NCBI RefSeq assembly: GCF_001278945.1
Contig: NZ_LGRV01000003.1
Coordinates: 1,550,001 to 1,614,000, forward strand
Origin: Lysinibacillus contaminans
Lineage (GTDB): Bacteria > Bacillota > Bacilli > Bacillales_A > Planococcaceae
Length of the DNA stretch: 64,000 bases
Reading direction: 5' to 3'
Positions 1 through 64,000 of this stretch are shown here, one piece after another. The translations under genes were made by a program, and so were the position numbers. Positions within the stretch are counted from its first letter, which is position 1. Every line of letters starts with the position of its first letter. Under the pieces are notes generated by a model. That model saw nothing but the letters and a program-made list of their open reading frames with translations, did not search any database and was not told where the DNA came from.

Positions 1-1051
1 CCCTCGTTAATTTATAGTACATAGTATGCTGCCCATTTTGTTCTTCAATCTTCGTCACAATCAAGTCACCCATTTTTCCTTGTGAAATTGTGAGTGGCAA
101 TTGTTCTTCATGTAATGTAGCCGTTACTTCTTTCCTCTCAATTATACTTGGCCTAAAGAATGGACTAATCGTAAGACTTTCTACATCACCACCAATTGGC
201 TCCATTAGATATTCAAAAAGAAAGCTTTTCTCATCACCTTGCCCTTCTATGTTGATTATAGGGAGAACCTTGCCATTATCATCAAGAACATTTAGGACAA
301 TCTTATCTAACTGATTAGAATCTGTATGGAATAAAACATGTAAGCTGACTCCCGTATCGGATAGTTCTAATTTTTTCACTTCATACTGAATACCTTCTAC
401 TTCCCCTTTTTGCCCGACAGCTATTTTTTTGCTGTTTATGTTAACATTCGTAATTGGTGTGTTGAACTGCCAATCAACTACCATATCCCCAATTTGATGA
501 ATCTTTACCAATAAGTCAAAATCATCTGGTAGCTGCTCTGTTGGAGAAAATTCAATAACTCCTACAAATTTGCCGCTTTCTAAATATTCGCCTCTATAAA
601 CCCCTGAAGAATTAATAACCTCCCCATTCACTTCAATATGGAGAGGATAAATTTCTGCTTGCTTTTCTTGCAAGTAACTAATGGTTAGACGCGTACCATC
701 AAATACGATATCTTGAATCGTTAAGGATACACCATTACTCGTTAGCGTTTTATTTAATGCGGTTGAATTTTTATCATTTAATGTCACTTTCAAACTAGAA
801 TCATCGATTGTCTCAAAAATTCCATTTAATAAAGGGAAATTTGATAAAACGCGTGCCATCGTTGGCGAAATAAAGCCTAAGCCGATAATCAAACTAATCG
901 TTACGACACTCGATAAAACCAATGTCAATGCCCGTCGTTGTTTAGGTTTCACATGCCGTTTAGGAACTTTCAAGCCGTTTTCAATAGCGTTATCGAGTTT
1001 TTCCATCGGTACTTGAATGGTATCAATTGCTCGCTTAATATCCTTGTCCAC
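1..1051 (-). CDS. DUF4179-type anti-sigma membrane protein, C-terminus cut by window edge
   Basis: About 350 residues are visible. The N-terminal ~40 residues are basic and presumably cytosolic, followed by one membrane segment at about residues 41-61 and a large extracytoplasmic part rich in beta-strand-like sequence, as in DUF4179 proteins that sit next to ECF sigma genes and are thought to restrain them. I chose the GTG at 1051 because AAGGAGGG lies just upstream; an ATG at 1069 lies upstream of that Shine-Dalgarno. The start overlaps the end of the sigma gene by 17 bp in another frame, which indicates translational coupling. The anti-sigma role is inferred from context. Confidence 0.8.
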   Translation of the reverse strand, partial: MDKDIKRAIDTIQVPMEKLDNAIENGLKVPKRHVKPKQRRALTLVLSSVVTISLIIGLGFISPTMARVLSNFPLLNGIFETIDDSSLKVTLNDKNSTALNKTLTSNGVSLTIQDIVFDGTRLTISYLQEKQAEIYPLHIEVNGEVINSSGVYRGEYLESGKFVGVIEFSPTEQLPDDFDLLVKIHQIGDMVVDWQFNTPITNVNINSKKIAVGQKGEVEGIQYEVKKLELSDTGVSLHVLFHTDSNQLDKIVLNVLDDNGKVLPIINIEGQGDEKSFLFEYLMEPIGGDVESLTISPFFRPSIIERKEVTATLHEEQLPLTISQGKMGDLIVTKIEEQNGQHTMYYKLTR

Positions 1052-1565
1052 TAACTTTCCCTCCTTCATAAAATTCCTTTAACTTTTGAATTCCTCTATG
1101 TAAATTCGTTTTCACTGTACCTTCTGGACAATTTAGAAAATCCGCAATATCCTTCACTGCTAAATCTTGATAGTACCGAAGCACAATAACTGTTTTATAT
1201 TTTTCTTCAAGGTGCTCAATAGCTGTAAGTAAATCCAATTTATCTTCTATTGGTAAATGAGCGGCCCGCGTCTCTCCTATCTCATTTTCTAGTACAATCA
1301 CTTTTGCATTTCTTCGGAGCATTTCAACTGCTGTATTAATGAGAATTCGCATTAACCACGTACTAAAATATTGCTCCTCTTTCACAGATTCAATTTTGAT
1401 ATATGCCCGTGTAATGGTTTCTTGCACAACATCTAGCGCGTCATTTTCGTTTTTCATATAGACATACGCCATTTTGTATAGCTTCACTTTTTCAACTTCA
1501 ATTAGCTGAAGAAATGATTTTCGATGCCCTTTTTGTGCTTTTTTCAGTAAACTTTGTCCAAACAA
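1035..1565 (-). CDS. ECF-type RNA polymerase sigma factor
   Basis: The 176-aa product has the two conserved ECF blocks only: region 2 around residues 20-90 (with DALDVVQETITRAY, the core-binding and -10 melting segment) and a helix-turn-helix region 4 around residues 125-165 (DIADFLNCPEGTVKTNLHRG). No long region 1 or 3 is present, and the length is normal for the class. It directs core polymerase to a small regulon, usually envelope or stress genes. It is the first gene of a two-gene unit with the DUF4179 protein. The exact regulon cannot be told from sequence. Confidence 0.93.
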   Translation of the reverse strand: MFGQSLLKKAQKGHRKSFLQLIEVEKVKLYKMAYVYMKNENDALDVVQETITRAYIKIESVKEEQYFSTWLMRILINTAVEMLRRNAKVIVLENEIGETRAAHLPIEDKLDLLTAIEHLEEKYKTVIVLRYYQDLAVKDIADFLNCPEGTVKTNLHRGIQKLKEFYEGGKVSGQGY

Positions 1566-1600
1566 TTTTCACCCTCCTTTTCCTTTACAATTGTTAGATG

Positions 1601-1620
1601 AACGAAACACATATTTCGTT
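1601..1620. promoter_or_regulatory. Inverted repeat upstream of the ECF sigma gene
   Basis: AACGAAA at 1601-1607 and TTTCGTT at 1614-1620 form a perfect 7-bp inverted repeat about 36 bp before the sigma start. Read toward the gene it contains a TGAAAC element like an ECF -35 box, but the following CGTT is only 13 bp away, shorter than the usual spacer. It is a candidate autoregulatory site, not a proven promoter. Confidence 0.3.
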
Positions 1621-1640
1621 TCAAATTTAGGAAATTTATA

Positions 1641-1677
1641 AAAAAAAGCCAGCACTACAAAAAAAGTAGCACTAGCT
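1641..1677 (-). terminator. Rho-independent terminator of the SCO1 gene
   Basis: The stem is GTGCTAC / GTAGTGC extended by GCTA/GGC pairs, with a seven-T loop and a T run (positions 1647-1641 on the minus strand). It begins right after the SCO1 stop codon. Confidence 0.8.
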
Positions 1678-1682
1678 TGCAC

Positions 1683-2291
1683 CTATAAATTTTCTTCAAT
1701 ATATGTTTCTATATCGCCAACCATTGTATCAATAGGCACTTCGGATTCATCTTGATTGTACCCGCTATATTGCTTTACAAGTACACCCTCTTTATCGACT
1801 AAGAAAAATGTTACCATATGTGTTACTTGGTCTTCACCTGGACTTTTCTTGACTAATTGTTTTGTTGATTTCAGCGCGTACTGCTCTATATAAGTCTGCG
1901 TATAACCTGTAAGAAGATTCCATTTAGAATCATCTGGTACAGTATAGCGTGCTAAATAATCGTTTAAAACTTCTGGTGTATCCACTTCTGGATCTACTGA
2001 AAACGCGACAATATTATAATCTTCAATTCCCTTTTTTATTAGTTTTTCTTGAATTTGTGTCATATTAAAAGTCATCGGTGTACAAACCGTCGTACAATTC
2101 GTGAAAATATACATACCTAGCCATGGTTTACCTTTTAAACTTTCAAGCGAAACCGTTTCATTTCGTTGATTGATATGCTCAAATTCTTGCATTTCATAAT
2201 TATAGTCCGCTTTAAACTTCACATTGCCACATGCACTAAGCACAGCCGTCATCGCGAGCAGCATTACTAAACCTATTACCTTTACTTTCAT
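1683..2291 (-). CDS. SCO1/SenC-family lipoprotein (copper chaperone / thiol-disulfide protein)
   Basis: The 202-aa protein starts with a lipoprotein signal peptide ending in LSAC (Cys21 lipidated), so it is anchored outside the membrane. It has a thioredoxin-like fold with the SCO1 metal/thiol site: Cys66-x3-Cys70 (NCTTVCTP) and His158 (QVTHMV). SCO1 proteins deliver copper to, or keep reduced, the CuA centre of cytochrome c oxidase. SFSVDPEVDTP-type wording around residues 97-106 is also typical. It is a single-gene unit with its own terminator. Confidence 0.93.
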   Translation of the reverse strand: MKVKVIGLVMLLAMTAVLSACGNVKFKADYNYEMQEFEHINQRNETVSLESLKGKPWLGMYIFTNCTTVCTPMTFNMTQIQEKLIKKGIEDYNIVAFSVDPEVDTPEVLNDYLARYTVPDDSKWNLLTGYTQTYIEQYALKSTKQLVKKSPGEDQVTHMVTFFLVDKEGVLVKQYSGYNQDESEVPIDTMVGDIETYIEENL

Positions 2292-2395
2292 CTCTACTCA
2301 CTCCCTAATTACACTAATTCCATCTTACCCGAATAATGTAAGCGATGACAAGCGCCCCTCGTGACAGCTTTCGTACATATTTGTGAAGTCAATTT

Positions 2396-2518
2396 TCACT
2401 TTAACGCCAAGAGAACATCGTGAATCGCATCAAGTTTTACTTCAACTCGGTGCAGTAAATAAAACGACACCAAAATCGGAAAGCCAATATCTGATACCAT
2501 ATTCAGCCATTGTTCCAT
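2396..2518 (-). CDS. YvrJ-family small protein (40 aa)
   Basis: The 40-residue product begins MEQWLNMVSDIGFPI and has one hydrophobic segment (about residues 8-23) followed by a charged amphipathic tail ending in a Leu-rich stretch. This fits the short YvrJ family of Bacillus. The ribosome site AAAGGAGG lies 8-9 bases before the ATG. It is the last gene of a three-gene set after the DUF1659 and DUF2922 proteins; this trio is commonly found together in this group. Function is unknown. Confidence 0.8.
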   Translation of the reverse strand: MEQWLNMVSDIGFPILVSFYLLHRVEVKLDAIHDVLLALK

Positions 2519-2536
2519 AAACGTTGCCTCCTTTCT

Positions 2537-2580
2537 TAAAAATGGCCTTTGCAGCAGTATCCGCAAAGACCATTTTTTGA
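2537..2580 (-). terminator. Hairpin-plus-T-run between DUF2922 and YvrJ genes
   Basis: AAAATGG-CTTTGC arms surround a short loop and are followed on the minus strand by TTTTT directly before the YvrJ ribosome site. It starts at the DUF2922 stop codon. It looks like an intrinsic terminator that partly uncouples YvrJ from the two genes ahead. Confidence 0.6.
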
Positions 2581-2581
2581 C

Positions 2582-2806
2582 TTACACGATTTCTAATTCA
2601 AACGGTGAAACTTGTCGTTCAACAATACGAGCACCCTTTATGCCAACAAAAGCACTGGCTTGTACTTCAAATATATTTTCCGTAATAATAGTTTGCATCA
2701 CCTGCTGAATTTCCTCAGCTGTCACTTCTGCTTTTGGTGCATCAACGGAAATCGTTGCTGTTTTACCCGCCGCAGTTTCGAATTGTAGTTCTAATACTTG
2801 TGCCAT
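2582..2806 (-). CDS. DUF2922 domain-containing protein (74 aa)
   Basis: A 74-residue protein, MAQVLELQFET onward, matching the size and sequence style of the DUF2922 family: an N-terminal beta strand carrying LELQFET, a central AEVTAEEIQQVMQTII helix, and a C-terminal strand. It has no signal peptide or membrane segment. It follows the DUF1659 gene by about 40 bp with a strong AAGGAGG ribosome site. The trio's role is not known. Confidence 0.85.
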   Translation of the reverse strand: MAQVLELQFETAAGKTATISVDAPKAEVTAEEIQQVMQTIITENIFEVQASAFVGIKGARIVERQVSPFELEIV

Positions 2807-2845
2807 GGTTTGTCACCTCCTTTTGTTTTTGCCATTAAACAGCAC

Positions 2846-3061
2846 TTACGATAAGTCTGTCGTTTCTTGCTTTACAACACTATCAAGTGGCTGTGATGAT
2901 AAACTTGCGATTGCTGTTGCCACAGCTAGTAAATTCGCTGCTGTATGTGAGCTGTTTAAGTTACGATACGTTTTCGATGCGAAAACCGGCTCATTTTGCT
3001 CGTTTTGACCAGCGATATACTTTAGGCGTAGTGTTGCGCCTAAAAACATTGAGTTTGCCAT
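2846..3061 (-). CDS. DUF1659 domain-containing protein (71 aa)
   Basis: The product starts MANSMFLGATLRLKY and has the DUF1659 layout: an N-terminal strand, a FASKTYRNLN segment, then a TAANLLAVATAIASL helix. I placed the start at the ATG preceded by AAAGGGGGG; an in-frame start eight codons upstream has no ribosome site. First gene of the DUF1659-DUF2922-YvrJ set. Small, soluble, function unknown. Confidence 0.85.
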   Translation of the reverse strand: MANSMFLGATLRLKYIAGQNEQNEPVFASKTYRNLNSSHTAANLLAVATAIASLSSQPLDSVVKQETTDLS

Positions 3062-3181
3062 GTGCGTTCCCCCCTTTCTACACAATATATACAGTTGACT
3101 TGTAAAAAGAGGGACATTTTGGGTGGATTTTTTTGAGTTAACTTTTATAATAGAGATAGAGAATGTAAAGAGGTGAACGGA

Positions 3182-3613
3182 TTGGCATTAGAAGGTTGGT
3201 TTTTATGGTTTATCTTATTTTGGGTAGTCGTGCTAATTTCATTAATGGGGATTGGCGGATTTTTCATGTTCCGCAAGTTTTTAAAAGCTATGCCAAAACA
3301 GGACGGTAAATCGGATTTAGATTGGCAAGAATTTTATTTAGATAAAACCATTCATTTATGGGGACAACCTGAGAAGGAATTGTTGTATGAACTTGTTAGC
3401 CCTGTACCTGAATTATTTAGACAAGTGGCAAAAGAGAAAATTGCCGGAAAAATCGGGGAACTGGCGATAGAAGAAAAAGCACCAGCCATTAATAATGATT
3501 TAATTATTCGCGGCTATATTCAAGCCACTCCAAAGCGAGATCATAAATTTTTACGAAAAAAATTAGAGCAACTTCAAATTGACGTTGCCCCGTACGAAAG
3601 CTTATTCGATTAA
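3182..3613 (+). CDS. DUF2621 (YneK-like) membrane-anchored protein
   Basis: About 143 residues. One N-terminal membrane helix (roughly residues 4-30, ending FFMFRKFLK) is followed by a cytosolic domain with LDWQEFYLDKTIHLW, PVPELFRQVAKEKIAGKIGELA and a C-terminal ATPKRDHKFLRKKL motif. This matches my memory of B. subtilis YneK (DUF2621), which lies near ccdA-yneI-yneJ there; here those genes are 30 kb away. AAAGAGGTG sits 6-7 bases before the TTG at 3182, so I prefer it over the GTG at 3173, which is part of the ribosome site. Function unknown. Confidence 0.75.
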   Translation: MALEGWFLWFILFWVVVLISLMGIGGFFMFRKFLKAMPKQDGKSDLDWQEFYLDKTIHLWGQPEKELLYELVSPVPELFRQVAKEKIAGKIGELAIEEKAPAINNDLIIRGYIQATPKRDHKFLRKKLEQLQIDVAPYESLFD

Positions 3614-3723
3614 TACGAAGAAGACATACCGCGCTTTTAAGTAAGTGCGGCTCTTCTGTTTAAACATGATGACCTATTCCCCACCGACAGAAAGTGACTT
3701 CCCTATCGATATTAACTACTCCC

Positions 3724-4275
3724 CTATAATTCCACGGAGTTAATAATTCCATAATGCACTAAATCTTCATATCGTTTCTCTTTCTTTACATGGTCAATTA
3801 ATATCCCTTCTAGTTTCATTCCTAATTTTTGTAATACTCTTCCTGAAGCTGGATTTGAATTAAAGTAACGAGCAAATACTTTATGATATTGCTTTTCATC
3901 AAATGCGAATTTTAAAATAGCTTGCGCTGCCTCTGTGGCATAGCCATTTCCCCAAAATTCTTCACCCATCCAATAAGCTAATTCACCATTATTAAACTTT
4001 TGGTTGTTAGATAACGCTATTGCTCCATATAGTTCTCCACTTTCTTTATTTGTTATCGCAAATTCATATGATTTGTTAGCATTAAAATTACCAAGATGAT
4101 GTTCAATCCACGATAAAGCATCCTCTATAGCGTATGGATAAGGTAGGTACAATGTATTTTTGTAAATATTATAATTATTGCAAAGTTTAGTAACAGCTAC
4201 TGCATCCGATTTTTGAAACAGCCTTAGCACTAACCTTTTAGTAGTAATTGTTTTATTTTGATGATCAAATATCAT
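3724..4275 (-). CDS. GNAT acetyltransferase, RimJ/RimL type
   Basis: The 183-aa protein opens with TITTKRLVLRLFQKSDA, the usual RimJ/RimL beginning, and has the acetyl-CoA pyrophosphate loop WGNGYATEA followed by the FNSNPASGRVLQKLGMKLEG motif of this subfamily. Such enzymes acetylate N-terminal or small-molecule amines; the substrate cannot be told. The start is the ATG with GGGAGG seven bases upstream; a longer frame begins 12 codons earlier without a good ribosome site. Confidence 0.88.
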   Translation of the reverse strand: MIFDHQNKTITTKRLVLRLFQKSDAVAVTKLCNNYNIYKNTLYLPYPYAIEDALSWIEHHLGNFNANKSYEFAITNKESGELYGAIALSNNQKFNNGELAYWMGEEFWGNGYATEAAQAILKFAFDEKQYHKVFARYFNSNPASGRVLQKLGMKLEGILIDHVKKEKRYEDLVHYGIINSVEL

Positions 4276-4429
4276 AAAAAATCCTCCCTTCATTCTATGA
4301 GATAGAATCAATTCGATTTTTCTTGTATTATTTCGAGAACTCTAATTTATAGGAAACGCCATTAAACTTATTTATGACTTTCCCACTCTTCCCATCCGAA
4401 TAGAATCATAATATTAGCCATTATAATAA

Positions 4430-4846
4430 TTATCCTTTTTGTAATGTATAGTTCGCACCCGTTTCATTAAGTAGTTTGGAAATTCCTTCTGGATGATATG
4501 GCATTAGTCGATCTGCCTCATCTAGACTCATCCATTCAACTTTAATAATATTTTCTTCTTGTGGAATTTCTTCAGGGCGTTTAGTAATTTGCCCATGATA
4601 AGTAATAAAATAAATATGATTTTTATCTATAAAAGCCTCGTTCAAAGCCACAATATTTCCAACCTTAATGTCATATCCGGTTTCTTCTTTAACTTCTCTT
4701 ATAGTTGCTTCCGGTAAAGTTTCGCCAGCTTCAACTCCACCTCCTGGTAAAGACCATGTACCTTTCTTGTTGAATACCATTAAGATTTTGTTTGTGTCTT
4801 CATCAAACAGTAATGCATAGACAACATCAACTCGCTGAAAATCCAT
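4430..4846 (-). CDS. NUDIX hydrolase
   Basis: The 138-aa protein carries a complete Nudix box ([18 protein letters not shown] followed by KEETG), with the REVKEE glutamates that bind the catalytic metal. It is preceded by the W-S-L-P-G-G-G strand typical of MutT-like pyrophosphohydrolases. The substrate (oxidised nucleotides, sugars or cofactors) is not predictable. AAAGGGGAG upstream of MDFQRV decides the start; an upstream in-frame ATG lacks one. Confidence 0.92.
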
Positions 4847-5219
4847 TTCTTTCTCCCCTTTGTAAGACAAATCTATCTTGTTATTATAATACCTAATTCG
4901 CAATTGTAATAATATAACAATGATAATACTTCTTGATTCCGGCGTAAATAATAGAAGGATTTGAATTTAATAATCTTGTAGCGCAAATGCTTATTTTAAG
5001 TAGATTGTCTCTTTGATATCGTTGACTTATTCACGAATAATGAAATGTAATTGGTATTTCAATTCATCTTTTAATGTTGTTTAGTATACTGATTATTTAA
5101 AATTTAATTTTTATATTTTTTCTATAAAGTCCTCTTGTTTATTGCGAAACAAGAGTGTTTATAACGTTTTCGAATGATAGAATCATTAATATAATGAAAA
5201 ATGAAAGAGGTAAAAAATC
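4847..5219. other. AT-rich intergenic region with a hairpin
   Basis: No convincing gene. It is the divergent spacer between the NUDIX and cysteine-hydrolase genes. CTCTTGTTT at 5132-5140 and AAACAAGAG at 5147-5155 form a perfect 9-bp hairpin with a six-base loop. A TATAAT at 5190-5195 could be the -10 of the plus-strand gene, but I see no good -35. Confidence 0.5.
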
Positions 5220-5732
5220 ATGAAGACTTATGCAGATGTTTTAATCGTTATCGATTTACAAAATGGCGTATGTTACAGCGGAGAGCATTTATTTGATTTA
5301 CAAAATTTATTCACTAAAGTAAATAATAGAATCGCCTTATATAGAAAGTTACATAAACCAATCATTTTTGTACAACACTGTGATGAAGAATTAGTACCTG
5401 AAGAAGAACTTTGGGCTATTAATGCCAATCTAAATGTTCAAGAACATGATTTTTTTGTAAGAAAAAAACATGCAAATTCTTTTTACAAAACAAACTTAAA
5501 GAATATTTTAGACCAATTAGCTGTACATCGTATTGAATTTTGCGGCGCCCAAACAGAATACTGTATGGATGCTACGATTAAATTTGCTCATGGATTGGGA
5601 TACGATAACTTCATGGTACAGAAAGCAACCTCTACTTTGAATAATCCATTCATGTCTGCAAAAGAGACGATTGATTTTTATGAAAATATATGGAACCACA
5701 GATTTTTAGAATTGATAGAAGATGAATCTTAG
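5220..5732 (+). CDS. Isochorismatase-family cysteine hydrolase
   Basis: A 170-aa single-domain protein of the isochorismatase-like hydrolase superfamily. The triad is visible: Asp12 (VIDLQNG), Lys83 (VRKKHANSF) and Cys115 (CGAQTEYCMDAT). These hydrolases cleave amide or related bonds in small molecules such as nicotinamide; the QTEYC form is common in uncharacterised bacterial members. GAAAGAGG precedes the ATG. It stands alone between converging terminators. Confidence 0.92.
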   Translation: MKTYADVLIVIDLQNGVCYSGEHLFDLQNLFTKVNNRIALYRKLHKPIIFVQHCDEELVPEEELWAINANLNVQEHDFFVRKKHANSFYKTNLKNILDQLAVHRIEFCGAQTEYCMDATIKFAHGLGYDNFMVQKATSTLNNPFMSAKETIDFYENIWNHRFLELIEDES

Positions 5733-5755
5733 AATGAGCGATTATTTAATTCAAA

Positions 5756-5777
5756 GGAATCCTAAAACGAGGATTCC
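5756..5777 (+). terminator. Hairpin downstream of the cysteine hydrolase
   Basis: GGAATCCT / AGGATTCC is a perfect 8-bp stem with a six-base loop 24 bp after the stop codon. The following sequence is A-rich rather than a clean T run, so termination strength is uncertain. Confidence 0.4.
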
Positions 5778-5850
5778 ACAGCAAAAATAAAAAACTATAT
5801 TATTAACTTTTGGGCGCGAACACATTCAAATGGATAAAAATCCAACAACT

Positions 5851-5892
5851 TTAAAGAGCCTTGCTACACTTAATTTGTAGTAAGGCTCTTAT
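5851..5892. terminator. Bidirectional terminator between convergent genes
   Basis: AGAGCCTTGCTACA / TGTAGTAAGGCTCT arms (one bulge) flank a seven-base loop at 5855-5889. It lies between the plus-strand cysteine hydrolase and the minus-strand membrane protein at 5927. Confidence 0.65.
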
Positions 5893-5926
5893 GTATTTAT
5901 ATAAAGAATAAACAACTTTATTGTCA

Positions 5927-6373
5927 TTACACATGACTTTCAAACTTTTTTGTACGGTATATGACTCCGATTACAATTAGTCCAATTATTAACACAGCGG
6001 ATTTGAAGAAGATATTAGAAAATACATTCATTATATGAAAAGGTGCATTTCGCACATATACAGCCTTTACCCACTGATTACCTTCTTGTACTGCAATTGC
6101 AGTGGAAGTTGGTGTCCCTTTAATCTCATAATACTTTGTTCCTTTTGGGTAAGAATTTGAAGCATCACCGTAATAATCCCCAGTCATATCGTTAGGCTTC
6201 GTCTTTACTTCCCCTATGATTTTGTCAATCTCACTATCTGTAAAAATTTCTTCTTGTTTAACTTCATATACTTTTCCTTCCCAAACAACAAAAGAATAAG
6301 CCCAGTCTAATGCTTGAACAGAGAAAGAAATGATTAATAAAAATGGAAGAGATAATAGGATTTTTCTTTTCAT
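5927..6373 (-). CDS. Small two-membrane-segment protein of unknown function
   Basis: The 148-aa product has an N-terminal signal-like helix (about residues 4-22), an extracytoplasmic domain with VWEGKVYEV, KPNDMTGDYYGDASNSYPKG and YYEIKGT segments, and a C-terminal membrane helix (about 122-142) with a short basic tail. Similar small proteins occur in bacilli but I know no function. AGGGAGG precedes the ATG. It is a single-gene unit. Confidence 0.8.
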   Translation of the reverse strand: MKRKILLSLPFLLIISFSVQALDWAYSFVVWEGKVYEVKQEEIFTDSEIDKIIGEVKTKPNDMTGDYYGDASNSYPKGTKYYEIKGTPTSTAIAVQEGNQWVKAVYVRNAPFHIMNVFSNIFFKSAVLIIGLIVIGVIYRTKKFESHV

Positions 6374-6457
6374 AAGTACCTCCCTAATTAACTATTTCAT
6401 ATAAAAATAACAAGAAAATTCAGATATTTCATTTTATAAAAAACAATAATATCAGGT

Positions 6458-6567
6458 GTGTTGATTAGTGAAATACAAGCGAACCGAGACCCTGGACTGA
6501 GCATCGCGAAGGAAGCGGCTCGGTGCTTGCCCGCGGAAAGCGAGCTCCCGTAGCGGAAATCAACACT
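6458..6567. repeat. 110-bp GC-rich intergenic element bounded by inverted repeats
   Basis: GTGTTGATT at 6458-6466 and AATCAACAC at 6559-6567 are perfect inverted ends around a segment rich in GCGGAAAGCGAG and TAGCGGAAATCAAC-like wording, far more GC-rich than its surroundings. From memory this style of sequence recurs between genes in bacilli; copy number here cannot be checked from one window. Confidence 0.5.
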
Positions 6568-6625
6568 CCCGCTTTATTAGTAATGGTGAAAATTGGTTAA
6601 TCCACACGCCTGTAATAATATCTTT

Positions 6626-7210
6626 CTAATTCACGAGAATTGAAAAAGCACTAAATACCAATAAAGCTGCCATAATGATATTAAACTGTTTTCTGTATTG
6701 TACTAAGAGCTTTTGAAAAACTGATCCAAATAAACCCCAACTAAATGTACTTGTTACACCAACGACTCCTAAAAATAATGCGAAAAGAAAATAGCTTAAA
6801 TAGGAAGCATAATAAGGAAGAATGAAGGTTGCCACTACTGTAATGCCAAAAAGAATACCTTTTGGATTTACAAATTGTAACAAGACCCCTATTAGGAAAA
6901 AGTTTCGATGATCTTCATCATATCCCTCAGCACTATCTTTACTCATAAGAATTTTGTAAGCCAGATACAACATGTACCCTACACCCAAAATAGTTAGAGG
7001 AATTTCAATGATTGGCATAATACTTGTCAGGACGATATTAAAAATACTGCATAATAAAATAATCACAAAAAATCCTGTACCTACCCCGAAACTAAACCGC
7101 ACCGATTTATTTAACCCATGTTTATTCGCAAATGCCATTGCCATGATATTGTTCGGACCTGGCGTAAAACTGGTGATAATCACAAATAACAGAAATGAAA
7201 ATAAAGGCAT
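6626..7210 (-). CDS. LysE/RhtB-family amino-acid exporter
   Basis: The 194-aa membrane protein has about six helices and the family signature near the N-terminus, FTPGPNNIMAMA, followed by KSVRFSFGVGTGFF. LysE/RhtB proteins export amino acids or related metabolites. I chose the ATG at 7210 (MPLFSF), seven bases after GGGGGAG; the TTG two codons earlier overlaps poorly. It is divergent from an XRE-cupin regulator that probably controls it through the inverted repeat between them. Confidence 0.9.
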   Translation of the reverse strand: MPLFSFLLFVIITSFTPGPNNIMAMAFANKHGLNKSVRFSFGVGTGFFVIILLCSIFNIVLTSIMPIIEIPLTILGVGYMLYLAYKILMSKDSAEGYDEDHRNFFLIGVLLQFVNPKGILFGITVVATFILPYYASYLSYFLFALFLGVVGVTSTFSWGLFGSVFQKLLVQYRKQFNIIMAALLVFSAFSILVN

Positions 7211-7260
7211 ATTCAACTCCCCCTTGCATGTTTGTTGTATGTTATAATGTCCGAAATAAA

Positions 7261-7306
7261 CAATATAACGTCAGTCTTTTTAGTATACAAAATAGTCGTT
7301 ATATTG
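7261..7306. promoter_or_regulatory. Candidate operator between lysE-type exporter and XRE-cupin regulator
   Basis: CAATATAACG at 7261-7270 and CGTTATATTG at 7297-7306 form a perfect 10-bp inverted repeat with a 26-bp spacer. A related half-site, TGTTATAATG, lies at 7240-7249 closer to the exporter. The spacing is about five half-turns centre to centre, compatible with a looping or tetrameric regulator. Confidence 0.55.
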
Positions 7307-7329
7307 TACACAGTATAGGAGTGAGTAAA

Positions 7330-7887
7330 ATGGAAGAAATTCATCTTATTCTTGCAAGAAATCTAAAAGCGATTAGAGAAAAAGAAAAACTAAGCTTGGA
7401 AAAGGTCGCTCAATTAAGTGGTGTCAGCAAAACGATGATTGGGCAAATTGAAAGAGGCGAATCCAGTCCAAGCATAACAACCATATGGAAAATAGCGAAT
7501 GGTTTAAAGATTTCCTTTACGTCCCTCATCAACAACCCGCTTCCAGATACGACCATTGTTTTAAGAAAAGATATTCAAGTTTTGTCTGAAGACAACGGTA
7601 GATATAGAGTTTATCCTGCATTTCCCTTCCAAGACGATAAACGCTTTGAGGTATATACTGTTGAAATTGAAAAAGAAGGAAAGTTAAATGCGGATTCTCA
7701 TAGAGAAGGTACCGAGGAATTCATCACTGTGTTTGACGGAGAAGTAACGATTGATGTCAGCGACGGTCAATATACGCTAAAAAGTGGGGATTCGATCAGA
7801 TTCAAGGCGGATAGACCTCACACTTATGCTAATTCTGGAGACACATTGGCTCGATTAAGTATGACGATCTATTACCCAGCATTATAG
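7330..7887 (+). CDS. XRE-family regulator with C-terminal cupin domain
   Basis: The 185-aa protein joins an N-terminal lambda-repressor-type helix-turn-helix (residues 8-62: [23 protein letters not shown]) to a cupin (about 105-180, with [17 protein letters not shown] and RPHTYANSG). This architecture usually binds a small ligand in the cupin and controls a neighbouring transporter or catabolic gene. AGGAGTG precedes the ATG at 7330. It is divergent from the LysE exporter and probably regulates it and itself. YnfA follows 31 bp downstream. Confidence 0.92.
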
Positions 7888-7918
7888 TAATTTAAATGTA
7901 CAAGGAGCGACTTTAGAA

Positions 7919-8245
7919 ATGATTTATTCAATTGTATTATTTATCTTTGCTGGGCTTGCTGAAATCGGTGGAGGTTATCTCATCTGGTTATGGTTAAGAG
8001 AAGGCAAACCCTATACTTGGGGCATTTTTGGAGGTATATCATTAGCTTTATATGGAGTTATTGCAACCTTTCAATCCTTCCCGTCATTCGGTAGAGTTTA
8101 TGCTGCATACGGAGGTATATTTATCATACTTTCCGTATTGTGGGGGTGGGGTGTCGATAAAAAAACACCGGATTTTTATGATTGGTTAGGTGCCATTATA
8201 TGTTTAGTTGGCGTTGCTGTGATGTTATTGGCACCTCGTCAATAA
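7919..8245 (+). CDS. YnfA/UPF0060-family membrane protein
   Basis: 108 residues with four membrane helices and the UPF0060 signatures [32 protein letters not shown] and [15 protein letters not shown]. The fold resembles small multidrug resistance proteins; the role is unproven. AAGGAGCG lies upstream of the ATG. The 31-bp gap from the XRE-cupin gene suggests co-transcription. Confidence 0.93.
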
Positions 8246-8409
8246 TTCCTTGCCTATCTTGTTCTATGTATTACATGTGAAATACAATGATATAGATGGA
8301 TACTGTGACAGAAAGGTCAGTTTTGTCACATAGATTTAAAAAGCTATCTAAAAGTCCATTGTCATTAATTTTTGGGTCAGCCCATGTTTTCGTATAGATT
8401 GTTGCTGTT

Positions 8410-8467
8410 AAACATAAAGACCAAGTTAATCTACAAAAAGTGTAGAATCAACTTGGTCTTTATGTTT
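8410..8467. terminator. Long near-perfect hairpin, probable bidirectional terminator
   Basis: AAACATAAAGACCAAGTT at 8410-8427 is repeated inverted at 8450-8467, and the inner AATCTAC / GTAGAAT continues the stem with one bulge, giving about 25 paired bases around a seven-base loop. It lies between the convergent YnfA and 8609 genes. The rest of the 8246-8608 spacer shows no gene. Confidence 0.65.
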
Positions 8468-8608
8468 TGATCTTTCATAAATCCTTCTTCGACTAAAGGG
8501 GTTAGTTTAAGTGTGAATTAATATCAATAAAGCAATAGTTAGAAAAAGTAATCTTGTTTCACCTATTCTATAAATATTAAAATAACATCTATGCAATATC
8601 GAAAACAC

Positions 8609-9247
8609 TTAGAGAAAAGGACGGTAAATCACAAAATAGACTATGGAAGATACAGCAACAATTGTCATTATATAAATCAATTTATTATTTACTTTTTTAT
8701 AAAACCAACAGCCTAACACTATCAGACTCAGGAAATCAAAAATTAATTGAAATAAAAAAGTATGATTATTATACAAATAGATACTTATACCAATTGTTTC
8801 CGCAACTAATCCGCTTACTGGTAATGCATACAAAAAGCTGCTCAGCTTATTATCTTTATTCCAAAAGTATAGCACGTAAGCAATGGCACTACATACTAAG
8901 GCTAAAATATTATACAGTATAAATAAATCCCATTGAAATCCGTCATTATAAAATCTCGGAACAAAAAAGCCAAGTATATATTTCAAAAAGTAAAAGCTGA
9001 AATTCATACCGAATAAGTACAAGAAAACATTAATAGCTGCATTTTTATTAGTAGAACTAACGTATATCACTAATGTTACCGTTAACATCCAAAAGCCAAA
9101 TAAAGTCGCTATTGAGCTGAAACTCCATAGGTCATCATATGGAAAAAAATCCGTCAACCTTGTTATTAAACCGACCAATAAACCTAAGCCAATCACAAAA
9201 GAACAGGACTTAAAGCTCCCATCTAATTTCTTCGAGCGCACTATCAC
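8609..9247 (-). CDS. Integral membrane protein of unknown function
   Basis: About 212 residues with six to seven hydrophobic helices and very few charged residues between them; a KKLDGS N-terminus and a short RPFL C-terminus. I recognise no family. The GTG at 9247 has AGAGGG seven bases upstream and is a better start than the TTG two codons earlier. It stands alone between spacers of 190 and 360 bp. Confidence 0.7.
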   Translation of the reverse strand: MIVRSKKLDGSFKSCSFVIGLGLLVGLITRLTDFFPYDDLWSFSSIATLFGFWMLTVTLVIYVSSTNKNAAINVFLYLFGMNFSFYFLKYILGFFVPRFYNDGFQWDLFILYNILALVCSAIAYVLYFWNKDNKLSSFLYALPVSGLVAETIGISIYLYNNHTFLFQLIFDFLSLIVLGCWFYKKVNNKLIYIMTIVAVSSIVYFVIYRPFL

Positions 9248-9439
9248 AAACAATCCCTCTCCATTAAGATTATATAAGCTTAAGTCTCAGTATATCATTA
9301 TATTACCATAAAGATTATGCAGTTTTTAGACAATACTGCTTCAGTTATCCTGCGACGTTCGTTGAAGAGCAACAACCTTTGAGAAAACAGCCTTATTCTA
9401 AAATATATTTTGGCAACAATATACTCAACGTATGTATCT

Positions 9440-9955
9440 TCACTTTACAAACTGATACATTAATACGTCATCTACGTACTCATTATCACTCAATTTTATT
9501 TCATTAATTTTTCTTCCTTCTTCGATAAAGCCCATTTTTTTGTATAAAGCGATGGCGTTTTCATTTGTTGAAAATACGCCTAAACAAACTTTTTCAATTA
9601 ATGGATTTTCCTTGGCCCACTTTAATAATCCCTGCAATAACTGCTTGCCAAGACCTTGACCACGATATTGTTTATCTATCATCATACCGAAAGTTCCTGT
9701 ATGCGCAATTCTTTTCCGATTAGGTGATCGAAAAACTAACCAACCAACAACACTATTGTCAATTTCAGCAACTAAAATCGTTTCATACTCATTTATTAGC
9801 TTCTCCTCAATCCACACTTTCTTCCCCTCTAGCGTTTGGTTAAATTCATCAAAAGTCGTCATTAAATACTGATCTTCAGTAATAACATCTTTTTGGATTT
9901 CTAGCATTCTAGCTGCATCATTTATTTTTGCCAATCTAATTGTAGCTGAACTCAA
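9440..9955 (-). CDS. GNAT-family N-acetyltransferase
   Basis: The 171-aa protein has a standard GNAT core: motif A MMIDKQYRGQGLGKQLLQGLLKWA binds acetyl-CoA, and the C-terminal VCLGVFSTNENAIALYKKMGFIEEGR is motif B. The acceptor is unknown. The start is a TTG with GGGGGAG about five bases upstream. Single gene. Confidence 0.9.
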   Translation of the reverse strand: MSSATIRLAKINDAARMLEIQKDVITEDQYLMTTFDEFNQTLEGKKVWIEEKLINEYETILVAEIDNSVVGWLVFRSPNRKRIAHTGTFGMMIDKQYRGQGLGKQLLQGLLKWAKENPLIEKVCLGVFSTNENAIALYKKMGFIEEGRKINEIKLSDNEYVDDVLMYQFVK

Positions 9956-10130
9956 AGAAGCTCCCCCTTTTTAATGACCCTTGCCTAATATTGAAAATTT
10001 GGCTTCCAAAATCTATAGTCAGGACATCTTTACAGCTATTATAGCGTAGACAATGTACGACTTTCAAAATCTTTCAACAATTGCTGATATGCAGCATCTG
10101 ATGAAAGAAATTGATGTATTACCTCTTAAA

Positions 10131-10685
10131 CTATAGTTCTATCGATAAATCCCCCCAAGTTTTATGCCATTCTTTTTCCTGCATACGTTTAATATAAATT
10201 ACATGTAATTTGCTATCTTTTTGAAAATAAGGAGTTGGTTGAACAATCTTATTGAACAAATCCTCTAACCCGTATGGAGCCATCACTTCAAGTTCATTTT
10301 TTCGAAGTCTTACGGCAATTGCAGTCGGTATTTCTGTAAAATGAGCAACACCATCATAAGAAGAAGTGTAAGGAGCTAAACCATTTTTCAAATGCATACG
10401 TGCTTGATTTTTTACTGACCAAGGTTGGTTTGGTAGCAAAGATTCAAGTTTCTGTTCTAGTTTTTTTTCTGTCTCCCACGAGGTATCCGTACTGTCGAAA
10501 TAAATAACATCAATATCATTAATCGGTGTATTACTATTATGTAAAACATCCCAAACTTTATTGCGAATTAGTCCAGCACTCACCCAAGCATCATTTAAGT
10601 TTAATTTTTCTACTGCTTCTAATATTGACATTATATAGCTGTCGTTTTTTATAATATCTATTAATTGATCTTCATATTTACTCAT
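10131..10685 (-). CDS. Nucleotidyltransferase-like protein (NTP_transf_6 type)
   Basis: 184 residues with the pattern of the small nucleotidyltransferase family: AWVSAGLIRNKVWDVLHN (glycine-rich turn and tryptophan) followed by NDIDVIYFD, the two-aspartate metal site. The C-terminal part has APYGLEDLFNKIVQPTPYF, also typical. No partner domain is present; the substrate is unknown. GAGAGGGGAG lies before the ATG at 10685, six codons downstream of the longest frame. Confidence 0.82.
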   Translation of the reverse strand: MSKYEDQLIDIIKNDSYIMSILEAVEKLNLNDAWVSAGLIRNKVWDVLHNSNTPINDIDVIYFDSTDTSWETEKKLEQKLESLLPNQPWSVKNQARMHLKNGLAPYTSSYDGVAHFTEIPTAIAVRLRKNELEVMAPYGLEDLFNKIVQPTPYFQKDSKLHVIYIKRMQEKEWHKTWGDLSIEL

Positions 10686-10730
10686 TTTAACTCCCCTCTC
10701 CAAGTTTCCCAGTCAATTACTCCATACAGA

Positions 10731-10764
10731 AAAAGTTGTCTCAAAAATTACTGAGACAACTCTT
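10731..10764 (-). terminator. Terminator of the 63-aa coiled-coil gene
   Basis: AGTTGTCTCA / TGAGACAACT is a perfect 10-bp stem (10734-10743 and 10752-10761) followed by TTTTT on the minus strand. Confidence 0.8.
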
Positions 10765-10792
10765 TTGATGGTATTGGTCTTCCTATACCAGA

Positions 10793-10984
10793 TTATTTAT
10801 ATAAATGATCAAGTTCTTGATAATCTTGCTGGTAGCGACCACCGTCTGCTACTTCTGCGTGATACAACGCCTTTAATGCGTAGTTTTTTTGTAAATCCAT
10901 ATCAGCCATCAGCTCTTTTAGTCGATCATGTAATACACGATTTTCTTTCACTAATTGCTGCATCTGTGGTTTAAAATATTTCAA
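10793..10984 (-). CDS. Small coiled-coil protein of unknown function (63 aa)
   Basis: The 63-residue product, MKYFKPQMQQLVKENRVL onward, is helical throughout with heptad-like hydrophobics in its first half. GGGAGAT lies 7-9 bases upstream of the ATG and a strong terminator follows, which supports it as a real gene. I do not recognise a family. Confidence 0.65.
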   Translation of the reverse strand: MKYFKPQMQQLVKENRVLHDRLKELMADMDLQKNYALKALYHAEVADGGRYQQDYQELDHLYK

Positions 10985-11124
10985 GTTGGTAATCTCCCTT
11001 AATTTATAACGTTTCTACTAGTATATCACGATTATTTCCGAAAGACTCGTATGAGTAGCTAGAATTTCTTCACTACTAAGAGATCTCATTAAGCGAGTTG
11101 TCCATACTTTTCAATAATCTCTCT

Positions 11125-11748
11125 TTATCCAAGATAAATCATTTCTTTTAACCATTGCTCAAATGCTATTTCCGTATCTGTATTTGCTTCTACAATTTTA
11201 AACCTCTTTGCTACAGGTACATTTCTATACCACTCTAGATCATCAATTACATGTCGTTCTCTCCTGTTGTTCATGTCCTCCCTAATTAAAAAATCAAGAA
11301 TATATGATGATTCTTTAAACAGTTCTCCATAATAGTCACTTGAGTTCATTTCAAGATTTTCAATACTATACTCGTCTAAAAATAATATCTTTTTATTTTC
11401 ATCCTTCAGATAGTAACAATAACCCTCGTATTCTAAATCATCAATTGATGCTATTGGGTGTTCATGGCTATCCTCACATAAACATATATCACAATTAAAC
11501 GACTTAAAAATATTGATAAATTCCGATAGATATTCATACTTTATGGGGATTGTAGGTAGAATTTCAGACTTTCTTGTTTGTAATCCTAAGTATCTTTCTT
11601 CTATCGTTATTTCAACATATTCTTCTTCAGAAAAATCTTCTTTTCCCCAGTCACTTAAAAAGTATTTACTATACTTTTCAGCAATCTTATGAATATGTTT
11701 ATGTGGTGTTATGGAGTCACCATACAAAAGTAATACTAAATTTTCCAT
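11125..11748 (-). CDS. Unrecognised acidic cytosolic protein (207 aa)
   Basis: A strongly acidic 207-aa protein without signal or membrane segments. The middle has FNCDICLCEDSHEHPIAS (two cysteines and two histidines close together, which could bind a metal) and the C-terminus has VAKRFKIVEANTDTEIAFEQWLKEMI. GAGGAG lies ten bases before the ATG at 11748. I know no family. The base composition is more AT-rich than the catabolic cluster. It is followed upstream by another small unknown gene in the same direction. Confidence 0.6.
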   Translation of the reverse strand: MENLVLLLYGDSITPHKHIHKIAEKYSKYFLSDWGKEDFSEEEYVEITIEERYLGLQTRKSEILPTIPIKYEYLSEFINIFKSFNCDICLCEDSHEHPIASIDDLEYEGYCYYLKDENKKILFLDEYSIENLEMNSSDYYGELFKESSYILDFLIREDMNNRRERHVIDDLEWYRNVPVAKRFKIVEANTDTEIAFEQWLKEMIYLG

Positions 11749-11842
11749 TAGATCTAAACTCCTCAATTTGGGATTGCCAATGTATTTTCTTATTTCACTA
11801 AATTATGATAAACAAAAAATCGTCTGATTATCGATATACCGT

Positions 11843-12103
11843 TCATTTTATTTGCTCGTGTAACAAAATTATAAATTTCTTCTGCTTCTCAACTTCACGA
11901 ATAAGCGTTTGAGTCCTTTTATTACTTTCTAGATAGGTTCGAATTTTTCGGTTCATAATGAATAATCTTCTATATTGTTCTTGGCTATATAACTCTTGAA
12001 ACCACTTTTCACTTTGCAATATTTTTATATTCTTATCGATTTTCTTTGTATCCAATGCCTTATCACCCATTGGGATAAATGCTGATAATATTTCTTCCAA
12101 CAT
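11843..12103 (-). CDS. Small helical protein of unknown function (86 aa)
   Basis: The 86-aa product is basic and helical, with SEKWFQELYSQEQYRRLFIMN and VEKQKKFIILLHEQIK segments. GAGGAG stands eight bases before the ATG. It lies 94 bp ahead of the 207-aa unknown gene, so the two could form a pair. No family recognised. Confidence 0.55.
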   Translation of the reverse strand: MLEEILSAFIPMGDKALDTKKIDKNIKILQSEKWFQELYSQEQYRRLFIMNRKIRTYLESNKRTQTLIREVEKQKKFIILLHEQIK

Positions 12104-12150
12104 CAACTTTTCTCCTCATTGATTTCCTCATTATGAACTAATGCTATCAA

Positions 12151-12300
12151 TTATTTATTTTCTAATACTTTTACTTCTCCGTTTACGTCTTGAGATTTTT
12201 GGTTAGAATTCTCAACTTCTACATACCACCCCTCATAGCCTGAAAAGACTTTAGGTTTAATGAGCAATAAGTGAAAGTTAAGCTCGTACTTCGCTTATCA
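12151..12300 (-). pseudogene. Frame-shifted remainder of the small membrane gene
   Basis: Open in the minus strand from just inside the 41-aa gene to a TAA at 12151-12153, encoding LLIKPKVFSGYEGWYVEVEN and a polar tail ending VLENK. It reads like the C-terminal domain of a secreted or membrane-anchored small protein and lacks any start codon except a TTG without a ribosome site. Confidence is limited by its length. Confidence 0.35.
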
Positions 12301-12403
12301 CTAATTGTTCTTTTTCATTCGTCTTTTTTATGTATAACCCACTACCTAAAATGAATACAAAGCAAATAAGAATAAACACCATGGTTGTTAGTCCATTTTT
12401 CAT
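12278..12403 (-). CDS. Small single-membrane-helix protein (41 aa), possibly a frameshifted gene start
   Basis: The 41-codon frame begins MKNGLTTMVFILICFVFIL: one membrane helix (residues 6-25) and a charged tail. AAGAGG lies about 11 bases upstream of the ATG. Directly after it, in the next frame, there is an open protein-like stretch down to 12151 (YELNFHLLLIKPKVFSGYEG and on to VLENK) that has no start of its own. A single frameshift near 12285 would join them into an ~84-aa protein. Confidence 0.45.
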   Translation of the reverse strand: MKNGLTTMVFILICFVFILGSGLYIKKTNEKEQLVISEVRA

Positions 12404-12716
12404 TTCAGCACCAACCTCTTCTTTTTGAATCTCATTATTTAATCTAAAATCCCGCTTTACAAGACTCCAAAAACTATAGCAAAAATCAAAATCGTTGCCA
12501 CTCTTAATGTACTACTGTTGTTAAATCCCTTGCTGAGTATTTTCCCTTAAGTAAAATTAAAAAGCCTGAGCCCTTTAAAATCAGGTCTCAAGCCACGTAT
12601 CGTATTTATATGCGTTGTTTGAATCGGGGCATACTAAAAAAAGGAACCTAGCATCTTCTAAACAACATTTAAGTTATTTGAAGAAGAGGTTCCCCGTTTA
12701 TCCAATTGTTATGCTA
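12404..12716. other. Intergenic region without a gene
   Basis: Between the small membrane gene and the catabolic island. Apart from the terminator at 12636-12693 and a weak CCTGA/TCAGG stem near 12565-12585, I see no coding or regulatory structure. Confidence 0.5.
12636..12693 (-). terminator. Terminator at the end of the gentisate operon
   Basis: GGAACCT and AGGTTCC, reinforced by CTTCT/AGAAG, form a stem with a long loop, followed on the minus strand by seven Ts (12642-12636). It lies 24 bp after the gentisate dioxygenase stop. Confidence 0.7.
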
Positions 12717-13841
12717 TTAACGGAAATCCGCCTTGAATTCACCAGTGATTTTCTGATGCCCATTATCCACATCATACACTTGTACTTGTTCAAGTTCGAA
12801 GCGATCCATAATCGGCAGATCGTTCACCGAGAACAGGTAAGAATCTTCTGAAACTACATGTTCATGCCATGCCCAGTTTGGAATGACAAAATAATCACCT
12901 TTTTTCCAATCAAAACGTACGCCGTTAATAATCGTGTAACCAGATCCTTTATATGCATGATGGATTGTCGAATGCGTATGACGATGTGCTTTCGTATGGA
13001 ATCCTTTTGGAAGATACTGCATCCTTGAACCGATCGTTGGGTTTGCCGTTTTTCCAGTAGATGGATTGATGTACTCAATCGCAAAACCTTCATACGGATC
13101 AGGGTCAAAATTCATCAAACCTTTAATCGCTTCCTCTGTACGATTCCACTTGAAATTTGCTAAAGGTGCAATCGTATAATTGGCATCACCAACAGGTCGA
13201 ACCATACCGCCCCTATAACGAAGTTCCGAAAAGTTATCCGGTACATCAGGCTGTTGGAGTCCATCTTTATGTGGTTCAAAGAATGTCCCGCCAATCGAAT
13301 ATAATGTTGGAATATCGAGCGCATCCATCCATATCATCGGTTTATCACCGACATGACCATGACCGTGCCACAGGTTCTTCGGTGTCGTCAAGAAGTCACC
13401 TTCTTGCATATAAATCCGTTCGCCTTGAACAATTGTATACGCACCTTCACCATCTGTAATAAAACGAATTGCACTTTGTGTATGTCGATGCGATGGTGCT
13501 TCTTCTCCAGGAAGTAAAAGTTGAACTGCAGCATACAATGTTTGTGTTGTCGACGCCCAACCCCAAGGCTGACGATACGTTAAACCAGGGTTTTGAAAAT
13601 AAATCGCACGACGTTCGCCGCCGCGTTCTGGTGTGAATATTTCTGCTGCTTCCATCAATTTCTTAGTCAATAGTTCCCCGCTCCAAAGATATGCCTCGGC
13701 TTGCGGTTTTGGTGTTTTATTCATAATTTCAGGGATAGCTTCCCAAAGAGGACCGAGATTGTATTGTTGAATATCCTTCGTAAAGTCTTTAACTGTGTTA
13801 CTGCTCATAAATTGTTTGACTTCTTCTTTCATTTCTGCCAT
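12717..13841 (-). CDS. gtdA: Gentisate 1,2-dioxygenase
   Basis: The 374-aa bicupin enzyme opens the ring of gentisate (2,5-dihydroxybenzoate) between C1 and C2 with O2 and Fe(II), giving maleylpyruvate. The N-terminal cupin has the iron-ligand motif PSHRHTQSA (His118, His120) and NLWHGHGH (His159). A second cupin begins near residue 280 (HTKAHRHTHSTIHHAYKGSG). Length and motifs fit the family well. It is the last gene of a unit with the DinB-fold protein and the FAH-type hydrolase, i.e. all three gentisate pathway steps in one place. Confidence 0.95.
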   Translation of the reverse strand: MAEMKEEVKQFMSSNTVKDFTKDIQQYNLGPLWEAIPEIMNKTPKPQAEAYLWSGELLTKKLMEAAEIFTPERGGERRAIYFQNPGLTYRQPWGWASTTQTLYAAVQLLLPGEEAPSHRHTQSAIRFITDGEGAYTIVQGERIYMQEGDFLTTPKNLWHGHGHVGDKPMIWMDALDIPTLYSIGGTFFEPHKDGLQQPDVPDNFSELRYRGGMVRPVGDANYTIAPLANFKWNRTEEAIKGLMNFDPDPYEGFAIEYINPSTGKTANPTIGSRMQYLPKGFHTKAHRHTHSTIHHAYKGSGYTIINGVRFDWKKGDYFVIPNWAWHEHVVSEDSYLFSVNDLPIMDRFELEQVQVYDVDNGHQKITGEFKADFR

Positions 13842-13873
13842 TCAAAACACATCCTTTTCTTATATTATCCTAA

Positions 13874-14365
13874 TCAGTTTCGTTTACTTAAATTGCGTTG
13901 AATTTGAACGTAATGTGTGTTCGTATGTTCCATCAGGAAATGATTGATGATGAACGACACTGGTTTGTTGCCAAACTTTTCAAAATTACGATGCGGATTC
14001 TCTGCATTAAGTTGTGCTTCACTTAAACCGATTAGACGGTCTGAAACTTGTTGTCTTATATTTTCCAACTTCGCAATTTCTTCTTCAATACTCAGCTCAT
14101 CTGGATTAGATACTGCCGCAAGTCTACTTTCATCCGCTAAACCACGTCCCCACTTCGAACCCGGCTCTGCCACTACACGCTCCACTTCGCCAAGCCAGTA
14201 TGGAATCGCTTCATTTAAGTGCGATACAATTTGCATGATTGACCATTCTTCTTCAGTTGGATTCCAACGAATAACCGTTTCATCTAATCCTTCTACACTT
14301 TTAAGAATGTCACAGATTGAGTCATTAATTACTCGAATCGAGTCTTTATTTGTTGTGGTAGTCAT
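13874..14365 (-). CDS. DinB-fold protein, probable thiol-dependent maleylpyruvate isomerase
   Basis: A 163-aa DinB/YfiT-type four-helix protein. The metal triad is present: His49 (VSHLNEA), His147 and His151 (MEHTNTHYVQ). The gentisate route needs maleylpyruvate to be isomerised to fumarylpyruvate. Glutathione-using bacteria use a zeta-type transferase; actinobacteria use a mycothiol-dependent DinB-fold enzyme. Bacilli make bacillithiol, and their known bacillithiol transferase is also DinB-fold. The gene is two bases from the hydrolase stop and 32 bp from the dioxygenase start. I infer a bacillithiol-dependent isomerase; a generic DinB protein is the alternative. Confidence 0.72.
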   Translation of the reverse strand: MTTTTNKDSIRVINDSICDILKSVEGLDETVIRWNPTEEEWSIMQIVSHLNEAIPYWLGEVERVVAEPGSKWGRGLADESRLAAVSNPDELSIEEEIAKLENIRQQVSDRLIGLSEAQLNAENPHRNFEKFGNKPVSFIINHFLMEHTNTHYVQIQRNLSKRN

Positions 14366-14366
14366 G

Positions 14367-15314
14367 TTAGTTCCTCCCTGCTTGTAGAACTACTTTATTT
14401 TCCAGTACCCCTACTTGGTCAATTTCTATTTTCACTACATCGCCATCTTTTAAGAATGTTGGAGGATCCATTGCAACGCCTACGCCGCCTGGTGTTCCAG
14501 TTAAAATGATGTCACCCGGTTCAAGCGTAACTAACTTCGAAATGAATGAAACCAGATGTTGAACAGAGAAAACCAGATTCTCTGTATTCGTTTTCTGTCT
14601 CACCTCGCCATTAACTGACAGTACGACACCGAGTCCAGATGGATTTGTTAATTCATCAGTAGTAACCATCCAAGGTCCCATTGGTGCACTGCCGTCAACT
14701 GTTTTTCCTTGAAGCCATTGCAGTGTTCGCCTTTGTATATCACGATAAGTTACGTCGTTGGCAATTGTGTAACCTGCCACGTAATCAAGTGCATCTTCTT
14801 CAGATACATTGCGCGCTTGCTTACCGATTATAACTGTGAATTCAGCTTCGTAATCCAGTTGTTCAGAAATCGGATGGAACGGTATATCGTCTTCCGGTCC
14901 AATAACTGTATTCGCAAACTTAGCGAATAAAACTGGATTAGTTGGAAGGTCGCGCCCCATTTCTAAAATATGTTCACGGTAGTTATGCCCTACACAGAAA
15001 ATCTTCCCTGGGTCTGTCACTGGTGCATTTACTTTTACTTCACTTTTATCATAAATCAGCTGGTGCTTGAAGTTGCTAGTATTGGAAAGTGCATAGTTAA
15101 TCACAGACTTAGCAATTTCCATGCTGTCATTTCCACCTTCAAGGAAGCCTTCCATTTTGGCTGGCACATATGCTTCAGCAATGGCTTCATATCGATACTT
15201 GCCCTCACTCTGAAGCTGTGCTTGGTACGCATAATTGAGGTCGACTACCTTTTCCCCTTCAACAATTGCACCAATACGAGAAAAACCTGCAGTTGTAAAT
15301 GTAATCAGTTTCAT
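14367..15314 (-). CDS. Fumarylacetoacetate-hydrolase-family enzyme, probable fumarylpyruvate hydrolase
   Basis: 315 residues with the FAH fold: FCVGHNYREHILEMG, LFAKFANTVIG, the metal-binding DYEAEFTVIIGK (E-x-E), GYTIANDVTYRDIQ, and GDIILTGTPGGVG. In the gentisate pathway this family splits fumarylpyruvate into fumarate and pyruvate. The start is the ATG with GGGAG six bases upstream (MKLITF), 22 codons inside the longest frame. It is the first gene of the hydrolase - isomerase - dioxygenase unit. Related FAH enzymes act on other dioxo acids, but context favours fumarylpyruvate. Confidence 0.87.
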   Translation of the reverse strand: MKLITFTTAGFSRIGAIVEGEKVVDLNYAYQAQLQSEGKYRYEAIAEAYVPAKMEGFLEGGNDSMEIAKSVINYALSNTSNFKHQLIYDKSEVKVNAPVTDPGKIFCVGHNYREHILEMGRDLPTNPVLFAKFANTVIGPEDDIPFHPISEQLDYEAEFTVIIGKQARNVSEEDALDYVAGYTIANDVTYRDIQRRTLQWLQGKTVDGSAPMGPWMVTTDELTNPSGLGVVLSVNGEVRQKTNTENLVFSVQHLVSFISKLVTLEPGDIILTGTPGGVGVAMDPPTFLKDGDVVKIEIDQVGVLENKVVLQAGRN

Positions 15315-15479
15315 AATTATCTCCCTTTTAAATGTTTTATTTAAACACTCCAATTCTCTTAGCAACGATGTTCCATCCACTAATACACAACGGCAGTAAT
15401 AGCAATCACGCTAAAATACTAAAACAATAGTTCCAATTATTAGAATGCGCATTACAAGTGGTCATCTGGCTACCTCATA

Positions 15480-17039
15480 CTAAGTTGTAAAAGCTTGATT
15501 ATGCTTATTTAGCTCTTCTTTCAACTTTAATTTGCTTATCTTCCCTGACGACGTGACGGGTAACTCATCTAGAATGAGGAACTTGTCTGGAATTTTGTAT
15601 TTGACAAACCGTTCTTTCATAAAAGCAAGCAATTCCTCTTCGTTAGATGTTTCCCCTTCTCGAAGGACAACACAGGCATATGTCAATTCGCCAAATATCG
15701 CATCTGGAAGACCGATGACTGCAGCTTCCAAAATAGCTGGATGTTGATGAAGTGCCTCTTCTAATTCCCGTGGATAAATATTAAATCCACCTTTAATGAT
15801 CATTTCTTTTTTCCGACCGACTATACGAACGTAACCATTTTCATCGATTGTTGCCATATCTCCTGTATAAAACCAACCTTCCTGATCAATTGCTTGAGCA
15901 GTTTCTAGCGGCATATTGTAATAACCTTTAGTCACTCCAGGACCCTTACAAGCAAGTTCCCCAACCTCGCCGACCCCACACTCCTGCCGATTTTCATCGA
16001 CCACTTTTAATTTCACGCCAGGTATCGGTCGACCCACTGTTTCAGAACGCGCCTTATCATCAGCATCAAATCCAGTCAGTGTAAGTGTTGCAGACGTTTC
16101 AGTTGAGCCATAAGCGATTAGAACATTGCAGTTCATATCCGTCCGTATTTGTTTTACAACTTCCACCGGGCATGGTGCAGCAGCCATTTCACCTGTTCGA
16201 AGGGAACTTAAGTCATATTTCTCAAAATCAGAAGAGTTCAGTTCCAATATAAACATCGTTGGAACACCTGGATGTACAGTCACTTTTTCTGATTCGATGA
16301 GTGCCAATGCCCCTGTCACTGAATACTTCCGCATAACCACTAATTTCCCACCACAAAATATTGCCCGAAGAAGAAAGGTGATACCCATAATATGAAACAT
16401 TGGATTTGGAATTAAAAACACATCATCTTCTGTACATTCCATAACTTTTGAAGCTGAAGCGGAACTAAACAATACGTTTTCATGCGTTAGCATCGCACCT
16501 TTTGGATGCCCTGTTGTGCCCGATGTAAACATAATTGTAAATAAATTATCCTTCGGCTCAACTCGTATATCTTCAAATTCATTACCAACTAATAAATCAT
16601 CATAATAAAGATATTCCTCCGCCTGAAAACCAACGGAAATTAGCATCTCCAACGATTCTATTTCTTCGCGAAGTTCTGAATAAAAACTTACTTCTCCACA
16701 AAGTAACGCTTTGGCACCCGTTTGTTGCACTAGATAGGAACATTCCCCTTTGCTGAAAAATGGATTAAGAGGAATTAAAACAGCTCCAACACGTGCAATA
16801 GCAAAAAATGATGTGACGAATTCAATTGAATTTATGAGTGCGACCGCCACGCGATCACCGCTTTTAACACCACTATTTTTTAGTCCTTGAGCAAGTTTTG
16901 TCACTTCATGATCTAATTGTCCGTATGTCATTCTTCTTTTTTCATCATAGATTGCTTCCCGATTTGGCAATTTATTAGCTTTAATTTTCAATAAATCACT
17001 GACATTAGAATGCATTAAAATGTTATCCAAATTATCCAC
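15480..17039 (-). CDS. Acyl-CoA ligase (AMP-forming), probable aromatic-acid CoA ligase
   Basis: The 519-aa class I adenylate-forming enzyme has the P-loop-like MFTSGTTGHPKGAMLTH near residue 170, the AYGSTETSATLT motif, GWFYTGDMATIDENGYVRIVGR, and the C-terminal catalytic lysine in PVTSSGKISKL. It activates a carboxylic acid as acyl-AMP and then acyl-CoA. Next to beta-oxidation and gentisate genes its likely substrate is a phenylpropanoid-type or hydroxybenzoic acid rather than a plain fatty acid. Start is a GTG (a TTG three codons later is possible). Confidence 0.9.
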   Translation of the reverse strand: MDNLDNILMHSNVSDLLKIKANKLPNREAIYDEKRRMTYGQLDHEVTKLAQGLKNSGVKSGDRVAVALINSIEFVTSFFAIARVGAVLIPLNPFFSKGECSYLVQQTGAKALLCGEVSFYSELREEIESLEMLISVGFQAEEYLYYDDLLVGNEFEDIRVEPKDNLFTIMFTSGTTGHPKGAMLTHENVLFSSASASKVMECTEDDVFLIPNPMFHIMGITFLLRAIFCGGKLVVMRKYSVTGALALIESEKVTVHPGVPTMFILELNSSDFEKYDLSSLRTGEMAAAPCPVEVVKQIRTDMNCNVLIAYGSTETSATLTLTGFDADDKARSETVGRPIPGVKLKVVDENRQECGVGEVGELACKGPGVTKGYYNMPLETAQAIDQEGWFYTGDMATIDENGYVRIVGRKKEMIIKGGFNIYPRELEEALHQHPAILEAAVIGLPDAIFGELTYACVVLREGETSNEEELLAFMKERFVKYKIPDKFLILDELPVTSSGKISKLKLKEELNKHNQAFTT

Positions 17040-17215
17040 CTCTACCTCTATACTTTCACCTCTAAATAAAAACCATGAAAAAATGTTATTTTGAATGTTT
17101 GATAAATAATTCCCACGACTTTATCTAGATAGCCCCAACAACTAGCGAGCTATTAAAAGGTAACGAATGCTCAAATCGACTTCCTTGGACAACCATTAGG
17201 ATTACTTATAATTTT

Positions 17216-18391
17216 TTATAACGATTCCCAAATTGCCGCGATTCCTTGGCCGCCGCCAATGCAAACTGCCGTTGCACCATACCTTTTATTACGTCTTTTT
17301 AATTCGTAAACAAGTGAATGCGCGATTCTTGTTCCGCTTGCTGCAAGTGGATGTCCGAGAGCAACAGCACCACCATTAACATTCCCTATTTCCAAGTCAA
17401 ATCCAAGTTCCTTCTGACAAGCTAGATACTGCGCCGAGAAAGCTTCGTTAATTTCGATCAAATCCAAATCTTCCAACTGTAAATCGGCTTTTTTCAAAGC
17501 GCCTCTAATCGCTGGTACCGGCCCAATCCCCATATATTTAGGATCAACACCAACAACATCCCACGAAACAAGACGCGCAATCGGTTTCAATCCATTTTTC
17601 TCTGCATAATGGCTAGATGCAATAATAACTGCCGCTGCACCATCAACCATTCCACTTGCATTTCCCGGTGTAACAACCCCACCCTCAACAAAGCGAGCTT
17701 CCAGTTTCCCTAGTTTTTCCATAGTTGTCTCGCGGATATGTTCGTCATGCTCAACGAGGTTATCGCCTTTTCTTCCTTTGACAGTTACAGAGACAATTTC
17801 TTCTTTAAAATAGCCTTTATCTCTCGCATTGATAGCACGCTCATGACTGGAAAGTGCATGGGCATCCACTTCTTCGCGTGTTATTTTATACTTTTCCGCA
17901 AGATTTTCTGCGGTTTGCGACATTGTACATCCAACGTTCGTATCAAGTAAGCCATCCCAAACCCAGTCTTCAACCACTGGTCCTCCAAGTGGGCTTCCCC
18001 ATCTCGCACCGCGAATAACGTGAGGTACTTGGCTCATATTTTCAGTACCACCAGCCAAAACAACATTCGCTTCTCCTGTAAGAATATAGCGTGCTCCAGT
18101 TAAAATTGCTTCAATACCAGTACCACATACTCGGTTGATTGTAACTGCCGGTACCTCAAGAGATGTACCTGCTTTCAAGCCAACATGTCTTGCTAATAAA
18201 TGCGCATCTTTACTCGACTGCTGAACGTTACCGAATACAACTTGATCGATGTCTTCGGGGTTGATTTTTGATTTCCGAATTGCTTCTTTCGCTGCGATTA
18301 CGCCAAGTTCTGTCGCCGTAATGTCACGGAATGAACCTGAAATTTTTGCAAATGGCGTACGTGCACCTTCTAATAAAACTATATCTGTCAT
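17216..18391 (-). CDS. Thiolase family acetyl-CoA acyltransferase
   Basis: 391 residues. The nucleophilic cysteine is in VTINRVCGTGIEAI (about residue 90), and the second half has EINEAFSAQ, GGAVALGHPLAASGTR and CIGGGQG with the second catalytic cysteine. It cleaves a 3-ketoacyl-CoA with CoA to release acetyl-CoA, the last step of a beta-oxidation turn, or works in reverse. AAGGGGTG lies before the ATG at 18391. It sits between the acyl-CoA dehydrogenase and ligase genes of the island. Confidence 0.93.
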   Translation of the reverse strand: MTDIVLLEGARTPFAKISGSFRDITATELGVIAAKEAIRKSKINPEDIDQVVFGNVQQSSKDAHLLARHVGLKAGTSLEVPAVTINRVCGTGIEAILTGARYILTGEANVVLAGGTENMSQVPHVIRGARWGSPLGGPVVEDWVWDGLLDTNVGCTMSQTAENLAEKYKITREEVDAHALSSHERAINARDKGYFKEEIVSVTVKGRKGDNLVEHDEHIRETTMEKLGKLEARFVEGGVVTPGNASGMVDGAAAVIIASSHYAEKNGLKPIARLVSWDVVGVDPKYMGIGPVPAIRGALKKADLQLEDLDLIEINEAFSAQYLACQKELGFDLEIGNVNGGAVALGHPLAASGTRIAHSLVYELKRRNKRYGATAVCIGGGQGIAAIWESL

Positions 18392-18529
18392 TCTAAACAC
18401 CCCTTCCACTATTTTTGAGACCACTGAAAAAGTGAAATTCCCAGAAATATAAAGTAAAATTCACGTAATAAATGATTATAAAAAATTCTACTTTATTGTT
18501 TTTCAGCGCCCTCTTATTCTTCAGATTGA

Positions 18530-20233
18530 TTAAACAATATAGCGTTCTGCCGCAATTACTCTATCAGCAATACGTCTCTTAGTTTCAACTAGATTTTCTT
18601 TACTGCTTGCGATCAGACGTCCCGCGGCATGTGAGAACTCCTCATGATCGTTAAGATGATTAAGTAAATTTAACCCTACAATTGCACTCCGTTGCGCCGT
18701 TTCATGAATAAAGACTTTTGCACAATCTAATTTTTGTCCATTCTGTTCTTCCCCGGACTGGTTAATTGCTTTTTCCGCGCGTAAGATAGCGCTTTCACTT
18801 GTGTAAATACTAATAGCAAGATTTGCAAGGAATGCTGCACATTCTTGCTCTTCATTCATATTATCGATACTAGCCTGGTGAATCGCTTGGATAGCTACAT
18901 GGTAATAATCTTTCAAAAGACGGAGAGTCTGTTTTTCATGTTGAAGTGGACCATTTTCAGGATAAATAGAATGGTTTTGCTTAACATAATTTTTCAACAA
19001 CGTAGAAGCTATTATGATTCTGTTGATTTCATTTGTACCTTCAAAAATTCGATTGATACGTGAATCACGATAAAGAGTTTCTACTTCATATTCACCCATA
19101 TAGCCATATCCACCATGAATTTGAACGGCTTCATCGATGACAAAATCTAGCGTTTCGGAAGACATAACTTTATTCATCGAACATTCGACAGCATAGCCTG
19201 CAATCGTTTCACTATAGCCTGTACCGTTGGCTTTCATTTCCTCAAAACCTTTTTGCATTGCACCAGCCGTGCGATAGACGCTACTTTCATTGGCAAATGT
19301 TTGAATCGTCATATCAGCAATTTTTTGTTTGATCAAATTAAAACTAGAAATCGACTTGTGAAACTGTTTACGATCATTGGCATACTTTGTCGCAAGTTCA
19401 ATCGATCGCTTGGAAGTGCCAAGTGCCGTTGAAGATATTTTAAAACGACCGATATTCAACACATTAAAAGCGATAATATGACCGCGACCAATTTCGCCAA
19501 TCACATTTTCTACCGGTACTTTTACATTTTCCAAGATGAGTGAACGAGTTGACGATCCTTTCAGCCCCATTTTTTTCTCTTCAGGACCAGTCGATAAACC
19601 CTCATACTCTTTTTCAACAATAAATGTCGTTATTTTATCGTTGTCTATTTTTGCATAAACAATAAAGATATCTGCAAACGCCGAATTTGTAATCCATTGT
19701 TTTTCCCCGTTGATCACATAATATTTTCCATCATCTGATAACTTTGCAGTTGTTTTCAGTCCCATTGCATCAGTTCCAGCAGATGGCTCCGTCAGTGCAT
19801 ATGCTGCAATCTTTTCTCCTGTTAATAAAAAAGGTAAGTATTTATCTTTTTGATTTTCACTTCCAAAGTAAGCAATCGGAAGGGCGCCAATTCCAGTTTG
19901 CCCACCAAATGTAATGGAAAAAGAACGGCTAATGGCCATCTTCTCAGAAATGATTGCACCACACACTTTCCCAAGGTCCAATCCGCCATCTAATTCCGGA
20001 ATGTCGGCCCCTATTAATCCCAGTTCTCCCGCTTCTTTAATAAGACGGACCGTTTCATCGAATTCTTGATTTTCAATTTTTTCCAGTGCAGGCATAACTT
20101 CATTCAACACAAACTTCTCAGTCATGTCGGCAATCATTTTATGCTCTTCACTAAAATCTTCCGGTGTGAAAATATTTTCCGGAACAACACTTCCGGATAA
20201 GAAGCTATTTATCTCCTTTTCTTCTATCAACAC
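18530..20233 (-). CDS. Acyl-CoA dehydrogenase with C-terminal extension (FadE-like)
   Basis: The 567-aa flavoprotein has the ACAD core (residues ~30-400): YALTEPSAGTDAMG binds FAD, MGLKGSSTRSLILENV and the catalytic glutamate in RIFEGTNEINR. About 160 extra C-terminal residues follow, as in the VLCAD/FadE-type enzymes of bacilli. It makes the alpha-beta double bond in an acyl-CoA. Here it would act on the side chain of an aryl-propionyl-CoA; a long-chain fatty acid is the alternative. The GTG start has GGGAG nine bases upstream. Confidence 0.92.
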   Translation of the reverse strand: MLIEEKEINSFLSGSVVPENIFTPEDFSEEHKMIADMTEKFVLNEVMPALEKIENQEFDETVRLIKEAGELGLIGADIPELDGGLDLGKVCGAIISEKMAISRSFSITFGGQTGIGALPIAYFGSENQKDKYLPFLLTGEKIAAYALTEPSAGTDAMGLKTTAKLSDDGKYYVINGEKQWITNSAFADIFIVYAKIDNDKITTFIVEKEYEGLSTGPEEKKMGLKGSSTRSLILENVKVPVENVIGEIGRGHIIAFNVLNIGRFKISSTALGTSKRSIELATKYANDRKQFHKSISSFNLIKQKIADMTIQTFANESSVYRTAGAMQKGFEEMKANGTGYSETIAGYAVECSMNKVMSSETLDFVIDEAVQIHGGYGYMGEYEVETLYRDSRINRIFEGTNEINRIIIASTLLKNYVKQNHSIYPENGPLQHEKQTLRLLKDYYHVAIQAIHQASIDNMNEEQECAAFLANLAISIYTSESAILRAEKAINQSGEEQNGQKLDCAKVFIHETAQRSAIVGLNLLNHLNDHEEFSHAAGRLIASSKENLVETKRRIADRVIAAERYIV

Positions 20234-20352
20234 TTTCTTTCACTCCCTCTATCTAGAAATCTGATTATTCAATGTCTGTCTTAACTAGGCTTTGTAGAAA
20301 ATGAAGAACCTGATGATTTTGCATATGGACGCTTCTTTATTCTTTTGTTTTG

Positions 20353-21132
20353 TTAACGACCAGTATAAATTGGCTTTCTCTTTTCAACGAATGCAGTCAA
20401 TCCTTCTTTTCGATCTTCTGTGGAAAATGCATTACCGAAACATGCTGCTTCAATGATTAACCCAGACTCAATATCTGTATTACTTCCGGCATTGACAGCC
20501 TGTTTTACCATTTGTAGGGCAACTGGTGGCTTTTGAGCAAGTTTGCTTGCCCATTCTTTTGCAACAGGCATTACTTCTTCAGCTGGCACAACTTTATTTA
20601 CAATACCCAGATCAAGTGCACGAACAGCATCGAACATTTCTCCAAAATAGAGGAGTTCTTTCGCTATCCCCTGCCCAACAATTTTAGGTAAACGCTGAGT
20701 GCCTCCCCCGCCTGGAATAATTCCGAGACCTACTTCTGGGAATGCGAACTTTGCTTTTTCAGTACTAATACGTAAGTCACACACTAGAGCAAGTTCTAGA
20801 CCACCACCAAGTGCCATTCCATTCAACGCTGCAATGACTGGCTTAGTTGAATTTTCTATTTGCGTGAATACCACTCTAGATACTTTATTCATCTTATTGA
20901 TTCCGACAAGATCCAATCCCGCCATTTCAGAAATATCTGCACCAGCAACAAATGCTTTTTCACCACTGCCAGTTAAAATAATTGCCCGAACATCATCCTC
21001 TTCATCCAATTTGCTGAATACTTCAGATAACTCATTGAAAACTTGAGTATTTAGAGGATTTACAGGTGGACGGTTAATCGTTATTGTAGCTATATTATTT
21101 TCAACTTCTACTAACAAAGATTTATATGTCAT
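20353..21132 (-). CDS. Enoyl-CoA hydratase/isomerase (crotonase)
   Basis: The 259-aa crotonase has the oxyanion-hole segment AFVAGADISEM and both catalytic glutamates, in GGGLELALVCDLR and FPEVGLGIIPGGGGTQRL. It hydrates 2-enoyl-CoA to 3-hydroxyacyl-CoA. Its ATG overlaps the stop of the 3-hydroxyacyl-CoA dehydrogenase by four bases (ATGA), so the two are co-translated and perform consecutive steps. Confidence 0.94.
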   Translation of the reverse strand: MTYKSLLVEVENNIATITINRPPVNPLNTQVFNELSEVFSKLDEEDDVRAIILTGSGEKAFVAGADISEMAGLDLVGINKMNKVSRVVFTQIENSTKPVIAALNGMALGGGLELALVCDLRISTEKAKFAFPEVGLGIIPGGGGTQRLPKIVGQGIAKELLYFGEMFDAVRALDLGIVNKVVPAEEVMPVAKEWASKLAQKPPVALQMVKQAVNAGSNTDIESGLIIEAACFGNAFSTEDRKEGLTAFVEKRKPIYTGR

Positions 21133-22004
21133 TTTTTCACTAGCTCCTTTTTTTCTTCATAGTCGTAAAATCCTGCTCCTGATTTCTTACCAAAACGACC
21201 AGCTCTCATCATTTGTTTCATTAGTAAAGGTGGTGCAAAACGTGGATCGTTAAACTCATTGTTGAAATACTCCATTACATGGTAACCGATATCGACACCA
21301 GCATAGTCTTGTAATTCAAACGGTCCCATAGGGTAGTTCAAGCCGAATTTCACTGCTTTATCAATATCTTCAGCAGATGCTACACCCTCTTCTAAAAGTC
21401 GAATTGCCTCGATAAACTGAGGAATCATAATGCGATTGACAATGAAACCAGGCGTATCTTTTTTGACTTCCACAACTTCTTTCTTTAGTTGAGCTGATAA
21501 CACTCTTAAGGAAGACACTGTATCATCACTCGTTTCGTAACCGCGTACGACTTCTACCAGTTTCATCAGTTGTGCAGGGTTGAAAAAATGCATACCTGCG
21601 ACACGATCCGGACGTTTTGTTGCAGCCGCAATTTCTGTTATGGACATAGATGATGTATTCGTAGCTAATATGACATCTTCTCTAACAATCTCATCAAGTT
21701 GTGAGAATACATCTTTCTTTAAATCCAGATCTTCAAGAACTGCTTCAATAACAACATCGACATCTTTCAAATCTTCTAGCTTTGTAGTTGTCTGGATGCG
21801 CCCAAGTGCTTCCTGCTTTTCCTCTTCTGTCATTTTGCCTCGCTCAACACTTTTTGACATAAATTTATCAAGTCGAGCCAAGGCCCCTTCTAAAAATCTA
21901 TCTTCAATATCTCGCAAAACTACATTAAAGCCATTCAATGCTGCAAGATTTGCAATACCTGCCCCCATAGAACCCGCGCCAACTACACCAATTGTCTTAA
22001 TCAT
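21129..22004 (-). CDS. 3-hydroxyacyl-CoA (3-hydroxybutyryl-CoA-type) dehydrogenase
   Basis: 291 residues: N-terminal NAD-binding GVVGAGSMGAGIA, the ATNTSSMSITEIA strand, the catalytic histidine in GMHFFNPAQLMKLVEVV, and a C-terminal helical domain with GFIVNRIMIP and NYPMGPFELQDYAGVD. It oxidises the 3-hydroxyacyl-CoA. Two adjacent ATGs are possible; the second has the better spacing from GGGGAG. It leads the dehydrogenase-hydratase unit and has its own promoter region with inverted repeats. Confidence 0.94.
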   Translation of the reverse strand: MIKTIGVVGAGSMGAGIANLAALNGFNVVLRDIEDRFLEGALARLDKFMSKSVERGKMTEEEKQEALGRIQTTTKLEDLKDVDVVIEAVLEDLDLKKDVFSQLDEIVREDVILATNTSSMSITEIAAATKRPDRVAGMHFFNPAQLMKLVEVVRGYETSDDTVSSLRVLSAQLKKEVVEVKKDTPGFIVNRIMIPQFIEAIRLLEEGVASAEDIDKAVKFGLNYPMGPFELQDYAGVDIGYHVMEYFNNEFNDPRFAPPLLMKQMMRAGRFGKKSGAGFYDYEEKKELVKK

Positions 22005-22040
22005 CATTTATCTCCCCTAACTATTTTCTTTATTTTCATT

Positions 22041-22080
22041 ATATACTGACAACATTTTGTGTTGTATCTACACAATGTAG
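22041..22080 (-). promoter_or_regulatory. Promoter region of the hbd-type gene with two inverted repeats
   Basis: On the minus strand a TATAAT-like -10 lies at about 22045-22040. Just upstream are ACAACA-TTTTG-TGTTGT (22049-22065) and the palindrome CTACA-CAA-TGTAG (22068-22080). A close match to the latter, TACAC-T-GTGTA, occurs at 29823-29833 upstream of the thioesterase gene of the same island, so it may be a shared operator. Confidence 0.4.
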
Positions 22081-22208
22081 GAAAACGACGTCTTCTTTCA
22101 TCAAATAATATGAATAACTTACTTTACATAAATTCAAGATCTTTTATACTGCCTTTCCCCTGATCAAATAGGACACAATATTTGCTTCCTTTACAATAAT
22201 AAATACTA

Positions 22209-22242
22209 AAAAAAACTGTACTGGAAGTAGCTCCGGTACAGC
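22209..22242 (-). terminator. Terminator after the 182-aa gene
   Basis: CTGTACTGGA / TCCGGTACAG (one wobble) with a six-base loop, followed on the minus strand by seven Ts. It separates the monooxygenase-182aa unit from the downstream dehydrogenase-hydratase unit. Confidence 0.8.
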
Positions 22243-22284
22243 TTTTCTGTTGTAAGTTACGATGTTTAAATATGTTTTTCCATA

Positions 22285-22833
22285 TTACAATAGATAAATC
22301 GTATTTCCATCCAGACCCACAGGTACATGCCCAGCTTCAAGCAATTCAAGCAAAGGAGTAAACGAGTCCGCCTCGCCTGCAAGTTCTGCTGTACAAACAA
22401 GAACTGCAATGTACATCGCGTGTCCTACAAAGAAATTGACTTGCTTTTCTTCACCGAATTCTTGGAATGCTTTCTGAAATGCTGCATGAAAAACTGCTTG
22501 CGGTACTGTTTCAACTGCTATTTTAAGTAAATCTGTTAGACCAGCTTCATCAATTTTCTTTTTCAATAGATCTGGAAGACTACTCAAGACTTTCCATAGT
22601 TCGCTATTATCAAATGTTAACTTGCTAATTGTTTCTGATGTCTGCTCTTTTGTTATCCACTGAATTTCGTAATCAACCACTTGCAATTTTTGCATAAAGC
22701 GTTGTAATGCTTCTTCGGCAGTCTTTTCTTTAACCCCTGCTTTTTTGTACCAATCAATAGCAGACAATCGTTCAGCTATCTCATTGATTGACTGCGCTTT
22801 CGAACCGAACTTAATCTCACTAATCAACACCAT
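22285..22833 (-). CDS. Unrecognised helical protein within the aromatic catabolic island (182 aa)
   Basis: 182 residues, mostly helical: SINEIAERLSAIDWYKKAG, a KKKIDEAGLTDLLKIAVETV segment, FHAAFQKAFQEFGEEKQVNFFVGHAMYIAVLVCTAELAG in the second half (one buried-looking hydrophobic helix) and a C-terminal VGLDGNTIYLL. It has no signal peptide. GGAGG lies eight bases before the ATG. It follows the flavin monooxygenase by 39 bp and shares its terminator, so it is probably an accessory protein of that hydroxylase or of substrate handling. I know no family. Confidence 0.75.
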   Translation of the reverse strand: MVLISEIKFGSKAQSINEIAERLSAIDWYKKAGVKEKTAEEALQRFMQKLQVVDYEIQWITKEQTSETISKLTFDNSELWKVLSSLPDLLKKKIDEAGLTDLLKIAVETVPQAVFHAAFQKAFQEFGEEKQVNFFVGHAMYIAVLVCTAELAGEADSFTPLLELLEAGHVPVGLDGNTIYLL

Positions 22834-22872
22834 GTGATAATCCTCCTTTTTAACTTCAAGTGTTAATTACCA

Positions 22873-24102
22873 TTAATATTTTGTTGTCAGTTCAGGTGGA
22901 CCGAATTTCGGGCCATATGGACCTTCATCGAGCCAGCGTCCGAGCGTCGGGACGATTGAAACGAGTGAAGCTGCAAGTTCGCGCTTCATATTCATTTCCA
23001 ACGAATCGCCCTGTAAGTGATGAAGCGCAGTTGTCGATCCATCTCGGTTCCACAGTGCTGCAATTCTCCGTTCATTGGCCGCTGCGTCAATAGCTTGACA
23101 ACGTTCTTCTTCACTTGTTGCATTTATTGCCTGTTCGATACCACGAACTGCAATAACTGCATCAGGTATTCCAGAATTCAATCCACGTGCACCGAAAGGA
23201 GCGAACAAATGAGCTGCTTCACCAGCTAGTAAAATACGACGCTTCTCATCCGTAAATGAATCGACAACTACTTGATGGAAACGGTATGAGGATACCCAAG
23301 TAACTCGTTCTGCATATTTTGGATTCATCACTTTTGGAAGCCACTCTTTCACACTTTCTTCTGTGCCGTAATCTTCGACCTTATCTTCAGCTAGCAGTTG
23401 AAGATCGACGCGCATGCCCCCTTTAAATGGAACAAACATTACGTTACGGCTTCCCATTGCTGGGTGCTGATAGTGGAAGATCCGTTCAATCGGCATTGGA
23501 TCATTTTCATCTTCTTCAATATCCACGACTATGAATGTATCATTCGTACGTGGACCTTCAAATTGAATTCCAGACTGTTCACGCACGACAGAACGAGCGC
23601 CGTCGCAGCCGATTATATAATCTGCTTCCCAAATCTCACCCGAAGCCGTTGTTAACTTAACGCCTTCATCTGTTATATCTATATCTTTTGCAGGTTCTCC
23701 CCAGACAAATTCAACACCTGCCTCAGAACAAGCATTGTAAATATGCTTTTCAATCTTATGTTGATGAAGCGATGCAAAATGCGGTAATTTAGTCGAATCT
23801 TGAGTATTGGTTACCCCATAATTACGCACATACACTTCTTTTCCACGGAATAAAGTTCTTTTGATTGGCCATATAACTCCATCTTTAGCCAATTCAAAAC
23901 CAAGACCTTTTGAAGTTTCTTCCAACAACTTTAACGATGCCCCATGAATATAGATCGCCCGGCTACCTGCTCGCGGATAATCCTTTTCTTCCGATTCGAT
24001 AACTACACATGATATACCTTTATTTTGAAGGGCCAATGCCGAAATAAGTCCAACTGGTCCAGCTCCTACAACGATTACATTTCGTTTTTTTACATTTATC
24101 AT
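22873..24102 (-). CDS. FAD-dependent aromatic-ring monooxygenase
   Basis: The 409-aa group A flavin hydroxylase has GAGPVG at residues 13-18 (Rossmann FAD site), the DG motif in YIIGCDGARSVVREQSG near 165, and a variant of the GD motif: RRILLAGEAAHLFAPFGARG, with Glu where most have Asp. Relatives hydroxylate phenolic acids, e.g. 3-hydroxybenzoate to gentisate, or salicylyl-CoA to gentisyl-CoA. Given the gentisate genes, either product is plausible. GGGGATG lies seven bases before the ATG. It is the first gene of a two-gene unit. Confidence 0.9.
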   Translation of the reverse strand: MINVKKRNVIVVGAGPVGLISALALQNKGISCVVIESEEKDYPRAGSRAIYIHGASLKLLEETSKGLGFELAKDGVIWPIKRTLFRGKEVYVRNYGVTNTQDSTKLPHFASLHQHKIEKHIYNACSEAGVEFVWGEPAKDIDITDEGVKLTTASGEIWEADYIIGCDGARSVVREQSGIQFEGPRTNDTFIVVDIEEDENDPMPIERIFHYQHPAMGSRNVMFVPFKGGMRVDLQLLAEDKVEDYGTEESVKEWLPKVMNPKYAERVTWVSSYRFHQVVVDSFTDEKRRILLAGEAAHLFAPFGARGLNSGIPDAVIAVRGIEQAINATSEEERCQAIDAAANERRIAALWNRDGSTTALHHLQGDSLEMNMKRELAASLVSIVPTLGRWLDEGPYGPKFGPPELTTKY

Positions 24103-24212
24103 CTATTAACATCCCCTTTTCTAAGCAATTGAAATAGTTTTCAATCTGATTTTAGTGGTTAATCTCACGGAAATAATTCTATAAATACCTCAAAATACCA
24201 ATATTATTTTTT

Positions 24213-24253
24213 AAAAAAAGAAACCTATATCAATATGTATTGTTATAGGTCTT
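24213..24253 (-). terminator. Terminator of the ABC importer operon
   Basis: ACCTATA-type arms (24223-24230 and 24245-24250, extended by imperfect pairs) followed on the minus strand by TTTCTTTTTTT. It starts just after the binding-protein stop. Confidence 0.65.
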
Positions 24254-24258
24254 TCCAT

Positions 24259-25425
24259 TTACTCAGTAAACTTCCAATCATTATTTTCGATACTTAAAAC
24301 AGAAATTCCATCAGGTTCAGGGCTTGCTTGTGATACACCAAAATCAAATGTTCCCGTAGCACCTAAATATGTTCCTAAATCGTTTTGTAAATAATTATGA
24401 ATATCTTCTGATGTTACATTACCAGCTTTAATCGCATTTACGACTACGTTTACACCGTCCAAAAGATGAGCAGCAAATAAATCTGGTTTACTATTAAATT
24501 CTTTTACATATGAATCATTGAATGCCTTAAGCATTTCTTTTTGATCCGAATCTGGCAGTTGATCTATAACACTTAGTTTACTACCAACGACCAAAATGTT
24601 TTCATTGTCATCTTTTACTTGTTCCAAGAATCCTTGGTTTGCGGCAGCAGTACTTTGAATCATCGGAATATCGAAATTCAACGCTTTAAAATTACGAGCG
24701 ATAATTCCAGCTCCAGGTGTTCTCGACCAAACGATGATCGCTTCGGGATTACTTTTACGAACTTTTGTCAATTGTATTGTCATATCTGTAGCAGTAGCAT
24801 CGAACTCTTCATGAGCAATAATCTCTATGCCATTTTCCTTAGCTAACGCTTCAAATGCTGGCTTACCAGTTACTCCGAAACCGTCAGAAGCATTCACCCA
24901 TGCTACTTTTTTAATATTATTCTTCTTTAAATATTCGACAATCGGAATTGCAATGACAGTTGTACTTTGTGCCATGCTGTATACATACTCACTATCCGAT
25001 TGAATCGGTGCAATTGTAAATAATGGTAGTTTCTTCTCAATTGCTTTTGGTATAATGGCCATCGTAGTACTCGATTGAGTCGCTCCAGTAACCGCTACAA
25101 CACCTTCTGAAATTAATTTATCCATCGCGACTACCGCTTTTGTATCATTCGTTTCATAGTCTTGTTTGATAAGTTGAATTTTATTACCATCAATGGGACC
25201 CGCTTCATCTAATTGTTTTTGTAATAACTCCACAGTCTTTGCCTGTGCACTACCAAGTGTTGATGCTGGACCCGTTTCAGCTACAATCACACCAATTTTT
25301 ATAACACCTCCCTCTTTTTTCTCACCGCTAGTCTCCTCTTCTTTCTCAATTCCACATCCCGCAATAACTACTAGAAAAACTAAAGATAAAATAGCCACTA
25401 GCTTACCCTTAAGAATTTTTTTCAT
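24259..25425 (-). CDS. ABC importer substrate-binding lipoprotein, branched-chain/aromatic-acid type
   Basis: 388 residues. A lipoprotein signal ends at VIAGC, so it is anchored outside the membrane. The mature part is a type I periplasmic-binding fold (IKIGVIVAETGPASTLG, GVVAVTGATQSSTTMA, IKKVAWVNASDGFG) of the LivK class. Members of this class also bind aromatic acids such as hydroxycinnamates. It is the last gene of a five-gene importer unit, which is placed directly before the ring-hydroxylase unit. ATG with GAAGGG upstream; a frame seven codons longer has no good site. Confidence 0.92.
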   Translation of the reverse strand: MKKILKGKLVAILSLVFLVVIAGCGIEKEEETSGEKKEGGVIKIGVIVAETGPASTLGSAQAKTVELLQKQLDEAGPIDGNKIQLIKQDYETNDTKAVVAMDKLISEGVVAVTGATQSSTTMAIIPKAIEKKLPLFTIAPIQSDSEYVYSMAQSTTVIAIPIVEYLKKNNIKKVAWVNASDGFGVTGKPAFEALAKENGIEIIAHEEFDATATDMTIQLTKVRKSNPEAIIVWSRTPGAGIIARNFKALNFDIPMIQSTAAANQGFLEQVKDDNENILVVGSKLSVIDQLPDSDQKEMLKAFNDSYVKEFNSKPDLFAAHLLDGVNVVVNAIKAGNVTSEDIHNYLQNDLGTYLGATGTFDFGVSQASPEPDGISVLSIENNDWKFTE

Positions 25426-25472
25426 ATAACCCTTCAACTCCCTCAACTTTTTGGTTAAAACATTTGGTTCGC

Positions 25473-26195
25473 TTACCCTACCTTTATTCCTAGATATGCT
25501 GATTTCACTTCAGGATTCGAACTGATTTCTTCATTGGTGCCGTTCATTATGAATTTCCCTTGATCCATTACATATGCCCGATCAGCCACCTTTAACGCTG
25601 CTTTAACATTTTGTTCAACTAAAATGACCATTGTTCCCATTTCTTCTTTAATTCGCACTAAAATCTCCAAAATTTCATTCACTATTTTTGGCGCTAACCC
25701 CATTGACGGCTCATCTAGAAGAATTATTTTAGGATCAGACATGAGCGCACGTCCAATCGCAAGCATCTGCTGCTCCCCACCACTCAAATTCCCGCCAATC
25801 CTATGATAATGTTTTTTCAATCCTGGAAATAACTCCAGCATTCGTTCCAAATTTTCCTCCACATGTTTCCGGTCTTTATAGTATTTCGAGTAAATCCCTA
25901 ATGTCAGGTTTTCCTTTACAGTGTGTCCAGGAAAAATTTGACGTCCCTCCGGAACAAGACATAAACCTTTCCCAACTATTTTGTGGGCCGGAAGACCACT
26001 AATTAAATCATCTTGAAGTGTTACTTTTCCTTCGACTGGTGTGTAAATGCCCGCTAATGTATTTAATAACGTACTTTTCCCAGCGCCATTAGCACCAATA
26101 ATGGATACAATTTCACCTTTGTCCACATGAAAGTCGAGCGAATGTAAAATTTGAATCTTCCCGATACGTGAACTAAGACTTTCAACTTTGAACAT
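25473..26195 (-). CDS. ABC importer ATPase, LivF type
   Basis: 240 residues with Walker A GANGAGKST, the signature NLSGGEQQMLAIGRAL, Walker B IILLDEPSMGLAP and the switch histidine region ILVEQNV. The short LivF form, lacking the insertions of LivG, pairs with the next ATPase. Its ATG overlaps the stop of the LivG-type gene (TAATG), so the two subunits are co-translated. It energises uptake through the membrane pair. Confidence 0.95.
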   Translation of the reverse strand: MFKVESLSSRIGKIQILHSLDFHVDKGEIVSIIGANGAGKSTLLNTLAGIYTPVEGKVTLQDDLISGLPAHKIVGKGLCLVPEGRQIFPGHTVKENLTLGIYSKYYKDRKHVEENLERMLELFPGLKKHYHRIGGNLSGGEQQMLAIGRALMSDPKIILLDEPSMGLAPKIVNEILEILVRIKEEMGTMVILVEQNVKAALKVADRAYVMDQGKFIMNGTNEEISSNPEVKSAYLGIKVG

Positions 26196-26962
26196 TAAAT
26201 TACCTCCTCTCCTAAATAAGCACTAATTACCTTTTCATTTTTCTGTATTTCATCTGGAGTACCTTCCGCAATCTTAGTCCCGAAATCAAGAACCACAATC
26301 CGATCAGCAAGTTGCATAATTGTTGCCATTTTATGCTCTACAAATAAAAACGAATGTCCTTTTTCTTTTAAATCACTTATATATCCTGCCATTGTATTTG
26401 TCTCGGCATCATTCAGACCAGCCATTGGTTCGTCCAACATGATGAGCTCTGGTTTGTAAACAATGGCCCGTGCGAACTCCAACTTCTTTTGCAACCCATA
26501 AGATAGTTGTCCAGCTTGTTCATGTAATAGATCATTCATCCCCATCATCGTCAGTACATCATAAGCTGCTTTATAGGCATATTCTTCATCTCTTTTTACT
26601 GATGGAAGACGGAATCCAGCACTAAAAACATTCGTTTTTAAATTCACCGAAGTCCCCATCATCACGTTTTCCAAGACTGTCATATTACTGAAAATTTGCA
26701 AGTTTTGAAACGTCCTGGAGATCCCAAGGTGAGCTAAGTCAAAAATTTTTCTTCCCGTTAATTTCTTCCCTTTAAAAAGAACTTCTCCTTCAGTCGGTTG
26801 AACATAGGAAGAAATCATATTAAACAATGTCGTTTTACCCGCTCCATTTGGACCGATAACAGCAACAATTTCTCCTTCTCCGATTTGAAAGCTAACATCA
26901 TTTACCGCTGTCACTCCACCGAACTTTTTCGTTAAACCATTCACTTGGAGTAAATCGCCCAT
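26195..26962 (-). CDS. ABC importer ATPase, LivG type
   Basis: 255 residues: Walker A GPNGAGKTT, signature QLSYGLQKKLEFARAI (SYG in place of SGG, usual in LivG), Walker B LIMLDEPMAGLN, and the C-terminal LDFGTKIAEGTPDEIQKN. Its ribosome site AAAGGGG lies within the last codons of the upstream permease gene. Confidence 0.95.
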   Translation of the reverse strand: MGDLLQVNGLTKKFGGVTAVNDVSFQIGEGEIVAVIGPNGAGKTTLFNMISSYVQPTEGEVLFKGKKLTGRKIFDLAHLGISRTFQNLQIFSNMTVLENVMMGTSVNLKTNVFSAGFRLPSVKRDEEYAYKAAYDVLTMMGMNDLLHEQAGQLSYGLQKKLEFARAIVYKPELIMLDEPMAGLNDAETNTMAGYISDLKEKGHSFLFVEHKMATIMQLADRIVVLDFGTKIAEGTPDEIQKNEKVISAYLGEEVI

Positions 26963-26964
26963 AT

Positions 26965-28005
26965 CTATACCCCTTTCTCAGAAGCAACATTTTCCTTAAC
27001 GGTTACATCTTTTTTCATAGAACTTTCAATAGGTAATATTTTCCTAAAGTCTAATATTCCAATCAAGCCTTTAGGTATGAAGATCATAACAAGTATTATG
27101 ATTAAACCATAAACTACGATTTCGACTTCACCATTAATATTGAAATACGTATGTCCTACAAAACGAATTGCTTCATTTAAAAACATGATCGCAGCCGTTC
27201 CAATTATTGCTCCCCAAATGGAATGAACACCACCGACCATTACCATTACAAGAAGTAAAATTGAAAATGAAATATAAAATGTAGGCGGTGCGATAAAATT
27301 AATGTAATGCGCGTATAGACTACCAGCCAAAGAAGCAAATACAGCACTTAATGCAAAAATAGCTACTTTATATTTTGTTACATTAACACCTAGTGTCTCC
27401 GTGCCGATTTCACTATCATGAATACTTCGTAATATTCGCCCAATACTCGAACGAATAATATTAGTAGAAAACAAGATAACAATAAAGACGATACTCCAAA
27501 CAAAGAAGTAGAAGTACAATTGGTTTCCTAAGTCCAGTCCCATTAATGATAAATTTGGAATACCGACTAATCCACCAGCTCCCCCTGTGTAATCACTTAA
27601 CCCAACCAATAAAATGTATACAATGACGTTAATCGCAATAGTTGCCAATGCCAAAATATGACCTTTTAGTTTTAATACTTGCATCCCAATCAAATATGCA
27701 ATGATAAACGTGACAACCATTCCAATTCCCATCGCGATCCATGGAGATACGTTGTATTTAACTGTTAAGACACCGGAAACATATGCACCAATTCCGACAA
27801 ATGCAGCGTGTCCTATCGAAATTTGACCGGCGTAACCAATTAGCAAACTTAGACCAATGGTGATGATGCAATAAATCCCTATTAAAATCAAAAGCGTAAA
27901 TACGTATTGCGAACTCACAACCAGTGGCAATAACAAAATCAATGCAATAAATCCCAAAAATCCTTTCCAGCGGCTTCCATATAAAATCGATTCTACTTTC
28001 TCCAC
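26965..28005 (-). CDS. ABC importer permease, LivM type
   Basis: 346 residues, about nine to ten membrane helices, with the LivM core motif GYAGQISIGHAAFVGIGAY near residue 60 and ALATIAINVIVYILL. Forms the translocation channel with the LivH-type partner. The start is a GTG with AGGAGGGGG upstream. The C-terminal tail is unusually charged (about 25 residues, KKDVTVKENVASEKGV). Confidence 0.94.
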   Translation of the reverse strand: MEKVESILYGSRWKGFLGFIALILLLPLVVSSQYVFTLLILIGIYCIITIGLSLLIGYAGQISIGHAAFVGIGAYVSGVLTVKYNVSPWIAMGIGMVVTFIIAYLIGMQVLKLKGHILALATIAINVIVYILLVGLSDYTGGAGGLVGIPNLSLMGLDLGNQLYFYFFVWSIVFIVILFSTNIIRSSIGRILRSIHDSEIGTETLGVNVTKYKVAIFALSAVFASLAGSLYAHYINFIAPPTFYISFSILLLVMVMVGGVHSIWGAIIGTAAIMFLNEAIRFVGHTYFNINGEVEIVVYGLIIILVMIFIPKGLIGILDFRKILPIESSMKKDVTVKENVASEKGV

Positions 28006-28023
28006 TGTATATCCCCCTCCTAA

Positions 28024-28896
28024 CTAAACACGTTCTCCAGTTGCCTTTGTAAACAAGCCTTGTGGTCTGAAAAATAAGACTAACAATAAGAAACCAAATG
28101 CCAATGCGTCCGAATAATAAGTGGAGATGTATCCGCCTGAAAATGCTTCAATGACGCCCAATAATAACCCCCCTGCAACAGCTCCAGGTATACTGTGCAT
28201 TCCACCGAAAATCATTGCTACAAACCCTTTTATACCGATAAAAAAGCCCATTTCATATGTTGCATCTGTCAGCGGAGCAATCATGACACCTGCTATAGCG
28301 CCTAATCCAGCAGCAATTGTAAAAGCAATCATAGACATCGTGCTTGTGTTAATCCCCATTAAGCTTGCAGCACGTGGATTTTTTTCACTTGCGCGTAATG
28401 CAGAACCGAGAAATGTTTTCTCAAAAAACCAATAAAGTACTACTAAATGTGCAATCAATACGACAAGAATCCACAAGCTTTGTGAATTAACGACAGCCCC
28501 CATAAACTCAATTGACTTACTTTCAACTAACGGTGGTAGAGATTTTGGAGATGTTCCCCATATGATCAAACCCATTCCTTTTAAAAAAATTGAAACACCT
28601 AATGTAATTACAACCAACACTATCGGTGTTGCTTTCCTAGCAGGATTAATAGCCAATCTTTCAACCGCTAAGCCGATAATGGCCGTAATCAAAATCGCAA
28701 GTGGAATTGCACCAAAGATTGGGATACCTAAATTGACCAGTGTGACACAAGATAATGCTCCAATCATCGCAAATTCTCCTTGCGCCAGATTCAATACTCC
28801 TGTAACGTTATAAATTGTTACAAACCCAACAGCCAATAACGCATAAATACTCCCTACAGTCAGTCCAGTAATTAAGTACTGTAAAAATAAATCCAT
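28024..28896 (-). CDS. ABC importer permease, LivH type
   Basis: 290 residues, about eight membrane helices, with LTVGSIYALLAVGFVTIYNV at the N-terminus, LNLAQGEFAMIGAL and GGMHSIPGAVAGGLLLGVIE. First gene of the importer unit (permease, permease, ATPase, ATPase, binding protein). AGGGGG lies before the ATG. Confidence 0.95.
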   Translation of the reverse strand: MDLFLQYLITGLTVGSIYALLAVGFVTIYNVTGVLNLAQGEFAMIGALSCVTLVNLGIPIFGAIPLAILITAIIGLAVERLAINPARKATPIVLVVITLGVSIFLKGMGLIIWGTSPKSLPPLVESKSIEFMGAVVNSQSLWILVVLIAHLVVLYWFFEKTFLGSALRASEKNPRAASLMGINTSTMSMIAFTIAAGLGAIAGVMIAPLTDATYEMGFFIGIKGFVAMIFGGMHSIPGAVAGGLLLGVIEAFSGGYISTYYSDALAFGFLLLVLFFRPQGLFTKATGERV

Positions 28897-29220
28897 CTGA
28901 TATAACCCCCTTCGAAATAGCTCTATGGCTAAGATAATCGCCTTAGGTCTTTTGTTTACTCAATAAACCCCTCATATTTTTGTCGATTTTGACAATGATC
29001 ACGTTCCTAACATCCGTTCATTTCTCTTTCACTATTAAGTTATTGATACTGTGGTTCTGACAAGACCCTCACAAAAAGATAACGCTTTCATAAAGTCGAA
29101 ATGAACTTATTAGACTCTTTTATATTTCCTAGTAAAGAAGACTCTGAAAAACTTACACTCAACCTTTTGTATATTTAGATTGTTTCTTGCATTTTAAAGA
29201 CTATCTCAATTCTCATCTGA
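28897..29220. other. Upstream region of the importer operon
   Basis: No gene. A perfect inverted repeat, TTGTC-GATTTT-GACAA, lies at 28979-28994, about 85 bp before the permease start, and may be an operator. I see no clear -10/-35 pair. Confidence 0.4.
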
Positions 29221-29631
29221 TCATTCTTTTTGATGAGCTATAAGTTTTTTACGTATATAATCTGGAATTTCAAATGCTTTTGGTTGCCCTTTAAACGAAG
29301 TCCAAGCACGTAATGTGTACCCTTCAGCAACCAATGTCTCTCCACGATAAAATGTATGAGATAATTTAAAGACTTTATTGTGAATTTCGGCAACTTCCGT
29401 TTTCACAATAACCTCATCTTCGAAAAAAAGTGGCGTCTTAAATTCGCATTTAGAATCTAAAAGTGGCGTCGAAATTTTTTCTATGGATAATAACTCAGAA
29501 GTTGGATGTCCCAACTCAGTAAAAAATTCATGCGTCGCTTCGTCCATCCACCTATAAAAATTCGGAAAAAAAACAATTGCCACAGCATCCGTATCGCCAA
29601 ACCTTACCTTAAACGAGTAATCTACAGCCAT
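29221..29631 (-). CDS. 4-hydroxybenzoyl-CoA-thioesterase-family acyl-CoA thioesterase
   Basis: The 136-aa hotdog-fold enzyme starts VDYSFKVRFGDTDAVAIVFFPNFYRWMDEA, where the Asp of GDTDA is the catalytic residue and the VFFPNFY run is the 4HBT signature. It hydrolyses an aryl- or acyl-CoA. In this island it can release gentisate from gentisyl-CoA, or a hydroxybenzoate from its CoA ester before hydroxylation. It is a single-gene unit between the importer and regulator; AGGGGG precedes the ATG. Confidence 0.92.
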   Translation of the reverse strand: MAVDYSFKVRFGDTDAVAIVFFPNFYRWMDEATHEFFTELGHPTSELLSIEKISTPLLDSKCEFKTPLFFEDEVIVKTEVAEIHNKVFKLSHTFYRGETLVAEGYTLRAWTSFKGQPKAFEIPDYIRKKLIAHQKE

Positions 29632-29728
29632 TATACAACCCCCTGATTTTGCATATATCGTGTCTACGAACTTGCTTCGAATTTACACCTTGATCCAACA
29701 GTCTTTTCGTTTCTCACAAAACATTTGT

Positions 29729-29834
29729 AATAGTTCACTTTTTCGTAACTATTCAACAACAATTATGTTTGAAATTTTTGTTGTTATTGTAATTATATTT
29801 TCCAATCATTTTATTTGATACGTACACTGTGTAG
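29729..29834. promoter_or_regulatory. Inverted repeats upstream of the thioesterase gene
   Basis: AATAGTT at 29729-29735 and AACTATT at 29747-29753 are inverted arms; further upstream TACAC-T-GTGTA at 29823-29833, read CTACACAGTGTA on the minus strand, resembles the palindrome before the dehydrogenase gene at 22068-22080. Likely regulator sites. Confidence 0.35.
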
Positions 29835-29868
29835 GAATCATTCTCTTTTTTTCATCAATATTGTTAAA

Positions 29869-32058
29869 TCAGTAAAATGCTTGTCGGTTCAAATCATATA
29901 GCTTCATCGCCATCATTAAATTAAAACGCGTTTCCGAATCATTTAAATCTATCTCGAGTACACTCTCAATCTTTTCCAAACGGTAAAGTAATGAACTTCG
30001 ATGAATGAATAACTCCTCGGAGGTACCTTTGGCATTGCCATTATTCCGCAAATACACACTAAGCGTTTGAAACAAATCAATGTTCTTTTTATCCGTAAAA
30101 TCAAGCAATACGCCCAACTGACTATGAATAAATGTGGTAACAACTGAAAAGTTTAGATCATGTAATATTGTGTATGATCCTATTTCTTCAAACAGTGAAT
30201 AGCCCTTGGATTTAAATCTACTTTTAACGACATTTAGTACTTGTAATGATTGTTCATAACTACTGGAGTACTCATTCATATTTTCTACCTTACTCCCAAT
30301 ACCTAAGTGAACTTCACACTTTATCAAACTTTTGGATACTGCTTTCCTAACCCTTTTATAAAAATCCGCCCAGAACTGTTTGCGATTTTTTTCATCCTCT
30401 ACCGGCACTATGAATAAATAGTGTTCACTAAATGTAGCCATTAAAATTTTCTGCGATTTCAGCGTAATAATTTCATTAATGTAATCCCACACAATCGATT
30501 TTTTTGCTGTTTGCTCAAATAAATTCAGTCCGGCTACTTCAGATTCAGCCAACTCGATTGACAAATTTGCGACACGATGAGGCTTAAAAATATCCCATTG
30601 AAAAAGATTTGCATATTGCAAAATACTTTGTTCATCTTCAATGTTTTTCACAAGTAATTTTCCCATCAATGTATCTTTGGCCTGTTTATCCGCATCCAAC
30701 ACAAGTTTCTGCTTGATGAATTGAATGGAACAAATATTTCTTGAAAGCTCCACCGTCAATTGATCAAATTCATCTAGATCTCCATTGTTTATACAAATTG
30801 CCAAATAGCCCAATAGCGCATTCACACCATTGATTGGCGAAATCAAAAAAGGAGGCCCGCCTGGTTCCAATACTTTAAACGTCCCTGTCCTAATACGCTC
30901 ATTTTCCAATACCTCTCTCAACTTACCAATATCCCCTAATTCACTTTCTTCTATTTTGTATGATAAAGGATGGTAAAAACGATCCAATAAAATCACTGAA
31001 CCACAATATAATTCAGCTAGCATTTGAGTTACACCGTGAAAATCATCATTGACAACCGTTTCTTTCACAAGTGCTTGCTGATAGTCGAGAAGGATTTGTA
31101 AACGTTCACGATGATCTTTCTCTAAATTGTAAAGCAGCGCATTTTCAAGCAAAATTGCTATGTGATCACTTAATAATTTCAATGTATTTACATCGTCTTC
31201 TGAAAATAGGAGATTACCATTCTTATTTCCTACTTGCAGAACACCGATTGTTTTCAAATCAACGACAATCGGGATTGTTATTTGATGACCACCTGATTTT
31301 TCGATGAATGAAAAGTACTCTTTAAATGTATTTTTATGACCCACGATAACCTTTTCATTGAAATCTTTAACACCATATATAGGTACTTGTAAATCAAAGC
31401 AATTTTCTTTTTCATTAAATAAATAAATACAGGCAGATTGTGCATTCGTCCCTAGTCCAGCTCGAGTAGTAAACTCACTTATATTTTCCTTGAGCGATTG
31501 ATTAATTGATAAGTTTCGATTAATCCATTCAATTCCCTCAATTTTTCTTAATTGCTGATCCTTACGTCTTGCTAAAGAAATCGCAATCGCAACATCTTTA
31601 CCGAACTCATCAAATATTTCATCCATTTCTAGCAAAGGTACGTAGGTAAAAAATCCGATAATGCAAAATCCATATCGGTGTACATCATCTGTAAGAGGTA
31701 CTGTAAACCATGTTTTTACACCCGTTTCTTTTAACTTTGTCATTAATATACAGTCTTCCCGTTTGTTAGTTTCCTTACTATGTAAACTTTGCTCTAATAT
31801 TACTGGTGAGCATTTATCTATTTCCATAGGAAAAACATTACCAAACTCATTAGCATTTCCACCCCATGCTTTCGGTACAAATTCCCCAGTCTCCGCCAAA
31901 ATTACACCAACAAAATCGCAATATAGCTCTGATTTAAATGAATCTATTAAATAATGAATCGCTTCTTCTTCCGTACCTATTTTTATTAATTGCCTTGATG
32001 TCATTCGCAAATGTTGTTCAAGTCTATTTATAATTTTTTCTTCTTTTATCTCACCCAT
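29869..32058 (-). CDS. GAF-domain PucR/CdaR-family transcriptional regulator
   Basis: The 729-aa protein has two GAF-like sensory segments (about residues 20-160 and 180-310, with AIAISLARRKDQ and GVLQVGNKNGNLLFSEDDVNTLKLLSDHIAILLENA), a GGDEF-like/CdaR middle, and the PucR C-terminal HTH (NGNAKGTSEELFIHRSSLLYRLEKIE). Such regulators sense small molecules and control nearby catabolic genes. It is the promoter-distal-most gene at the right end of the island, in the same orientation, and is the only regulator in it, so it probably governs the whole pathway. AGGGGG lies before the ATG. Confidence 0.9.
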   Translation of the reverse strand: MGEIKEEKIINRLEQHLRMTSRQLIKIGTEEEAIHYLIDSFKSELYCDFVGVILAETGEFVPKAWGGNANEFGNVFPMEIDKCSPVILEQSLHSKETNKREDCILMTKLKETGVKTWFTVPLTDDVHRYGFCIIGFFTYVPLLEMDEIFDEFGKDVAIAISLARRKDQQLRKIEGIEWINRNLSINQSLKENISEFTTRAGLGTNAQSACIYLFNEKENCFDLQVPIYGVKDFNEKVIVGHKNTFKEYFSFIEKSGGHQITIPIVVDLKTIGVLQVGNKNGNLLFSEDDVNTLKLLSDHIAILLENALLYNLEKDHRERLQILLDYQQALVKETVVNDDFHGVTQMLAELYCGSVILLDRFYHPLSYKIEESELGDIGKLREVLENERIRTGTFKVLEPGGPPFLISPINGVNALLGYLAICINNGDLDEFDQLTVELSRNICSIQFIKQKLVLDADKQAKDTLMGKLLVKNIEDEQSILQYANLFQWDIFKPHRVANLSIELAESEVAGLNLFEQTAKKSIVWDYINEIITLKSQKILMATFSEHYLFIVPVEDEKNRKQFWADFYKRVRKAVSKSLIKCEVHLGIGSKVENMNEYSSSYEQSLQVLNVVKSRFKSKGYSLFEEIGSYTILHDLNFSVVTTFIHSQLGVLLDFTDKKNIDLFQTLSVYLRNNGNAKGTSEELFIHRSSLLYRLEKIESVLEIDLNDSETRFNLMMAMKLYDLNRQAFY

Positions 32059-32211
32059 GTCAAGTTCCCCCTACGTGTCTAACAGTTTGTTTGTATTTAA
32101 CTTAATTCGACACGTATAGAGGTACTCCCTTTTTGAACAAAAAAGCTAATGGATAAGGACTTAGATTTATCTACACTAAACGACATCATATTGAAGTATT
32201 AGGCACACATT

Positions 32212-32539
32212 ATGAAAGAATTTCATATACGAGATAAAAAAAGTGCAAACACAAATTTATCGTTTTCTAACAAATTTCCAGAATTAATAAAAGCAGCACA
32301 AATGCTGTTATTAATCTAATGACGGCATTATTTGTAGCTTTTTGTATACTTTATAGAATTAGCGACCCTAATGAATTATTAATGAATTCAAAAAAGTATG
32401 GCTTGGATTAAAGTTAATCGAAGATGATGAAGAAGTAACGGAGTTCTTACACGATGAATTCTTTAGTACATATCAGGGTTGGAAAGAGCTTAAAAAAACA
32501 ATTAATCTTCTCAAAGAGAACCCTCTTGTTTCTCTTTAA
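32212..32539 (+). pseudogene. Decayed gene in three frames
   Basis: Three consecutive open segments in different frames read as protein: MKEFHIRDKKSANTNLSF from 32212, then VINLMTALFVAFCILYRISD ending about 32410, then LGLKLIEDDEEVTEFLHDEF and on to KENPLVSL ending at the TAA at 32537-32539. None is a credible gene alone; two frameshifts would join them to about 110 residues. I do not recognise the family. Confidence 0.4.
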
Positions 32540-32582
32540 CCCTTTTCTATCACATTGGAGCTAATACACACGAAATTCTATA

Positions 32583-32622
32583 AAAAAAGGCAACTGGAAT
32601 GAAATCATTCCAATTGCCTTTT
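32583..32622. terminator. Bidirectional terminator at the ccdC end
   Basis: AAAAGGCAA-TGGAATGA / TCATTCCA-TTGCCTTTT arms with A and T runs on both sides. It lies downstream of ccdC (minus strand) and of the decayed plus-strand gene. Confidence 0.75.
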
Positions 32623-32670
32623 ATCTACTATCTGAATACACCAACGAATTCTAATGTAGTTTCTCCTACA

Positions 32671-33168
32671 TTACACTGTCTTAGAAAGTATTGTTTTCTT
32701 CACTTTTTTAAATTGAACAAGCATGGCAATACGCCATGGTACAAGCATCGCAAATGCTAAAATCCAGAACATACCTGCTAATTCGCCAATATCAATGGAG
32801 TTACTTAACAGTATTTTCGCTACGACACGGAATATTAAAAGTCCAACTAAAATGAAGGCAAATGCTTTCGATCGTTTTAAATAAATATCTTGGCCTTTTA
32901 CTTCAAATTTAGATGTGGCAATTAAAATTGTCGAGCACAATATACCGACAGCTGCAGCTTCTAAAATCTGCATTGGATGTACATGGAATTCTGGAAATAA
33001 AAACATTATCGCTCCCGAAGACATCGCAATCGGTGGAATGATAATTTTCTTCTCATTTGTAGGCATTTTGGATGCTCTCATTCGTACAAACATCACAAAG
33101 CTACCCATTACAATGGCCATTACAGTAGAACCTATTACATAATATTGAGAAGGTATACTACTAAACAT
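32671..33168 (-). CDS. ccdC: CcdC (YneJ-like) membrane protein
   Basis: 165 residues with about five membrane helices; KKIIIPPIAMSSGAIMFLFPEFH and VPWRIAMLVQFKKVKK are typical of the CcdC/DUF1453 family. In B. subtilis its gene lies after ccdA and a CheY-like gene (yneI), the same order as here. It is linked with cytochrome c maturation but its exact job is unknown. Last gene of this unit. Confidence 0.92.
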   Translation of the reverse strand: MFSSIPSQYYVIGSTVMAIVMGSFVMFVRMRASKMPTNEKKIIIPPIAMSSGAIMFLFPEFHVHPMQILEAAAVGILCSTILIATSKFEVKGQDIYLKRSKAFAFILVGLLIFRVVAKILLSNSIDIGELAGMFWILAFAMLVPWRIAMLVQFKKVKKTILSKTV

Positions 33169-33270
33169 AAAAATCCTCCTCTATTTATCAATTTTGCATC
33201 TCCGTAATTATACCTGCTATTACGCTTTCGGTACAAAAAAATGCGTTCAGATTTTTTTCAAGCTTAGTAA

Positions 33271-33642
33271 TTAACAACTATGTAGACCCACTAATTGATC
33301 AGCAGCAGCCTTTAGCTTTTCCGGCTCAAAAGGCTTCGTAATAAAATCTTTTGCACCACTCTCAATGGCATCTAGGATTAATTTTTGTTGGCCCAACGCA
33401 GTAATCATAATAATTTTTGCGTTTGGAAATTCTGGAATAATCGTTTTTACAGCAGCAATGCCCGTCATGACAGGCATCGTGACATCCATCGTCACTAGAT
33501 CTGGTTGTAACTCTCGATACATAGCCACAGCTTCCTTGCCATTGACTGCATTCCCAACTACCTCATAGCCCCATTCACTAAACATATTACTAATTGCGAC
33601 ACGCATAAACAACGTATCATCTACAACTAAAACTGTTGGCAT
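33271..33642 (-). CDS. Single-domain CheY-like response regulator (YneI-like)
   Basis: 123 residues, a bare receiver domain. The acidic pocket is at VVDDTLFMR (Asp8/Asp9), the phosphorylated aspartate is in LVTMDVTMPVMTG (about residue 54), Thr in MITALG and Lys in FITKPF complete the site. There is no output domain. Position between ccdA and ccdC matches B. subtilis yneI. The kinase and the target are unknown. Confidence 0.94.
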   Translation of the reverse strand: MPTVLVVDDTLFMRVAISNMFSEWGYEVVGNAVNGKEAVAMYRELQPDLVTMDVTMPVMTGIAAVKTIIPEFPNAKIIMITALGQQKLILDAIESGAKDFITKPFEPEKLKAAADQLVGLHSC

Positions 33643-33692
33643 GTACTAAACTCCCTTGTACTAAAATAATTTATTACTTTAAGTCTAGCAGA

Positions 33693-34403
33693 TTAGAAGC
33701 CTATAAATCCACCAAAAATCGGCTGTAATAAGCGTGTGATATACGTTAAACCATCAAAGAATAATAACACCCCAACCACAATCATGACAAAACCGCCAAC
33801 TTTAACAATTTTTTGACTGTGCGTACGAATCCAAGTCATACGTGAGATGAAGAATGATAAAATAAAGAACGGAATCGCAAAGCCTAAAAAGTAGGCAAAC
33901 ATATAACTGAAGCCAGAACTAGGATTTGCCCCAGCTAATGTAATAATCGACATTAAAATTGGACCCGTACAAGGTGTCCAACCAGCCGCAAATGCTATAC
34001 CAATTAGTACCGATCCGAAATAACCAGATGGCCGACTTTTAAATTGGAATTTACGGTCCTTCATAAAGAAATCAATTTGCAATAAGCCGACAATCATTAA
34101 ACCAAAAAAGACGATTAATATAGCGCCTGTCTGACGTAATAATGTTTGATAATTAAGGAAAAACTCCTTTGCTAAGGATGCACCTAGACCAATCATAATG
34201 AAAATAATTGAGAATCCTAGTAAAAAGAATAGTGTGTGCAAAATCGCTCGCTTTTGCATCATGCCTCGCTCAGATTTCAGCTCATCTAACGACATACCCG
34301 TTATGTATGATAAAAAAGCAGGGTACAGCGGGAGGGTACACGGTGAGATAAAGCTTAAAAATCCAGCACCAAAGGCTAGAAATACATTAATATCAGTTCC
34401 CAT
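33693..34403 (-). CDS. ccdA: Cytochrome c biogenesis protein CcdA
   Basis: 236 residues, six membrane helices. The two redox cysteines are in FISPCTLPLYPAF and FAAGWTPCTGPIL, the hallmarks of CcdA/DsbD-type electron carriers that move reducing power across the membrane to thioredoxin-like proteins for haem attachment. First gene of the ccdA - receiver - ccdC unit. The SCO1 gene at 1.7 kb belongs to the same wider respiratory function. Confidence 0.96.
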   Translation of the reverse strand: MGTDINVFLAFGAGFLSFISPCTLPLYPAFLSYITGMSLDELKSERGMMQKRAILHTLFFLLGFSIIFIMIGLGASLAKEFFLNYQTLLRQTGAILIVFFGLMIVGLLQIDFFMKDRKFQFKSRPSGYFGSVLIGIAFAAGWTPCTGPILMSIITLAGANPSSGFSYMFAYFLGFAIPFFILSFFISRMTWIRTHSQKIVKVGGFVMIVVGVLLFFDGLTYITRLLQPIFGGFIGF

Positions 34404-34725
34404 ATTTTTCTCTCTCCTTACAGTTACTGCCTACATCGTACCAAAAAAGTAGTGAAAAAGCGCACTTCTTGCCTGTGAACGTTTCATGTCGAAATCGTGT
34501 GGTAAAAACAATCTATTGAAACGTTACCTAAGTGGTACTTCTGTAGTATGCGCCCGCCCTTATTATCTGTCAATACACATTGTATTTATTTGGTTGCAAA
34601 GGGATTATTTCTATTTTTAACAGTAATGCTAATGCACTTCTTCCCCATCTAATTTACTACGCATCGCTAGCGAACCTTGAAATTATGAAAAAGAACATGT
34701 AGAAAATCCTTCTACATGTCCTTGT
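34404..34725. other. Intergenic region upstream of ccdA
   Basis: Contains the terminator of rarD at 34688-34720 and otherwise no gene or clear promoter that I can support. Confidence 0.5.
34688..34720 (-). terminator. rarD terminator
   Basis: ACATGTAGAA / TTCTACATGT perfect stem with a short loop and a T-rich tail on the minus strand, directly after the rarD stop. Confidence 0.8.
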
Positions 34726-35631
34726 TTAAGCAGATTTATGATGAGCCCTTCTTGTTTCAAGAATTTTCGAGCCTGAAAACAATAATAAGGCTGCCCAAAT
34801 AATACTAAATGCTAGTAATTCTACATCACTAAATGGTTCTTTATACAACACTACCCCTAAAATTAACATGGTCGTTGGTGACACATATTGTATAAACCCT
34901 AATAAGTATAACGGTATATTTTGTGCCCCTTTCGCGAATAAAATTAACGGCACGGCTGTTACAACCCCACTCACAATCATCAAGAGATCCGTTTTTACAT
35001 CGACATGTAAAAATGATGCCTGCTCAGTCATAAATAAATAGACATAATAGCCAAGGGCAAATGGCAAGATGAACAAGGTTTCTATTGCTAAACCTCGTGT
35101 TGCTTCGAACGTCATTTTCTTTTTCAATACGCCATAAACAGCAAATGATAGCGCGATAAGTAAGGCTACCCAAGGGATAGAGCCATAATTGACCGTTAAA
35201 ATAATAACGGCGATAAAGGCAATACCAGTCGCTACCCACTGTGCGCGGTTAAGCGTTTCTTTAAAAAAGATAACACCGAAAATAACCGATAGTAACGGAT
35301 TAATATAATACCCAAGGCTTGTCTCAATAATATGATCATGCGTTACAGCCCAAATATATAAATACCAGTTCATCGAAATGAAAAAAGAAGCTCCTGCTAG
35401 CATCCAAAATATCTTTTTATTCGTCCATAAGTATTTTAGATCGGCTAGTAACTCTTTCCGCTTACCAATTAGTATCACTACAATTACCGTAAAAATGAAG
35501 GACCAAATCACGCGTCCTAATAATATTTCCATGCTTTCTACATGCTCAAGCATTTTCCAATAAAGTGGGAAGGCTCCCCAGATGGCATATGCTAAAAACG
35601 CAGCCCATACCCCTTTTTTCTCGTTTGACAT
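34726..35631 (-). CDS. rarD: RarD, EamA-family transporter
   Basis: 301 residues with ten membrane helices in two EamA repeats. KKGVWAAFLAYAIWGAFPLYWKML at the N-terminus, NWYLYIWAVTHDHIIETSLGYYINPLLSV in the middle and LGFIQYVSPTTMLILGVVLYKEPF later are distinctive of RarD. The substrate is not established. Single-gene unit with terminator. Confidence 0.93.
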   Translation of the reverse strand: MSNEKKGVWAAFLAYAIWGAFPLYWKMLEHVESMEILLGRVIWSFIFTVIVVILIGKRKELLADLKYLWTNKKIFWMLAGASFFISMNWYLYIWAVTHDHIIETSLGYYINPLLSVIFGVIFFKETLNRAQWVATGIAFIAVIILTVNYGSIPWVALLIALSFAVYGVLKKKMTFEATRGLAIETLFILPFALGYYVYLFMTEQASFLHVDVKTDLLMIVSGVVTAVPLILFAKGAQNIPLYLLGFIQYVSPTTMLILGVVLYKEPFSDVELLAFSIIWAALLLFSGSKILETRRAHHKSA

Positions 35632-35830
35632 TGCTCTTTTTCTCCTACTCTAGTTGTATCCCTGCAGATTAGACTAATTATAGGACTTAACCAGAAAGCT
35701 GTAAATGCTCAATTAGAGATTGTTGGCTTTCTACGTCTAAACGAGTAATTTAAATAAACTGAAAAGAGTTTATTTACAGTTTTTCAATATGTACGCTTGA
35801 TTCTACGATTTTAAAAGCATCCTGTATACT

Positions 35831-35880
35831 GAACTGCCCCGTAAAAGTTAGACTCTCATCTAATTTTTACGGGCACTGGC
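35831..35880. repeat. Palindrome resembling abutted ends of an IS3-type element
   Basis: CCCGTAAAAGTTAGA at 35838-35852 and TCTAATTTTTACGGG at 35859-35873 are inverted with one wobble and a six-base gap, preceded by GAACTGC. The GAACTGCCCCGTAAAAGTTAGAC-like wording recalls the terminal repeats of IS150-group IS3 elements in bacilli. It could instead be the terminator of the gene at 35923. No other structure is seen in 35632-35922. Confidence 0.4.
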
Positions 35881-35922
35881 ATGTAACGCCTGCAACAGGA
35901 AATAAAAACGATTAGACTGCAT

Positions 35923-36459
35923 TTATTCTTTGTTCTTGGATTCAAGTTCAGAAATGTATTTTCTCACCATACTGTAGCTGATATCAGGGTTAATCTGACG
36001 TTTAATGCGAATATGAATTTCTTTAATGCCTACGCCCTGCTCGCGTAAATCACGAATCATTGACTTTAAAGGTCCTGAAAGTGTTTCCTTTGAAAAAACA
36101 GTGAATTTACTTAGCTCAATCAGTAATTCTGTATTTTGGCTGCGAAGCTCTTTCATCTCATCAACAATGCAGTTATTCTCCGTTAACTTTTTTTGTAAAA
36201 CTGCGTTTCGCTGCTTCAATTTCTTTATATCATTAGCGAGTTCATCGTTTTGTTTTTTCAAGTTTTTTCGTTCTTGCTCTAATACGTATTGCTTTTCACC
36301 GAAACCCTCTTGAATAGCGTTGTATAATGCTTCTATTCGCAATAGCTCTTTGTAGCGATCTTGTGGTACCAGCATTAAAGTGTCGGTTGCCTTTACAGCA
36401 AGCGTTCCATCTTGCAGCGTTTCATAGAATAATGCTAATTGGTCCATTTTATTAATCAT
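35923..36459 (-). CDS. Coiled-coil protein with C-terminal helix-turn-helix-like domain
   Basis: 178 residues: an N-terminal ~40-residue segment with LMLVPQDRYKELL, a long coiled coil (about residues 55-115, KNLKKQNDELANDIKKLKQRN and onward), then a C-terminal domain, PLKSMIRDLREQGVGIKEIHIRIKRQINPDISYSMVRKYISEL, that looks like a resolvase/terminase-style HTH. It may bind DNA as a dimer. I know no family. Start uncertain (ATG at 36459 or 36447). Confidence 0.7.
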   Translation of the reverse strand: MINKMDQLALFYETLQDGTLAVKATDTLMLVPQDRYKELLRIEALYNAIQEGFGEKQYVLEQERKNLKKQNDELANDIKKLKQRNAVLQKKLTENNCIVDEMKELRSQNTELLIELSKFTVFSKETLSGPLKSMIRDLREQGVGIKEIHIRIKRQINPDISYSMVRKYISELESKNKE

Positions 36460-36593
36460 CGGTCATTCACTCCATCACAAAGATGTTTGTGTAATGGTAT
36501 TACTTTCTTTAACATTCTTTAACTTCCTTCGATTTTGATAATCATTCTCATTTATGTATCATCATAATTTCTTTTATTCATTTTGTCAAAGTA

Positions 36594-36630
36594 AAAAGCT
36601 CTTTGTACGCTGTTGGCACAAAGAGCTTCA
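36594..36630 (-). terminator. telA-type gene terminator
   Basis: AAGCTCTTTGT / ACAAAGAGCTT is a perfect 11-bp stem with an 11-base loop and a TTTTAC tail on the minus strand. Confidence 0.8.
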
Positions 36631-36633
36631 CAC

Positions 36634-37809
36634 TTACATTTTTTTTAGTTTTTCATATTCCAACTGCAATTGTTCGATACGCTTACGGCCTTCTTCACGG
36701 TTTCTCGCTGTTTCCGCTTGGATTTGCTTCGTTTCTTGAATACCGCTCATAATTGTTTGCCATGTTGTTTCAATTGTTTCAATTTTAATGCTTGGGCTAC
36801 CAGCTGTACGTGCAATATTGACACTATTTTTACTTATATTTTCAGCATTGCGCACTAGCATTTCGTTCGTACGGCGATCTAGCTCAGTCATTGAATCCGC
36901 AATAAGCTTTTGACGTTGTAATGTAACCGCATGAATAAGGCCTTGCTTGAAAATCGGAATCGTCGTTACAAATGCCGAGTTAATTTTGCCGATTAAGTGA
37001 TTATTCCCTTGCTGCATTAATCGAATTTGTGGTGCTGATTGGAACGACACTTGCTGCGCCATTTCTAAGTCATAACGACGCTGCTCAAGTAAATCAATCG
37101 CGCGTTGCAGAGTCTCATATTCCATAGCCGCTACTTGATCACCTGACTGCGCTTTTTGCTCAAGTGCAGGTAGTGTCGCACGCACTTGATCTGCCTTCAC
37201 TTCAATTGCCGCTACATATTTACTTAATGTCTGGAAGTAGTTTAAGTTTTGGTCATATAAATGTTCAAGGTCTACGGTATTGCGTTTCATTTCAACCTCA
37301 TATTTTTGTATTTCATTGAAAATCACATCGATTTCCTTGTTCATGCTGTCATATTTAGAGAGGATTCTTTCTAGCTGTTCCTTCCCTTTACTGAAAAGTC
37401 TTGTGAGGAAGCCACCTTTTTTCTCCTCTGTAAAATCTTTCGGGTCGAACTTATCCATAATTTTATTTAAATTATTTAACAGCACACTCGATTCCTCAAG
37501 CTTACTTGCTTTCATCGTAGCAAGCATTCTATCTGAAAACGTAGAAATACCACTTGCTGTTTCTTTCCCAAGCTCTAGCAATGCAATTTGATCTTTTACG
37601 TCAATTTTTTGCGCGAGTGCGTGCACTTCTGGATCTTGCTTTAAAGCGAGCTGATTTTTCGCGATTTGCGATAGCTCTTGTTCAGAAACAAGCGTTGGTG
37701 TCGGCGCTGGTGCGGACTGTAATAATGGATTTGGCTGTTGTTGTAATAATGGATTTTCTGTAGCGAATGGATCTTTTGATTTGAATAAATCATTGTTGAA
37801 TTCTGACAT
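36634..37809 (-). CDS. TelA-family toxic anion resistance protein
   Basis: 391 residues, helical and coiled-coil throughout after a Pro/Gln-rich N-terminus. GGFLTRLFSKGKEQLERILSKY, QKYEVEMKRNTVDLEHLYDQN and QQGNNHLIGKINSAFVTTIPIFKQGL are characteristic of the TelA (PF05816) family, associated with tellurite and other envelope-stress resistance and often found with TerD-type genes, which are absent here. GGGGGTA lies before the ATG. Confidence 0.93.
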   Translation of the reverse strand: MSEFNNDLFKSKDPFATENPLLQQQPNPLLQSAPAPTPTLVSEQELSQIAKNQLALKQDPEVHALAQKIDVKDQIALLELGKETASGISTFSDRMLATMKASKLEESSVLLNNLNKIMDKFDPKDFTEEKKGGFLTRLFSKGKEQLERILSKYDSMNKEIDVIFNEIQKYEVEMKRNTVDLEHLYDQNLNYFQTLSKYVAAIEVKADQVRATLPALEQKAQSGDQVAAMEYETLQRAIDLLEQRRYDLEMAQQVSFQSAPQIRLMQQGNNHLIGKINSAFVTTIPIFKQGLIHAVTLQRQKLIADSMTELDRRTNEMLVRNAENISKNSVNIARTAGSPSIKIETIETTWQTIMSGIQETKQIQAETARNREEGRKRIEQLQLEYEKLKKM

Positions 37810-37833
37810 GGTAATACCCCCTGCAATTAATAT

Positions 37834-37998
37834 CTACTTTTTAATACGATTGGAAGTTGAAAAAGGTTTCATTTGTACTAGCATTACAAAATCATTGTCA
37901 CTTTTTGTATATGTGTGTTTAGATGACTTCAAGTTAATAGGAATCATGATTGCTGTTTTGTGTATCGACGAAGCGCCAATTGATCTACTCAATAACAT
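37834..37998 (-). CDS. Possible small basic protein ahead of the TelA gene (55 aa)
   Basis: A frame of about 55 codons (MLLSRSIGASSIHKTAIMIP onward), ending 24 bp before the TelA ATG. A weak AAGG lies before the start and a TATAAT-like box lies 20-30 bp upstream. It has no recognisable family and could be chance; the plus strand here also has a weak 100-codon frame. The rest of 37810-38132 shows nothing. Confidence 0.25.
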   Translation of the reverse strand: MLLSRSIGASSIHKTAIMIPINLKSSKHTYTKSDNDFVMLVQMKPFSTSNRIKK

Positions 37999-38132
37999 TT
38001 CCTTATCCCTTACCATAAATTATAGCCTGTTTGAAAATGAATTACGACTGTATTGTCGAAAAACTACGCATTGTTTCATGTAAATGTCACTTGAACGAAA
38101 AAACAGCCACATAAAGTAGCTGCTTTTTATCA

Positions 38133-39383
38133 TCATGTTGTCACTTTCAACACAGTTTTAATTTTTTGAATTACGCCGCCTGTGCTATACGTTAGGACAC
38201 TGCGTTTATAGAACGATAAACTGAATACGTATACTACGACAATTGTAGCTATTAATAGTCCAAGTGATAACATCGGCTCTATCACGCCAATATCAGTCGC
38301 ACCGATACGCATTGGCATAATCATACCCGATGTGAATGGAATATAAGAAAATACTTTTATAACAATCGTATCTGGGTTCCCCATCCCCGACAACATAACA
38401 TAAAAGCCAACTAGTGTAACCATCATTGCTGGCATTAATACTTGCCCCGCTTCTTCCACTTTCGATACGAGTGAACCAAATAATGCGCCGACAATTAAAT
38501 AAAGTACAATCGTTGATAGTAAAAAGACTACTACATAAATCAAATATCCAATCGATAAATCTTGAATGATACTTGCCGCCATATCCCAAATAACACCGTC
38601 TTTTGCAAACTTCGCGTAAAGTGAGAATACCCCGAAAATAATGACCATTTGTGTGATTGCCAGTAGTAGTACCCCTGCAATTTTCGCTTTAAAATGTGTA
38701 GACGGTTTAACACTAACTAACAGCATTTCCATCGCTCGTGAGCCTTTCTCAGATGCAATTTCAGTTGTAATCATCGATAAGAAAGTTGAAATAAAGAAGT
38801 AGATTAAAATACCAACCGCATAGGAAACAAACTGTCCTGCTTGCTTTTCTTCTTCACTCTTCCCATCAGCAGTGGACTCATCTAAATTTTTATTCGTAAT
38901 AATCGTTTCTGCCGCCATAATTTGAGCAGCTTGTTCTGGAGACAAGGACAATTGCTGTACCGCATAATGCTGTCCTGCATATTGTAAGAGCGAAGAAATC
39001 GTCGATTGATCATTTAACTTTAACGGTGTAAATGTTGCGATTTCAGCATGTAATTGACCATCTTTATCATTTACTTCAACAATTGCTGCTATTTCTCCAT
39101 CTTCTACCTGTTTTACTAAAACGTCTTTATTCGTTTCATTCTGCACAAATTCCATATCACCATTTGATACAAAAATGCCGCTTAAATCAGCCGTCGTATC
39201 ATTGATGATAGCAATTTTTTGCGCCTCGTCATCACCTGTAAAGAGTTCCTTAATATCTGACCAAAAAATAGCAACAGACATTATAGCGAGATACAGTAGT
39301 GTCATTAACACAAAAGATTTGGATTTAATTTTCGACATGTACAATTGCTTCATTAATAAATTAAACTTCGACAACGCTGCCAC
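38133..39383 (-). CDS. ABC exporter permease, NatB/YhaP type
   Basis: 416 residues, ABC2-type membrane domain: an N-terminal helix (about 22-42), a large extracytoplasmic loop (about 50-180, AKIAIINDTTADL onward) and five C-terminal helices from residue ~185. This matches the NatB/YhaP class of exporters (sodium or drug efflux, exoprotein-related). The start is a GTG (39383) or TTG (39374) that overlaps the end of the ATPase gene. Last gene of the PadR-controlled operon. Confidence 0.9.
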   Translation of the reverse strand: MAALSKFNLLMKQLYMSKIKSKSFVLMTLLYLAIMSVAIFWSDIKELFTGDDEAQKIAIINDTTADLSGIFVSNGDMEFVQNETNKDVLVKQVEDGEIAAIVEVNDKDGQLHAEIATFTPLKLNDQSTISSLLQYAGQHYAVQQLSLSPEQAAQIMAAETIITNKNLDESTADGKSEEEKQAGQFVSYAVGILIYFFISTFLSMITTEIASEKGSRAMEMLLVSVKPSTHFKAKIAGVLLLAITQMVIIFGVFSLYAKFAKDGVIWDMAASIIQDLSIGYLIYVVVFLLSTIVLYLIVGALFGSLVSKVEEAGQVLMPAMMVTLVGFYVMLSGMGNPDTIVIKVFSYIPFTSGMIMPMRIGATDIGVIEPMLSLGLLIATIVVVYVFSLSFYKRSVLTYSTGGVIQKIKTVLKVTT

Positions 39384-40266
39384 CTACCTTATCTTTAAAT
39401 ATTTCATCGAGCGTTAAATAATCTAAGCTGAATTTTTCAATATATTTGCCGTTTGAAAGCTGATTGAAAATACTTTGTGCAAAACGCTCATCCTCAAGCA
39501 TTAACACCGTTTGCTCTTTTTCCACATGTACATCTTTGACACCTTCTAATTTCAGTAGTTCGGTAGTAGACCAATCGGATCGCACAGCCAATTTAGTTTT
39601 TCCATACTGTTTCTTCAAGTCTAGTAAACTACCTGAAAATAACGATACACCACGTTTTAACAAGCAAAGATGATCACATAACTCCTCGACATTATCCATT
39701 TGGTGACTCGAGAACAAAATCGTTGTGCCCTGATCTTTTAACAGTAAAATGGCATCTTTCAGTAAATCTTTGTTAAGCGGATCGAGCCCACTAAAAGGTT
39801 CATCTAAAATTAAAAACTGTGGCTTATGGATAAAACTCGCAATCAGTTGTACCTTTTGCTGGTTCCCCTTCGACAGAGTCTCTGCCTTATCTTTGCGCTT
39901 TTCCTCCAAATCAAATCGTGCAATCCAAAAATCGATTTCCTTTTTTAGCTCGGCCTTCTTCATGCCACGTAGCTCACCGAAAAAGTACAGTTGCTCCTCG
40001 ACTTTCATCGTCGGAAAAATACCACGTTCCTCAGGTAAATACCCAAGTACGTCACGATTTATGCTGTTGACCGGCTTGCCATTCCACATAATCGTGCCCG
40101 CAGTTGTTTCCTGTAAATCCAAAATCAAACGGAACGTCGTTGTTTTCCCTGCACCGTTTTGCCCAATCAGTCCGAAAATCTCACCTTTTTCAATCGTGAA
40201 ATTCAAATCATCAACTGCTATAAAATCCTTATACTTTTTCGTGACATGTTGTAATTGTAATGTCAT
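39361..40266 (-). CDS. ABC exporter ATPase, NatA/YhaQ type
   Basis: 301 residues: Walker A GLIGQNGAGKTTT, signature LSKGNQQKVQLIASFI, Walker B FLILDEPFSGLDP, and a C-terminal DUF4162-like extension of about 90 residues, as in NatA/YhaQ. It drives the overlapping permease. AGGAGGATG lies before the ATG. Confidence 0.93.
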   Translation of the reverse strand: MTLQLQHVTKKYKDFIAVDDLNFTIEKGEIFGLIGQNGAGKTTTFRLILDLQETTAGTIMWNGKPVNSINRDVLGYLPEERGIFPTMKVEEQLYFFGELRGMKKAELKKEIDFWIARFDLEEKRKDKAETLSKGNQQKVQLIASFIHKPQFLILDEPFSGLDPLNKDLLKDAILLLKDQGTTILFSSHQMDNVEELCDHLCLLKRGVSLFSGSLLDLKKQYGKTKLAVRSDWSTTELLKLEGVKDVHVEKEQTVLMLEDERFAQSIFNQLSNGKYIEKFSLDYLTLDEIFKDKVGGSVVEV

Positions 40267-40277
40267 CGTCCATCCTC

Positions 40278-40529
40278 CTATTCTTCAAATAACATCAAAT
40301 TATTTTTCGTGACTTTACGTCTTTTTAGTACTTTATATATCGCAACTAGCATTAGGCTCTTGCCCCCCACATATTCATTGCGGTATATATATTTGCCTGG
40401 TTCCCCTTTATCGAAGGTAAAAAATATAGTGAAAAACTTTTTCAAATGCCAACCCTGTGCAGACATTTCATTTATCCATGCTTCTTCCTTTTGATCATCA
40501 CTAAAGAATCGCATACTCGTTATGTTCAT
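40278..40529 (-). CDS. Internally deleted DUF2812 protein (83 aa)
   Basis: The first ~50 residues (FFSDDQKEEAWINEMSAQGW, FFTFDKGEPGKYIYRNEY) are a DUF2812 start, closely parallel to the 176-aa neighbour (FFIDHENEEEWVNDMAEQGW, GNPGEYIYRNEM). The frame then jumps to LMLVAIYKVLKRRKVTKNNLMLFEE, which aligns with the neighbour's last 30 residues. About 90 central residues, including two membrane helices, are missing. GGGGGGG precedes the ATG at 40529. Apparently a duplicate shortened by an in-frame deletion. Confidence 0.75.
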   Translation of the reverse strand: MNITSMRFFSDDQKEEAWINEMSAQGWHLKKFFTIFFTFDKGEPGKYIYRNEYVGGKSLMLVAIYKVLKRRKVTKNNLMLFEE

Positions 40530-40575
40530 TGCGCTCCCCCCCATAAAATTGCCCACAACACAGTAAGTCTCCATT

Positions 40576-41106
40576 TTATCCTTCAAATAAAATTTGAGTT
40601 TCCTTCAATGTTTTTTTTCGTTTACTATTTTTATGAATTGCTATGTAACACAAAATCGTGACGAATAAATTTAACGAAATACCAGTCAAATGGCTTTTTG
40701 TTATTTCATTAAGTTGAAATAGGTAACGCATGTTCAAAATGACTATCAAAACATTTAAAATGCAGGCCCCCAAGAGTACGCGATTTATTTGAGATAAGTA
40801 TCGGATTTTATCTTTCGAATCTGAATAAATATCGAAAGGTCCATCCGTTCGTTTTTTACGATAATAAGACCATATACCAAATCGATGTACATGCTCTACA
40901 TCCATCATCTCCAAAAACTCAAAATAATCATTTTTCCGTGCTATCACCATCTCATTACGGTAAATGTATTCACCAGGGTTCCCCTTTTCAAAAATATGAA
41001 CAAATGGCCAAAATTTCTTTAAATGCCAGCCTTGCTCGGCCATATCATTTACCCATTCTTCTTCATTTTCATGATCTATAAAAAAGCGAAATTTTATCTT
41101 TTTCAT
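40576..41106 (-). CDS. DUF2812 membrane protein
   Basis: 176 residues: an N-terminal cytosolic DUF2812 domain (about 1-65) with RFFIDHENEEEWVNDMAEQGWHLKKF and GEYIYRNEMV, a linker, and two membrane helices (about 115-133 and 140-160). DUF2812 genes commonly follow PadR regulators. GGAGG lies about ten bases before the ATG. Function unknown; probably an envelope accessory to the ABC exporter. Confidence 0.88.
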   Translation of the reverse strand: MKKIKFRFFIDHENEEEWVNDMAEQGWHLKKFWPFVHIFEKGNPGEYIYRNEMVIARKNDYFEFLEMMDVEHVHRFGIWSYYRKKRTDGPFDIYSDSKDKIRYLSQINRVLLGACILNVLIVILNMRYLFQLNEITKSHLTGISLNLFVTILCYIAIHKNSKRKKTLKETQILFEG

Positions 41107-41150
41107 ATGTTAAGAGCCTCCTTATTTTGTATACGCATCAAGTTCCTTTT

Positions 41151-41315
41151 TCATTTTTTAAGTAGCTTAGCAAGACGAATGGATGGTACTACAAAGAGGA
41201 TGACTAATAACAGATCGAATGTAATCACCGTAAATGCGTCATATTCTGTCGCTAACTTCGATAATCCTCTCGTTGTCCCTGTGAGACAATTTTTAAATTC
41301 GGTAAAATCAATCAT
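41151..41315 (-). CDS. Possible small membrane protein between PadR and DUF2812 genes
   Basis: A frame ending at 41151 gives MIDFTEFKNCLTGTTRGL and a C-terminal helix, FTVITFDLLLVILFVVPSIRLAKLLKK. No clear ribosome site precedes the ATG at 41315, and an upstream extension is possible to 41396. The membrane helix and position in the operon make a real or truncated accessory gene plausible. Confidence 0.35.
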   Translation of the reverse strand: MIDFTEFKNCLTGTTRGLSKLATEYDAFTVITFDLLLVILFVVPSIRLAKLLKK

Positions 41316-41472
41316 GTAAGGGATGTTATTAAGTTCTTTTTCTTGTCCGTTGCAAGTTTTCTGAAAAAGACAATATTTCCAAAGTAATCTACACACTTAA
41401 TAACTGAAGATTACAAAATTATTAATTAATCTCTTCAAGCGGCTTACACCATTCTAATTCTTCTTGCGATAT

Positions 41473-41790
41473 TTATGCCTTCTCACCTTTCGTTATACGG
41501 ATACCATTGTCAAAAAGTTCCCTTAATCTTAAAATTTCGTATTCGACGACTTTTTTTCCACTGTCTGTTATGATGTATTCCTTCTTACGACCATCACCTT
41601 CTAACGCCTCAATCCACTCTCGTTCTTGCAGTGTTTTAATGGCCCCGTAAATCGTGCCTGCTCCTAGACGTACACGCCCGTTACTCAGTTCCTCAACCAA
41701 TTGCATAATGCCGTAGCCATGACGTGCCTCGTATAATGCCAATAAAATATAATAAACGCCCTCTGTTAATGGCGGATGCTCCTGTGTCAT
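41473..41790 (-). CDS. PadR-family transcriptional regulator
   Basis: 105 residues, the short PadR form: PPLTEGVYYILLALYEARHGYGIMQLVEELS then a winged helix (VRLGAGTIYGAIKTLQEREWIEAL) and a short C-terminal helix. PadR proteins repress efflux or phenolic-acid genes and release DNA when a ligand binds. AGAGGAGG precedes the ATG. The operator-like repeats at 41803-41863 suggest autoregulation of this operon. Confidence 0.94.
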   Translation of the reverse strand: MTQEHPPLTEGVYYILLALYEARHGYGIMQLVEELSNGRVRLGAGTIYGAIKTLQEREWIEALEGDGRKKEYIITDSGKKVVEYEILRLRELFDNGIRITKGEKA

Positions 41791-41802
41791 GAAAAAACCT
41801 CC

Positions 41803-41863
41803 TCTATATCGCCAAACAATATATCGACTGACGATATAACTAAAATATATCAGCAGTCGATAT
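41803..41863. promoter_or_regulatory. Array of TATATCG boxes, probable PadR operator
   Basis: ATATCGACTG at 41821-41830 and CAGTCGATAT at 41854-41863 are a perfect 10-bp inverted repeat. CTATATCG at 41804-41811 and CGATATA at 41832-41838 add two more copies of the same core. The cluster covers the expected promoter and runs to the ribosome site of the padR-type gene. Confidence 0.6.
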
Positions 41864-42388
41864 AGTTGTCAATTATTATTTCACTTGGTTACTTTATGTA
41901 GATATTAATCACATCCTAGTGAAGTTTGCTGCCAATTTCGTACCTAGAGTCTCCTAGTCTTTATTCTTTGTTGGCACAATTGAATCAGTATTTTTATTGT
42001 TAGTTTTCTGCGTCTGCTTTTATGCCTTTGCCAATCGCAATGTCAGTGCCATAAAACAAGATGCCTGTTGCGCTTATTCCTTGGTCCACCACATTTAATT
42101 TACGTATCCCAATTGAGGTGTGTATACTTATAGATGTAACAAAATTGTAATAACCTATAGAAAATGAAGACAACAAAAACAGGACAATCATGGCGGTATC
42201 TGACCATAATCAACCTGTTAGGTGTAACGAATAGTGTTATTTAGGATAAGAAATGATACTCTTTTCTAAAACAATCAGCAAAGTCCACATATTCCATTTG
42301 TCGTAGTGAATTTTGTATTGTTTCATATGTTTTTGTGGAGTTCTATTGATCAATGCTACAGTTCCCCATTGAACATAGACCCTCCAGG
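41864..42388. other. Degenerate intergenic region
   Basis: Includes a minus-strand frame at 42000-42191 (MIVLFLLSSFSIGYYNFVTS onward, ending KADAEN) without a ribosome site. Its sequence looks protein-like and may be a gene remnant. Nothing else is supported. Confidence 0.35.
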
Positions 42389-43807
42389 TTACTCTTTTTC
42401 CAATTCCTTAGACCACTTTTCTTTCCAAGCTTGAACCGCGCTATCTATTTCTTCCTCTGCCTGCCTTGCCTCTGCATCCTTTTCGTCTTTTATTTGGGTG
42501 AAGTGGTCATTACGCATAATCTGCATTTTTTTAATACGCTCTACTACTTCACTCTCTACTTCTCTACTAAAGAACTCCCCGTCCTGTAAAAAATACACTG
42601 CATTCGTCATTCGTTGAGCTTCACGTTCAGAAGCATGATAAAGTTTACCGTGAATATGAATGAGACGTTCCTTGTGATCAACAATTTCACGCAACGTGAC
42701 TCCCTGCATAGAAAATACTTGAAAAATATCCGGCTTCCATTTCTTTATAATGACATCCTCGAATTCCGATTGATTACGAACTGTTGAATAACTACCTCCC
42801 CCAGCCTCTGCAACTTGCTTTAATTGATTTTGTCCTTTATCATCGACATCAAATCCAATAATGTTCACCATTGCTTCTATATCACTTTCATTCAACTTCT
42901 TGGCAGCTGCAACAGGGTCACCACCACAAGTCTCAATCCCATCGCTAACAATATAAACAATATTTTTATATTCTTCCTTTTTATAATCGGCTAATAGTTC
43001 ATTTGCTTTTTCAATAGCGCCAGCTAAAGGTGTCCATCCGTTTGCCCAAAAGGAATTGATGGCATTCGTAAAAGAGTTGCTTTCATAAGAACTTAATGGA
43101 TATAGCGTTTCAATTTCTTTGCATGACAAGTCCTTATCAGCCTCTTTCCCAGACCCTTTATGCCCGTAGGCAAGCAAGGCAACATTTGTGTCTGTTTGAA
43201 GTTGTTCAGTAAACTTCTTAATGCTCTCCTTCGCAAGTTCCATTTTTACACCGCCATTTACGCTCGCTTTCATACTTCCACTCGCGTCCATTAATAGGAC
43301 GACATTTGTCTTTTTCTGCTTCTTTACCACTTCAATTTCATCTTCTCCGTCTGGCAATTTTGGCATCACATAGCCATGTTCATAGGAAATGAGCTGCTCA
43401 TAGTAGGATTTATATTGGCCAGACCCAAGCTGATAAACGAGGTAATCATAGATTTGCTCACTTGTTAAATTTCGATTCTTATCAAAATAGATTTCCAATT
43501 CTTTATGAGCAATTGGATAAAAAGTATCCTGAACAAAATTCCTATACTGGAAAAAGTCGATGACGCCGATGACCTCTAGTTCAGGTTCGATATGCTTTTC
43601 AACGAGCTTTCCTGCTTTTTGTTCGATGATCAATTCTATACTTCTTGCAGCCTCTGGTATTTTTTCATCAACTATTTCCTCTACTTTTCCCTTTTTTCCT
43701 GTGTTATTCACTTCACCACTATTTGATTCTTCTGTCTTTTCACTACATGCACTTAGTAAGCTTAGGCATACTATTATGAAAAACAATATTTTTATACTTC
43801 TTTTCAA
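42389..43807 (-). CDS. VWA-domain lipoprotein
   Basis: 472 residues. The lipoprotein signal LSLLSAC places it on the outer face of the membrane. A charged linker and an ~100-residue N-terminal region precede a von Willebrand A domain (from about residue 165) with an intact MIDAS: DASGSMK, a later Thr in WTPLAGA and Asp in IVSDGIETC. A helical, highly charged tail ends KWSKELEKE. The start is the TTG with GGGGGTG six bases upstream; two ATGs upstream lie in or before that site. Surface adhesion or protein-interaction role is inferred. Confidence 0.88.
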   Translation of the reverse strand: MKRSIKILFFIIVCLSLLSACSEKTEESNSGEVNNTGKKGKVEEIVDEKIPEAARSIELIIEQKAGKLVEKHIEPELEVIGVIDFFQYRNFVQDTFYPIAHKELEIYFDKNRNLTSEQIYDYLVYQLGSGQYKSYYEQLISYEHGYVMPKLPDGEDEIEVVKKQKKTNVVLLMDASGSMKASVNGGVKMELAKESIKKFTEQLQTDTNVALLAYGHKGSGKEADKDLSCKEIETLYPLSSYESNSFTNAINSFWANGWTPLAGAIEKANELLADYKKEEYKNIVYIVSDGIETCGGDPVAAAKKLNESDIEAMVNIIGFDVDDKGQNQLKQVAEAGGGSYSTVRNQSEFEDVIIKKWKPDIFQVFSMQGVTLREIVDHKERLIHIHGKLYHASEREAQRMTNAVYFLQDGEFFSREVESEVVERIKKMQIMRNDHFTQIKDEKDAEARQAEEEIDSAVQAWKEKWSKELEKE

Positions 43808-44244
43808 AATAAACACCCCCATCATTACAATTATATTGACACATAAATAGACACACCATAAGTTTACATTATTTACTATTTCTTTCTAACAGTTTTATAT
43901 AAAAATAGTAAATAAGCCTCCTTTATTTACTGTTTATTCCGAAATTAAGGAACGGATTTTAGGAGAAAGGAAGGGGAAACTATACTAATTTGTGGTTGAA
44001 GCGCTGAAAGCCTACGTAATAATAGTGGATCATTGGGCATCATCATTGCCGTAACACTGAGTATTTCAATCGTGGCATTTACGCTAAAAAGAACAAAAGT
44101 TACTAGCAAGATGAATCAAGTAGTACGTGTTACTATGCAATAACTGAAATAATCGTTATATAGAGGTTTCTCAAAATGTTTCTGAAACACCTTTTCCTAT
44201 AAAAAATATCCAAAATGTATGTTACAAATTGGACAGCTTCGTTC
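43808..44244. other. Intergenic region with a membrane-segment remnant
   Basis: A plus-strand frame, 44000-44143, reads GSLGIIIAVTLSISIVAFTL followed by a basic tail (TSKMNQVVRVTMQ). It has no start or ribosome site and looks like the C-terminal helix of a lost membrane protein. Nothing else is visible. Confidence 0.35.
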
Positions 44245-44976
44245 TTATATTATTTTCTTTGCAAGCATGGCGCAGAGTCCTAAAAAATCGAGATCGTTCA
44301 CTTGCCGTGTCCTCCACACTGGTGAAAATGCATCCATTTCAATACCTTTGTCAATGACTTGCCGCTTCCACTCGTTATCCTTCAATAAATCATCTACTTT
44401 TTCAGTTAAAGCAATTGTTGAAAATGCCAACTTCCTACCATCATCGTTCCAAGCAAAGCCAACAAATTTCGCAAGAACCGAGGCAATCTCCGTACAAATT
44501 GCTTCAAAATGCTGTTCATAGCATTTTACGTCCTCCATCGAATTAACAAAGCAAACCTCAATAAGGATGGCAGGCATTTTTGTATCACGTAAAAAGGTCA
44601 ACTCTTTCCGCTGTTTTGCTCCGCGATTTTTAAGTCCTGAAGCATCCGAAATCCCCTTACTCATTGTAGTAGCCAGGGACAACGCATCATAATAGAGCAC
44701 CTCTGTCCCAATTCCTTTCTGCATCCGACCGTTGCTTGCATTAAAATGAATACTGACGTCAACCTTTCTTTTTGTAGCGTTATGTTGACGAATAAGATAA
44801 CGTAGATTTTCTGACTGACTTTGTGACACATTGTCTTCAATTTTTGTCGTCGGTACATTATGCATTGTTAGTAGCTGGGCGACACGATCTACAACTCTTC
44901 TTGCTTGTCCAACTTCATCAATAATATCCTTGGCGCCTGAACCAATACGCCAATGTCCTGGGCTTATAGTAATCAT
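44245..44976 (-). CDS. N-acetylmuramoyl-L-alanine amidase (Amidase_3 type)
   Basis: 243 residues. The zinc site of the Amidase_3 fold is visible: ISPGH near the N-terminus, VSIHFNAS in the middle, and the catalytic glutamate in ILIEVCFVNS. It cleaves the bond between muramic acid and L-alanine in peptidoglycan. There is no signal peptide, as in phage or sporulation mother-cell lysins, and a ~70-residue C-terminal region may bind wall. The third clustered ATG (44976) has the right spacing from GGGGAG. Confidence 0.9.
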   Translation of the reverse strand: MITISPGHWRIGSGAKDIIDEVGQARRVVDRVAQLLTMHNVPTTKIEDNVSQSQSENLRYLIRQHNATKRKVDVSIHFNASNGRMQKGIGTEVLYYDALSLATTMSKGISDASGLKNRGAKQRKELTFLRDTKMPAILIEVCFVNSMEDVKCYEQHFEAICTEIASVLAKFVGFAWNDDGRKLAFSTIALTEKVDDLLKDNEWKRQVIDKGIEMDAFSPVWRTRQVNDLDFLGLCAMLAKKII

Positions 44977-45052
44977 TTGCATCATCTCCCCGTCATTTAC
45001 CAACTATATACAGGTTTATAAATAACAAAGGGACATTTTATATGGTGAAATT

Positions 45053-45616
45053 TCAAATGAATTTCAAATTTAATACAGCGACGAGCTGTTCATTTAAGTA
45101 GCTGGCACTTTCTTCAAAATCACTGCGATACCACTCAAGTATCATGCCAATAATTGCATTCGCCTGATATGCACTATAAAAATCGATTGAGATTTCACGG
45201 TTAACACGTTGAGCCAGATCTCTTTTTAACAGAGATTGGATTTCATCAAATAACATGTAATAGTAGGTTAGTGGCACATTTTTCGAAAAAACAATTCGGT
45301 AAAATTTTTTAAAACGCTCTATATGATGGAAAATACGGACCGTATTCGGATCAAGCTCTTTTGTATTTAAGGTCGTGACTCCGCGGTAAGGCTCTTCATA
45401 GGAATTCTGTAAATCCGTCATGATTTCTTTAAAGTACTCCTCAAATAGCTTTTCTTTTTGTTCATAATGAAAGTAAAATGTTCCTCTATTAACCTTTGCC
45501 ACACGACAGATTTCTGCAATTGTAACGTTTTCTAAAGGCTTTTCACTTAACAATGTTAGTAGTGCTGTGTGCAAAGCCTGTTTTGTTTTTACTACTCTTA
45601 AATCATGGACGACCAT
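45053..45616 (-). CDS. TetR/AcrR-family regulator
   Basis: About 187 residues. The N-terminal HTH (VTIAEICRVAKVNRGTFYFHYEQKEKLF) is standard TetR, and the helical C-terminal part resembles the TetR_C type found in DhaS-like regulators. It is divergent from an SDR gene and probably represses it through the TGAACA sites between them. The second ATG (45616) is nine bases after AGGGG and fits better than the first. Confidence 0.92.
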   Translation of the reverse strand: MVVHDLRVVKTKQALHTALLTLLSEKPLENVTIAEICRVAKVNRGTFYFHYEQKEKLFEEYFKEIMTDLQNSYEEPYRGVTTLNTKELDPNTVRIFHHIERFKKFYRIVFSKNVPLTYYYMLFDEIQSLLKRDLAQRVNREISIDFYSAYQANAIIGMILEWYRSDFEESASYLNEQLVAVLNLKFI

Positions 45617-45632
45617 TTTTTTCATCCCCTAT

Positions 45633-45734
45633 TGAACAGATTTTCTAGATATGTTGATTATTGAACAGTTCTTTGTTTTCTGTATATTGTAATCGCTTCC
45701 ACAAGTATTATAATTTTTAATGAACACATGTTCA
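45633..45734. promoter_or_regulatory. TetR/SDR divergent promoter with TGAACA operators
   Basis: TTGTAA at 45688-45693 and TATAAT at 45710-45715 with a 16-bp spacer form a good promoter for the SDR gene. TGAACA-CA-TGTTCA at 45721-45734 covers its start point, TGAACAGTTC lies at 45663-45672, and another TGAACA half lies at 45634. The repeated half-site is most likely the TetR operator. Confidence 0.65.
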
Positions 45735-45764
45735 ATTAATATCGAATTTAGGGAGGTCTTTTGA

Positions 45765-46523
45765 ATGAGATTAGAGGGTAAAGTAGCAATCGTGACAGGC
45801 GCAGCTTCTGGTATGGGGAAAGCTATCGCTGAAGGTTATGCAAAAGAAGGCGCTAGAGTAGTAGTTTCTGATTTAAATCTAGAAGGAGCGCAGGCTGTTG
45901 TAGATGCTATTCAAACAGCTGGCGGCGAGGCAATCGCTATACAAACAAATGTCGCATCTACAGAAGACTTACAACGTTTATTTGATGAAACAAAAAATGC
46001 GTTTGGCAAATTAGATATTCTAGTGAACAATGCAGGAATTATGGACGGTATGGAGCCTGTCGGAGAAATTTCTGACGAGCGTTGGGACAAAGTATTTGCC
46101 GTAAATACAACTGCTGTAATGCGCTCAATGCGTATGGCAACAGACATTTTCTTAGCACAAGGTCACGGTGTATTCGTTAATAATATTTCTGCTGGTGGAT
46201 TATATGGTGCTCGCGCAGGTGCTGCGTACACGGCTTCTAAGCACGCTGTAGTTGGCTTAACAAAAAACACAGCATTTATGTATGCAGATAAAAACATTCG
46301 TTGTAACGGCATTGCACCAGGTGCTGTTATGACAAACATCAGCTCTACGATGTCAAATATCAGTCAAACAGGAGCTGCTCGTCAAAGTTTAGGTATGGCT
46401 ATTAATCCTCGTGTTGGACAACCAGAAGAAATTGCACAACTTGCTATTTTCTTAGGCTCTGACGAATCTAGCTTTGTAAATGGACAAGTAGTAACAGCTG
46501 ATGGTGGCTGGACAGCTTTTTAA
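45765..46523 (+). CDS. Short-chain dehydrogenase/reductase
   Basis: 252 residues, classical SDR: TGAASGMGKAIA binds the nicotinamide cofactor, D at ALRVVVSDLN suggests NAD preference, NNAG follows, and the catalytic Ser-Tyr-Lys are in NISAGG and YTASK. The C-terminal NGQVVTADGGWTAF is typical of glucose-dehydrogenase-like members. The substrate is unknown. AGGGAGG lies before the ATG, and the TetR-type operators overlap its promoter. Confidence 0.93.
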   Translation: MRLEGKVAIVTGAASGMGKAIAEGYAKEGARVVVSDLNLEGAQAVVDAIQTAGGEAIAIQTNVASTEDLQRLFDETKNAFGKLDILVNNAGIMDGMEPVGEISDERWDKVFAVNTTAVMRSMRMATDIFLAQGHGVFVNNISAGGLYGARAGAAYTASKHAVVGLTKNTAFMYADKNIRCNGIAPGAVMTNISSTMSNISQTGAARQSLGMAINPRVGQPEEIAQLAIFLGSDESSFVNGQVVTADGGWTAF

Positions 46524-46534
46524 CATGTAAAGAA

Positions 46535-46571
46535 GCACGCACATGGAACAAATCCAGTGCGTGCATTTTTT
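46535..46571 (+). terminator. SDR gene terminator
   Basis: GCACGCAC / GTGCGTGC stem with an inner GG/CC and a TTTTTT tail, right after the SDR stop. Confidence 0.85.
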
Positions 46572-46798
46572 AATTGTGTGCGTTCCTAGCACTACATTTT
46601 CTCCGTAGCAATTCGTACACCGATGCCGACTAATAGAATACTAGTCATTTTATTAAACACGCCCTGTACTGTCGGCTTCATAAACCACTGACGAATCCCG
46701 TTAATAATCAAAATGACAATACCGAGCCATGCAATCGATAATAAAATTAAAATACCCGCTAGTAAAACTAATTGTGAATTGACATTAAAATCCGCCTG

Positions 46799-46807
46799 GA
46801 TAAATTG
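46799..46807. repeat. Left target-site duplication of the IS element
   Basis: GATAAATTG directly before the left end. The same nine bases follow the right end at 48495-48503. Confidence 0.9.
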
Positions 46808-46838
46808 GAGGGCACTGAAAAAGTCCAAAATTTAATTT

Positions 46839-46882
46839 AAGCAGTGGAAAGCTCGTTTGCATCGAACTTTCCACTGCTTTTT
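46839..46882 (+). terminator. Terminator inside the left end of the IS
   Basis: AAGCAGTGGAAAG / CTTTCCACTGCTT is a perfect stem with a TTTTTG tail on the plus strand, upstream of the transposase. It would stop transcripts entering the element. Confidence 0.8.
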
Positions 46883-46924
46883 GTTTTATACTAAGGTTAT
46901 CAATGTATGTAGGTGGTATTTAAA

Positions 46925-48385
46925 ATGATTTCAAACCAAGAAACGCTGAAACTTAGCCCTTTTATGGCGATCTATGATATCGTCGTACCCAAAAATAATA
47001 TGCTTCGCCAAATCAATGAACTTGTCGATTTCTCATTTATTTTAGATGAGTTGAAAACTAAATATTGTCTCGATAATGGTCGTAATGCTGTGCCTCCTAT
47101 TCGTATGTTCAAATATTTATTATTAAAAGCGATTTATGATGTATCCGATGAAGATCTGGTTGAACGCTCGAAATACGATATGTCCTTCAAATACTTTTTA
47201 GATATGGCGCCTGAAGAAGATGTCATTCATTCAAGTTCATTAACGAAATTTCGCCGACTCCGTCTTCAAGATGTGGGTTTATTAGATTTGTTGATTGGAA
47301 AAACGGTTGAGATTGCGTTAGAGAAAAACATCATTTCGAGTAAAACGATTATTGTTGATGCCACACATACAAAAGCACGTTACAATCAAAAATCACCAAA
47401 GGAATTTTTACAGGAGAAATCAAAAAACGTCCGTAAAGCTGTCTATCAATTTGATGAAACAATGAAAGAAAAATTCCCGCCCAAAACCACTTCTAACGAA
47501 GTAAATGATGAACTCGATTATTGCCGTCAAGTCGTAGAAATCGTGGAAGCACAACCAAAAATAGCGTGTGTCCCTGCTGTCAAAGAAAAATTAAATGTTT
47601 TAAAAGAAGTGGTCGAAGATTTTGAAGTACAACTTAGCTATTCCGCAGACCCAGACGCACGTATTGGTCATAAATCAATGGACTCTTCTTTCTTTGGATT
47701 TAAAACGCATATTGCTATGAGCGATGAACGCATCATTACTGCCGCTGTCGTGACAACGGGTGAGAAAAGTGATGGGAAATACTTAAAAGAATTAATAGAA
47801 AAAAGTAAAACAACAGGCATAGAAATTGACACAGTGATCGGTGATGCAGCTTATTCAGAGAAAGACAATCTCCAATTAGCTAAAACAGAGGAATTTCAAC
47901 TTGTATCAAAACTAAATCCGCAGATTACACAAGGTGGACGTACGAAAGAAGAAGAATTTGAGTTTAATAAAGATGCTGGTATGTATGTGTGTAAAGCAGG
48001 ACATATGGCAATTCGCACAGCACGTACGAATAAAAAGAACGTCGGAAAGAACCAACGTCAAACCTATTATTTTGACATAGAAAAATGTAAAGTATGTCCT
48101 TTGCGCGAAGGTTGTTATAAAGAAGGTGCTAAAAATAAGACCTATTCGGTGACCATAAAATCGATGGAACACGCAGAACAGGAAGTCTTTCAGAACACAG
48201 ATGATTTTAAAGAACTGGCGCGTTCACGTTATAAAATTGAAGCCAAAAACAGTGAGTTAAAGAACGGACACGGGTATGATGTAGCATCATCTGCGGGTCT
48301 ATTTGGGATGGAAATGCAAGGAGCCACAACTATATTCGCCGTCAATTTGAAACGGATACTCACGTTATTGAAAGAAAAAGAGTAA
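46925..48385 (+). CDS. IS1182-family transposase
   Basis: 486 residues, full length. The N-terminal helical domain with RMFKYLLLKAIYDVSDEDLVERSKYDMSFKYFL is typical of IS1182/IS5-like (DUF772) transposases, and DDE residues lie in IIVDATHTKARYN, VIGDAAYSEKDN and the C-terminal RYKIEAKNSELKNGHGYD. A CxxC..C cluster (KCKVCPLREGC) matches the zinc-like motif of this family. The ATG at 46925 has AGGTGG eight bases upstream; four extra codons upstream begin at that site. Confidence 0.95.
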   Translation: MISNQETLKLSPFMAIYDIVVPKNNMLRQINELVDFSFILDELKTKYCLDNGRNAVPPIRMFKYLLLKAIYDVSDEDLVERSKYDMSFKYFLDMAPEEDVIHSSSLTKFRRLRLQDVGLLDLLIGKTVEIALEKNIISSKTIIVDATHTKARYNQKSPKEFLQEKSKNVRKAVYQFDETMKEKFPPKTTSNEVNDELDYCRQVVEIVEAQPKIACVPAVKEKLNVLKEVVEDFEVQLSYSADPDARIGHKSMDSSFFGFKTHIAMSDERIITAAVVTTGEKSDGKYLKELIEKSKTTGIEIDTVIGDAAYSEKDNLQLAKTEEFQLVSKLNPQITQGGRTKEEEFEFNKDAGMYVCKAGHMAIRTARTNKKNVGKNQRQTYYFDIEKCKVCPLREGCYKEGAKNKTYSVTIKSMEHAEQEVFQNTDDFKELARSRYKIEAKNSELKNGHGYDVASSAGLFGMEMQGATTIFAVNLKRILTLLKEKE

Positions 48386-48399
48386 AATAACCGAAAGAA

Positions 48400-48445
48400 A
48401 TAGGCGACTTCCTGTTCCAAGATGAACAAGAAGTCGCCTATTTTT
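48400..48445 (+). terminator. Transposase terminator
   Basis: AATAGGCGACTTC / GAAGTCGCCTATT perfect stem with a TTTTTA tail, 15 bp after the transposase stop. Confidence 0.85.
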
Positions 48446-48494
48446 ATCTTAAATGAACCTACAAATTTAAAAACGTAAGTTTTTCAGTGCCCTC

Positions 48495-48503
48495 GATAAA
48501 TTG
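48495..48503. repeat. Right target-site duplication of the IS element
   Basis: GATAAATTG, the second copy of the 9-bp duplication. Confidence 0.9.
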
Positions 48504-49059
48504 CGGCATGAGTGTCACATACAATAAAAGAGTTTTAGGATTTAATAAGTCCGTTGTAATTCCCTGCGTCATACAGCTTAGTGAAACATTTTTTATATTG
48601 TTCCCCTTTGATGCTGCCTCTTCATGTAACATCATATTTTGCGCTTTTGCTCGCCAAGATTGAACCCCTAAGTACACTAAATATGCTGCACCAGCATATT
48701 TAATAGCCAAGAAGACCACCATTGATTTTGCAATAATGGTAGCGAGTCCAAGTACAGCAAGGGTTGTCCAAACAAACAACGCGACAACAATGCCCAACAT
48801 TGTAAAGAACCCGGCTTTTTTCCCATGGACCATTGTATTTTTTAAGACAAGAAGTGAATCTACCCCTGGCACCATCACAATCATTAATGCCACCGCTGTA
48901 AACATCCAAATCTCCTGCATTTCCCCACTCCTTACAAAAACAATATTTATTATTATAATCTAGAATGATTGAATTTTCTTCAAAAATCACCAATATTAGT
49001 TCTTAGTGTTCCCGTACACTGTAGGTAACAAGTAAAAACAATTAAAATGACCCAAATTA

Positions 49060-49094
49060 AAAGGCCCCACATGAAAATCCTTTCATGAAGAGCC
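49060..49094 (-). terminator. Carboxylesterase gene terminator
   Basis: AGGC...TCATGAAA / TTTCATG...GCCT arms (imperfect) with a TTTTAA tail on the minus strand, about 50 bp after the stop. Confidence 0.55.
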
Positions 49095-49141
49095 TCGTTC
49101 AATTTGTATTCAATTTTCAGAATTATTCACGCGTAAGGCAC

Positions 49142-49894
49142 TTAATTAGCTACTGACCATTCCACATGATCTAAGAAGTTGTAAACATCTTGGTAAACTT
49201 TGTCACGTTCTTTGTCTAATGTAATGATATGTCCAGAGTTTTCATACCAAATAAGTTCTTTATCATCCGCATCCACTGTGTCTAAAATGAACGGCGCACT
49301 TTTTTGGTATAGTTCATCATCAAGTAAACCTTGCATAATCAGTGTTGGTGCTTTAATCGATTGTAATTCTTCACGTGTTTCAGTTGTTAAACGTGTTACT
49401 CCATCAAGCGAATCCTTTGGCGAAATGCGTAATTCATGTAATTCAGAAATGATTTGATCTTTTGATTTATTTTCAAAATGCTTGTAAAGACGCGCGTAAT
49501 TATAAAGTCGAGTAAATAAACCTTTTGAGTTATCACGTGAAATCGGTGCACACATTGAAACAACTGCCTTCACAGGGAATTGCTCTGCTACTTTTAATGA
49601 GAAAACGCCACCGAGTGAAATACCCACTACCGCAATTTCTTCATGGCCCTTATTTTTTAAGAAATAATAGCCTTCCACAACATCATTCCACCAGTCTTCT
49701 GGTCTTGTTTCAAGTAATGCTTCCGGTTCCACACCGTGCCCACTATAAATTGGTGCATGAACAGTATATCCTCGTTTGGATAAAAATTCTCCTAGCTTTT
49801 TCACATCTTTTGTGCTACCAGTGAATCCATGCAATAATAGTACGGCTTTTTTGCCTCCCTCAATTGTTAGAGGTTGCGGCTTTAATAACTTCAT
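49142..49894 (-). CDS. Est30-like carboxylesterase (alpha/beta hydrolase)
   Basis: 250 residues. The nucleophile Ser93 is in VVGISLGG, the acid is Asp192/193 in GLLDDELYQ, and His222 is in ENSGHIIT; LLLHGFTGSTKDV forms the oxyanion loop. Spacing and motifs such as DWWNDVVEGYYFLKNKG agree with the Geobacillus Est30 / monoacylglycerol lipase group, which hydrolyses short- to medium-chain esters. In bacilli this gene is often near secG and rnr, which are absent here. Confidence 0.92.
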   Translation of the reverse strand: MKLLKPQPLTIEGGKKAVLLLHGFTGSTKDVKKLGEFLSKRGYTVHAPIYSGHGVEPEALLETRPEDWWNDVVEGYYFLKNKGHEEIAVVGISLGGVFSLKVAEQFPVKAVVSMCAPISRDNSKGLFTRLYNYARLYKHFENKSKDQIISELHELRISPKDSLDGVTRLTTETREELQSIKAPTLIMQGLLDDELYQKSAPFILDTVDADDKELIWYENSGHIITLDKERDKVYQDVYNFLDHVEWSVAN

Positions 49895-50190
49895 TTTATA
49901 GTATCCCCTTCACGGAAATTTTCATTTGTGTATTTTATGTGTCTATCTTAACATCATTTATTCATAATGTATAATTCATAGTTTTCATCATTATGATGCA
50001 CTACATGCATGAATGATGTAAGGTTGTTTAGACAAAAAAAGAATCATTTTTTTAATCACAAAAGTTGCGAAAAGCTAAGTGTTTTCTCGATTCTTTCGGC
50101 TTTTAGAACTGCCTCTTTTGTTACCTATACTTCATTAGTTTTTAACGTTATAATGCAGTTAACTAACAAAACTTCCGGAGGTGACCAAAA
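49895..50190. promoter_or_regulatory. Divergent spacer with palindromes before the LysR gene
   Basis: CATCAT-T-ATGATG at 49986-49998 is a perfect palindrome and TGCATGAATGATGTA follows within 15 bp. These could be LysR-type sites controlling the divergent esterase and regulator genes. No gene is seen. Confidence 0.35.
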
Positions 50191-51078
50191 ATGGAATGGC
50201 AACAATTAGAATATTTTGTGGCAGTGGCAAAACTAGAACATATGACACGCGCCGCGGAAGTATTAGCAATTTCACAACCCGCACTCAGCCGTTCTATTTC
50301 AAAATTAGAAGATGAATTAGGTGTACCACTATTTGATCGCCAGGGACGTTCGATTATGTTAAATCGTTATGGTGAGCTATTTTTGCATCGCGTCCAACGT
50401 ATGCGTAAGGAATATGAAAAAGCAGTAGTAGAATTGCAAGAATTAAATAACCCTGAGCTAGGTGACGTGTCACTCGGTTTTTTACATACCCTTGGCACAA
50501 GTATAGTGCCCGATTTAATCCGTGCATTTCGTCAGCATCACCCTCAGATTCGCTTTCACTTTACGCAAAACTACTCCCACTCTCAGCTTAAGCAATTATT
50601 AGCTGGAGAGCTGGATTTATGCTTACTATCTGCTATTAATACGGAGCCGCCTGTTTGCTGGAAAGAGCTTTGGCGTGACGAACTTTACATTATGGTTCCG
50701 ATTGATCACCATTTAGCAGATCGCACAAGCATTAAAATGAAAGAGCTTGAAAATGAAAATTTCGTACTCATGAAAAAGGGGTATACGCTACGTCGAACAG
50801 CTGACAAATTATTAGCTGCTGCTGGCATTAAGCCTAAAATTACGTTTGAAGGTGATGAGGTAGCAACTGTAGTAGGCTTCGTTGGGGCTGGACTAGGGGT
50901 TTCCCTCCTCCCAGACGATGAAGATTTAAATCCAAAAAAAATCGTGAAAATTCATGTAGAAGATATGGTGTGTGAGCGGATCATCGGTATGGCCTGGATT
51001 GAAAACCGATACCTCCCACCTTCTGCTCGACAATTCCAGCAATTCATATTCGATTTTTACGAAGAACAAAAGCGTTAA
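50191..51078 (+). CDS. LysR-family transcriptional regulator
   Basis: 295 residues. N-terminal winged HTH (EYFVAVAKLEHMTRAAEVLAISQPALSRSISKLEDELG) and a periplasmic-binding-like effector domain from about residue 90. GLGVSLLPDDEDLN near the C-terminus is typical. GGAGGTGA lies before the ATG. It is divergent from the carboxylesterase gene, and convergent with a DUF1835 gene; the target is not evident. Confidence 0.93.
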   Translation: MEWQQLEYFVAVAKLEHMTRAAEVLAISQPALSRSISKLEDELGVPLFDRQGRSIMLNRYGELFLHRVQRMRKEYEKAVVELQELNNPELGDVSLGFLHTLGTSIVPDLIRAFRQHHPQIRFHFTQNYSHSQLKQLLAGELDLCLLSAINTEPPVCWKELWRDELYIMVPIDHHLADRTSIKMKELENENFVLMKKGYTLRRTADKLLAAAGIKPKITFEGDEVATVVGFVGAGLGVSLLPDDEDLNPKKIVKIHVEDMVCERIIGMAWIENRYLPPSARQFQQFIFDFYEEQKR

Positions 51079-51093
51079 AAAGATACATTTACA

Positions 51094-51132
51094 AAAACCG
51101 GGCTATCTCCATTTTGAAGATAGCCCGGTTTT
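51094..51132. terminator. Bidirectional terminator
   Basis: AAAACCGGGCTATCT / AGATAGCCCGGTTTT is a perfect 15-bp stem between the convergent LysR and DUF1835 genes. Confidence 0.9.
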
Positions 51133-51133
51133 A

Positions 51134-51931
51134 TTATTGTCCAGTATATTTTAGTTTATAAGTGTAAATATCAGTTGGATCACCGTCAATTTCAAAAAAT
51201 CCTTTTTTAGCTAGTGCAAAAATACGTTTTTCAATAAACGCATCCTCCACATATTCAGACAAATGGCCAACCGCTTCACCAATCACACGCATTGGTAATA
51301 GCCATTCGCTTCCTTCAGATTCCTGTACGTGTTTGGCTCTAGCTAAAATAACTTCATCAAATGTATTTTCTTCGACATGCTCTATACCATTTTGCCAAAT
51401 ACGTAGTGTGCTCGGATTTTGTTGTAACGCATGCCACTCTTTCGCCAACTTATTTCCTTCCTCTACAGAAAAACGCTTAGCATCAGCACGTAGCTTCATT
51501 AAAGAATCTGCCGGTAGCTCTCCTGTGTGACGAATCTCCATGTTGGGCTGTGTACGCTTTAAGCCCTCTGTTGTATCAATACCAAAAACCATACTACATT
51601 TATTCGCAAACTCACTCATCACGAAACGAAGACCGATTTCCTCGTGTGCGTTTTGCCCATACCAAATCCAAACATCCACATCACAAGGAATGCCTTGAAT
51701 TTTCTTTTTCCAATCGTTTTGCATATCCTCATATAGTTCACGTTCGTCTTCATCTTTTAGAATATACGAATTCAACCATTTCTTTCGTTCTTCTAGGTTT
51801 GTTAGTGGCCCTATCGAGAAAATATCATGAACACAAATCACCGACTCATCTCGTTGTAACTGTTTTTGTCGAATCGCTTGTTTAAGTGAGCCTCGTGTTG
51901 ATAAGCTAAAGGTAATATGTAAAATTGCCAT
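51134..51931 (-). CDS. DUF1835 / DUF3658 protein
   Basis: 265 residues. The N-terminal DUF1835 part opens ILHITFSLSTRGSLKQAI and contains VICVHDIFSIGPL; a CDVDVWIWYGQNAHEEIGLRF motif follows, then the C-terminal DUF3658 region (LLPMRVIGEAVGHLSEYVEDAFIEKRIFAL). No signal or membrane segment. Function unknown. It is 15 bp downstream of the LysE gene in the same direction, so probably co-transcribed. Confidence 0.88.
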   Translation of the reverse strand: MAILHITFSLSTRGSLKQAIRQKQLQRDESVICVHDIFSIGPLTNLEERKKWLNSYILKDEDERELYEDMQNDWKKKIQGIPCDVDVWIWYGQNAHEEIGLRFVMSEFANKCSMVFGIDTTEGLKRTQPNMEIRHTGELPADSLMKLRADAKRFSVEEGNKLAKEWHALQQNPSTLRIWQNGIEHVEENTFDEVILARAKHVQESEGSEWLLPMRVIGEAVGHLSEYVEDAFIEKRIFALAKKGFFEIDGDPTDIYTYKLKYTGQ

Positions 51932-51946
51932 GAAAAATTCCCCCTT

Positions 51947-52573
51947 TTATTGTTTGCTAAGTGCAATTTGAATCCCTATAATCATGAATAATATGCCTTG
52001 AATCATATTTAAACGTTTGGCAATAGCAGGTTTGCCAATGATAGCTTTACGAACCTTCCCCGCAAATATACTAAACAATGAAAATAGAACAAGTGCCTGT
52101 ACTAAAAAAATAATTCCTAAAATGAACATTTGTAAAGCCACATGTCCCTGTACCGGATTTATAAACTGTGGTAATAGTGCTAAGAAAAATAATGATACCT
52201 TTGGATTTAAGACATTCATTAAGATTCCCTTTTTATAAAGAGCAACATAAGCTTGTGTATTTTGTTTATTGAGTGTAAACGGATCTCCCTTTGCCAGGAA
52301 CGATTGCCATGCTAAATACAACAAATAAGCTGCCCCAGCAAATTTAACGAGCGTAAAAATAACCGTGGATTGATAAATAATTGCTGAAATACCTAGAACA
52401 GCCGCGGATATGTGTACAAGTAATCCCGTACATAAGCCCAGTGATGTTACAATACCTGCCCTTTTATCCTGTGCAATACTTTGCGCCAGCACAAATAAAT
52501 TATCTGGCCCTGGCATTAATGTTATCACGATGGCTGACCCTATAAAGGCGATTAACGTTGAAACCTCCAACAT
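51947..52573 (-). CDS. LysE/RhtB-family exporter
   Basis: 208 residues, about six helices. VITLMPGPDNLFVLAQSIAQDKRAG is the family signature, with FAGAAYLLYLAWQSFLAKGDP and LNPKVSLFFLALLPQFI later. It is an intact relative of the IS-interrupted exporter 3 kb away and may be able to replace it. It precedes the DUF1835 gene by 15 bp. Confidence 0.92.
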   Translation of the reverse strand: MLEVSTLIAFIGSAIVITLMPGPDNLFVLAQSIAQDKRAGIVTSLGLCTGLLVHISAAVLGISAIIYQSTVIFTLVKFAGAAYLLYLAWQSFLAKGDPFTLNKQNTQAYVALYKKGILMNVLNPKVSLFFLALLPQFINPVQGHVALQMFILGIIFLVQALVLFSLFSIFAGKVRKAIIGKPAIAKRLNMIQGILFMIIGIQIALSKQ

Positions 52574-53077
52574 TGTCCCTTCTTTCCATATTATGAGATA
52601 TTATTATTTTTACAATGACTATATTTTAATTATACTATACGTTCCATCCACTTTTTGTCATAACTTTGTGACTTTATTCGAAACTTTATGCAAAAAATAT
52701 ATACTCAGTAAAATACTTGTTTAACAATACTTTCCTTTATAAATACATTATAATGGGTTTATATAAAGAGTAAATTCAATTTTAAAATTCACTGAGGTTG
52801 AGCGATTTTAACCTGAGGTTGAGCGACTTTCTTCCATTGCTAGCACTATCCAAGATATTGCCAAAGATTCCGTCCGGCAATCACCCATTTTGTCATCAAA
52901 TGCAGTTAAATTACCAGATGCAGAGGTAGATGCATCCATATTTACATAATATGAGTAATGAAGATATCTATTGGAGATACTCATAATAATGATCATTTAT
53001 TTTTACCTGCGTAACAGTGAAACATCAGCGACACGAACAATTATACTGAGACATAATTGATAGGGAGGAGAAAAAAT
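52574..53077. other. Intergenic region with a short tandem repeat and a coding remnant
   Basis: CTGAGGTTGAGCGATTTT at 52792-52809 is repeated as CTGAGGTTGAGCGACTTT at 52813-52830 (21-bp period). In the frame of both copies an open stretch follows, ERLSSIASTIQDIAKDSVRQ to DAEVDASIFT, ending with TAA at 52947-52949. It has no start codon. It looks like the end of a lost gene. No further gene is visible. Confidence 0.4.
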
Positions 53078-53461
53078 ATGGCAGTTAGTGATATTGTAAA
53101 AGAGCATATCGACGAAAAAGGCGATGTTTATTACACGATGCACACTCATGATATTGAAGTTAAGGCAAGCCATGCATCAGGATTAGCACCAGTTATCAGT
53201 TATTGGATGAATGAAAAAGAAATTACCGATGATATTCGTAAACTGCGGTTTAGTCCACGTCCACCGTCTTCTTATATCCAGGATTACGATGACTTCCAAG
53301 CAATGCTTTACACAAAAGAACAACGTGCACTCAATCAACTTTTTGAGCTTCACAGCATTAAACCAAAAAACATGACGACTTCTAAGCAAATTCTATGGAG
53401 CTTTTTTGTCATGATTTTAGCAATCCTCCCACTACTTGTTGCCATTTGGTGGATTAAATAA
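53078..53461 (+). CDS. Tail-anchored protein of unknown function
   Basis: 127 residues: a soluble N-terminal part (VSDIVKEHIDEKGDVYYTMH, RFSPRPPSSYIQDYDDFQAML) and one C-terminal membrane helix (about 104-123, LWSFFVMILAILPLLVAIWW). AGGGAGG precedes the ATG at 53078; seven more codons are possible upstream. No known family. It lies just ahead of the T-box but is not part of the proBA transcript. Confidence 0.7.
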   Translation: MAVSDIVKEHIDEKGDVYYTMHTHDIEVKASHASGLAPVISYWMNEKEITDDIRKLRFSPRPPSSYIQDYDDFQAMLYTKEQRALNQLFELHSIKPKNMTTSKQILWSFFVMILAILPLLVAIWWIK

Positions 53462-53563
53462 TCCCAAAGTACGTTGTAATTATTCACAACTTTCTACTAA
53501 CTTCACAATTTCACTTGACAGATAAGCTGAAGTGGTGCATTCTGTAGACAATCTATACAAAAA

Positions 53564-53797
53564 AAGCGAACGAAGAATAGTACTTAGACACTGATTGAAA
53601 AGAGAGCAATGTTCACCGGCTGAAAGACATTGTACAAGGAAGACTAACGAACCTACTTCGCTAAACGTCCTAGCAAAACTAGGCGCAGTCTCAAGCGTTA
53701 TGAGGAAAGTGGAATGTTTACGGACATTCAAGCTAGGTGGTACCACGGAAAGCAAACCTTTTCGTCCTAATTTATTAGGATGAAAAGGTTTTTTTAT
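53564..53797 (+). promoter_or_regulatory. T-box leader, proline-specific
   Basis: The conserved T-box AGGTGGTACCACGG is at 53735-53748. Stem I is closed by AGCGAA (53565-53570) and TTCGCT (53657-53662), and a CCT proline codon at 53652-53654 sits in the specifier position just inside that stem. The terminator CCTTTTCGTCCT / AGGATGAAAAGG with eight Ts ends at 53796. Uncharged tRNA-Pro should pair at the specifier and T-box and prevent termination, turning on proBA when proline is short. A TTGACA lies at 53515-53520 but its -10 is unclear. Confidence 0.93.
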
Positions 53798-53840
53798 TGT
53801 AGAAAATAACACGACATTGGCGAACTGGAGGAAATACGTT

Positions 53841-54935
53841 ATGGACAGAAAAAGAATCGTCGTAAAAATCGGCAGTAGTTCTTTAACAAATGCTAAAGGT
53901 GAAATCGACAAAGTGCGTTTAATGGATCATGTGCAAGCCATTGCTGAGCTTAAAAAATACGGACATGAAGTACTTCTTGTATCATCAGGTGCAGTTGCTG
54001 CTGGCTTCAAACAGCTTGGCTACCCTTCCCGCCCCATCACTGTTAAGGGCAAACAGGCAGCCGCAGCAATTGGACAAAGCTTGCTTATTCAAACATACCA
54101 TGCACTATTTAGCATTTACGATATAATTCCGGCACAAATTTTACTGACACGTACTGACTTTTCAAAAAAAGAACGCTACAAAAACGCCTATGCAACATTT
54201 GAAGAACTATTAGACCGCTCAATGCTACCAATTATTAACGAAAACGATACAGTGTCCGTCAGTGAATTAACATTTGGCGATAATGACATGCTGTCGGCTT
54301 TAGTAAGTGGCTTAGTTCATGCAGATCAGCTGATTATTTTAACAGATATTAACGGCTTATATGATGCCAATCCTAGTAAAAACCCAGAGGCAAAACGCAT
54401 TGATCGTTTAACAGAAGTAACGGAAGAAATGCTTGGCTTTGCTGATGGGGTTGGCTCTAAAGTTGGCACAGGTGGCATGGAGTCTAAACTTTTAGCAGCT
54501 AGAGCAGCGTTAAATGCTGGCGTGAAAGTATTTATCGGTAATGGCAATGGTGCCAATAAACTTGTAGACATTGTCGAAGGTCGTGGTGATGGTACTTACG
54601 TCGAGCATGATGCATTAGCATTTTTAACAAACAACAAACAGTGGATTGCACTTACTGAGGTATCTGGTAAAATTTTTATAGATAAAGGCGCAGAAACGGC
54701 CCTTTTATTAAATGGAAAAAGTTTATTGCCAGCAGGTATTTATAAGTTCGAAGGTGAATTTGAACACGGAGATGTTGTCGAAGTATACGGCACTAATGGA
54801 TTAATTGGACGCGGTGAGGTGCTTTATTCGTCACAAGAACTTGAAACTTCCATGGGTAAACGGACAGACGAGTTAACAAAATACCCAATCGAAGTCATTC
54901 ATCGTGATAAATGGCTGAAAATGCAAACAAATTAA
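53841..54935 (+). CDS. proB: Glutamate 5-kinase
   Basis: 364 residues. The amino-acid-kinase domain (1-260) has [40 protein letters not shown] and [14 protein letters not shown]; a PUA domain follows (about 275-360, [24 protein letters not shown]). It phosphorylates glutamate, the first step of proline synthesis, and is normally inhibited by proline. GGAGG lies nine bases before the ATG at 53841. It is the first gene after the T-box. Confidence 0.97.
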
Positions 54936-54947
54936 GGGGGAATATAG

Positions 54948-56213
54948 ATGACTCAACTAACAACACAAAGCGAAGTACAACGTAAAGGAAGGCTAGCTAA
55001 AACAGCAAGCTATCTATTAAATATTAAAACAACTGCTGAAAAAAATGATGCACTGACGAAAATTGCACATCAATTAGTGCTTGACCAAGACTATATAATC
55101 GAAGAAAATGCGAAAGATTTAGCAAATGGACAAGAAAAAGGCATGCCGGCATCTACACTTGACCGCATCATGTTAAATAAAGAGCGTATTGAGGCGATGG
55201 CTGATGCGATTAACTTACTTGTCAAATTAACAGACCCTGTTGGTGAATTAATCGAGCGCATTGAAAAAGAAAATGGCCTAATCATTGAAAAGAAATTAGT
55301 ACCAATTGGTGTAATCGGTATGATTTACGAAGCACGTCCAAATGTAACAATTGATGCAGCAACATTATCGCTTAAAACGGGTAACGCCGTAATTTTACGA
55401 GGGAGCTCATCAGCCAAATTCTCGAATATTGCGCTAGTTGCAAGTATTCACCGTGCTCTCGAAAAAACAGCCCTACCTGTGGATGCTGTACAATTAATAG
55501 AAGATACAAATCGTGAAACAGCAAAAGAATTATTCCATTTGAATGAGTATTTAGATGTGTTAATTCCACGTGGTGGGAAAGCCCTTATTGATTTAGTTGT
55601 GCGTGAGGCTTCTGTACCTGTTCTTGAAACTGGTGCGGGTAACTGTCATATTTATATCGATGCGGCAGCAGACTATACTAAAGCGGAACCGATTGTCATC
55701 AATGCTAAAACACATCGCCCTTCTGTATGTAATGCTGCGGAAAGCTTGCTTATCCAACGTGATTGGTTTACCGAACATGGCGAAAAGCTCTTACATGCTA
55801 TTCACAATGCAGGTGTGTCAGTGATCGGAGATGCAACAGTTTGCCAAACAGTCCATTTTGCAGAGCTTGCAACAGATGAAGATTATGCTACGGAGTTTTT
55901 GGACTTAAAAATTAGTGTGAAAGTCGTGGAAAATGTCTATGAAGCTGTCGAGCATATTAATCGATACGGTACAAAACATTCAGAAGCAGTAATTACTGAG
56001 GATCAACTTGTAGCAGATTGCTTCTTAAACAATGTCGATGCAGCAGCTGTTTACCATAACGCGTCAACGCGCTTTACTGACGGCTTTGAATTCGGCTATG
56101 GTGCAGAAATTGGCATTAGTACGCAAAAATTGCATGCGCGTGGACCAATGGGCTTACCTGCTCTTACATCAACAAAATACTATATTTACGGTAACGGTCA
56201 AATTCGCAAATAA
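54948..56213 (+). CDS. proA: Gamma-glutamyl phosphate reductase
   Basis: 421 residues. The aldehyde-dehydrogenase-like fold contains [20 protein letters not shown] and the catalytic cysteine in [14 protein letters not shown]. It reduces glutamyl 5-phosphate to the semialdehyde with NADPH, the second step of proline synthesis. AAGGGGG precedes the ATG, 12 bp after proB. Confidence 0.97.
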
Positions 56214-56232
56214 CATAACACACCTAAATGTG

Positions 56233-56267
56233 AAGCCGGCAGATGTCCTGTACTCTGCCGGCTTTTT
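56233..56267 (+). terminator. proBA terminator
   Basis: AAGCCGGCAGA / TCTGCCGGCTT perfect 11-bp stem with a TTTTT tail. Confidence 0.92.
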
Positions 56268-56296
56268 CTATACTGTTCTATGAAAGAAGGTTGAAT

Positions 56297-57184
56297 ATGA
56301 ACGTTACGGCTATGATTAAACTATCGGTATCCATGGCCATTTTTGGTTCCATTGGCTTTTTCACGATTCATACAGGTGTGCCTGCTATTGAACTTGTATT
56401 TGTGCGCTGTATTTGTGCAACACTCTTCCTAGGCGGAATATGGCTCGCTACAGGCGGACACAAAACAGAAATGTGGGAAAAGCATGAAGTTATTCGCACC
56501 CTAATATGTGGTGTATTCATCGTCTTAAACTGGGTGTTTCTATTTAAAGCTTTTGAAGAAATGTCGATTTCGATTGCTATTTCCATCTATAATTTAGCAC
56601 CCATTTTCGTACTCATTTTAGGGTCCATTTTCTTGAAAGAAAAAATGACAGTACAAGCATTACTTGTTACTATCACATGCTTTATCGGCAGTATTTTCAT
56701 TATTGGTTTGAATAATTTTTTGTCATTTACTGATTTCATGCAGTCAGGGTTTGTGTGGGCACTTTTATCTGCTATTTTTTATGCGCTTACGATGTTAACA
56801 AGTAAAACCATCAAAAATTTCAGTGCCTATGCATTAACCTTCACGCAAACGACAGTCGGCATTGTAATGCTATTCCCTTTTGTCGATTTTACGTTATTTA
56901 ATGGTTTAACAACGACAAACTGGTTATATATTTTAGGAACTGGCTTCATTCATACTGGTTTTGTTTACTATCTTTTTTTTGATAGCATTCGTAATCTATC
57001 GACGATTATTGTCTCTGTATTAGTTTTCGTTGATCCGGTTGTCGCCATATTACTAGATATGGTGTTACTTGATTTCATGCCTACCCTACTACAAACAGTT
57101 GGTATTCTTCTGATTTTTGGTGGGATTTCATATACTCTGTATACACCGATACAAAAAACAAAACAGCATTTGACGGAGGAATAA
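56297..57184 (+). CDS. EamA-family transporter
   Basis: 295 residues with ten membrane helices in two EamA repeats (GSIGFFTIHTGVPAIELVFVRC; ISIYNLAPIFVLILGSIFLKEKM; FVDPVVAILLDMVLLDFMP). Drug/metabolite exporter superfamily, substrate unknown. GAAGG lies six bases before the ATG at 56297. The fructokinase gene begins 5 bp after it, so the two are co-transcribed. Confidence 0.9.
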   Translation: MNVTAMIKLSVSMAIFGSIGFFTIHTGVPAIELVFVRCICATLFLGGIWLATGGHKTEMWEKHEVIRTLICGVFIVLNWVFLFKAFEEMSISIAISIYNLAPIFVLILGSIFLKEKMTVQALLVTITCFIGSIFIIGLNNFLSFTDFMQSGFVWALLSAIFYALTMLTSKTIKNFSAYALTFTQTTVGIVMLFPFVDFTLFNGLTTTNWLYILGTGFIHTGFVYYLFFDSIRNLSTIIVSVLVFVDPVVAILLDMVLLDFMPTLLQTVGILLIFGGISYTLYTPIQKTKQHLTEE

Positions 57185-57188
57185 TATC

Positions 57189-58151
57189 ATGAATAAGCTT
57201 GTAACCATTGGTGAATGTTTAATCGACTTTACGCCTAGCGAACAAGGAGGTCCCATTTCAGAAGTAGGTAGTTTTACCAAAAATGCTGGAGGTGCACCTG
57301 CCAATGTCGCAGCCGTTGCCGCAAAGCTTGGACAAAATGCGGCTTTTTTATCTCAAGTAGGACAAGATGCATTTGGTGATTTTTTAATCGAAACGATGAA
57401 GGTTGCTGGTGTTGAGACCAAACACATTGCACAAACAACTGAGGGTGAAACGAGCCTTGCCTTTGTTTCTTTGACGGATGATGGTAACCGTGACTTTTTA
57501 TTTTATCGCCGGCATGCAGCAGATTTACTTTATCGAAAAGAACAGCTACCAAGGGACTTGTTAACAGCATTCGATATTTTACACTTTTGTTCAGTGAACT
57601 TAGTCGAAAGTCCGATGAAACATGCACATGAGGCCCTTATTGAACAAGCACATAATGCGGGGTGCCTTGTGTCCTTTGATCCGAATGTACGCCTTCCACT
57701 ATGGCATGATGAAGAGGCATGTCGCCAAACCATTTTAGACTTTTTACCGAAAGCACACATCGTAAAACTTTCTGATGAAGAGCTTACTTTCTTAACACAT
57801 ATCGAAGATGAACGACAAGCAGTACATACATTATTGCAAGAAAAGGTACAAGTACTTTTCGTTACACACGGAGCAGACGGCGCTACCCTATATACAAAGC
57901 AACAATGTGTGAAAGTGAGCGCAGATATTGTGCAAGCCATTGATACAACAGGCGCTGGAGATGCCTTTATAGGTGCGATTTTAAGTATTTTACTAGAGAA
58001 CAACATCATACCTAAAACACTCGAACAATTTTGCGAAAGCCAGACAAAATCCCTGCTTTCCTTCGCCAATCAGTATGCGGGAGCATCCACTCAAAAACAT
58101 GGGGCGATTGCTTCTTATCTTGTAAAGGATGAACTACCATTTACGTTCTAA
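57189..58151 (+). CDS. PfkB-family sugar kinase, probable fructokinase
   Basis: 320 residues, ribokinase fold. GGAPANVAAVAAKLG near residue 35 binds the sugar; the catalytic base is in DTTGAGDAFIGA (about 255-266). VTIGECLIDFTP at the N-terminus is typical of bacterial fructokinases (PfkB type). It would make fructose 6-phosphate from fructose. It follows the EamA transporter with a 5-bp gap. Confidence 0.9.
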   Translation: MNKLVTIGECLIDFTPSEQGGPISEVGSFTKNAGGAPANVAAVAAKLGQNAAFLSQVGQDAFGDFLIETMKVAGVETKHIAQTTEGETSLAFVSLTDDGNRDFLFYRRHAADLLYRKEQLPRDLLTAFDILHFCSVNLVESPMKHAHEALIEQAHNAGCLVSFDPNVRLPLWHDEEACRQTILDFLPKAHIVKLSDEELTFLTHIEDERQAVHTLLQEKVQVLFVTHGADGATLYTKQQCVKVSADIVQAIDTTGAGDAFIGAILSILLENNIIPKTLEQFCESQTKSLLSFANQYAGASTQKHGAIASYLVKDELPFTF

Positions 58152-58157
58152 CTAAAA

Positions 58158-58198
58158 ATAGAGTTGAACCTAATTTAATAGGTCAACTCTTTTTTTAT
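58158..58198 (+). terminator. Fructokinase operon terminator
   Basis: AGAGTTGA-CCTA / TAGG-TCAACTCT arms with a seven-T tail. Confidence 0.85.
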
Positions 58199-58236
58199 TA
58201 ATCATAAAGAGAAAAGTACTTAAACAACAATTTGAT

Positions 58237-58617
58237 TTATATAGCTGTAACTACATCAATTGGAATTTCCTCGCCGTTTTTATGCAAAAGAAAATATTCA
58301 TAATCTCTATCTGTTGTTAATTTATAAATATGCTGCTCTATCGCATCATTTTGTCCTTCATCTTCTTCAATGTTTACAGAAACTTTATCATCATTACTTT
58401 CGACACTGACCGTAACTGTGCCTTTTGTATTGATAACGATATATGAAATATCTTTACCAACAACATAAATCTTTTGTACATAACTATCCATCCCAAGCTG
58501 ATCTATTACTTTTTGTACATCATTTGGTACGGATTTCACTTCAGTAATCGCTAATTCTGAGTTACAAGCTGTCAATATTGCTATCACAGTTAATAAAACA
58601 CCCATTAGCCTTTTCAA
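58237..58617 (-). CDS. Small lipoprotein of unknown function
   Basis: 126 residues. A lipoprotein signal ends at ILTAC (Cys18). The mature part is acidic with alternating beta-strand-like segments (IYVVGKDISYIVINTKGTVTV, KVSVNIEEDE). The start is a TTG with AAAGGGG about nine bases upstream. No family recognised; single gene. Confidence 0.75.
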   Translation of the reverse strand: MKRLMGVLLTVIAILTACNSELAITEVKSVPNDVQKVIDQLGMDSYVQKIYVVGKDISYIVINTKGTVTVSVESNDDKVSVNIEEDEGQNDAIEQHIYKLTTDRDYEYFLLHKNGEEIPIDVVTAI

Positions 58618-58802
58618 TTTACAAGCCCCTTTTCACTATTATAGATACTATTCTACAAATATTACCAAAAATCTTTGTATTTGAGAATCTAAGCTCTAAA
58701 TACTCGGACGGGGGACAACGATTTTCTATAGTCTCTATTCACAATATCAAAAAACTTGTTAACAATTATGCCGCTCCCCTTTGGCGATTCAGCTGTAAAT
58801 TA

Positions 58803-59630
58803 CTATGATTTCGAACGTGGGTCCATAAAATCGCGAAATGCATTACTGAGCATGTAAAGCCCTAGAACAAGTATTGTAATAGCTCCCCCCGGTGCGTATA
58901 TGTACCAAGGTGCACTCATTAAATACGCCTGTGAATCTTTTAACATACGCCCCCAACTAGGATTTGGCGGTTGAACACCAAGCCCTAAATAACTAAGCGC
59001 CGCCTCCGCTAACATTGCCGCCGCAAATGTCACCGTAGCTGCTACAATAATTTGCGATGAGATATTAGGTAAAATATGGCGGAACATTATTTTATAAGGC
59101 TTCACACCAATTAGTTTAGCAGCGAGTACATATTCTGCATCGCGGTGCTGAACAAATCCACTACGTGCAATTCGTGCGATGCCTGGTATGGCAATAATGC
59201 CTAGCGCTATTGCTGTATTGACAATCCCTGGCCCAAATATAGCGACTAACATTAACGCTAAAATGATGCCTGGAAATGCCATTAGTGCATCCATGAGACG
59301 CATGGAAATCTCGTCAATCCAGCCACCAACATAGCCCGCAATGGCACCAATTAAAATGCCAAATGTGGCCCCTATTACTACCGTTAATACACCTACCGAA
59401 AAGGCTGTTTGTGTACCTTTCATAATACGGCTGAAAATATCACGGCCAAACTCATCGGTCCCAAAAAAATACGTGCTACTTGGCCCTCTTAGTTTTTCAG
59501 GAATATTCATAGAATTCACATCGAACGGCGTGTAAAAAAAACTAATAATCATGACAATAAAAAATCCGACGACGATTAGTAGACCAATGACTAAGTTTAT
59601 ATTTTTAGAATATCTTTGTATATTTTTCAT
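58803..59630 (-). CDS. Peptide ABC transporter permease, DppC type
   Basis: 275 residues, six membrane helices: an N-terminal OppC-type helix then LRGPSSTYFFGTDEFGRDIFSRI, and the EAA loop in EAALSYLGLGVQPPNPSWG. The start is the ATG with AAGGTGG upstream. It partners the DppB-type permease next to it. Last gene in the unit. Confidence 0.94.
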   Translation of the reverse strand: MKNIQRYSKNINLVIGLLIVVGFFIVMIISFFYTPFDVNSMNIPEKLRGPSSTYFFGTDEFGRDIFSRIMKGTQTAFSVGVLTVVIGATFGILIGAIAGYVGGWIDEISMRLMDALMAFPGIILALMLVAIFGPGIVNTAIALGIIAIPGIARIARSGFVQHRDAEYVLAAKLIGVKPYKIMFRHILPNISSQIIVAATVTFAAAMLAEAALSYLGLGVQPPNPSWGRMLKDSQAYLMSAPWYIYAPGGAITILVLGLYMLSNAFRDFMDPRSKS

Positions 59631-59645
59631 CGTATCCACCTTCTT

Positions 59646-60587
59646 TCATCGTAATCGGATTCTCGGATCTAATACAGAATATAAAATATCCACGATAAAA
59701 TTTATAGCGACTACTGCAACGGTAATATACATAACGATCCCTTGCACTAAAGGAAAGTCACGGTTACTAATAGCTGTAATGAGTAACTGGCCAATACCTG
59801 GTAGCGAGAATACTTGCTCCACAATAATTGTCCCTGCCACTACCTCAGCCATGATGATTCCAAAAACAGTTAGAATTGGAATCATCGAGTTTTTTAACAC
59901 ATGCTTATACATCACATTTCGCTCGGAAATACCCTTACTGCGAATCGTGCGTACATAATCAAGCTGCATTTGCTCTAAAACGGCAGTCCGTACATAACGG
60001 AAATTGACAGCGATTTGCGGAATCGCGATTGTTAGCGCCGGTAACACTAATGTACTAAGTGCGCCTGTCACACTTTGCGTCCACGGAATGTAACCACTGA
60101 TTTTAAAGAAATCAAACTTCATTCCAACGTATAAAATAAGCATCATCCCTAACCAAAATGACGGAACGGCCATACCTATTTGTGTCACCGTTGATAATGT
60201 CACATCGCTCAACTTATTTTGTCTACGCGCAGCGAACATGCCTAGTGGTATAGAAACGATTAATACGATACACAGGGTGAGCCCGGCGAGCGACATTGTT
60301 ACTGGAAGCCTATCAAATAATAAGTCCTTTACTGGCATTGAAAAGCGAATGGAATTACCTAATTCTCCTGTCAATAATCCCTTCATCCAATCAGAATATT
60401 GTTCATAAAGGGGGCGGTCCAAACCAAGTTCAGACCGCAAATTTTCAATTTGTGTGGCATCTGCTTCCGTACCTAACATTGTACGAATGGGATCACCAGG
60501 TAAAATTTGAAAAACACCGAATGTAATCATCGACACAAGAATGATGGTTGTTATTAACAGGATGAATCGACGTATTATATACATCAT
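59646..60587 (-). CDS. Peptide ABC transporter permease, DppB type
   Basis: 313 residues, six membrane helices. The N-terminal RRFILLITTIILVSMITFGVFQILPGDP is the DppB/OppB beginning, and VEQVFSLPGIGQLLITAI is the EAA-like loop region. AAAGGATG precedes the ATG. It forms the channel with the DppC-type subunit 6 bp downstream. Confidence 0.95.
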   Translation of the reverse strand: MMYIIRRFILLITTIILVSMITFGVFQILPGDPIRTMLGTEADATQIENLRSELGLDRPLYEQYSDWMKGLLTGELGNSIRFSMPVKDLLFDRLPVTMSLAGLTLCIVLIVSIPLGMFAARRQNKLSDVTLSTVTQIGMAVPSFWLGMMLILYVGMKFDFFKISGYIPWTQSVTGALSTLVLPALTIAIPQIAVNFRYVRTAVLEQMQLDYVRTIRSKGISERNVMYKHVLKNSMIPILTVFGIIMAEVVAGTIIVEQVFSLPGIGQLLITAISNRDFPLVQGIVMYITVAVVAINFIVDILYSVLDPRIRLR

Positions 60588-60601
60588 AGCGTCATCCTTT
60601 C

Positions 60602-62170
60602 CTAGTTAGCGAATTTCACCTCAGACATATCGTGGAACCAAAACGGATAGCTCTTCAGTCCAGATATTTGTTTATCTGAACCCCAAACAATTTGATAATC
60701 AGCAATATACACAGCTGCGGCTTGCTCTGCTAAAATTTCTTGCGCGCGTTGATAGTATGCAATTTGTTTCGCCTGATCTGTTTCTTTCAGTACATCTGAC
60801 ATGATTTGGTCGTATTCAGCATCTTTGAATAAGAAGAAATTTTCACCATCATTTGTTGAGATGTAATCATTTAAAATTTCGAAAGCAGAAGCTCGACCCG
60901 TTAAATCAATTGTTGTCATTTGATAATCACGACCGAAGTAAACGCGGTCTAACCAAATACTCCACTCCACGACTTCAATTTCCACATCTACACCAATTTC
61001 CTTTAAGTTAGCAACAACGATTTGTGCGATATTTGAATACATATCATTGTGCGATGATACTGTAATTTTTGTTTTAAAACCATCAGGATAGCCCGCCTCT
61101 GCTAATAATGCTTTTGCTTTTTTTACATCATGCGCATACATTTTTTCTAATCCTTTTTTTTGGTAGTCACCCATTGCTGGACTCATATTCGAGCCAAGCT
61201 CTACCGCATAGCCCGCAAAGACTGAGTCCATAATGTCTGTTTTACTAATTGCATAGTTTATGGCTTGTCGAACTTTCACATTATCAAACGGTGCTTTTGT
61301 TTCGTTAAATGTCACGATTAGCGAAGAGTTGTTGTTTTGATGCGATAAATTATGACTACCTTCTACTTCACTTACCCGTTGCCAAGGCACACTTGTTAAA
61401 TCAACTTCATTTGCCATTAAGCTCATAATCGCAGCTTGGTCATCTGATTGGAATGCAAACGTGACTTTATCTAAATAAGGTAATCCCTCTCTCCAGTAGT
61501 TTTCGTTCTTTTTCAGTACAAGGTTTGTACCTGGAGAATATTTTTCATACGCAAATGGACCTGTTCCAATTGGATTTTCATTATGTTTACCGTCATTACT
61601 TTTCGGTATAATCGCTGATTGGCGTCCTGTTAATGAATATAAGAAATTAGAGTTTGGTTCTTTTAGTGTAATGACAAATGTATTAGCGTCTGGGGCTGCT
61701 GTAGATGCAACATTATCGAAGTTATTCGACATTTTCTCGCCACCACTTTTACCCATTAAACGGTCAAAAGAATATTGAATATCTTCAACTGTTAACTCAT
61801 CACCATTGTGGAATTTGACACCCTGGCGGATATTAAATGTGTACGTTAAACCGTCCTCCGAGATTTCATAGCTCTCTGCAATTCCTTCTTTTAATGAACC
61901 GTCTGTTTCCGGCGCCATCAGTCCTTCAAAAATATTTAGAATCATTTGGTAAGAAATCGATGCTGTCGCTTTATGTGGATCTAAAAAGTCAGGGTCATCA
62001 TTGACACGCACAACAATTTCTTGTGGTACTTCACTTGCGGGCTTAGCTTCCCCTTCTTTGTCAACTGATGTCGCTGTGTCTTTTCCTCCATCACTTGAAG
62101 AACATGCACTTATCATTAAACTAATGATCAGTGTCAACAATATTAGTAACCAACTCTTTTTCAGCTTCAT
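60602..62170 (-). CDS. Peptide ABC transporter substrate-binding lipoprotein
   Basis: 522 residues, SBP_bac_5 family. The lipoprotein signal ends at MISAC. RQGVKFHNGDELTVEDIQYSF and NPIGTGPFAYEKYSPG are family motifs. It captures peptides or related solutes outside the cell. The second ATG (62170) has the right spacing from GGGGG; the first overlaps that site. Confidence 0.95.
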   Translation of the reverse strand: MKLKKSWLLILLTLIISLMISACSSSDGGKDTATSVDKEGEAKPASEVPQEIVVRVNDDPDFLDPHKATASISYQMILNIFEGLMAPETDGSLKEGIAESYEISEDGLTYTFNIRQGVKFHNGDELTVEDIQYSFDRLMGKSGGEKMSNNFDNVASTAAPDANTFVITLKEPNSNFLYSLTGRQSAIIPKSNDGKHNENPIGTGPFAYEKYSPGTNLVLKKNENYWREGLPYLDKVTFAFQSDDQAAIMSLMANEVDLTSVPWQRVSEVEGSHNLSHQNNNSSLIVTFNETKAPFDNVKVRQAINYAISKTDIMDSVFAGYAVELGSNMSPAMGDYQKKGLEKMYAHDVKKAKALLAEAGYPDGFKTKITVSSHNDMYSNIAQIVVANLKEIGVDVEIEVVEWSIWLDRVYFGRDYQMTTIDLTGRASAFEILNDYISTNDGENFFLFKDAEYDQIMSDVLKETDQAKQIAYYQRAQEILAEQAAAVYIADYQIVWGSDKQISGLKSYPFWFHDMSEVKFAN

Positions 62171-62187
62171 AAAATCCATCCCCCTTT

Positions 62188-63153
62188 TTATGTGCTTTGA
62201 ATACTTGCATAGCTTTCTACTTCCGCCAATTTGGCCGCTGATTTGACACCTGTAAGTATCGCTTGTTCCATGACCTGTGTAGCTAAATGACCAATATAGT
62301 CAACAGGGTAGGATTTATCTCCCGTACCTAATACAAAAATCGTATCGCCGTCTAGCATCGTATGGACGGGATAAATCGTACGTGCAAGTGCGTTTTGCGT
62401 TAGCTGAGCAATTTTTTTTGCCTCAGCCTTCGTTAATTGTGCATTCACTGCAATGACCCCAATTGTGGTATTCGTTCCTTGAAGTGCTTGTGATTGTGCA
62501 TATTCTTCTAAATATGCACAGCTATCAATCCAGCTGGCCGTTTTTGGGTTGCGCGCACCTGCAAGTATCTCTCTTGTGTCAGGGTCTTTCACATCTCCCA
62601 CTGCATTAACTACAACAATCGCTCCGACAACAAGGTCCTCTTTTCCAGTGGTAGATGCACTTCCTAATCCTCCTTTCATGCAAAATTGCGGGCCTGCCAT
62701 TTTGCCAACTGTCGCGCCATATCCCGCACCAATATTTCCGTTAGCGAAAGCACCAACTCCCGCATTTTCCGCAGCTTCATAGCCCATTTTCGCTGAAGGT
62801 CTTACATGTGCATCGCCGATAAATAAATCGAACAGCACGGCACTTGGCACAATTGGAATTTTTGTAACTCCTGCGTCTACACCAATCCCTTTTTCCTCTA
62901 AATAGTGCATCACTCCAGTCGCGGCATCTAAACCAAACGCACTACCACCAGCCAAACAAATGCCATGCACACAATCGATTGCATTAATTGGATCAAGTGC
63001 ATCTGTTTCTCGTGTACCGGGTGCAGAGCCTCGCACATCGACACCACACACTGCACCGTTCTCGACAAGCAGTACCGTGCATCCAGTGATTGCATCCTTA
63101 TTCTCTACATGCCCTACTTTCACACCAGGGACATCGGTAATATTCCCAAACAT
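62188..63153 (-). CDS. P1-family (S58, DmpA-type) aminopeptidase
   Basis: 321 residues. The autoprocessed N-terminal-nucleophile hydrolase is recognised by ITDVPGVKVGHVEN, CLAGGSAFGLDAATGV and the cleavage/nucleophile region GTNTTIGVIAVNAQ (Thr229/Thr230). Members release N-terminal D- or beta-amino acids. Placed between the ATPase and the binding protein of a peptide importer, it likely breaks down the imported peptides. AAGGAG lies before the ATG. GVMHYLEEKGIG and PSAVLFDLFIGDAHVRP are typical. Confidence 0.93.
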   Translation of the reverse strand: MFGNITDVPGVKVGHVENKDAITGCTVLLVENGAVCGVDVRGSAPGTRETDALDPINAIDCVHGICLAGGSAFGLDAATGVMHYLEEKGIGVDAGVTKIPIVPSAVLFDLFIGDAHVRPSAKMGYEAAENAGVGAFANGNIGAGYGATVGKMAGPQFCMKGGLGSASTTGKEDLVVGAIVVVNAVGDVKDPDTREILAGARNPKTASWIDSCAYLEEYAQSQALQGTNTTIGVIAVNAQLTKAEAKKIAQLTQNALARTIYPVHTMLDGDTIFVLGTGDKSYPVDYIGHLATQVMEQAILTGVKSAAKLAEVESYASIQST

Positions 63154-63185
63154 CTACCCCGCTCCTTTTTGATTGAATTTTCACA

Positions 63186-64000
63186 CTATTTATCGTATAA
63201 AAAGCAGGCCACACGTTGATGTTCGTTCATTTCTTCCATGGTTGGTCGCACTTGATGACACTTCTCCATTACAAAGGGACATCGCGTATGAAACACACAA
63301 CCTACAGGTGGATTCATTGGACTAGGTAGCTCCCCCTGCAAAGGAATGGCCTGCTTTGGTTCATCAAAATTGACAATCGGAATCGCAGATAACAACGCTT
63401 TTGTATATGGATGTAGTGGATTAGCATACAATTCATTTTTCGTACCTATTTCTACAATACGACCAAGATAGAGCACAGCTACACGATCACTAATATGCTT
63501 AACTACACTTAAATCGTGCGAAATGAATAAATACGTCAAATGAAATTCATCTTGTAAATCCATAAGTAAATTTAGAACTTGCGATTGTACTGATACATCG
63601 AGTGCTGAAACTGGTTCATCTGCAATAATGAATTCTGGATTGACGGCAAGTGCACGTGCTATGCCAATACGCTGACGCTGACCACCAGAAAATTCATGTG
63701 GGAATTTATGCATCGTATCTTCTGATAGACCAACTTTTTGCAATAGCTCCTTCACACGTTTTTTGCGTTGCTCTTTTGTAAGAGTCAATTGTAATGCCAT
63801 TGGTTCTTCAATAATGGCACCAACCTTCATACGTGGATTAAGGGAGGAGAAAGGATCTTGAAATATCATTTGCATTTGGTTGCGATACTTTTGTAATTTG
63901 TTACCCTTCAAATGCTGAATCTGTTGACCTTTATATAATATTTCTCCTTCTGTCGGTTCAACAAGCTTCAAAATTGCTCTACCAAACGTCGATTTACCTG
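63186..64000 (-). CDS. Peptide ABC transporter ATPase, DppF/OppF type, N-terminus beyond window
   Basis: About 271 residues visible, starting in the Walker A motif (GKSTFGRAILKLVEPTEG at the very edge). The Q-loop region MIFQDPFSSLNPRMKVG, signature EFSGGQRQRIGIARAL, Walker B FIIADEPVSALD and the oligopeptide-type C-terminal region (HTRCPFVMEKCHQVRPTMEEM) follow. The start lies outside the window. It powers the peptide importer. Confidence 0.95.
   Translation of the reverse strand, partial: GKSTFGRAILKLVEPTEGEILYKGQQIQHLKGNKLQKYRNQMQMIFQDPFSSLNPRMKVGAIIEEPMALQLTLTKEQRKKRVKELLQKVGLSEDTMHKFPHEFSGGQRQRIGIARALAVNPEFIIADEPVSALDVSVQSQVLNLLMDLQDEFHLTYLFISHDLSVVKHISDRVAVLYLGRIVEIGTKNELYANPLHPYTKALLSAIPIVNFDEPKQAIPLQGELPSPMNPPVGCVFHTRCPFVMEKCHQVRPTMEEMNEHQRVACFLYDK

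Follow-up and report, generated by a model that had tools for sequence, protein, structure and literature searches.

The window analysed is a stretch of 64,000 nucleotides from Lysinibacillus contaminans (assembly GCF_001278945.1, contig NZ_LGRV01000003.1, positions 1,550,001 to 1,614,000), in which positions 12717-32058 hold an island of 17 genes, all on the minus strand (Table 1). The preliminary description had placed all of its named genes on this strand and at these coordinates, and both points are borne out by the open reading frames and by hmmscan searches of Pfam and NCBIfam, which back the gene assignments. The gene for a protein of 182 residues (22285-22833) was absent from its inventory. 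Eight gaps of about 100-324 bases lie within the run, and the hydratase and 3-hydroxyacyl-CoA dehydrogenase genes share four overlapping bases. The importer genes form a Liv-type set of one binding protein, two ATPases and two permeases. Gene content, linkage and the conserved residues given below are demonstrated directly. In the nearest named relative, Lysinibacillus xylanilyticus (locus L017), the gene order is identical, with 88-97% identity, and a locus from another genus of the same family (L079) carries the identical gene set in a slightly altered order. These two loci, with the counts in 40 Bacillota loci given below, show that the arrangement is more than chance.

Table 1. Genes of the island, with positions in the window and the principal evidence for each assignment.
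Gene product	Position	Strand	Evidence
Gentisate 1,2-dioxygenase homologue, bicupin, 374 aa (ring cleavage)	12717..13841	-	TIGR02272, NF049978, 2d40
DinB-type protein, 163 aa, probable thiol-dependent maleylpyruvate isomerase	13874..14365	-	PF12867, 46.4 bits
FAH-family hydrolase, 337 aa, probable fumarylpyruvate hydrolase	14367..15380	-	PF01557, 252.1 bits
Acyl/aryl-CoA ligase, 519 aa	15480..17039	-	PF00501/PF13193; NF004837, 478.7 bits (cut-off 476)
3-Ketoacyl-CoA thiolase, 402 aa	17216..18424	-	TIGR01930, 444.6 bits (cut-off 240.55)
Acyl-CoA dehydrogenase, FadE type, 567 aa	18530..20233	-	NF058590, 739.7 bits (cut-off 600)
Enoyl-CoA hydratase, 259 aa	20353..21132	-	NF004475, 312.8 bits (under cut-off 394)
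3-Hydroxyacyl-CoA dehydrogenase, 292 aa	21129..22007	-	NF004474, 367.1 bits (cut-off 408); NF005875, 322.1 bits (cut-off 319)
Conserved protein, 182 aa, hydroxylase partner gene	22285..22833	-	Model pLDDT 93.4
Group A flavin monooxygenase, 409 aa, proposed hydroxybenzoyl-CoA hydroxylase (PhgB-like)	22873..24102	-	PF01494, 162.8 bits
Liv-type substrate-binding lipoprotein, 395 aa from TTG (start uncertain)	24259..25446	-	PF13458, 138.1 bits
LivF-type ATPase	25473..26195	-	hmmscan
LivG-type ATPase	26195..26962	-	hmmscan
LivM-type permease	26965..28005	-	hmmscan
LivH-type permease	28024..28896	-	hmmscan
4HBT-fold thioesterase, 136 aa, proposed gentisyl-CoA thioesterase	29221..29631	-	PF13279; 5wh9
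PucR-type regulator with GAF region, 729 aa	29869..32058	-	PF13556, PF17853, PF13185

Among the ring-cleavage proteins, the dioxygenase contains two Cupin_2 stretches (Pfam) and matches the solved gentisate dioxygenase (GDO) 2d40 with an E-value of 3.9e-73. Its predicted metal-binding residues H118, H120, H159, H161, H288 and H328 are invariant among the 26 relatives that align at 25% identity or higher. At 298 bits against the gentisate profile TIGR02272, under the cut-off of 442.1, it is classed as a homologue rather than an equivalog, with gentisate as its likeliest substrate. The adjacent DinB-type protein is probably a maleylpyruvate isomerase, judging by its family, its position and three predicted metal-binding histidines (H49, H147 and H151) that are invariant across the 14 relatives aligned at 30% identity or more. 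A DinB-type fold is also that of the mycothiol-dependent maleylpyruvate isomerase. In Corynebacterium glutamicum, the isomerase of the gentisate pathway, the role predicted here for the DinB protein, is reported to be mycothiol-dependent (PMC4360819). Unlike that enzyme, the island protein carries the three-histidine pattern of bacillithiol transferases, equal to H67/H160/H164 as reported for BstA (PMC5815605), and its genome encodes BshC; the thiol used is probably bacillithiol. In relatives, the FAH hydrolase gene adjoins the GDO and DinB genes.

The thioesterase matches the solved 4-hydroxybenzoyl-CoA thioesterase 5wh9 (E 2.2e-36), and its D15 and D30 are present in each of the 24 relatives aligned at 35% identity or above. 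By position these residues equal D16/D31 of BH1999, reported as the gentisyl-CoA thioesterase of a gentisate cluster in Bacillus halodurans C-125 (PMC516016). The two proteins have in common the 4HBT fold, both catalytic aspartates and a gentisate cluster in a Bacillus relative, a likeness drawn through the reported residues. Among solved structures, the binding lipoprotein is closest to 4dqd and 3sg0 (E 8e-28), whereas the Leu/Ile/Val-binding protein 1z15 matches at 1.8e-8.

In Pfam, the flavin hydroxylase matches nucleotide-binding oxidoreductase domains only. With its family profile, the best solved match is PnpA (E 1.2e-25), and the top five solved relatives are PnpA, two rifampin oxygenases, VibO and HspB; a single-sequence search placed PyrE3 slightly higher than PnpA. 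PnpA, VibO and HspB introduce a hydroxyl at a substituted carbon that lies para to one already on the ring. The predicted model aligns with PnpA (Z 35.1), PHBH (Z 34.8) and 3HB6H (Z 31.8), the fold being common to 3HB6H. Two candidate identities were rejected. The 45 solved matches at E≤1e-10 include none of the 3HB6H structures 4bjy and 4bk1-4bk3, in a search for which a 3HB6H from a genome of the same genus (G037) served as positive control (4bjy, E 1.5e-90), and the 409 residues lack the second half of salicylyl-CoA 5-hydroxylase, as represented by the 768-position model PRK08255.

The 182-residue protein has no match in Pfam or NCBIfam at E≤0.001. Among 40 Bacillota loci centred on a hydroxylase homologue, which are mutually related, 29 encode a homologue of it, always on the hydroxylase strand (29/29) and in 24 of the 29 with a gap of at most 69 bases. 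Its model aligns with the Rhs immunity protein RhsI2 (Z 10.3, rmsd 3.8, 135/155 residues aligned), against Z 3.6 for the next unrelated structure; as the Foldseek E-value is 0.72 and the protein mostly helical, this is a lead only.

The FadE-type protein passes the cut-off of a profile for Bacillus FadE, and its nearest paralogue (51%) lies in a separate cluster of 3HCDH-domain, thiolase and FadE genes at 351.5-356.6 kb of contig C3. The paralogues of the thiolase in the same genome span 38-45% identity, the nearest being 45%. By comparison, the three core beta-oxidation proteins, where called in the 16 linked loci, share 53-97% identity with those of the island, apart from the hydratase in two loci from Alicyclobacillus (38% and 44%). 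Given this identity, the lower values of the paralogues and the second cluster on C3, the set of beta-oxidation genes appears to be a dedicated one. The ligase is FadD/4CL-like, and its solved relatives include FadD5, feruloyl-CoA synthetase (8wev) and 4-coumarate-CoA ligases. Its counterparts outside L. xylanilyticus are only 38-54% identical, so that substrates may differ between species.

Across the 40 loci, GDO-type, FAH-type and thioesterase genes were each counted in 24, a GDO- or FAH-type gene in 27 and a homologue of the PucR-type regulator in 14. At least two of the three core beta-oxidation genes occur in 16 loci (thiolase in 15), and together with a GDO/FAH-type gene in 13. Tightening the limit to 52% identity, below which 11 of the 24 GDO-type counts fall, leaves GDO in 13, FAH in 16 and both halves in seven loci. 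A PaaK-type CoA ligase is found in 16 of the 40 and co-occurs with beta-oxidation in two, where 6.4 would be expected if independent, the loci being related; one funnel or the other is present in 30. The pattern is as if either funnel feeds a single enzyme acting on hydroxybenzoyl-CoA. A search of the L. contaminans genome with one such PaaK-type ligase (L080) found no match at E≤1e-15, in a genome listed as 86% complete and without a positive control. One locus (L044) carries a TPP enzyme and an aldehyde dehydrogenase.

These counts bear on whether the island is one unit or two unrelated neighbours, namely a beta-oxidation operon for fatty or branched acids beside a hydroxybenzoate-gentisate operon. 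The preliminary description had proposed one linked side-chain-to-gentisate route, and whether its two halves are usually unlinked in relatives received a divided answer, as the beta-oxidation set is missing from the stretch read in 24 of the 40 loci and linked in the other 16. Chance neighbours would fit those 24 loci, the eight intergenic gaps, and the 12 changes of the beta-oxidation label on the hydroxylase tree, a number reached or undercut in 124 of 500 label shuffles. However, the hydroxylase-linked beta-oxidation genes form a conserved subfamily, apart from the two divergent hydratases, that is distinct from the thiolase paralogues of the same genome, which has another such set on C3. 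In addition, only about 3% of random 21-kb stretches in a 4.1-Mb genome with six thiolases would hold one, against 15 of the 40 loci. Two unrelated operons are thus improbable; the single route is supported by its recurring linkage and by the dedicated appearance of the beta-oxidation set.

The island is, with some reserve, probably a dedicated catabolic block for phenylpropanoids hydroxylated at the para position (p-coumarate, 3-(4-hydroxyphenyl)propionate or both). The hydroxyphenylpropanoid acid would enter through the Liv-type importer and be converted by the ligase to its CoA thioester, from which FadE, hydratase, dehydrogenase and thiolase would remove acetyl-CoA to give 4-hydroxybenzoyl-CoA, the FadE step being required solely for the saturated acid. 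The flavin hydroxylase would then attack ring carbon 1, with migration of the CoA-carboxyl group to the neighbouring carbon (NIH shift), and the 4HBT enzyme would free gentisate from the resulting gentisyl-CoA. Finally, the cupin dioxygenase would open the ring, the DinB protein would isomerise maleylpyruvate, probably with bacillithiol, and the FAH enzyme would yield fumarate and pyruvate. Here we infer the substrate isomer, the acyl shift, the order of steps and the thiol cofactor.

The PhgABC system is said to have been found in Brevibacillus laterosporus PHB-7a by Zhao et al. in 2018. PhgABC is reported to make gentisate from 4-hydroxybenzoate in three steps, namely CoA ligation, hydroxylation with a 1,2-shift and thioester hydrolysis; the same source describes no significant gentisate on its expression in Pseudomonas chlororaphis (PMC7862547), a point that tells against the para reading. 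The island would have in common with it a CoA-bound substrate, a hydroxylase, a thioesterase and gentisate as product; unlike PhgABC, it would draw 4-hydroxybenzoyl-CoA from side-chain beta-oxidation and holds, within a single block, an importer and a regulator of its own. PhgB is the one proven NIH-shift enzyme, and the island hydroxylase is proposed to be PhgB-like. The cluster is predicted to encode a gentisyl-CoA thioesterase, as a PhgABC-type route requires. The para reading draws in part on a proposed resemblance of ligase, hydroxylase and gentisyl-CoA-type thioesterase to this carboxyl-shift route.

The preliminary description had instead favoured 3- or 2-hydroxyphenylpropionate, whereby 3-hydroxybenzoyl-CoA or salicyloyl-CoA would be hydroxylated para to the hydroxyl without migration. 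The gene set and end product would be identical, attack para to a ring hydroxyl is common among flavin hydroxylases of this group, and shortening a meta-hydroxy side chain by beta-oxidation would likewise yield a CoA ester, which a related enzyme could hydroxylate. Furthermore, Haloferax D1227 is reported to degrade 3-hydroxybenzoate, phenylpropionate and cinnamate through gentisate (PMC4005966). Against this, the 3-hydroxybenzoate-type locus of G037 (L105) has an island-type ring-cleavage set (78/73/37%) adjoining a true 3HB6H of another subfamily (PRK08163, E 2.3e-121). It thus shares the dioxygenase/hydrolase/DinB unit with the island, whereas no open reading frame in the 19.9 kb read matched the island ligase, thioesterase or beta-oxidation proteins, or PaaK-type ligases. 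The island hydroxylase, which matches no solved 3HB6H at E≤1e-10, is unlike both 3HB6H and the bifunctional salicylyl-CoA enzyme, which speaks against the meta and ortho isomers. Activating free hydroxybenzoate through a PaaK-type ligase, as many sister loci seem to do in place of beta-oxidation, would be wasteful for a meta substrate, and this costly detour would be sensible if the thioester is needed for the carboxyl shift. The same G037 locus bears on whether the dioxygenase cleaves a substituted salicylate (5-amino- or 5-nitrosalicylate type). Its best NCBIfam score is indeed for 5-aminosalicylate dioxygenase (NF049978, 307.2 bits, against 298 for gentisate), but both lie far under their cut-offs (650 and 442.1), its closest solved structures are gentisate dioxygenases, and the G037 dioxygenase of the same subfamily (78%) sits with 3HB6H, whose product is gentisate. 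A substituted salicylate is therefore very improbable, and a meta- or ortho-hydroxyphenylpropanoid somewhat unlikely.

Para isomers are accordingly favoured over meta, and the best guess for the substrate is p-coumarate or 3-(4-hydroxyphenyl)propionate, by way of 4-hydroxybenzoyl-CoA and gentisyl-CoA. Relatives lie on haloarchaeal plasmids, and two of the three read adjoin a cupin protein, a thioesterase, CoA ligase-type proteins and FAH; Haloarcula D1 is reported to convert 4-hydroxybenzoate to gentisate (PMC10815724). In thermophilic Bacillus sp. B-1, a route from 4-coumarate through 4-hydroxybenzoate to gentisate has been reported (Peng et al., 2003; PMC7581956). Its start and end compounds equal those proposed for the island; that route is described by its metabolites, with 4-hydroxybenzoic acid as intermediate. 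The source of the island is a soil bacterium, and its candidate substrate is plant-derived.

A further, unlikely reading is that the route may bypass free 4-hydroxybenzoate, passing 4-hydroxybenzoyl-CoA from beta-oxidation directly to an acyl-shifting hydroxylase, with the 182-residue protein as a new partner and a bacillithiol-dependent isomerase. The 182-residue protein represents a nameless conserved family that tracks the hydroxylase, and both it and the singled-out, likely bacillithiol-dependent isomerase can be assayed as purified proteins. The favoured para route, if true, would place an unusual carboxyl-migrating hydroxylation within a common side-chain pathway, and bacilli would gain a gene-level basis for the use of lignin-type p-hydroxyphenyl compounds through gentisate rather than protocatechuate.

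The source genome is a 4.1 Mb assembly in nine contigs with a listed completeness of 86%. The side-chain-to-gentisate island that had been proposed in the preliminary description was confirmed in it as 17 genes on the minus strand, each encoding 136-729 aa. In transcription order, these encode a PucR-type regulator, a 4HBT thioesterase, LivH, LivM, LivG, LivF, a binding protein and a flavin hydroxylase, followed by a 182-aa protein, a 3-hydroxyacyl-CoA dehydrogenase, an enoyl-CoA hydratase, a FadE-type dehydrogenase and a thiolase, and finally a CoA ligase, an FAH hydrolase, a DinB protein and a bicupin dioxygenase. As an inference from gene content, the proposal that these genes form one linked route is well supported. 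Between positions 12600 and 32590, 51 promoter-like sites were found compared to 61.9 in shuffled sequences, which is chance level, and 17 terminator-like sites compared to 11.9 (sd 3.5), a small excess; thus, operon limits were left undrawn.

Features of the Lysinibacillus contaminans window and of related loci
Stretch	Position	Strand	Feature
Window	12717-32058	minus	Side-chain-to-gentisate island
Window	13874-14365	minus	DinB protein, possible maleylpyruvate isomerase
Window	22285-22833	minus	182-aa protein, possible partner subunit
Window	22873-24102	minus	Flavin hydroxylase (409 aa)
Window	33271-34403		Upstream of the island: CheY-like receiver protein and CcdA-like membrane protein (translation, by eye)
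L105 (genome G037)	4572-14366		GDO/FAH/DinB unit and 3HB6H, with TRAP-like transporter genes downstream (by eye)
L078 (genome G239)	143-4291		MFS-like gene (by eye) between two near-identical hydroxylase genes
L045 (Heyndrickxia coagulans 36D1)	9941-11168		Hydroxylase similarity extending past a 261-aa open frame; gene looks interrupted
L047 (Streptomyces sp. Mg1 plasmid)	2579-21857		Hydroxylase relative (46%) among pabB, aminotransferase class IV, AMP-binding and desaturase genes

General fatty-acid degradation was rejected as the role of the island beta-oxidation genes, as another set exists elsewhere in the genome. Five more thiolase-like places encode proteins with 38-45% identity to the island thiolase. 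On contig C3, a FadE with 51% identity to that of the island has as neighbours a thiolase and a frame of 807 aa that matches 3HCDH, and a further set on contig C2 (267-271 kb) comprises a thiolase, a 3HCDH and two acyl-CoA dehydrogenase-like places. In the 16 linked loci, the three core beta-oxidation proteins share 53-97% identity with those of the island wherever they were called, with the exception of the hydratases of L037 (44%) and L038 (38%). A particular beta-oxidation subfamily therefore travels with the hydroxylase.

The closest hydroxylase relative is found in Lysinibacillus xylanilyticus SR-86 (G057, locus L017), a member of the same genus, where the gene order is that of the island at 88-97% identity. 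A search for related loci returned 29 in Bacillus-type genera, Brevibacillus and Alicyclobacillus. With an E limit of 1e-40, the hydroxylase was found in 13 of 261 genomes of the family, source genome included, and in three of 39 genomes around Brevibacillus fluminis, counting B. fluminis itself. Neighbourhoods were compared in 40 Bacillota stretches of approximately 11-21 kb and four plasmid stretches, with the 3.7 kb locus L041 excluded and near-copies (L019/L020, L040/L042 and L080/L081) retained. Among the 40 Bacillota loci, GDO-type, FAH-type, thioesterase and ligase genes were each counted in 24, the dehydrogenase in 19, the hydratase and thiolase in 15 each, FadE in 10, DinB and PucR in 14 each, and the Liv importer in four, all of these being lower bounds, as stretches end at contig ends or at the fetched length. 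Contig ends cut L019, L021, L027, L037, L039 and L078, L017 loses part of its GDO, and calls based on open reading frames miss some genes visible by tblastn (GDO in L036, ECH in L040 and HBDH in L042), so that absences are upper bounds.

At least two of the dehydrogenase, hydratase and thiolase were found in 16 of the 40 loci, 13 of which also carry a GDO- or FAH-type gene; either of the latter is present in 27. These counts use loose identity limits (38% for GDO, 30% for FAH), and at a limit of 52%, GDO is found in 13 loci, FAH in 16, and both halves of the route in seven. In L079, from another genus (G147), every part of the island is present. A chance neighbourhood was rejected on the recurrence of this linkage in the 40 Bacillota loci. 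Against full linkage, however, the beta-oxidation set was not seen in 24 of the 40 stretches, and genome G037, of the same genus, holds the ring-cleavage unit without the island-type hydroxylase. The dioxygenase at E up to 1e-60 occurs in just four of 32 genomes of the genus. In L018, L022-L026 and L031, a second GDO/FAH pair (approximately 41-43% and 32-38% identical to those of the window) lies near the same hydroxylase without an adjoining DinB isomerase, and L023 holds both pairs. Among the matches listed in a literature search on gentisate, hydroxybenzoyl-CoA, NIH shift, coumarate and Lysinibacillus, which covered titles and the starts of abstracts in part of the literature, no such Gram-positive island was found.

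The binding protein matches 4dqd/3sg0 (E 8e-28) far better than a Leu/Ile/Val-binding protein (E 1.8e-8), and several of its better matches belong to aromatic-acid transporters of Rhodopseudomonas. Residues D15 and D30 of the thioesterase are kept in all 24 aligned relatives, and H49, H147 and H151 of the DinB protein in all 14, the relatives in both cases being selected by an identity limit. The thioesterase pair corresponds to D16 and D31, the pair named for the gentisyl-CoA thioesterase BH1999 (PMC516016). The three-histidine pattern of the DinB protein is that of bacillithiol transferases (PMC5815605), and BshC is found above cut-off in the source genome. Located beside the gentisate genes, the DinB protein may be a bacillithiol-dependent maleylpyruvate isomerase. 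In Corynebacterium, maleylpyruvate isomerisation is mycothiol-dependent (PMC4360819); among the titles of eight papers that mention both bacillithiol and maleylpyruvate isomerase, none concerns a bacillithiol-dependent isomerase.

As just one hydroxylase is present, the substrate would have to carry a ring hydroxyl beforehand. The preliminary description had given 3- or 2-hydroxyphenylpropionate or coumarate as examples. Four lines of evidence (the setting of the ring-cleavage set in G037, the apparent cost of activating a free acid in other loci, the solved relatives of the hydroxylase, and its plasmid relatives) now favour p-coumarate or 3-(4-hydroxyphenyl)propionate, for which the hydroxylation step would include a carboxyl shift; a meta substrate is less likely. 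The ring-cleavage set of G037 is that of the island and lies beside a true 3-hydroxybenzoate 6-hydroxylase (3HB6H), which matches PRK08163 at E 2.3e-121 (405.6 bits, below the cut-off of 459) and 4bjy at E 1.5e-90. In the open reading frames of at least 90 aa in G037, no match was found to the ligase, thioesterase or beta-oxidation proteins of the window at E up to 1e-4, nor was there a match to PaaK-type ligases. Membership of the island hydroxylase in the 3HB6H subfamily was rejected, as no 3HB6H entry matched at E up to 1e-10, and a bifunctional salicylyl-CoA hydroxylase was rejected from the length (409 aa) and Pfam content of the island protein compared to the 768-position PRK08255 model.

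PnpA, VibO and HspB act on the substituted carbon para to the hydroxyl. A family-profile search at a threshold of 1e-8 (at E 1e-25, nothing matched) placed PnpA (E 1.2e-25) nearest to the hydroxylase among solved proteins, together with two rifampin oxygenases, VibO and HspB; a single-sequence search placed PyrE3 (3.3e-20) narrowly ahead of PnpA (5.5e-20). With the hydroxylase model, PnpA (Z 35.1), PHBH (Z 34.8) and HspB (Z 34.2) score within 1 of each other, the 3HB6H 4bk2 scoring Z 31.8. Conversion of 4-hydroxybenzoate to gentisate is reported from Haloarcula D1 and some Bacillus (PMC10815724), and Bacillus sp. B-1 converts 4-coumarate to gentisate, with free 4-hydroxybenzoic acid reported as an intermediate in that strain (PMC7581956). 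Where loci are free of beta-oxidation genes, activation of the free acid seems to be followed by hydroxylation and renewed release, a cost that a thioester requirement would explain, as in PhgABC, the CoA-thioester route from 4-hydroxybenzoate to gentisate (PMC7862547). According to the same paper, phgABC yielded no significant gentisate in the Pseudomonas host used there.

With an E limit of 1e-40, the plasmid collection gave relatives of the hydroxylase in haloarchaea (23 records) and Streptomyces (seven), and the haloarchaeal relatives were counted among the four lines of evidence favouring the para position. In plasmid loci L046 and L049, the relative lies near a cupin protein, a thioesterase, CoA ligase-type proteins and FAH; cupin, thioesterase and FAH were not found in the annotation of L048. 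The setting of the relative in L047, near p-aminobenzoate synthesis genes, suggests use in a natural-product pathway.

Homologues of the 182-aa protein are encoded in 29 of the 40 Bacillota loci, all on the hydroxylase strand and 24 with a gap of at most 69 bases. The hydroxylase tree comprises 45 rows, L045 being omitted for its short open frame though its locus was counted. On this tree, the label for the 182-aa protein, carried by 29 of the 45 rows, requires three changes compared to 13.5 when shuffled, and none of 500 shuffles was as low. Against Pfam, 22 members of the family gave weak, scattered matches, the best common to three, and neither a plasmid homologue nor a Foldseek match of the model was found at E up to 0.001. 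The model (pLDDT 93.4) is mostly helical with a C-terminal hairpin; VIA-align, which covers just the chains ranked by Foldseek, gave the RhsI2 immunity protein (Z 10.3) as the sole fold lead, an unproven likeness kept out of the argument. Belonging to no known family and tracking the hydroxylase, the 182-aa protein is possibly its partner subunit.

On the same tree, the beta-oxidation label (16 rows) is not confined to one clade and requires 12 changes compared to a shuffled mean of approximately 13.5, with 124 of 500 shuffles as low. A PaaK-type ligase, defined by at least 62% identity to those of L070, L073 or L080, is found in 16 of the 40 Bacillota loci; the type of these three was confirmed by hmmscan, all under curated cut-offs. 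A search of the source genome, listed at 86% completeness, for the PaaK-type ligase of L080 at E up to 1e-15 was empty, with no positive control. Beta-oxidation genes occur alone in 14 loci, the PaaK-type ligase alone in 14, and neither in 10. Both are present in only two (L032 and L040), compared to 6.4 expected if independent, though the rows are related. Thus, the two funnels nearly exclude each other among these loci. The neighbours also vary: by hmmscan, both L073 and L080 carry transporters of the MFS type, and L073 also has a regulator of the IclR/PcaR type, similar genes in other loci being assigned by eye; L044 further encodes a TPP-dependent enzyme together with an aldehyde dehydrogenase. 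Different routes thus appear to supply aroyl-CoA to one hydroxylase family.
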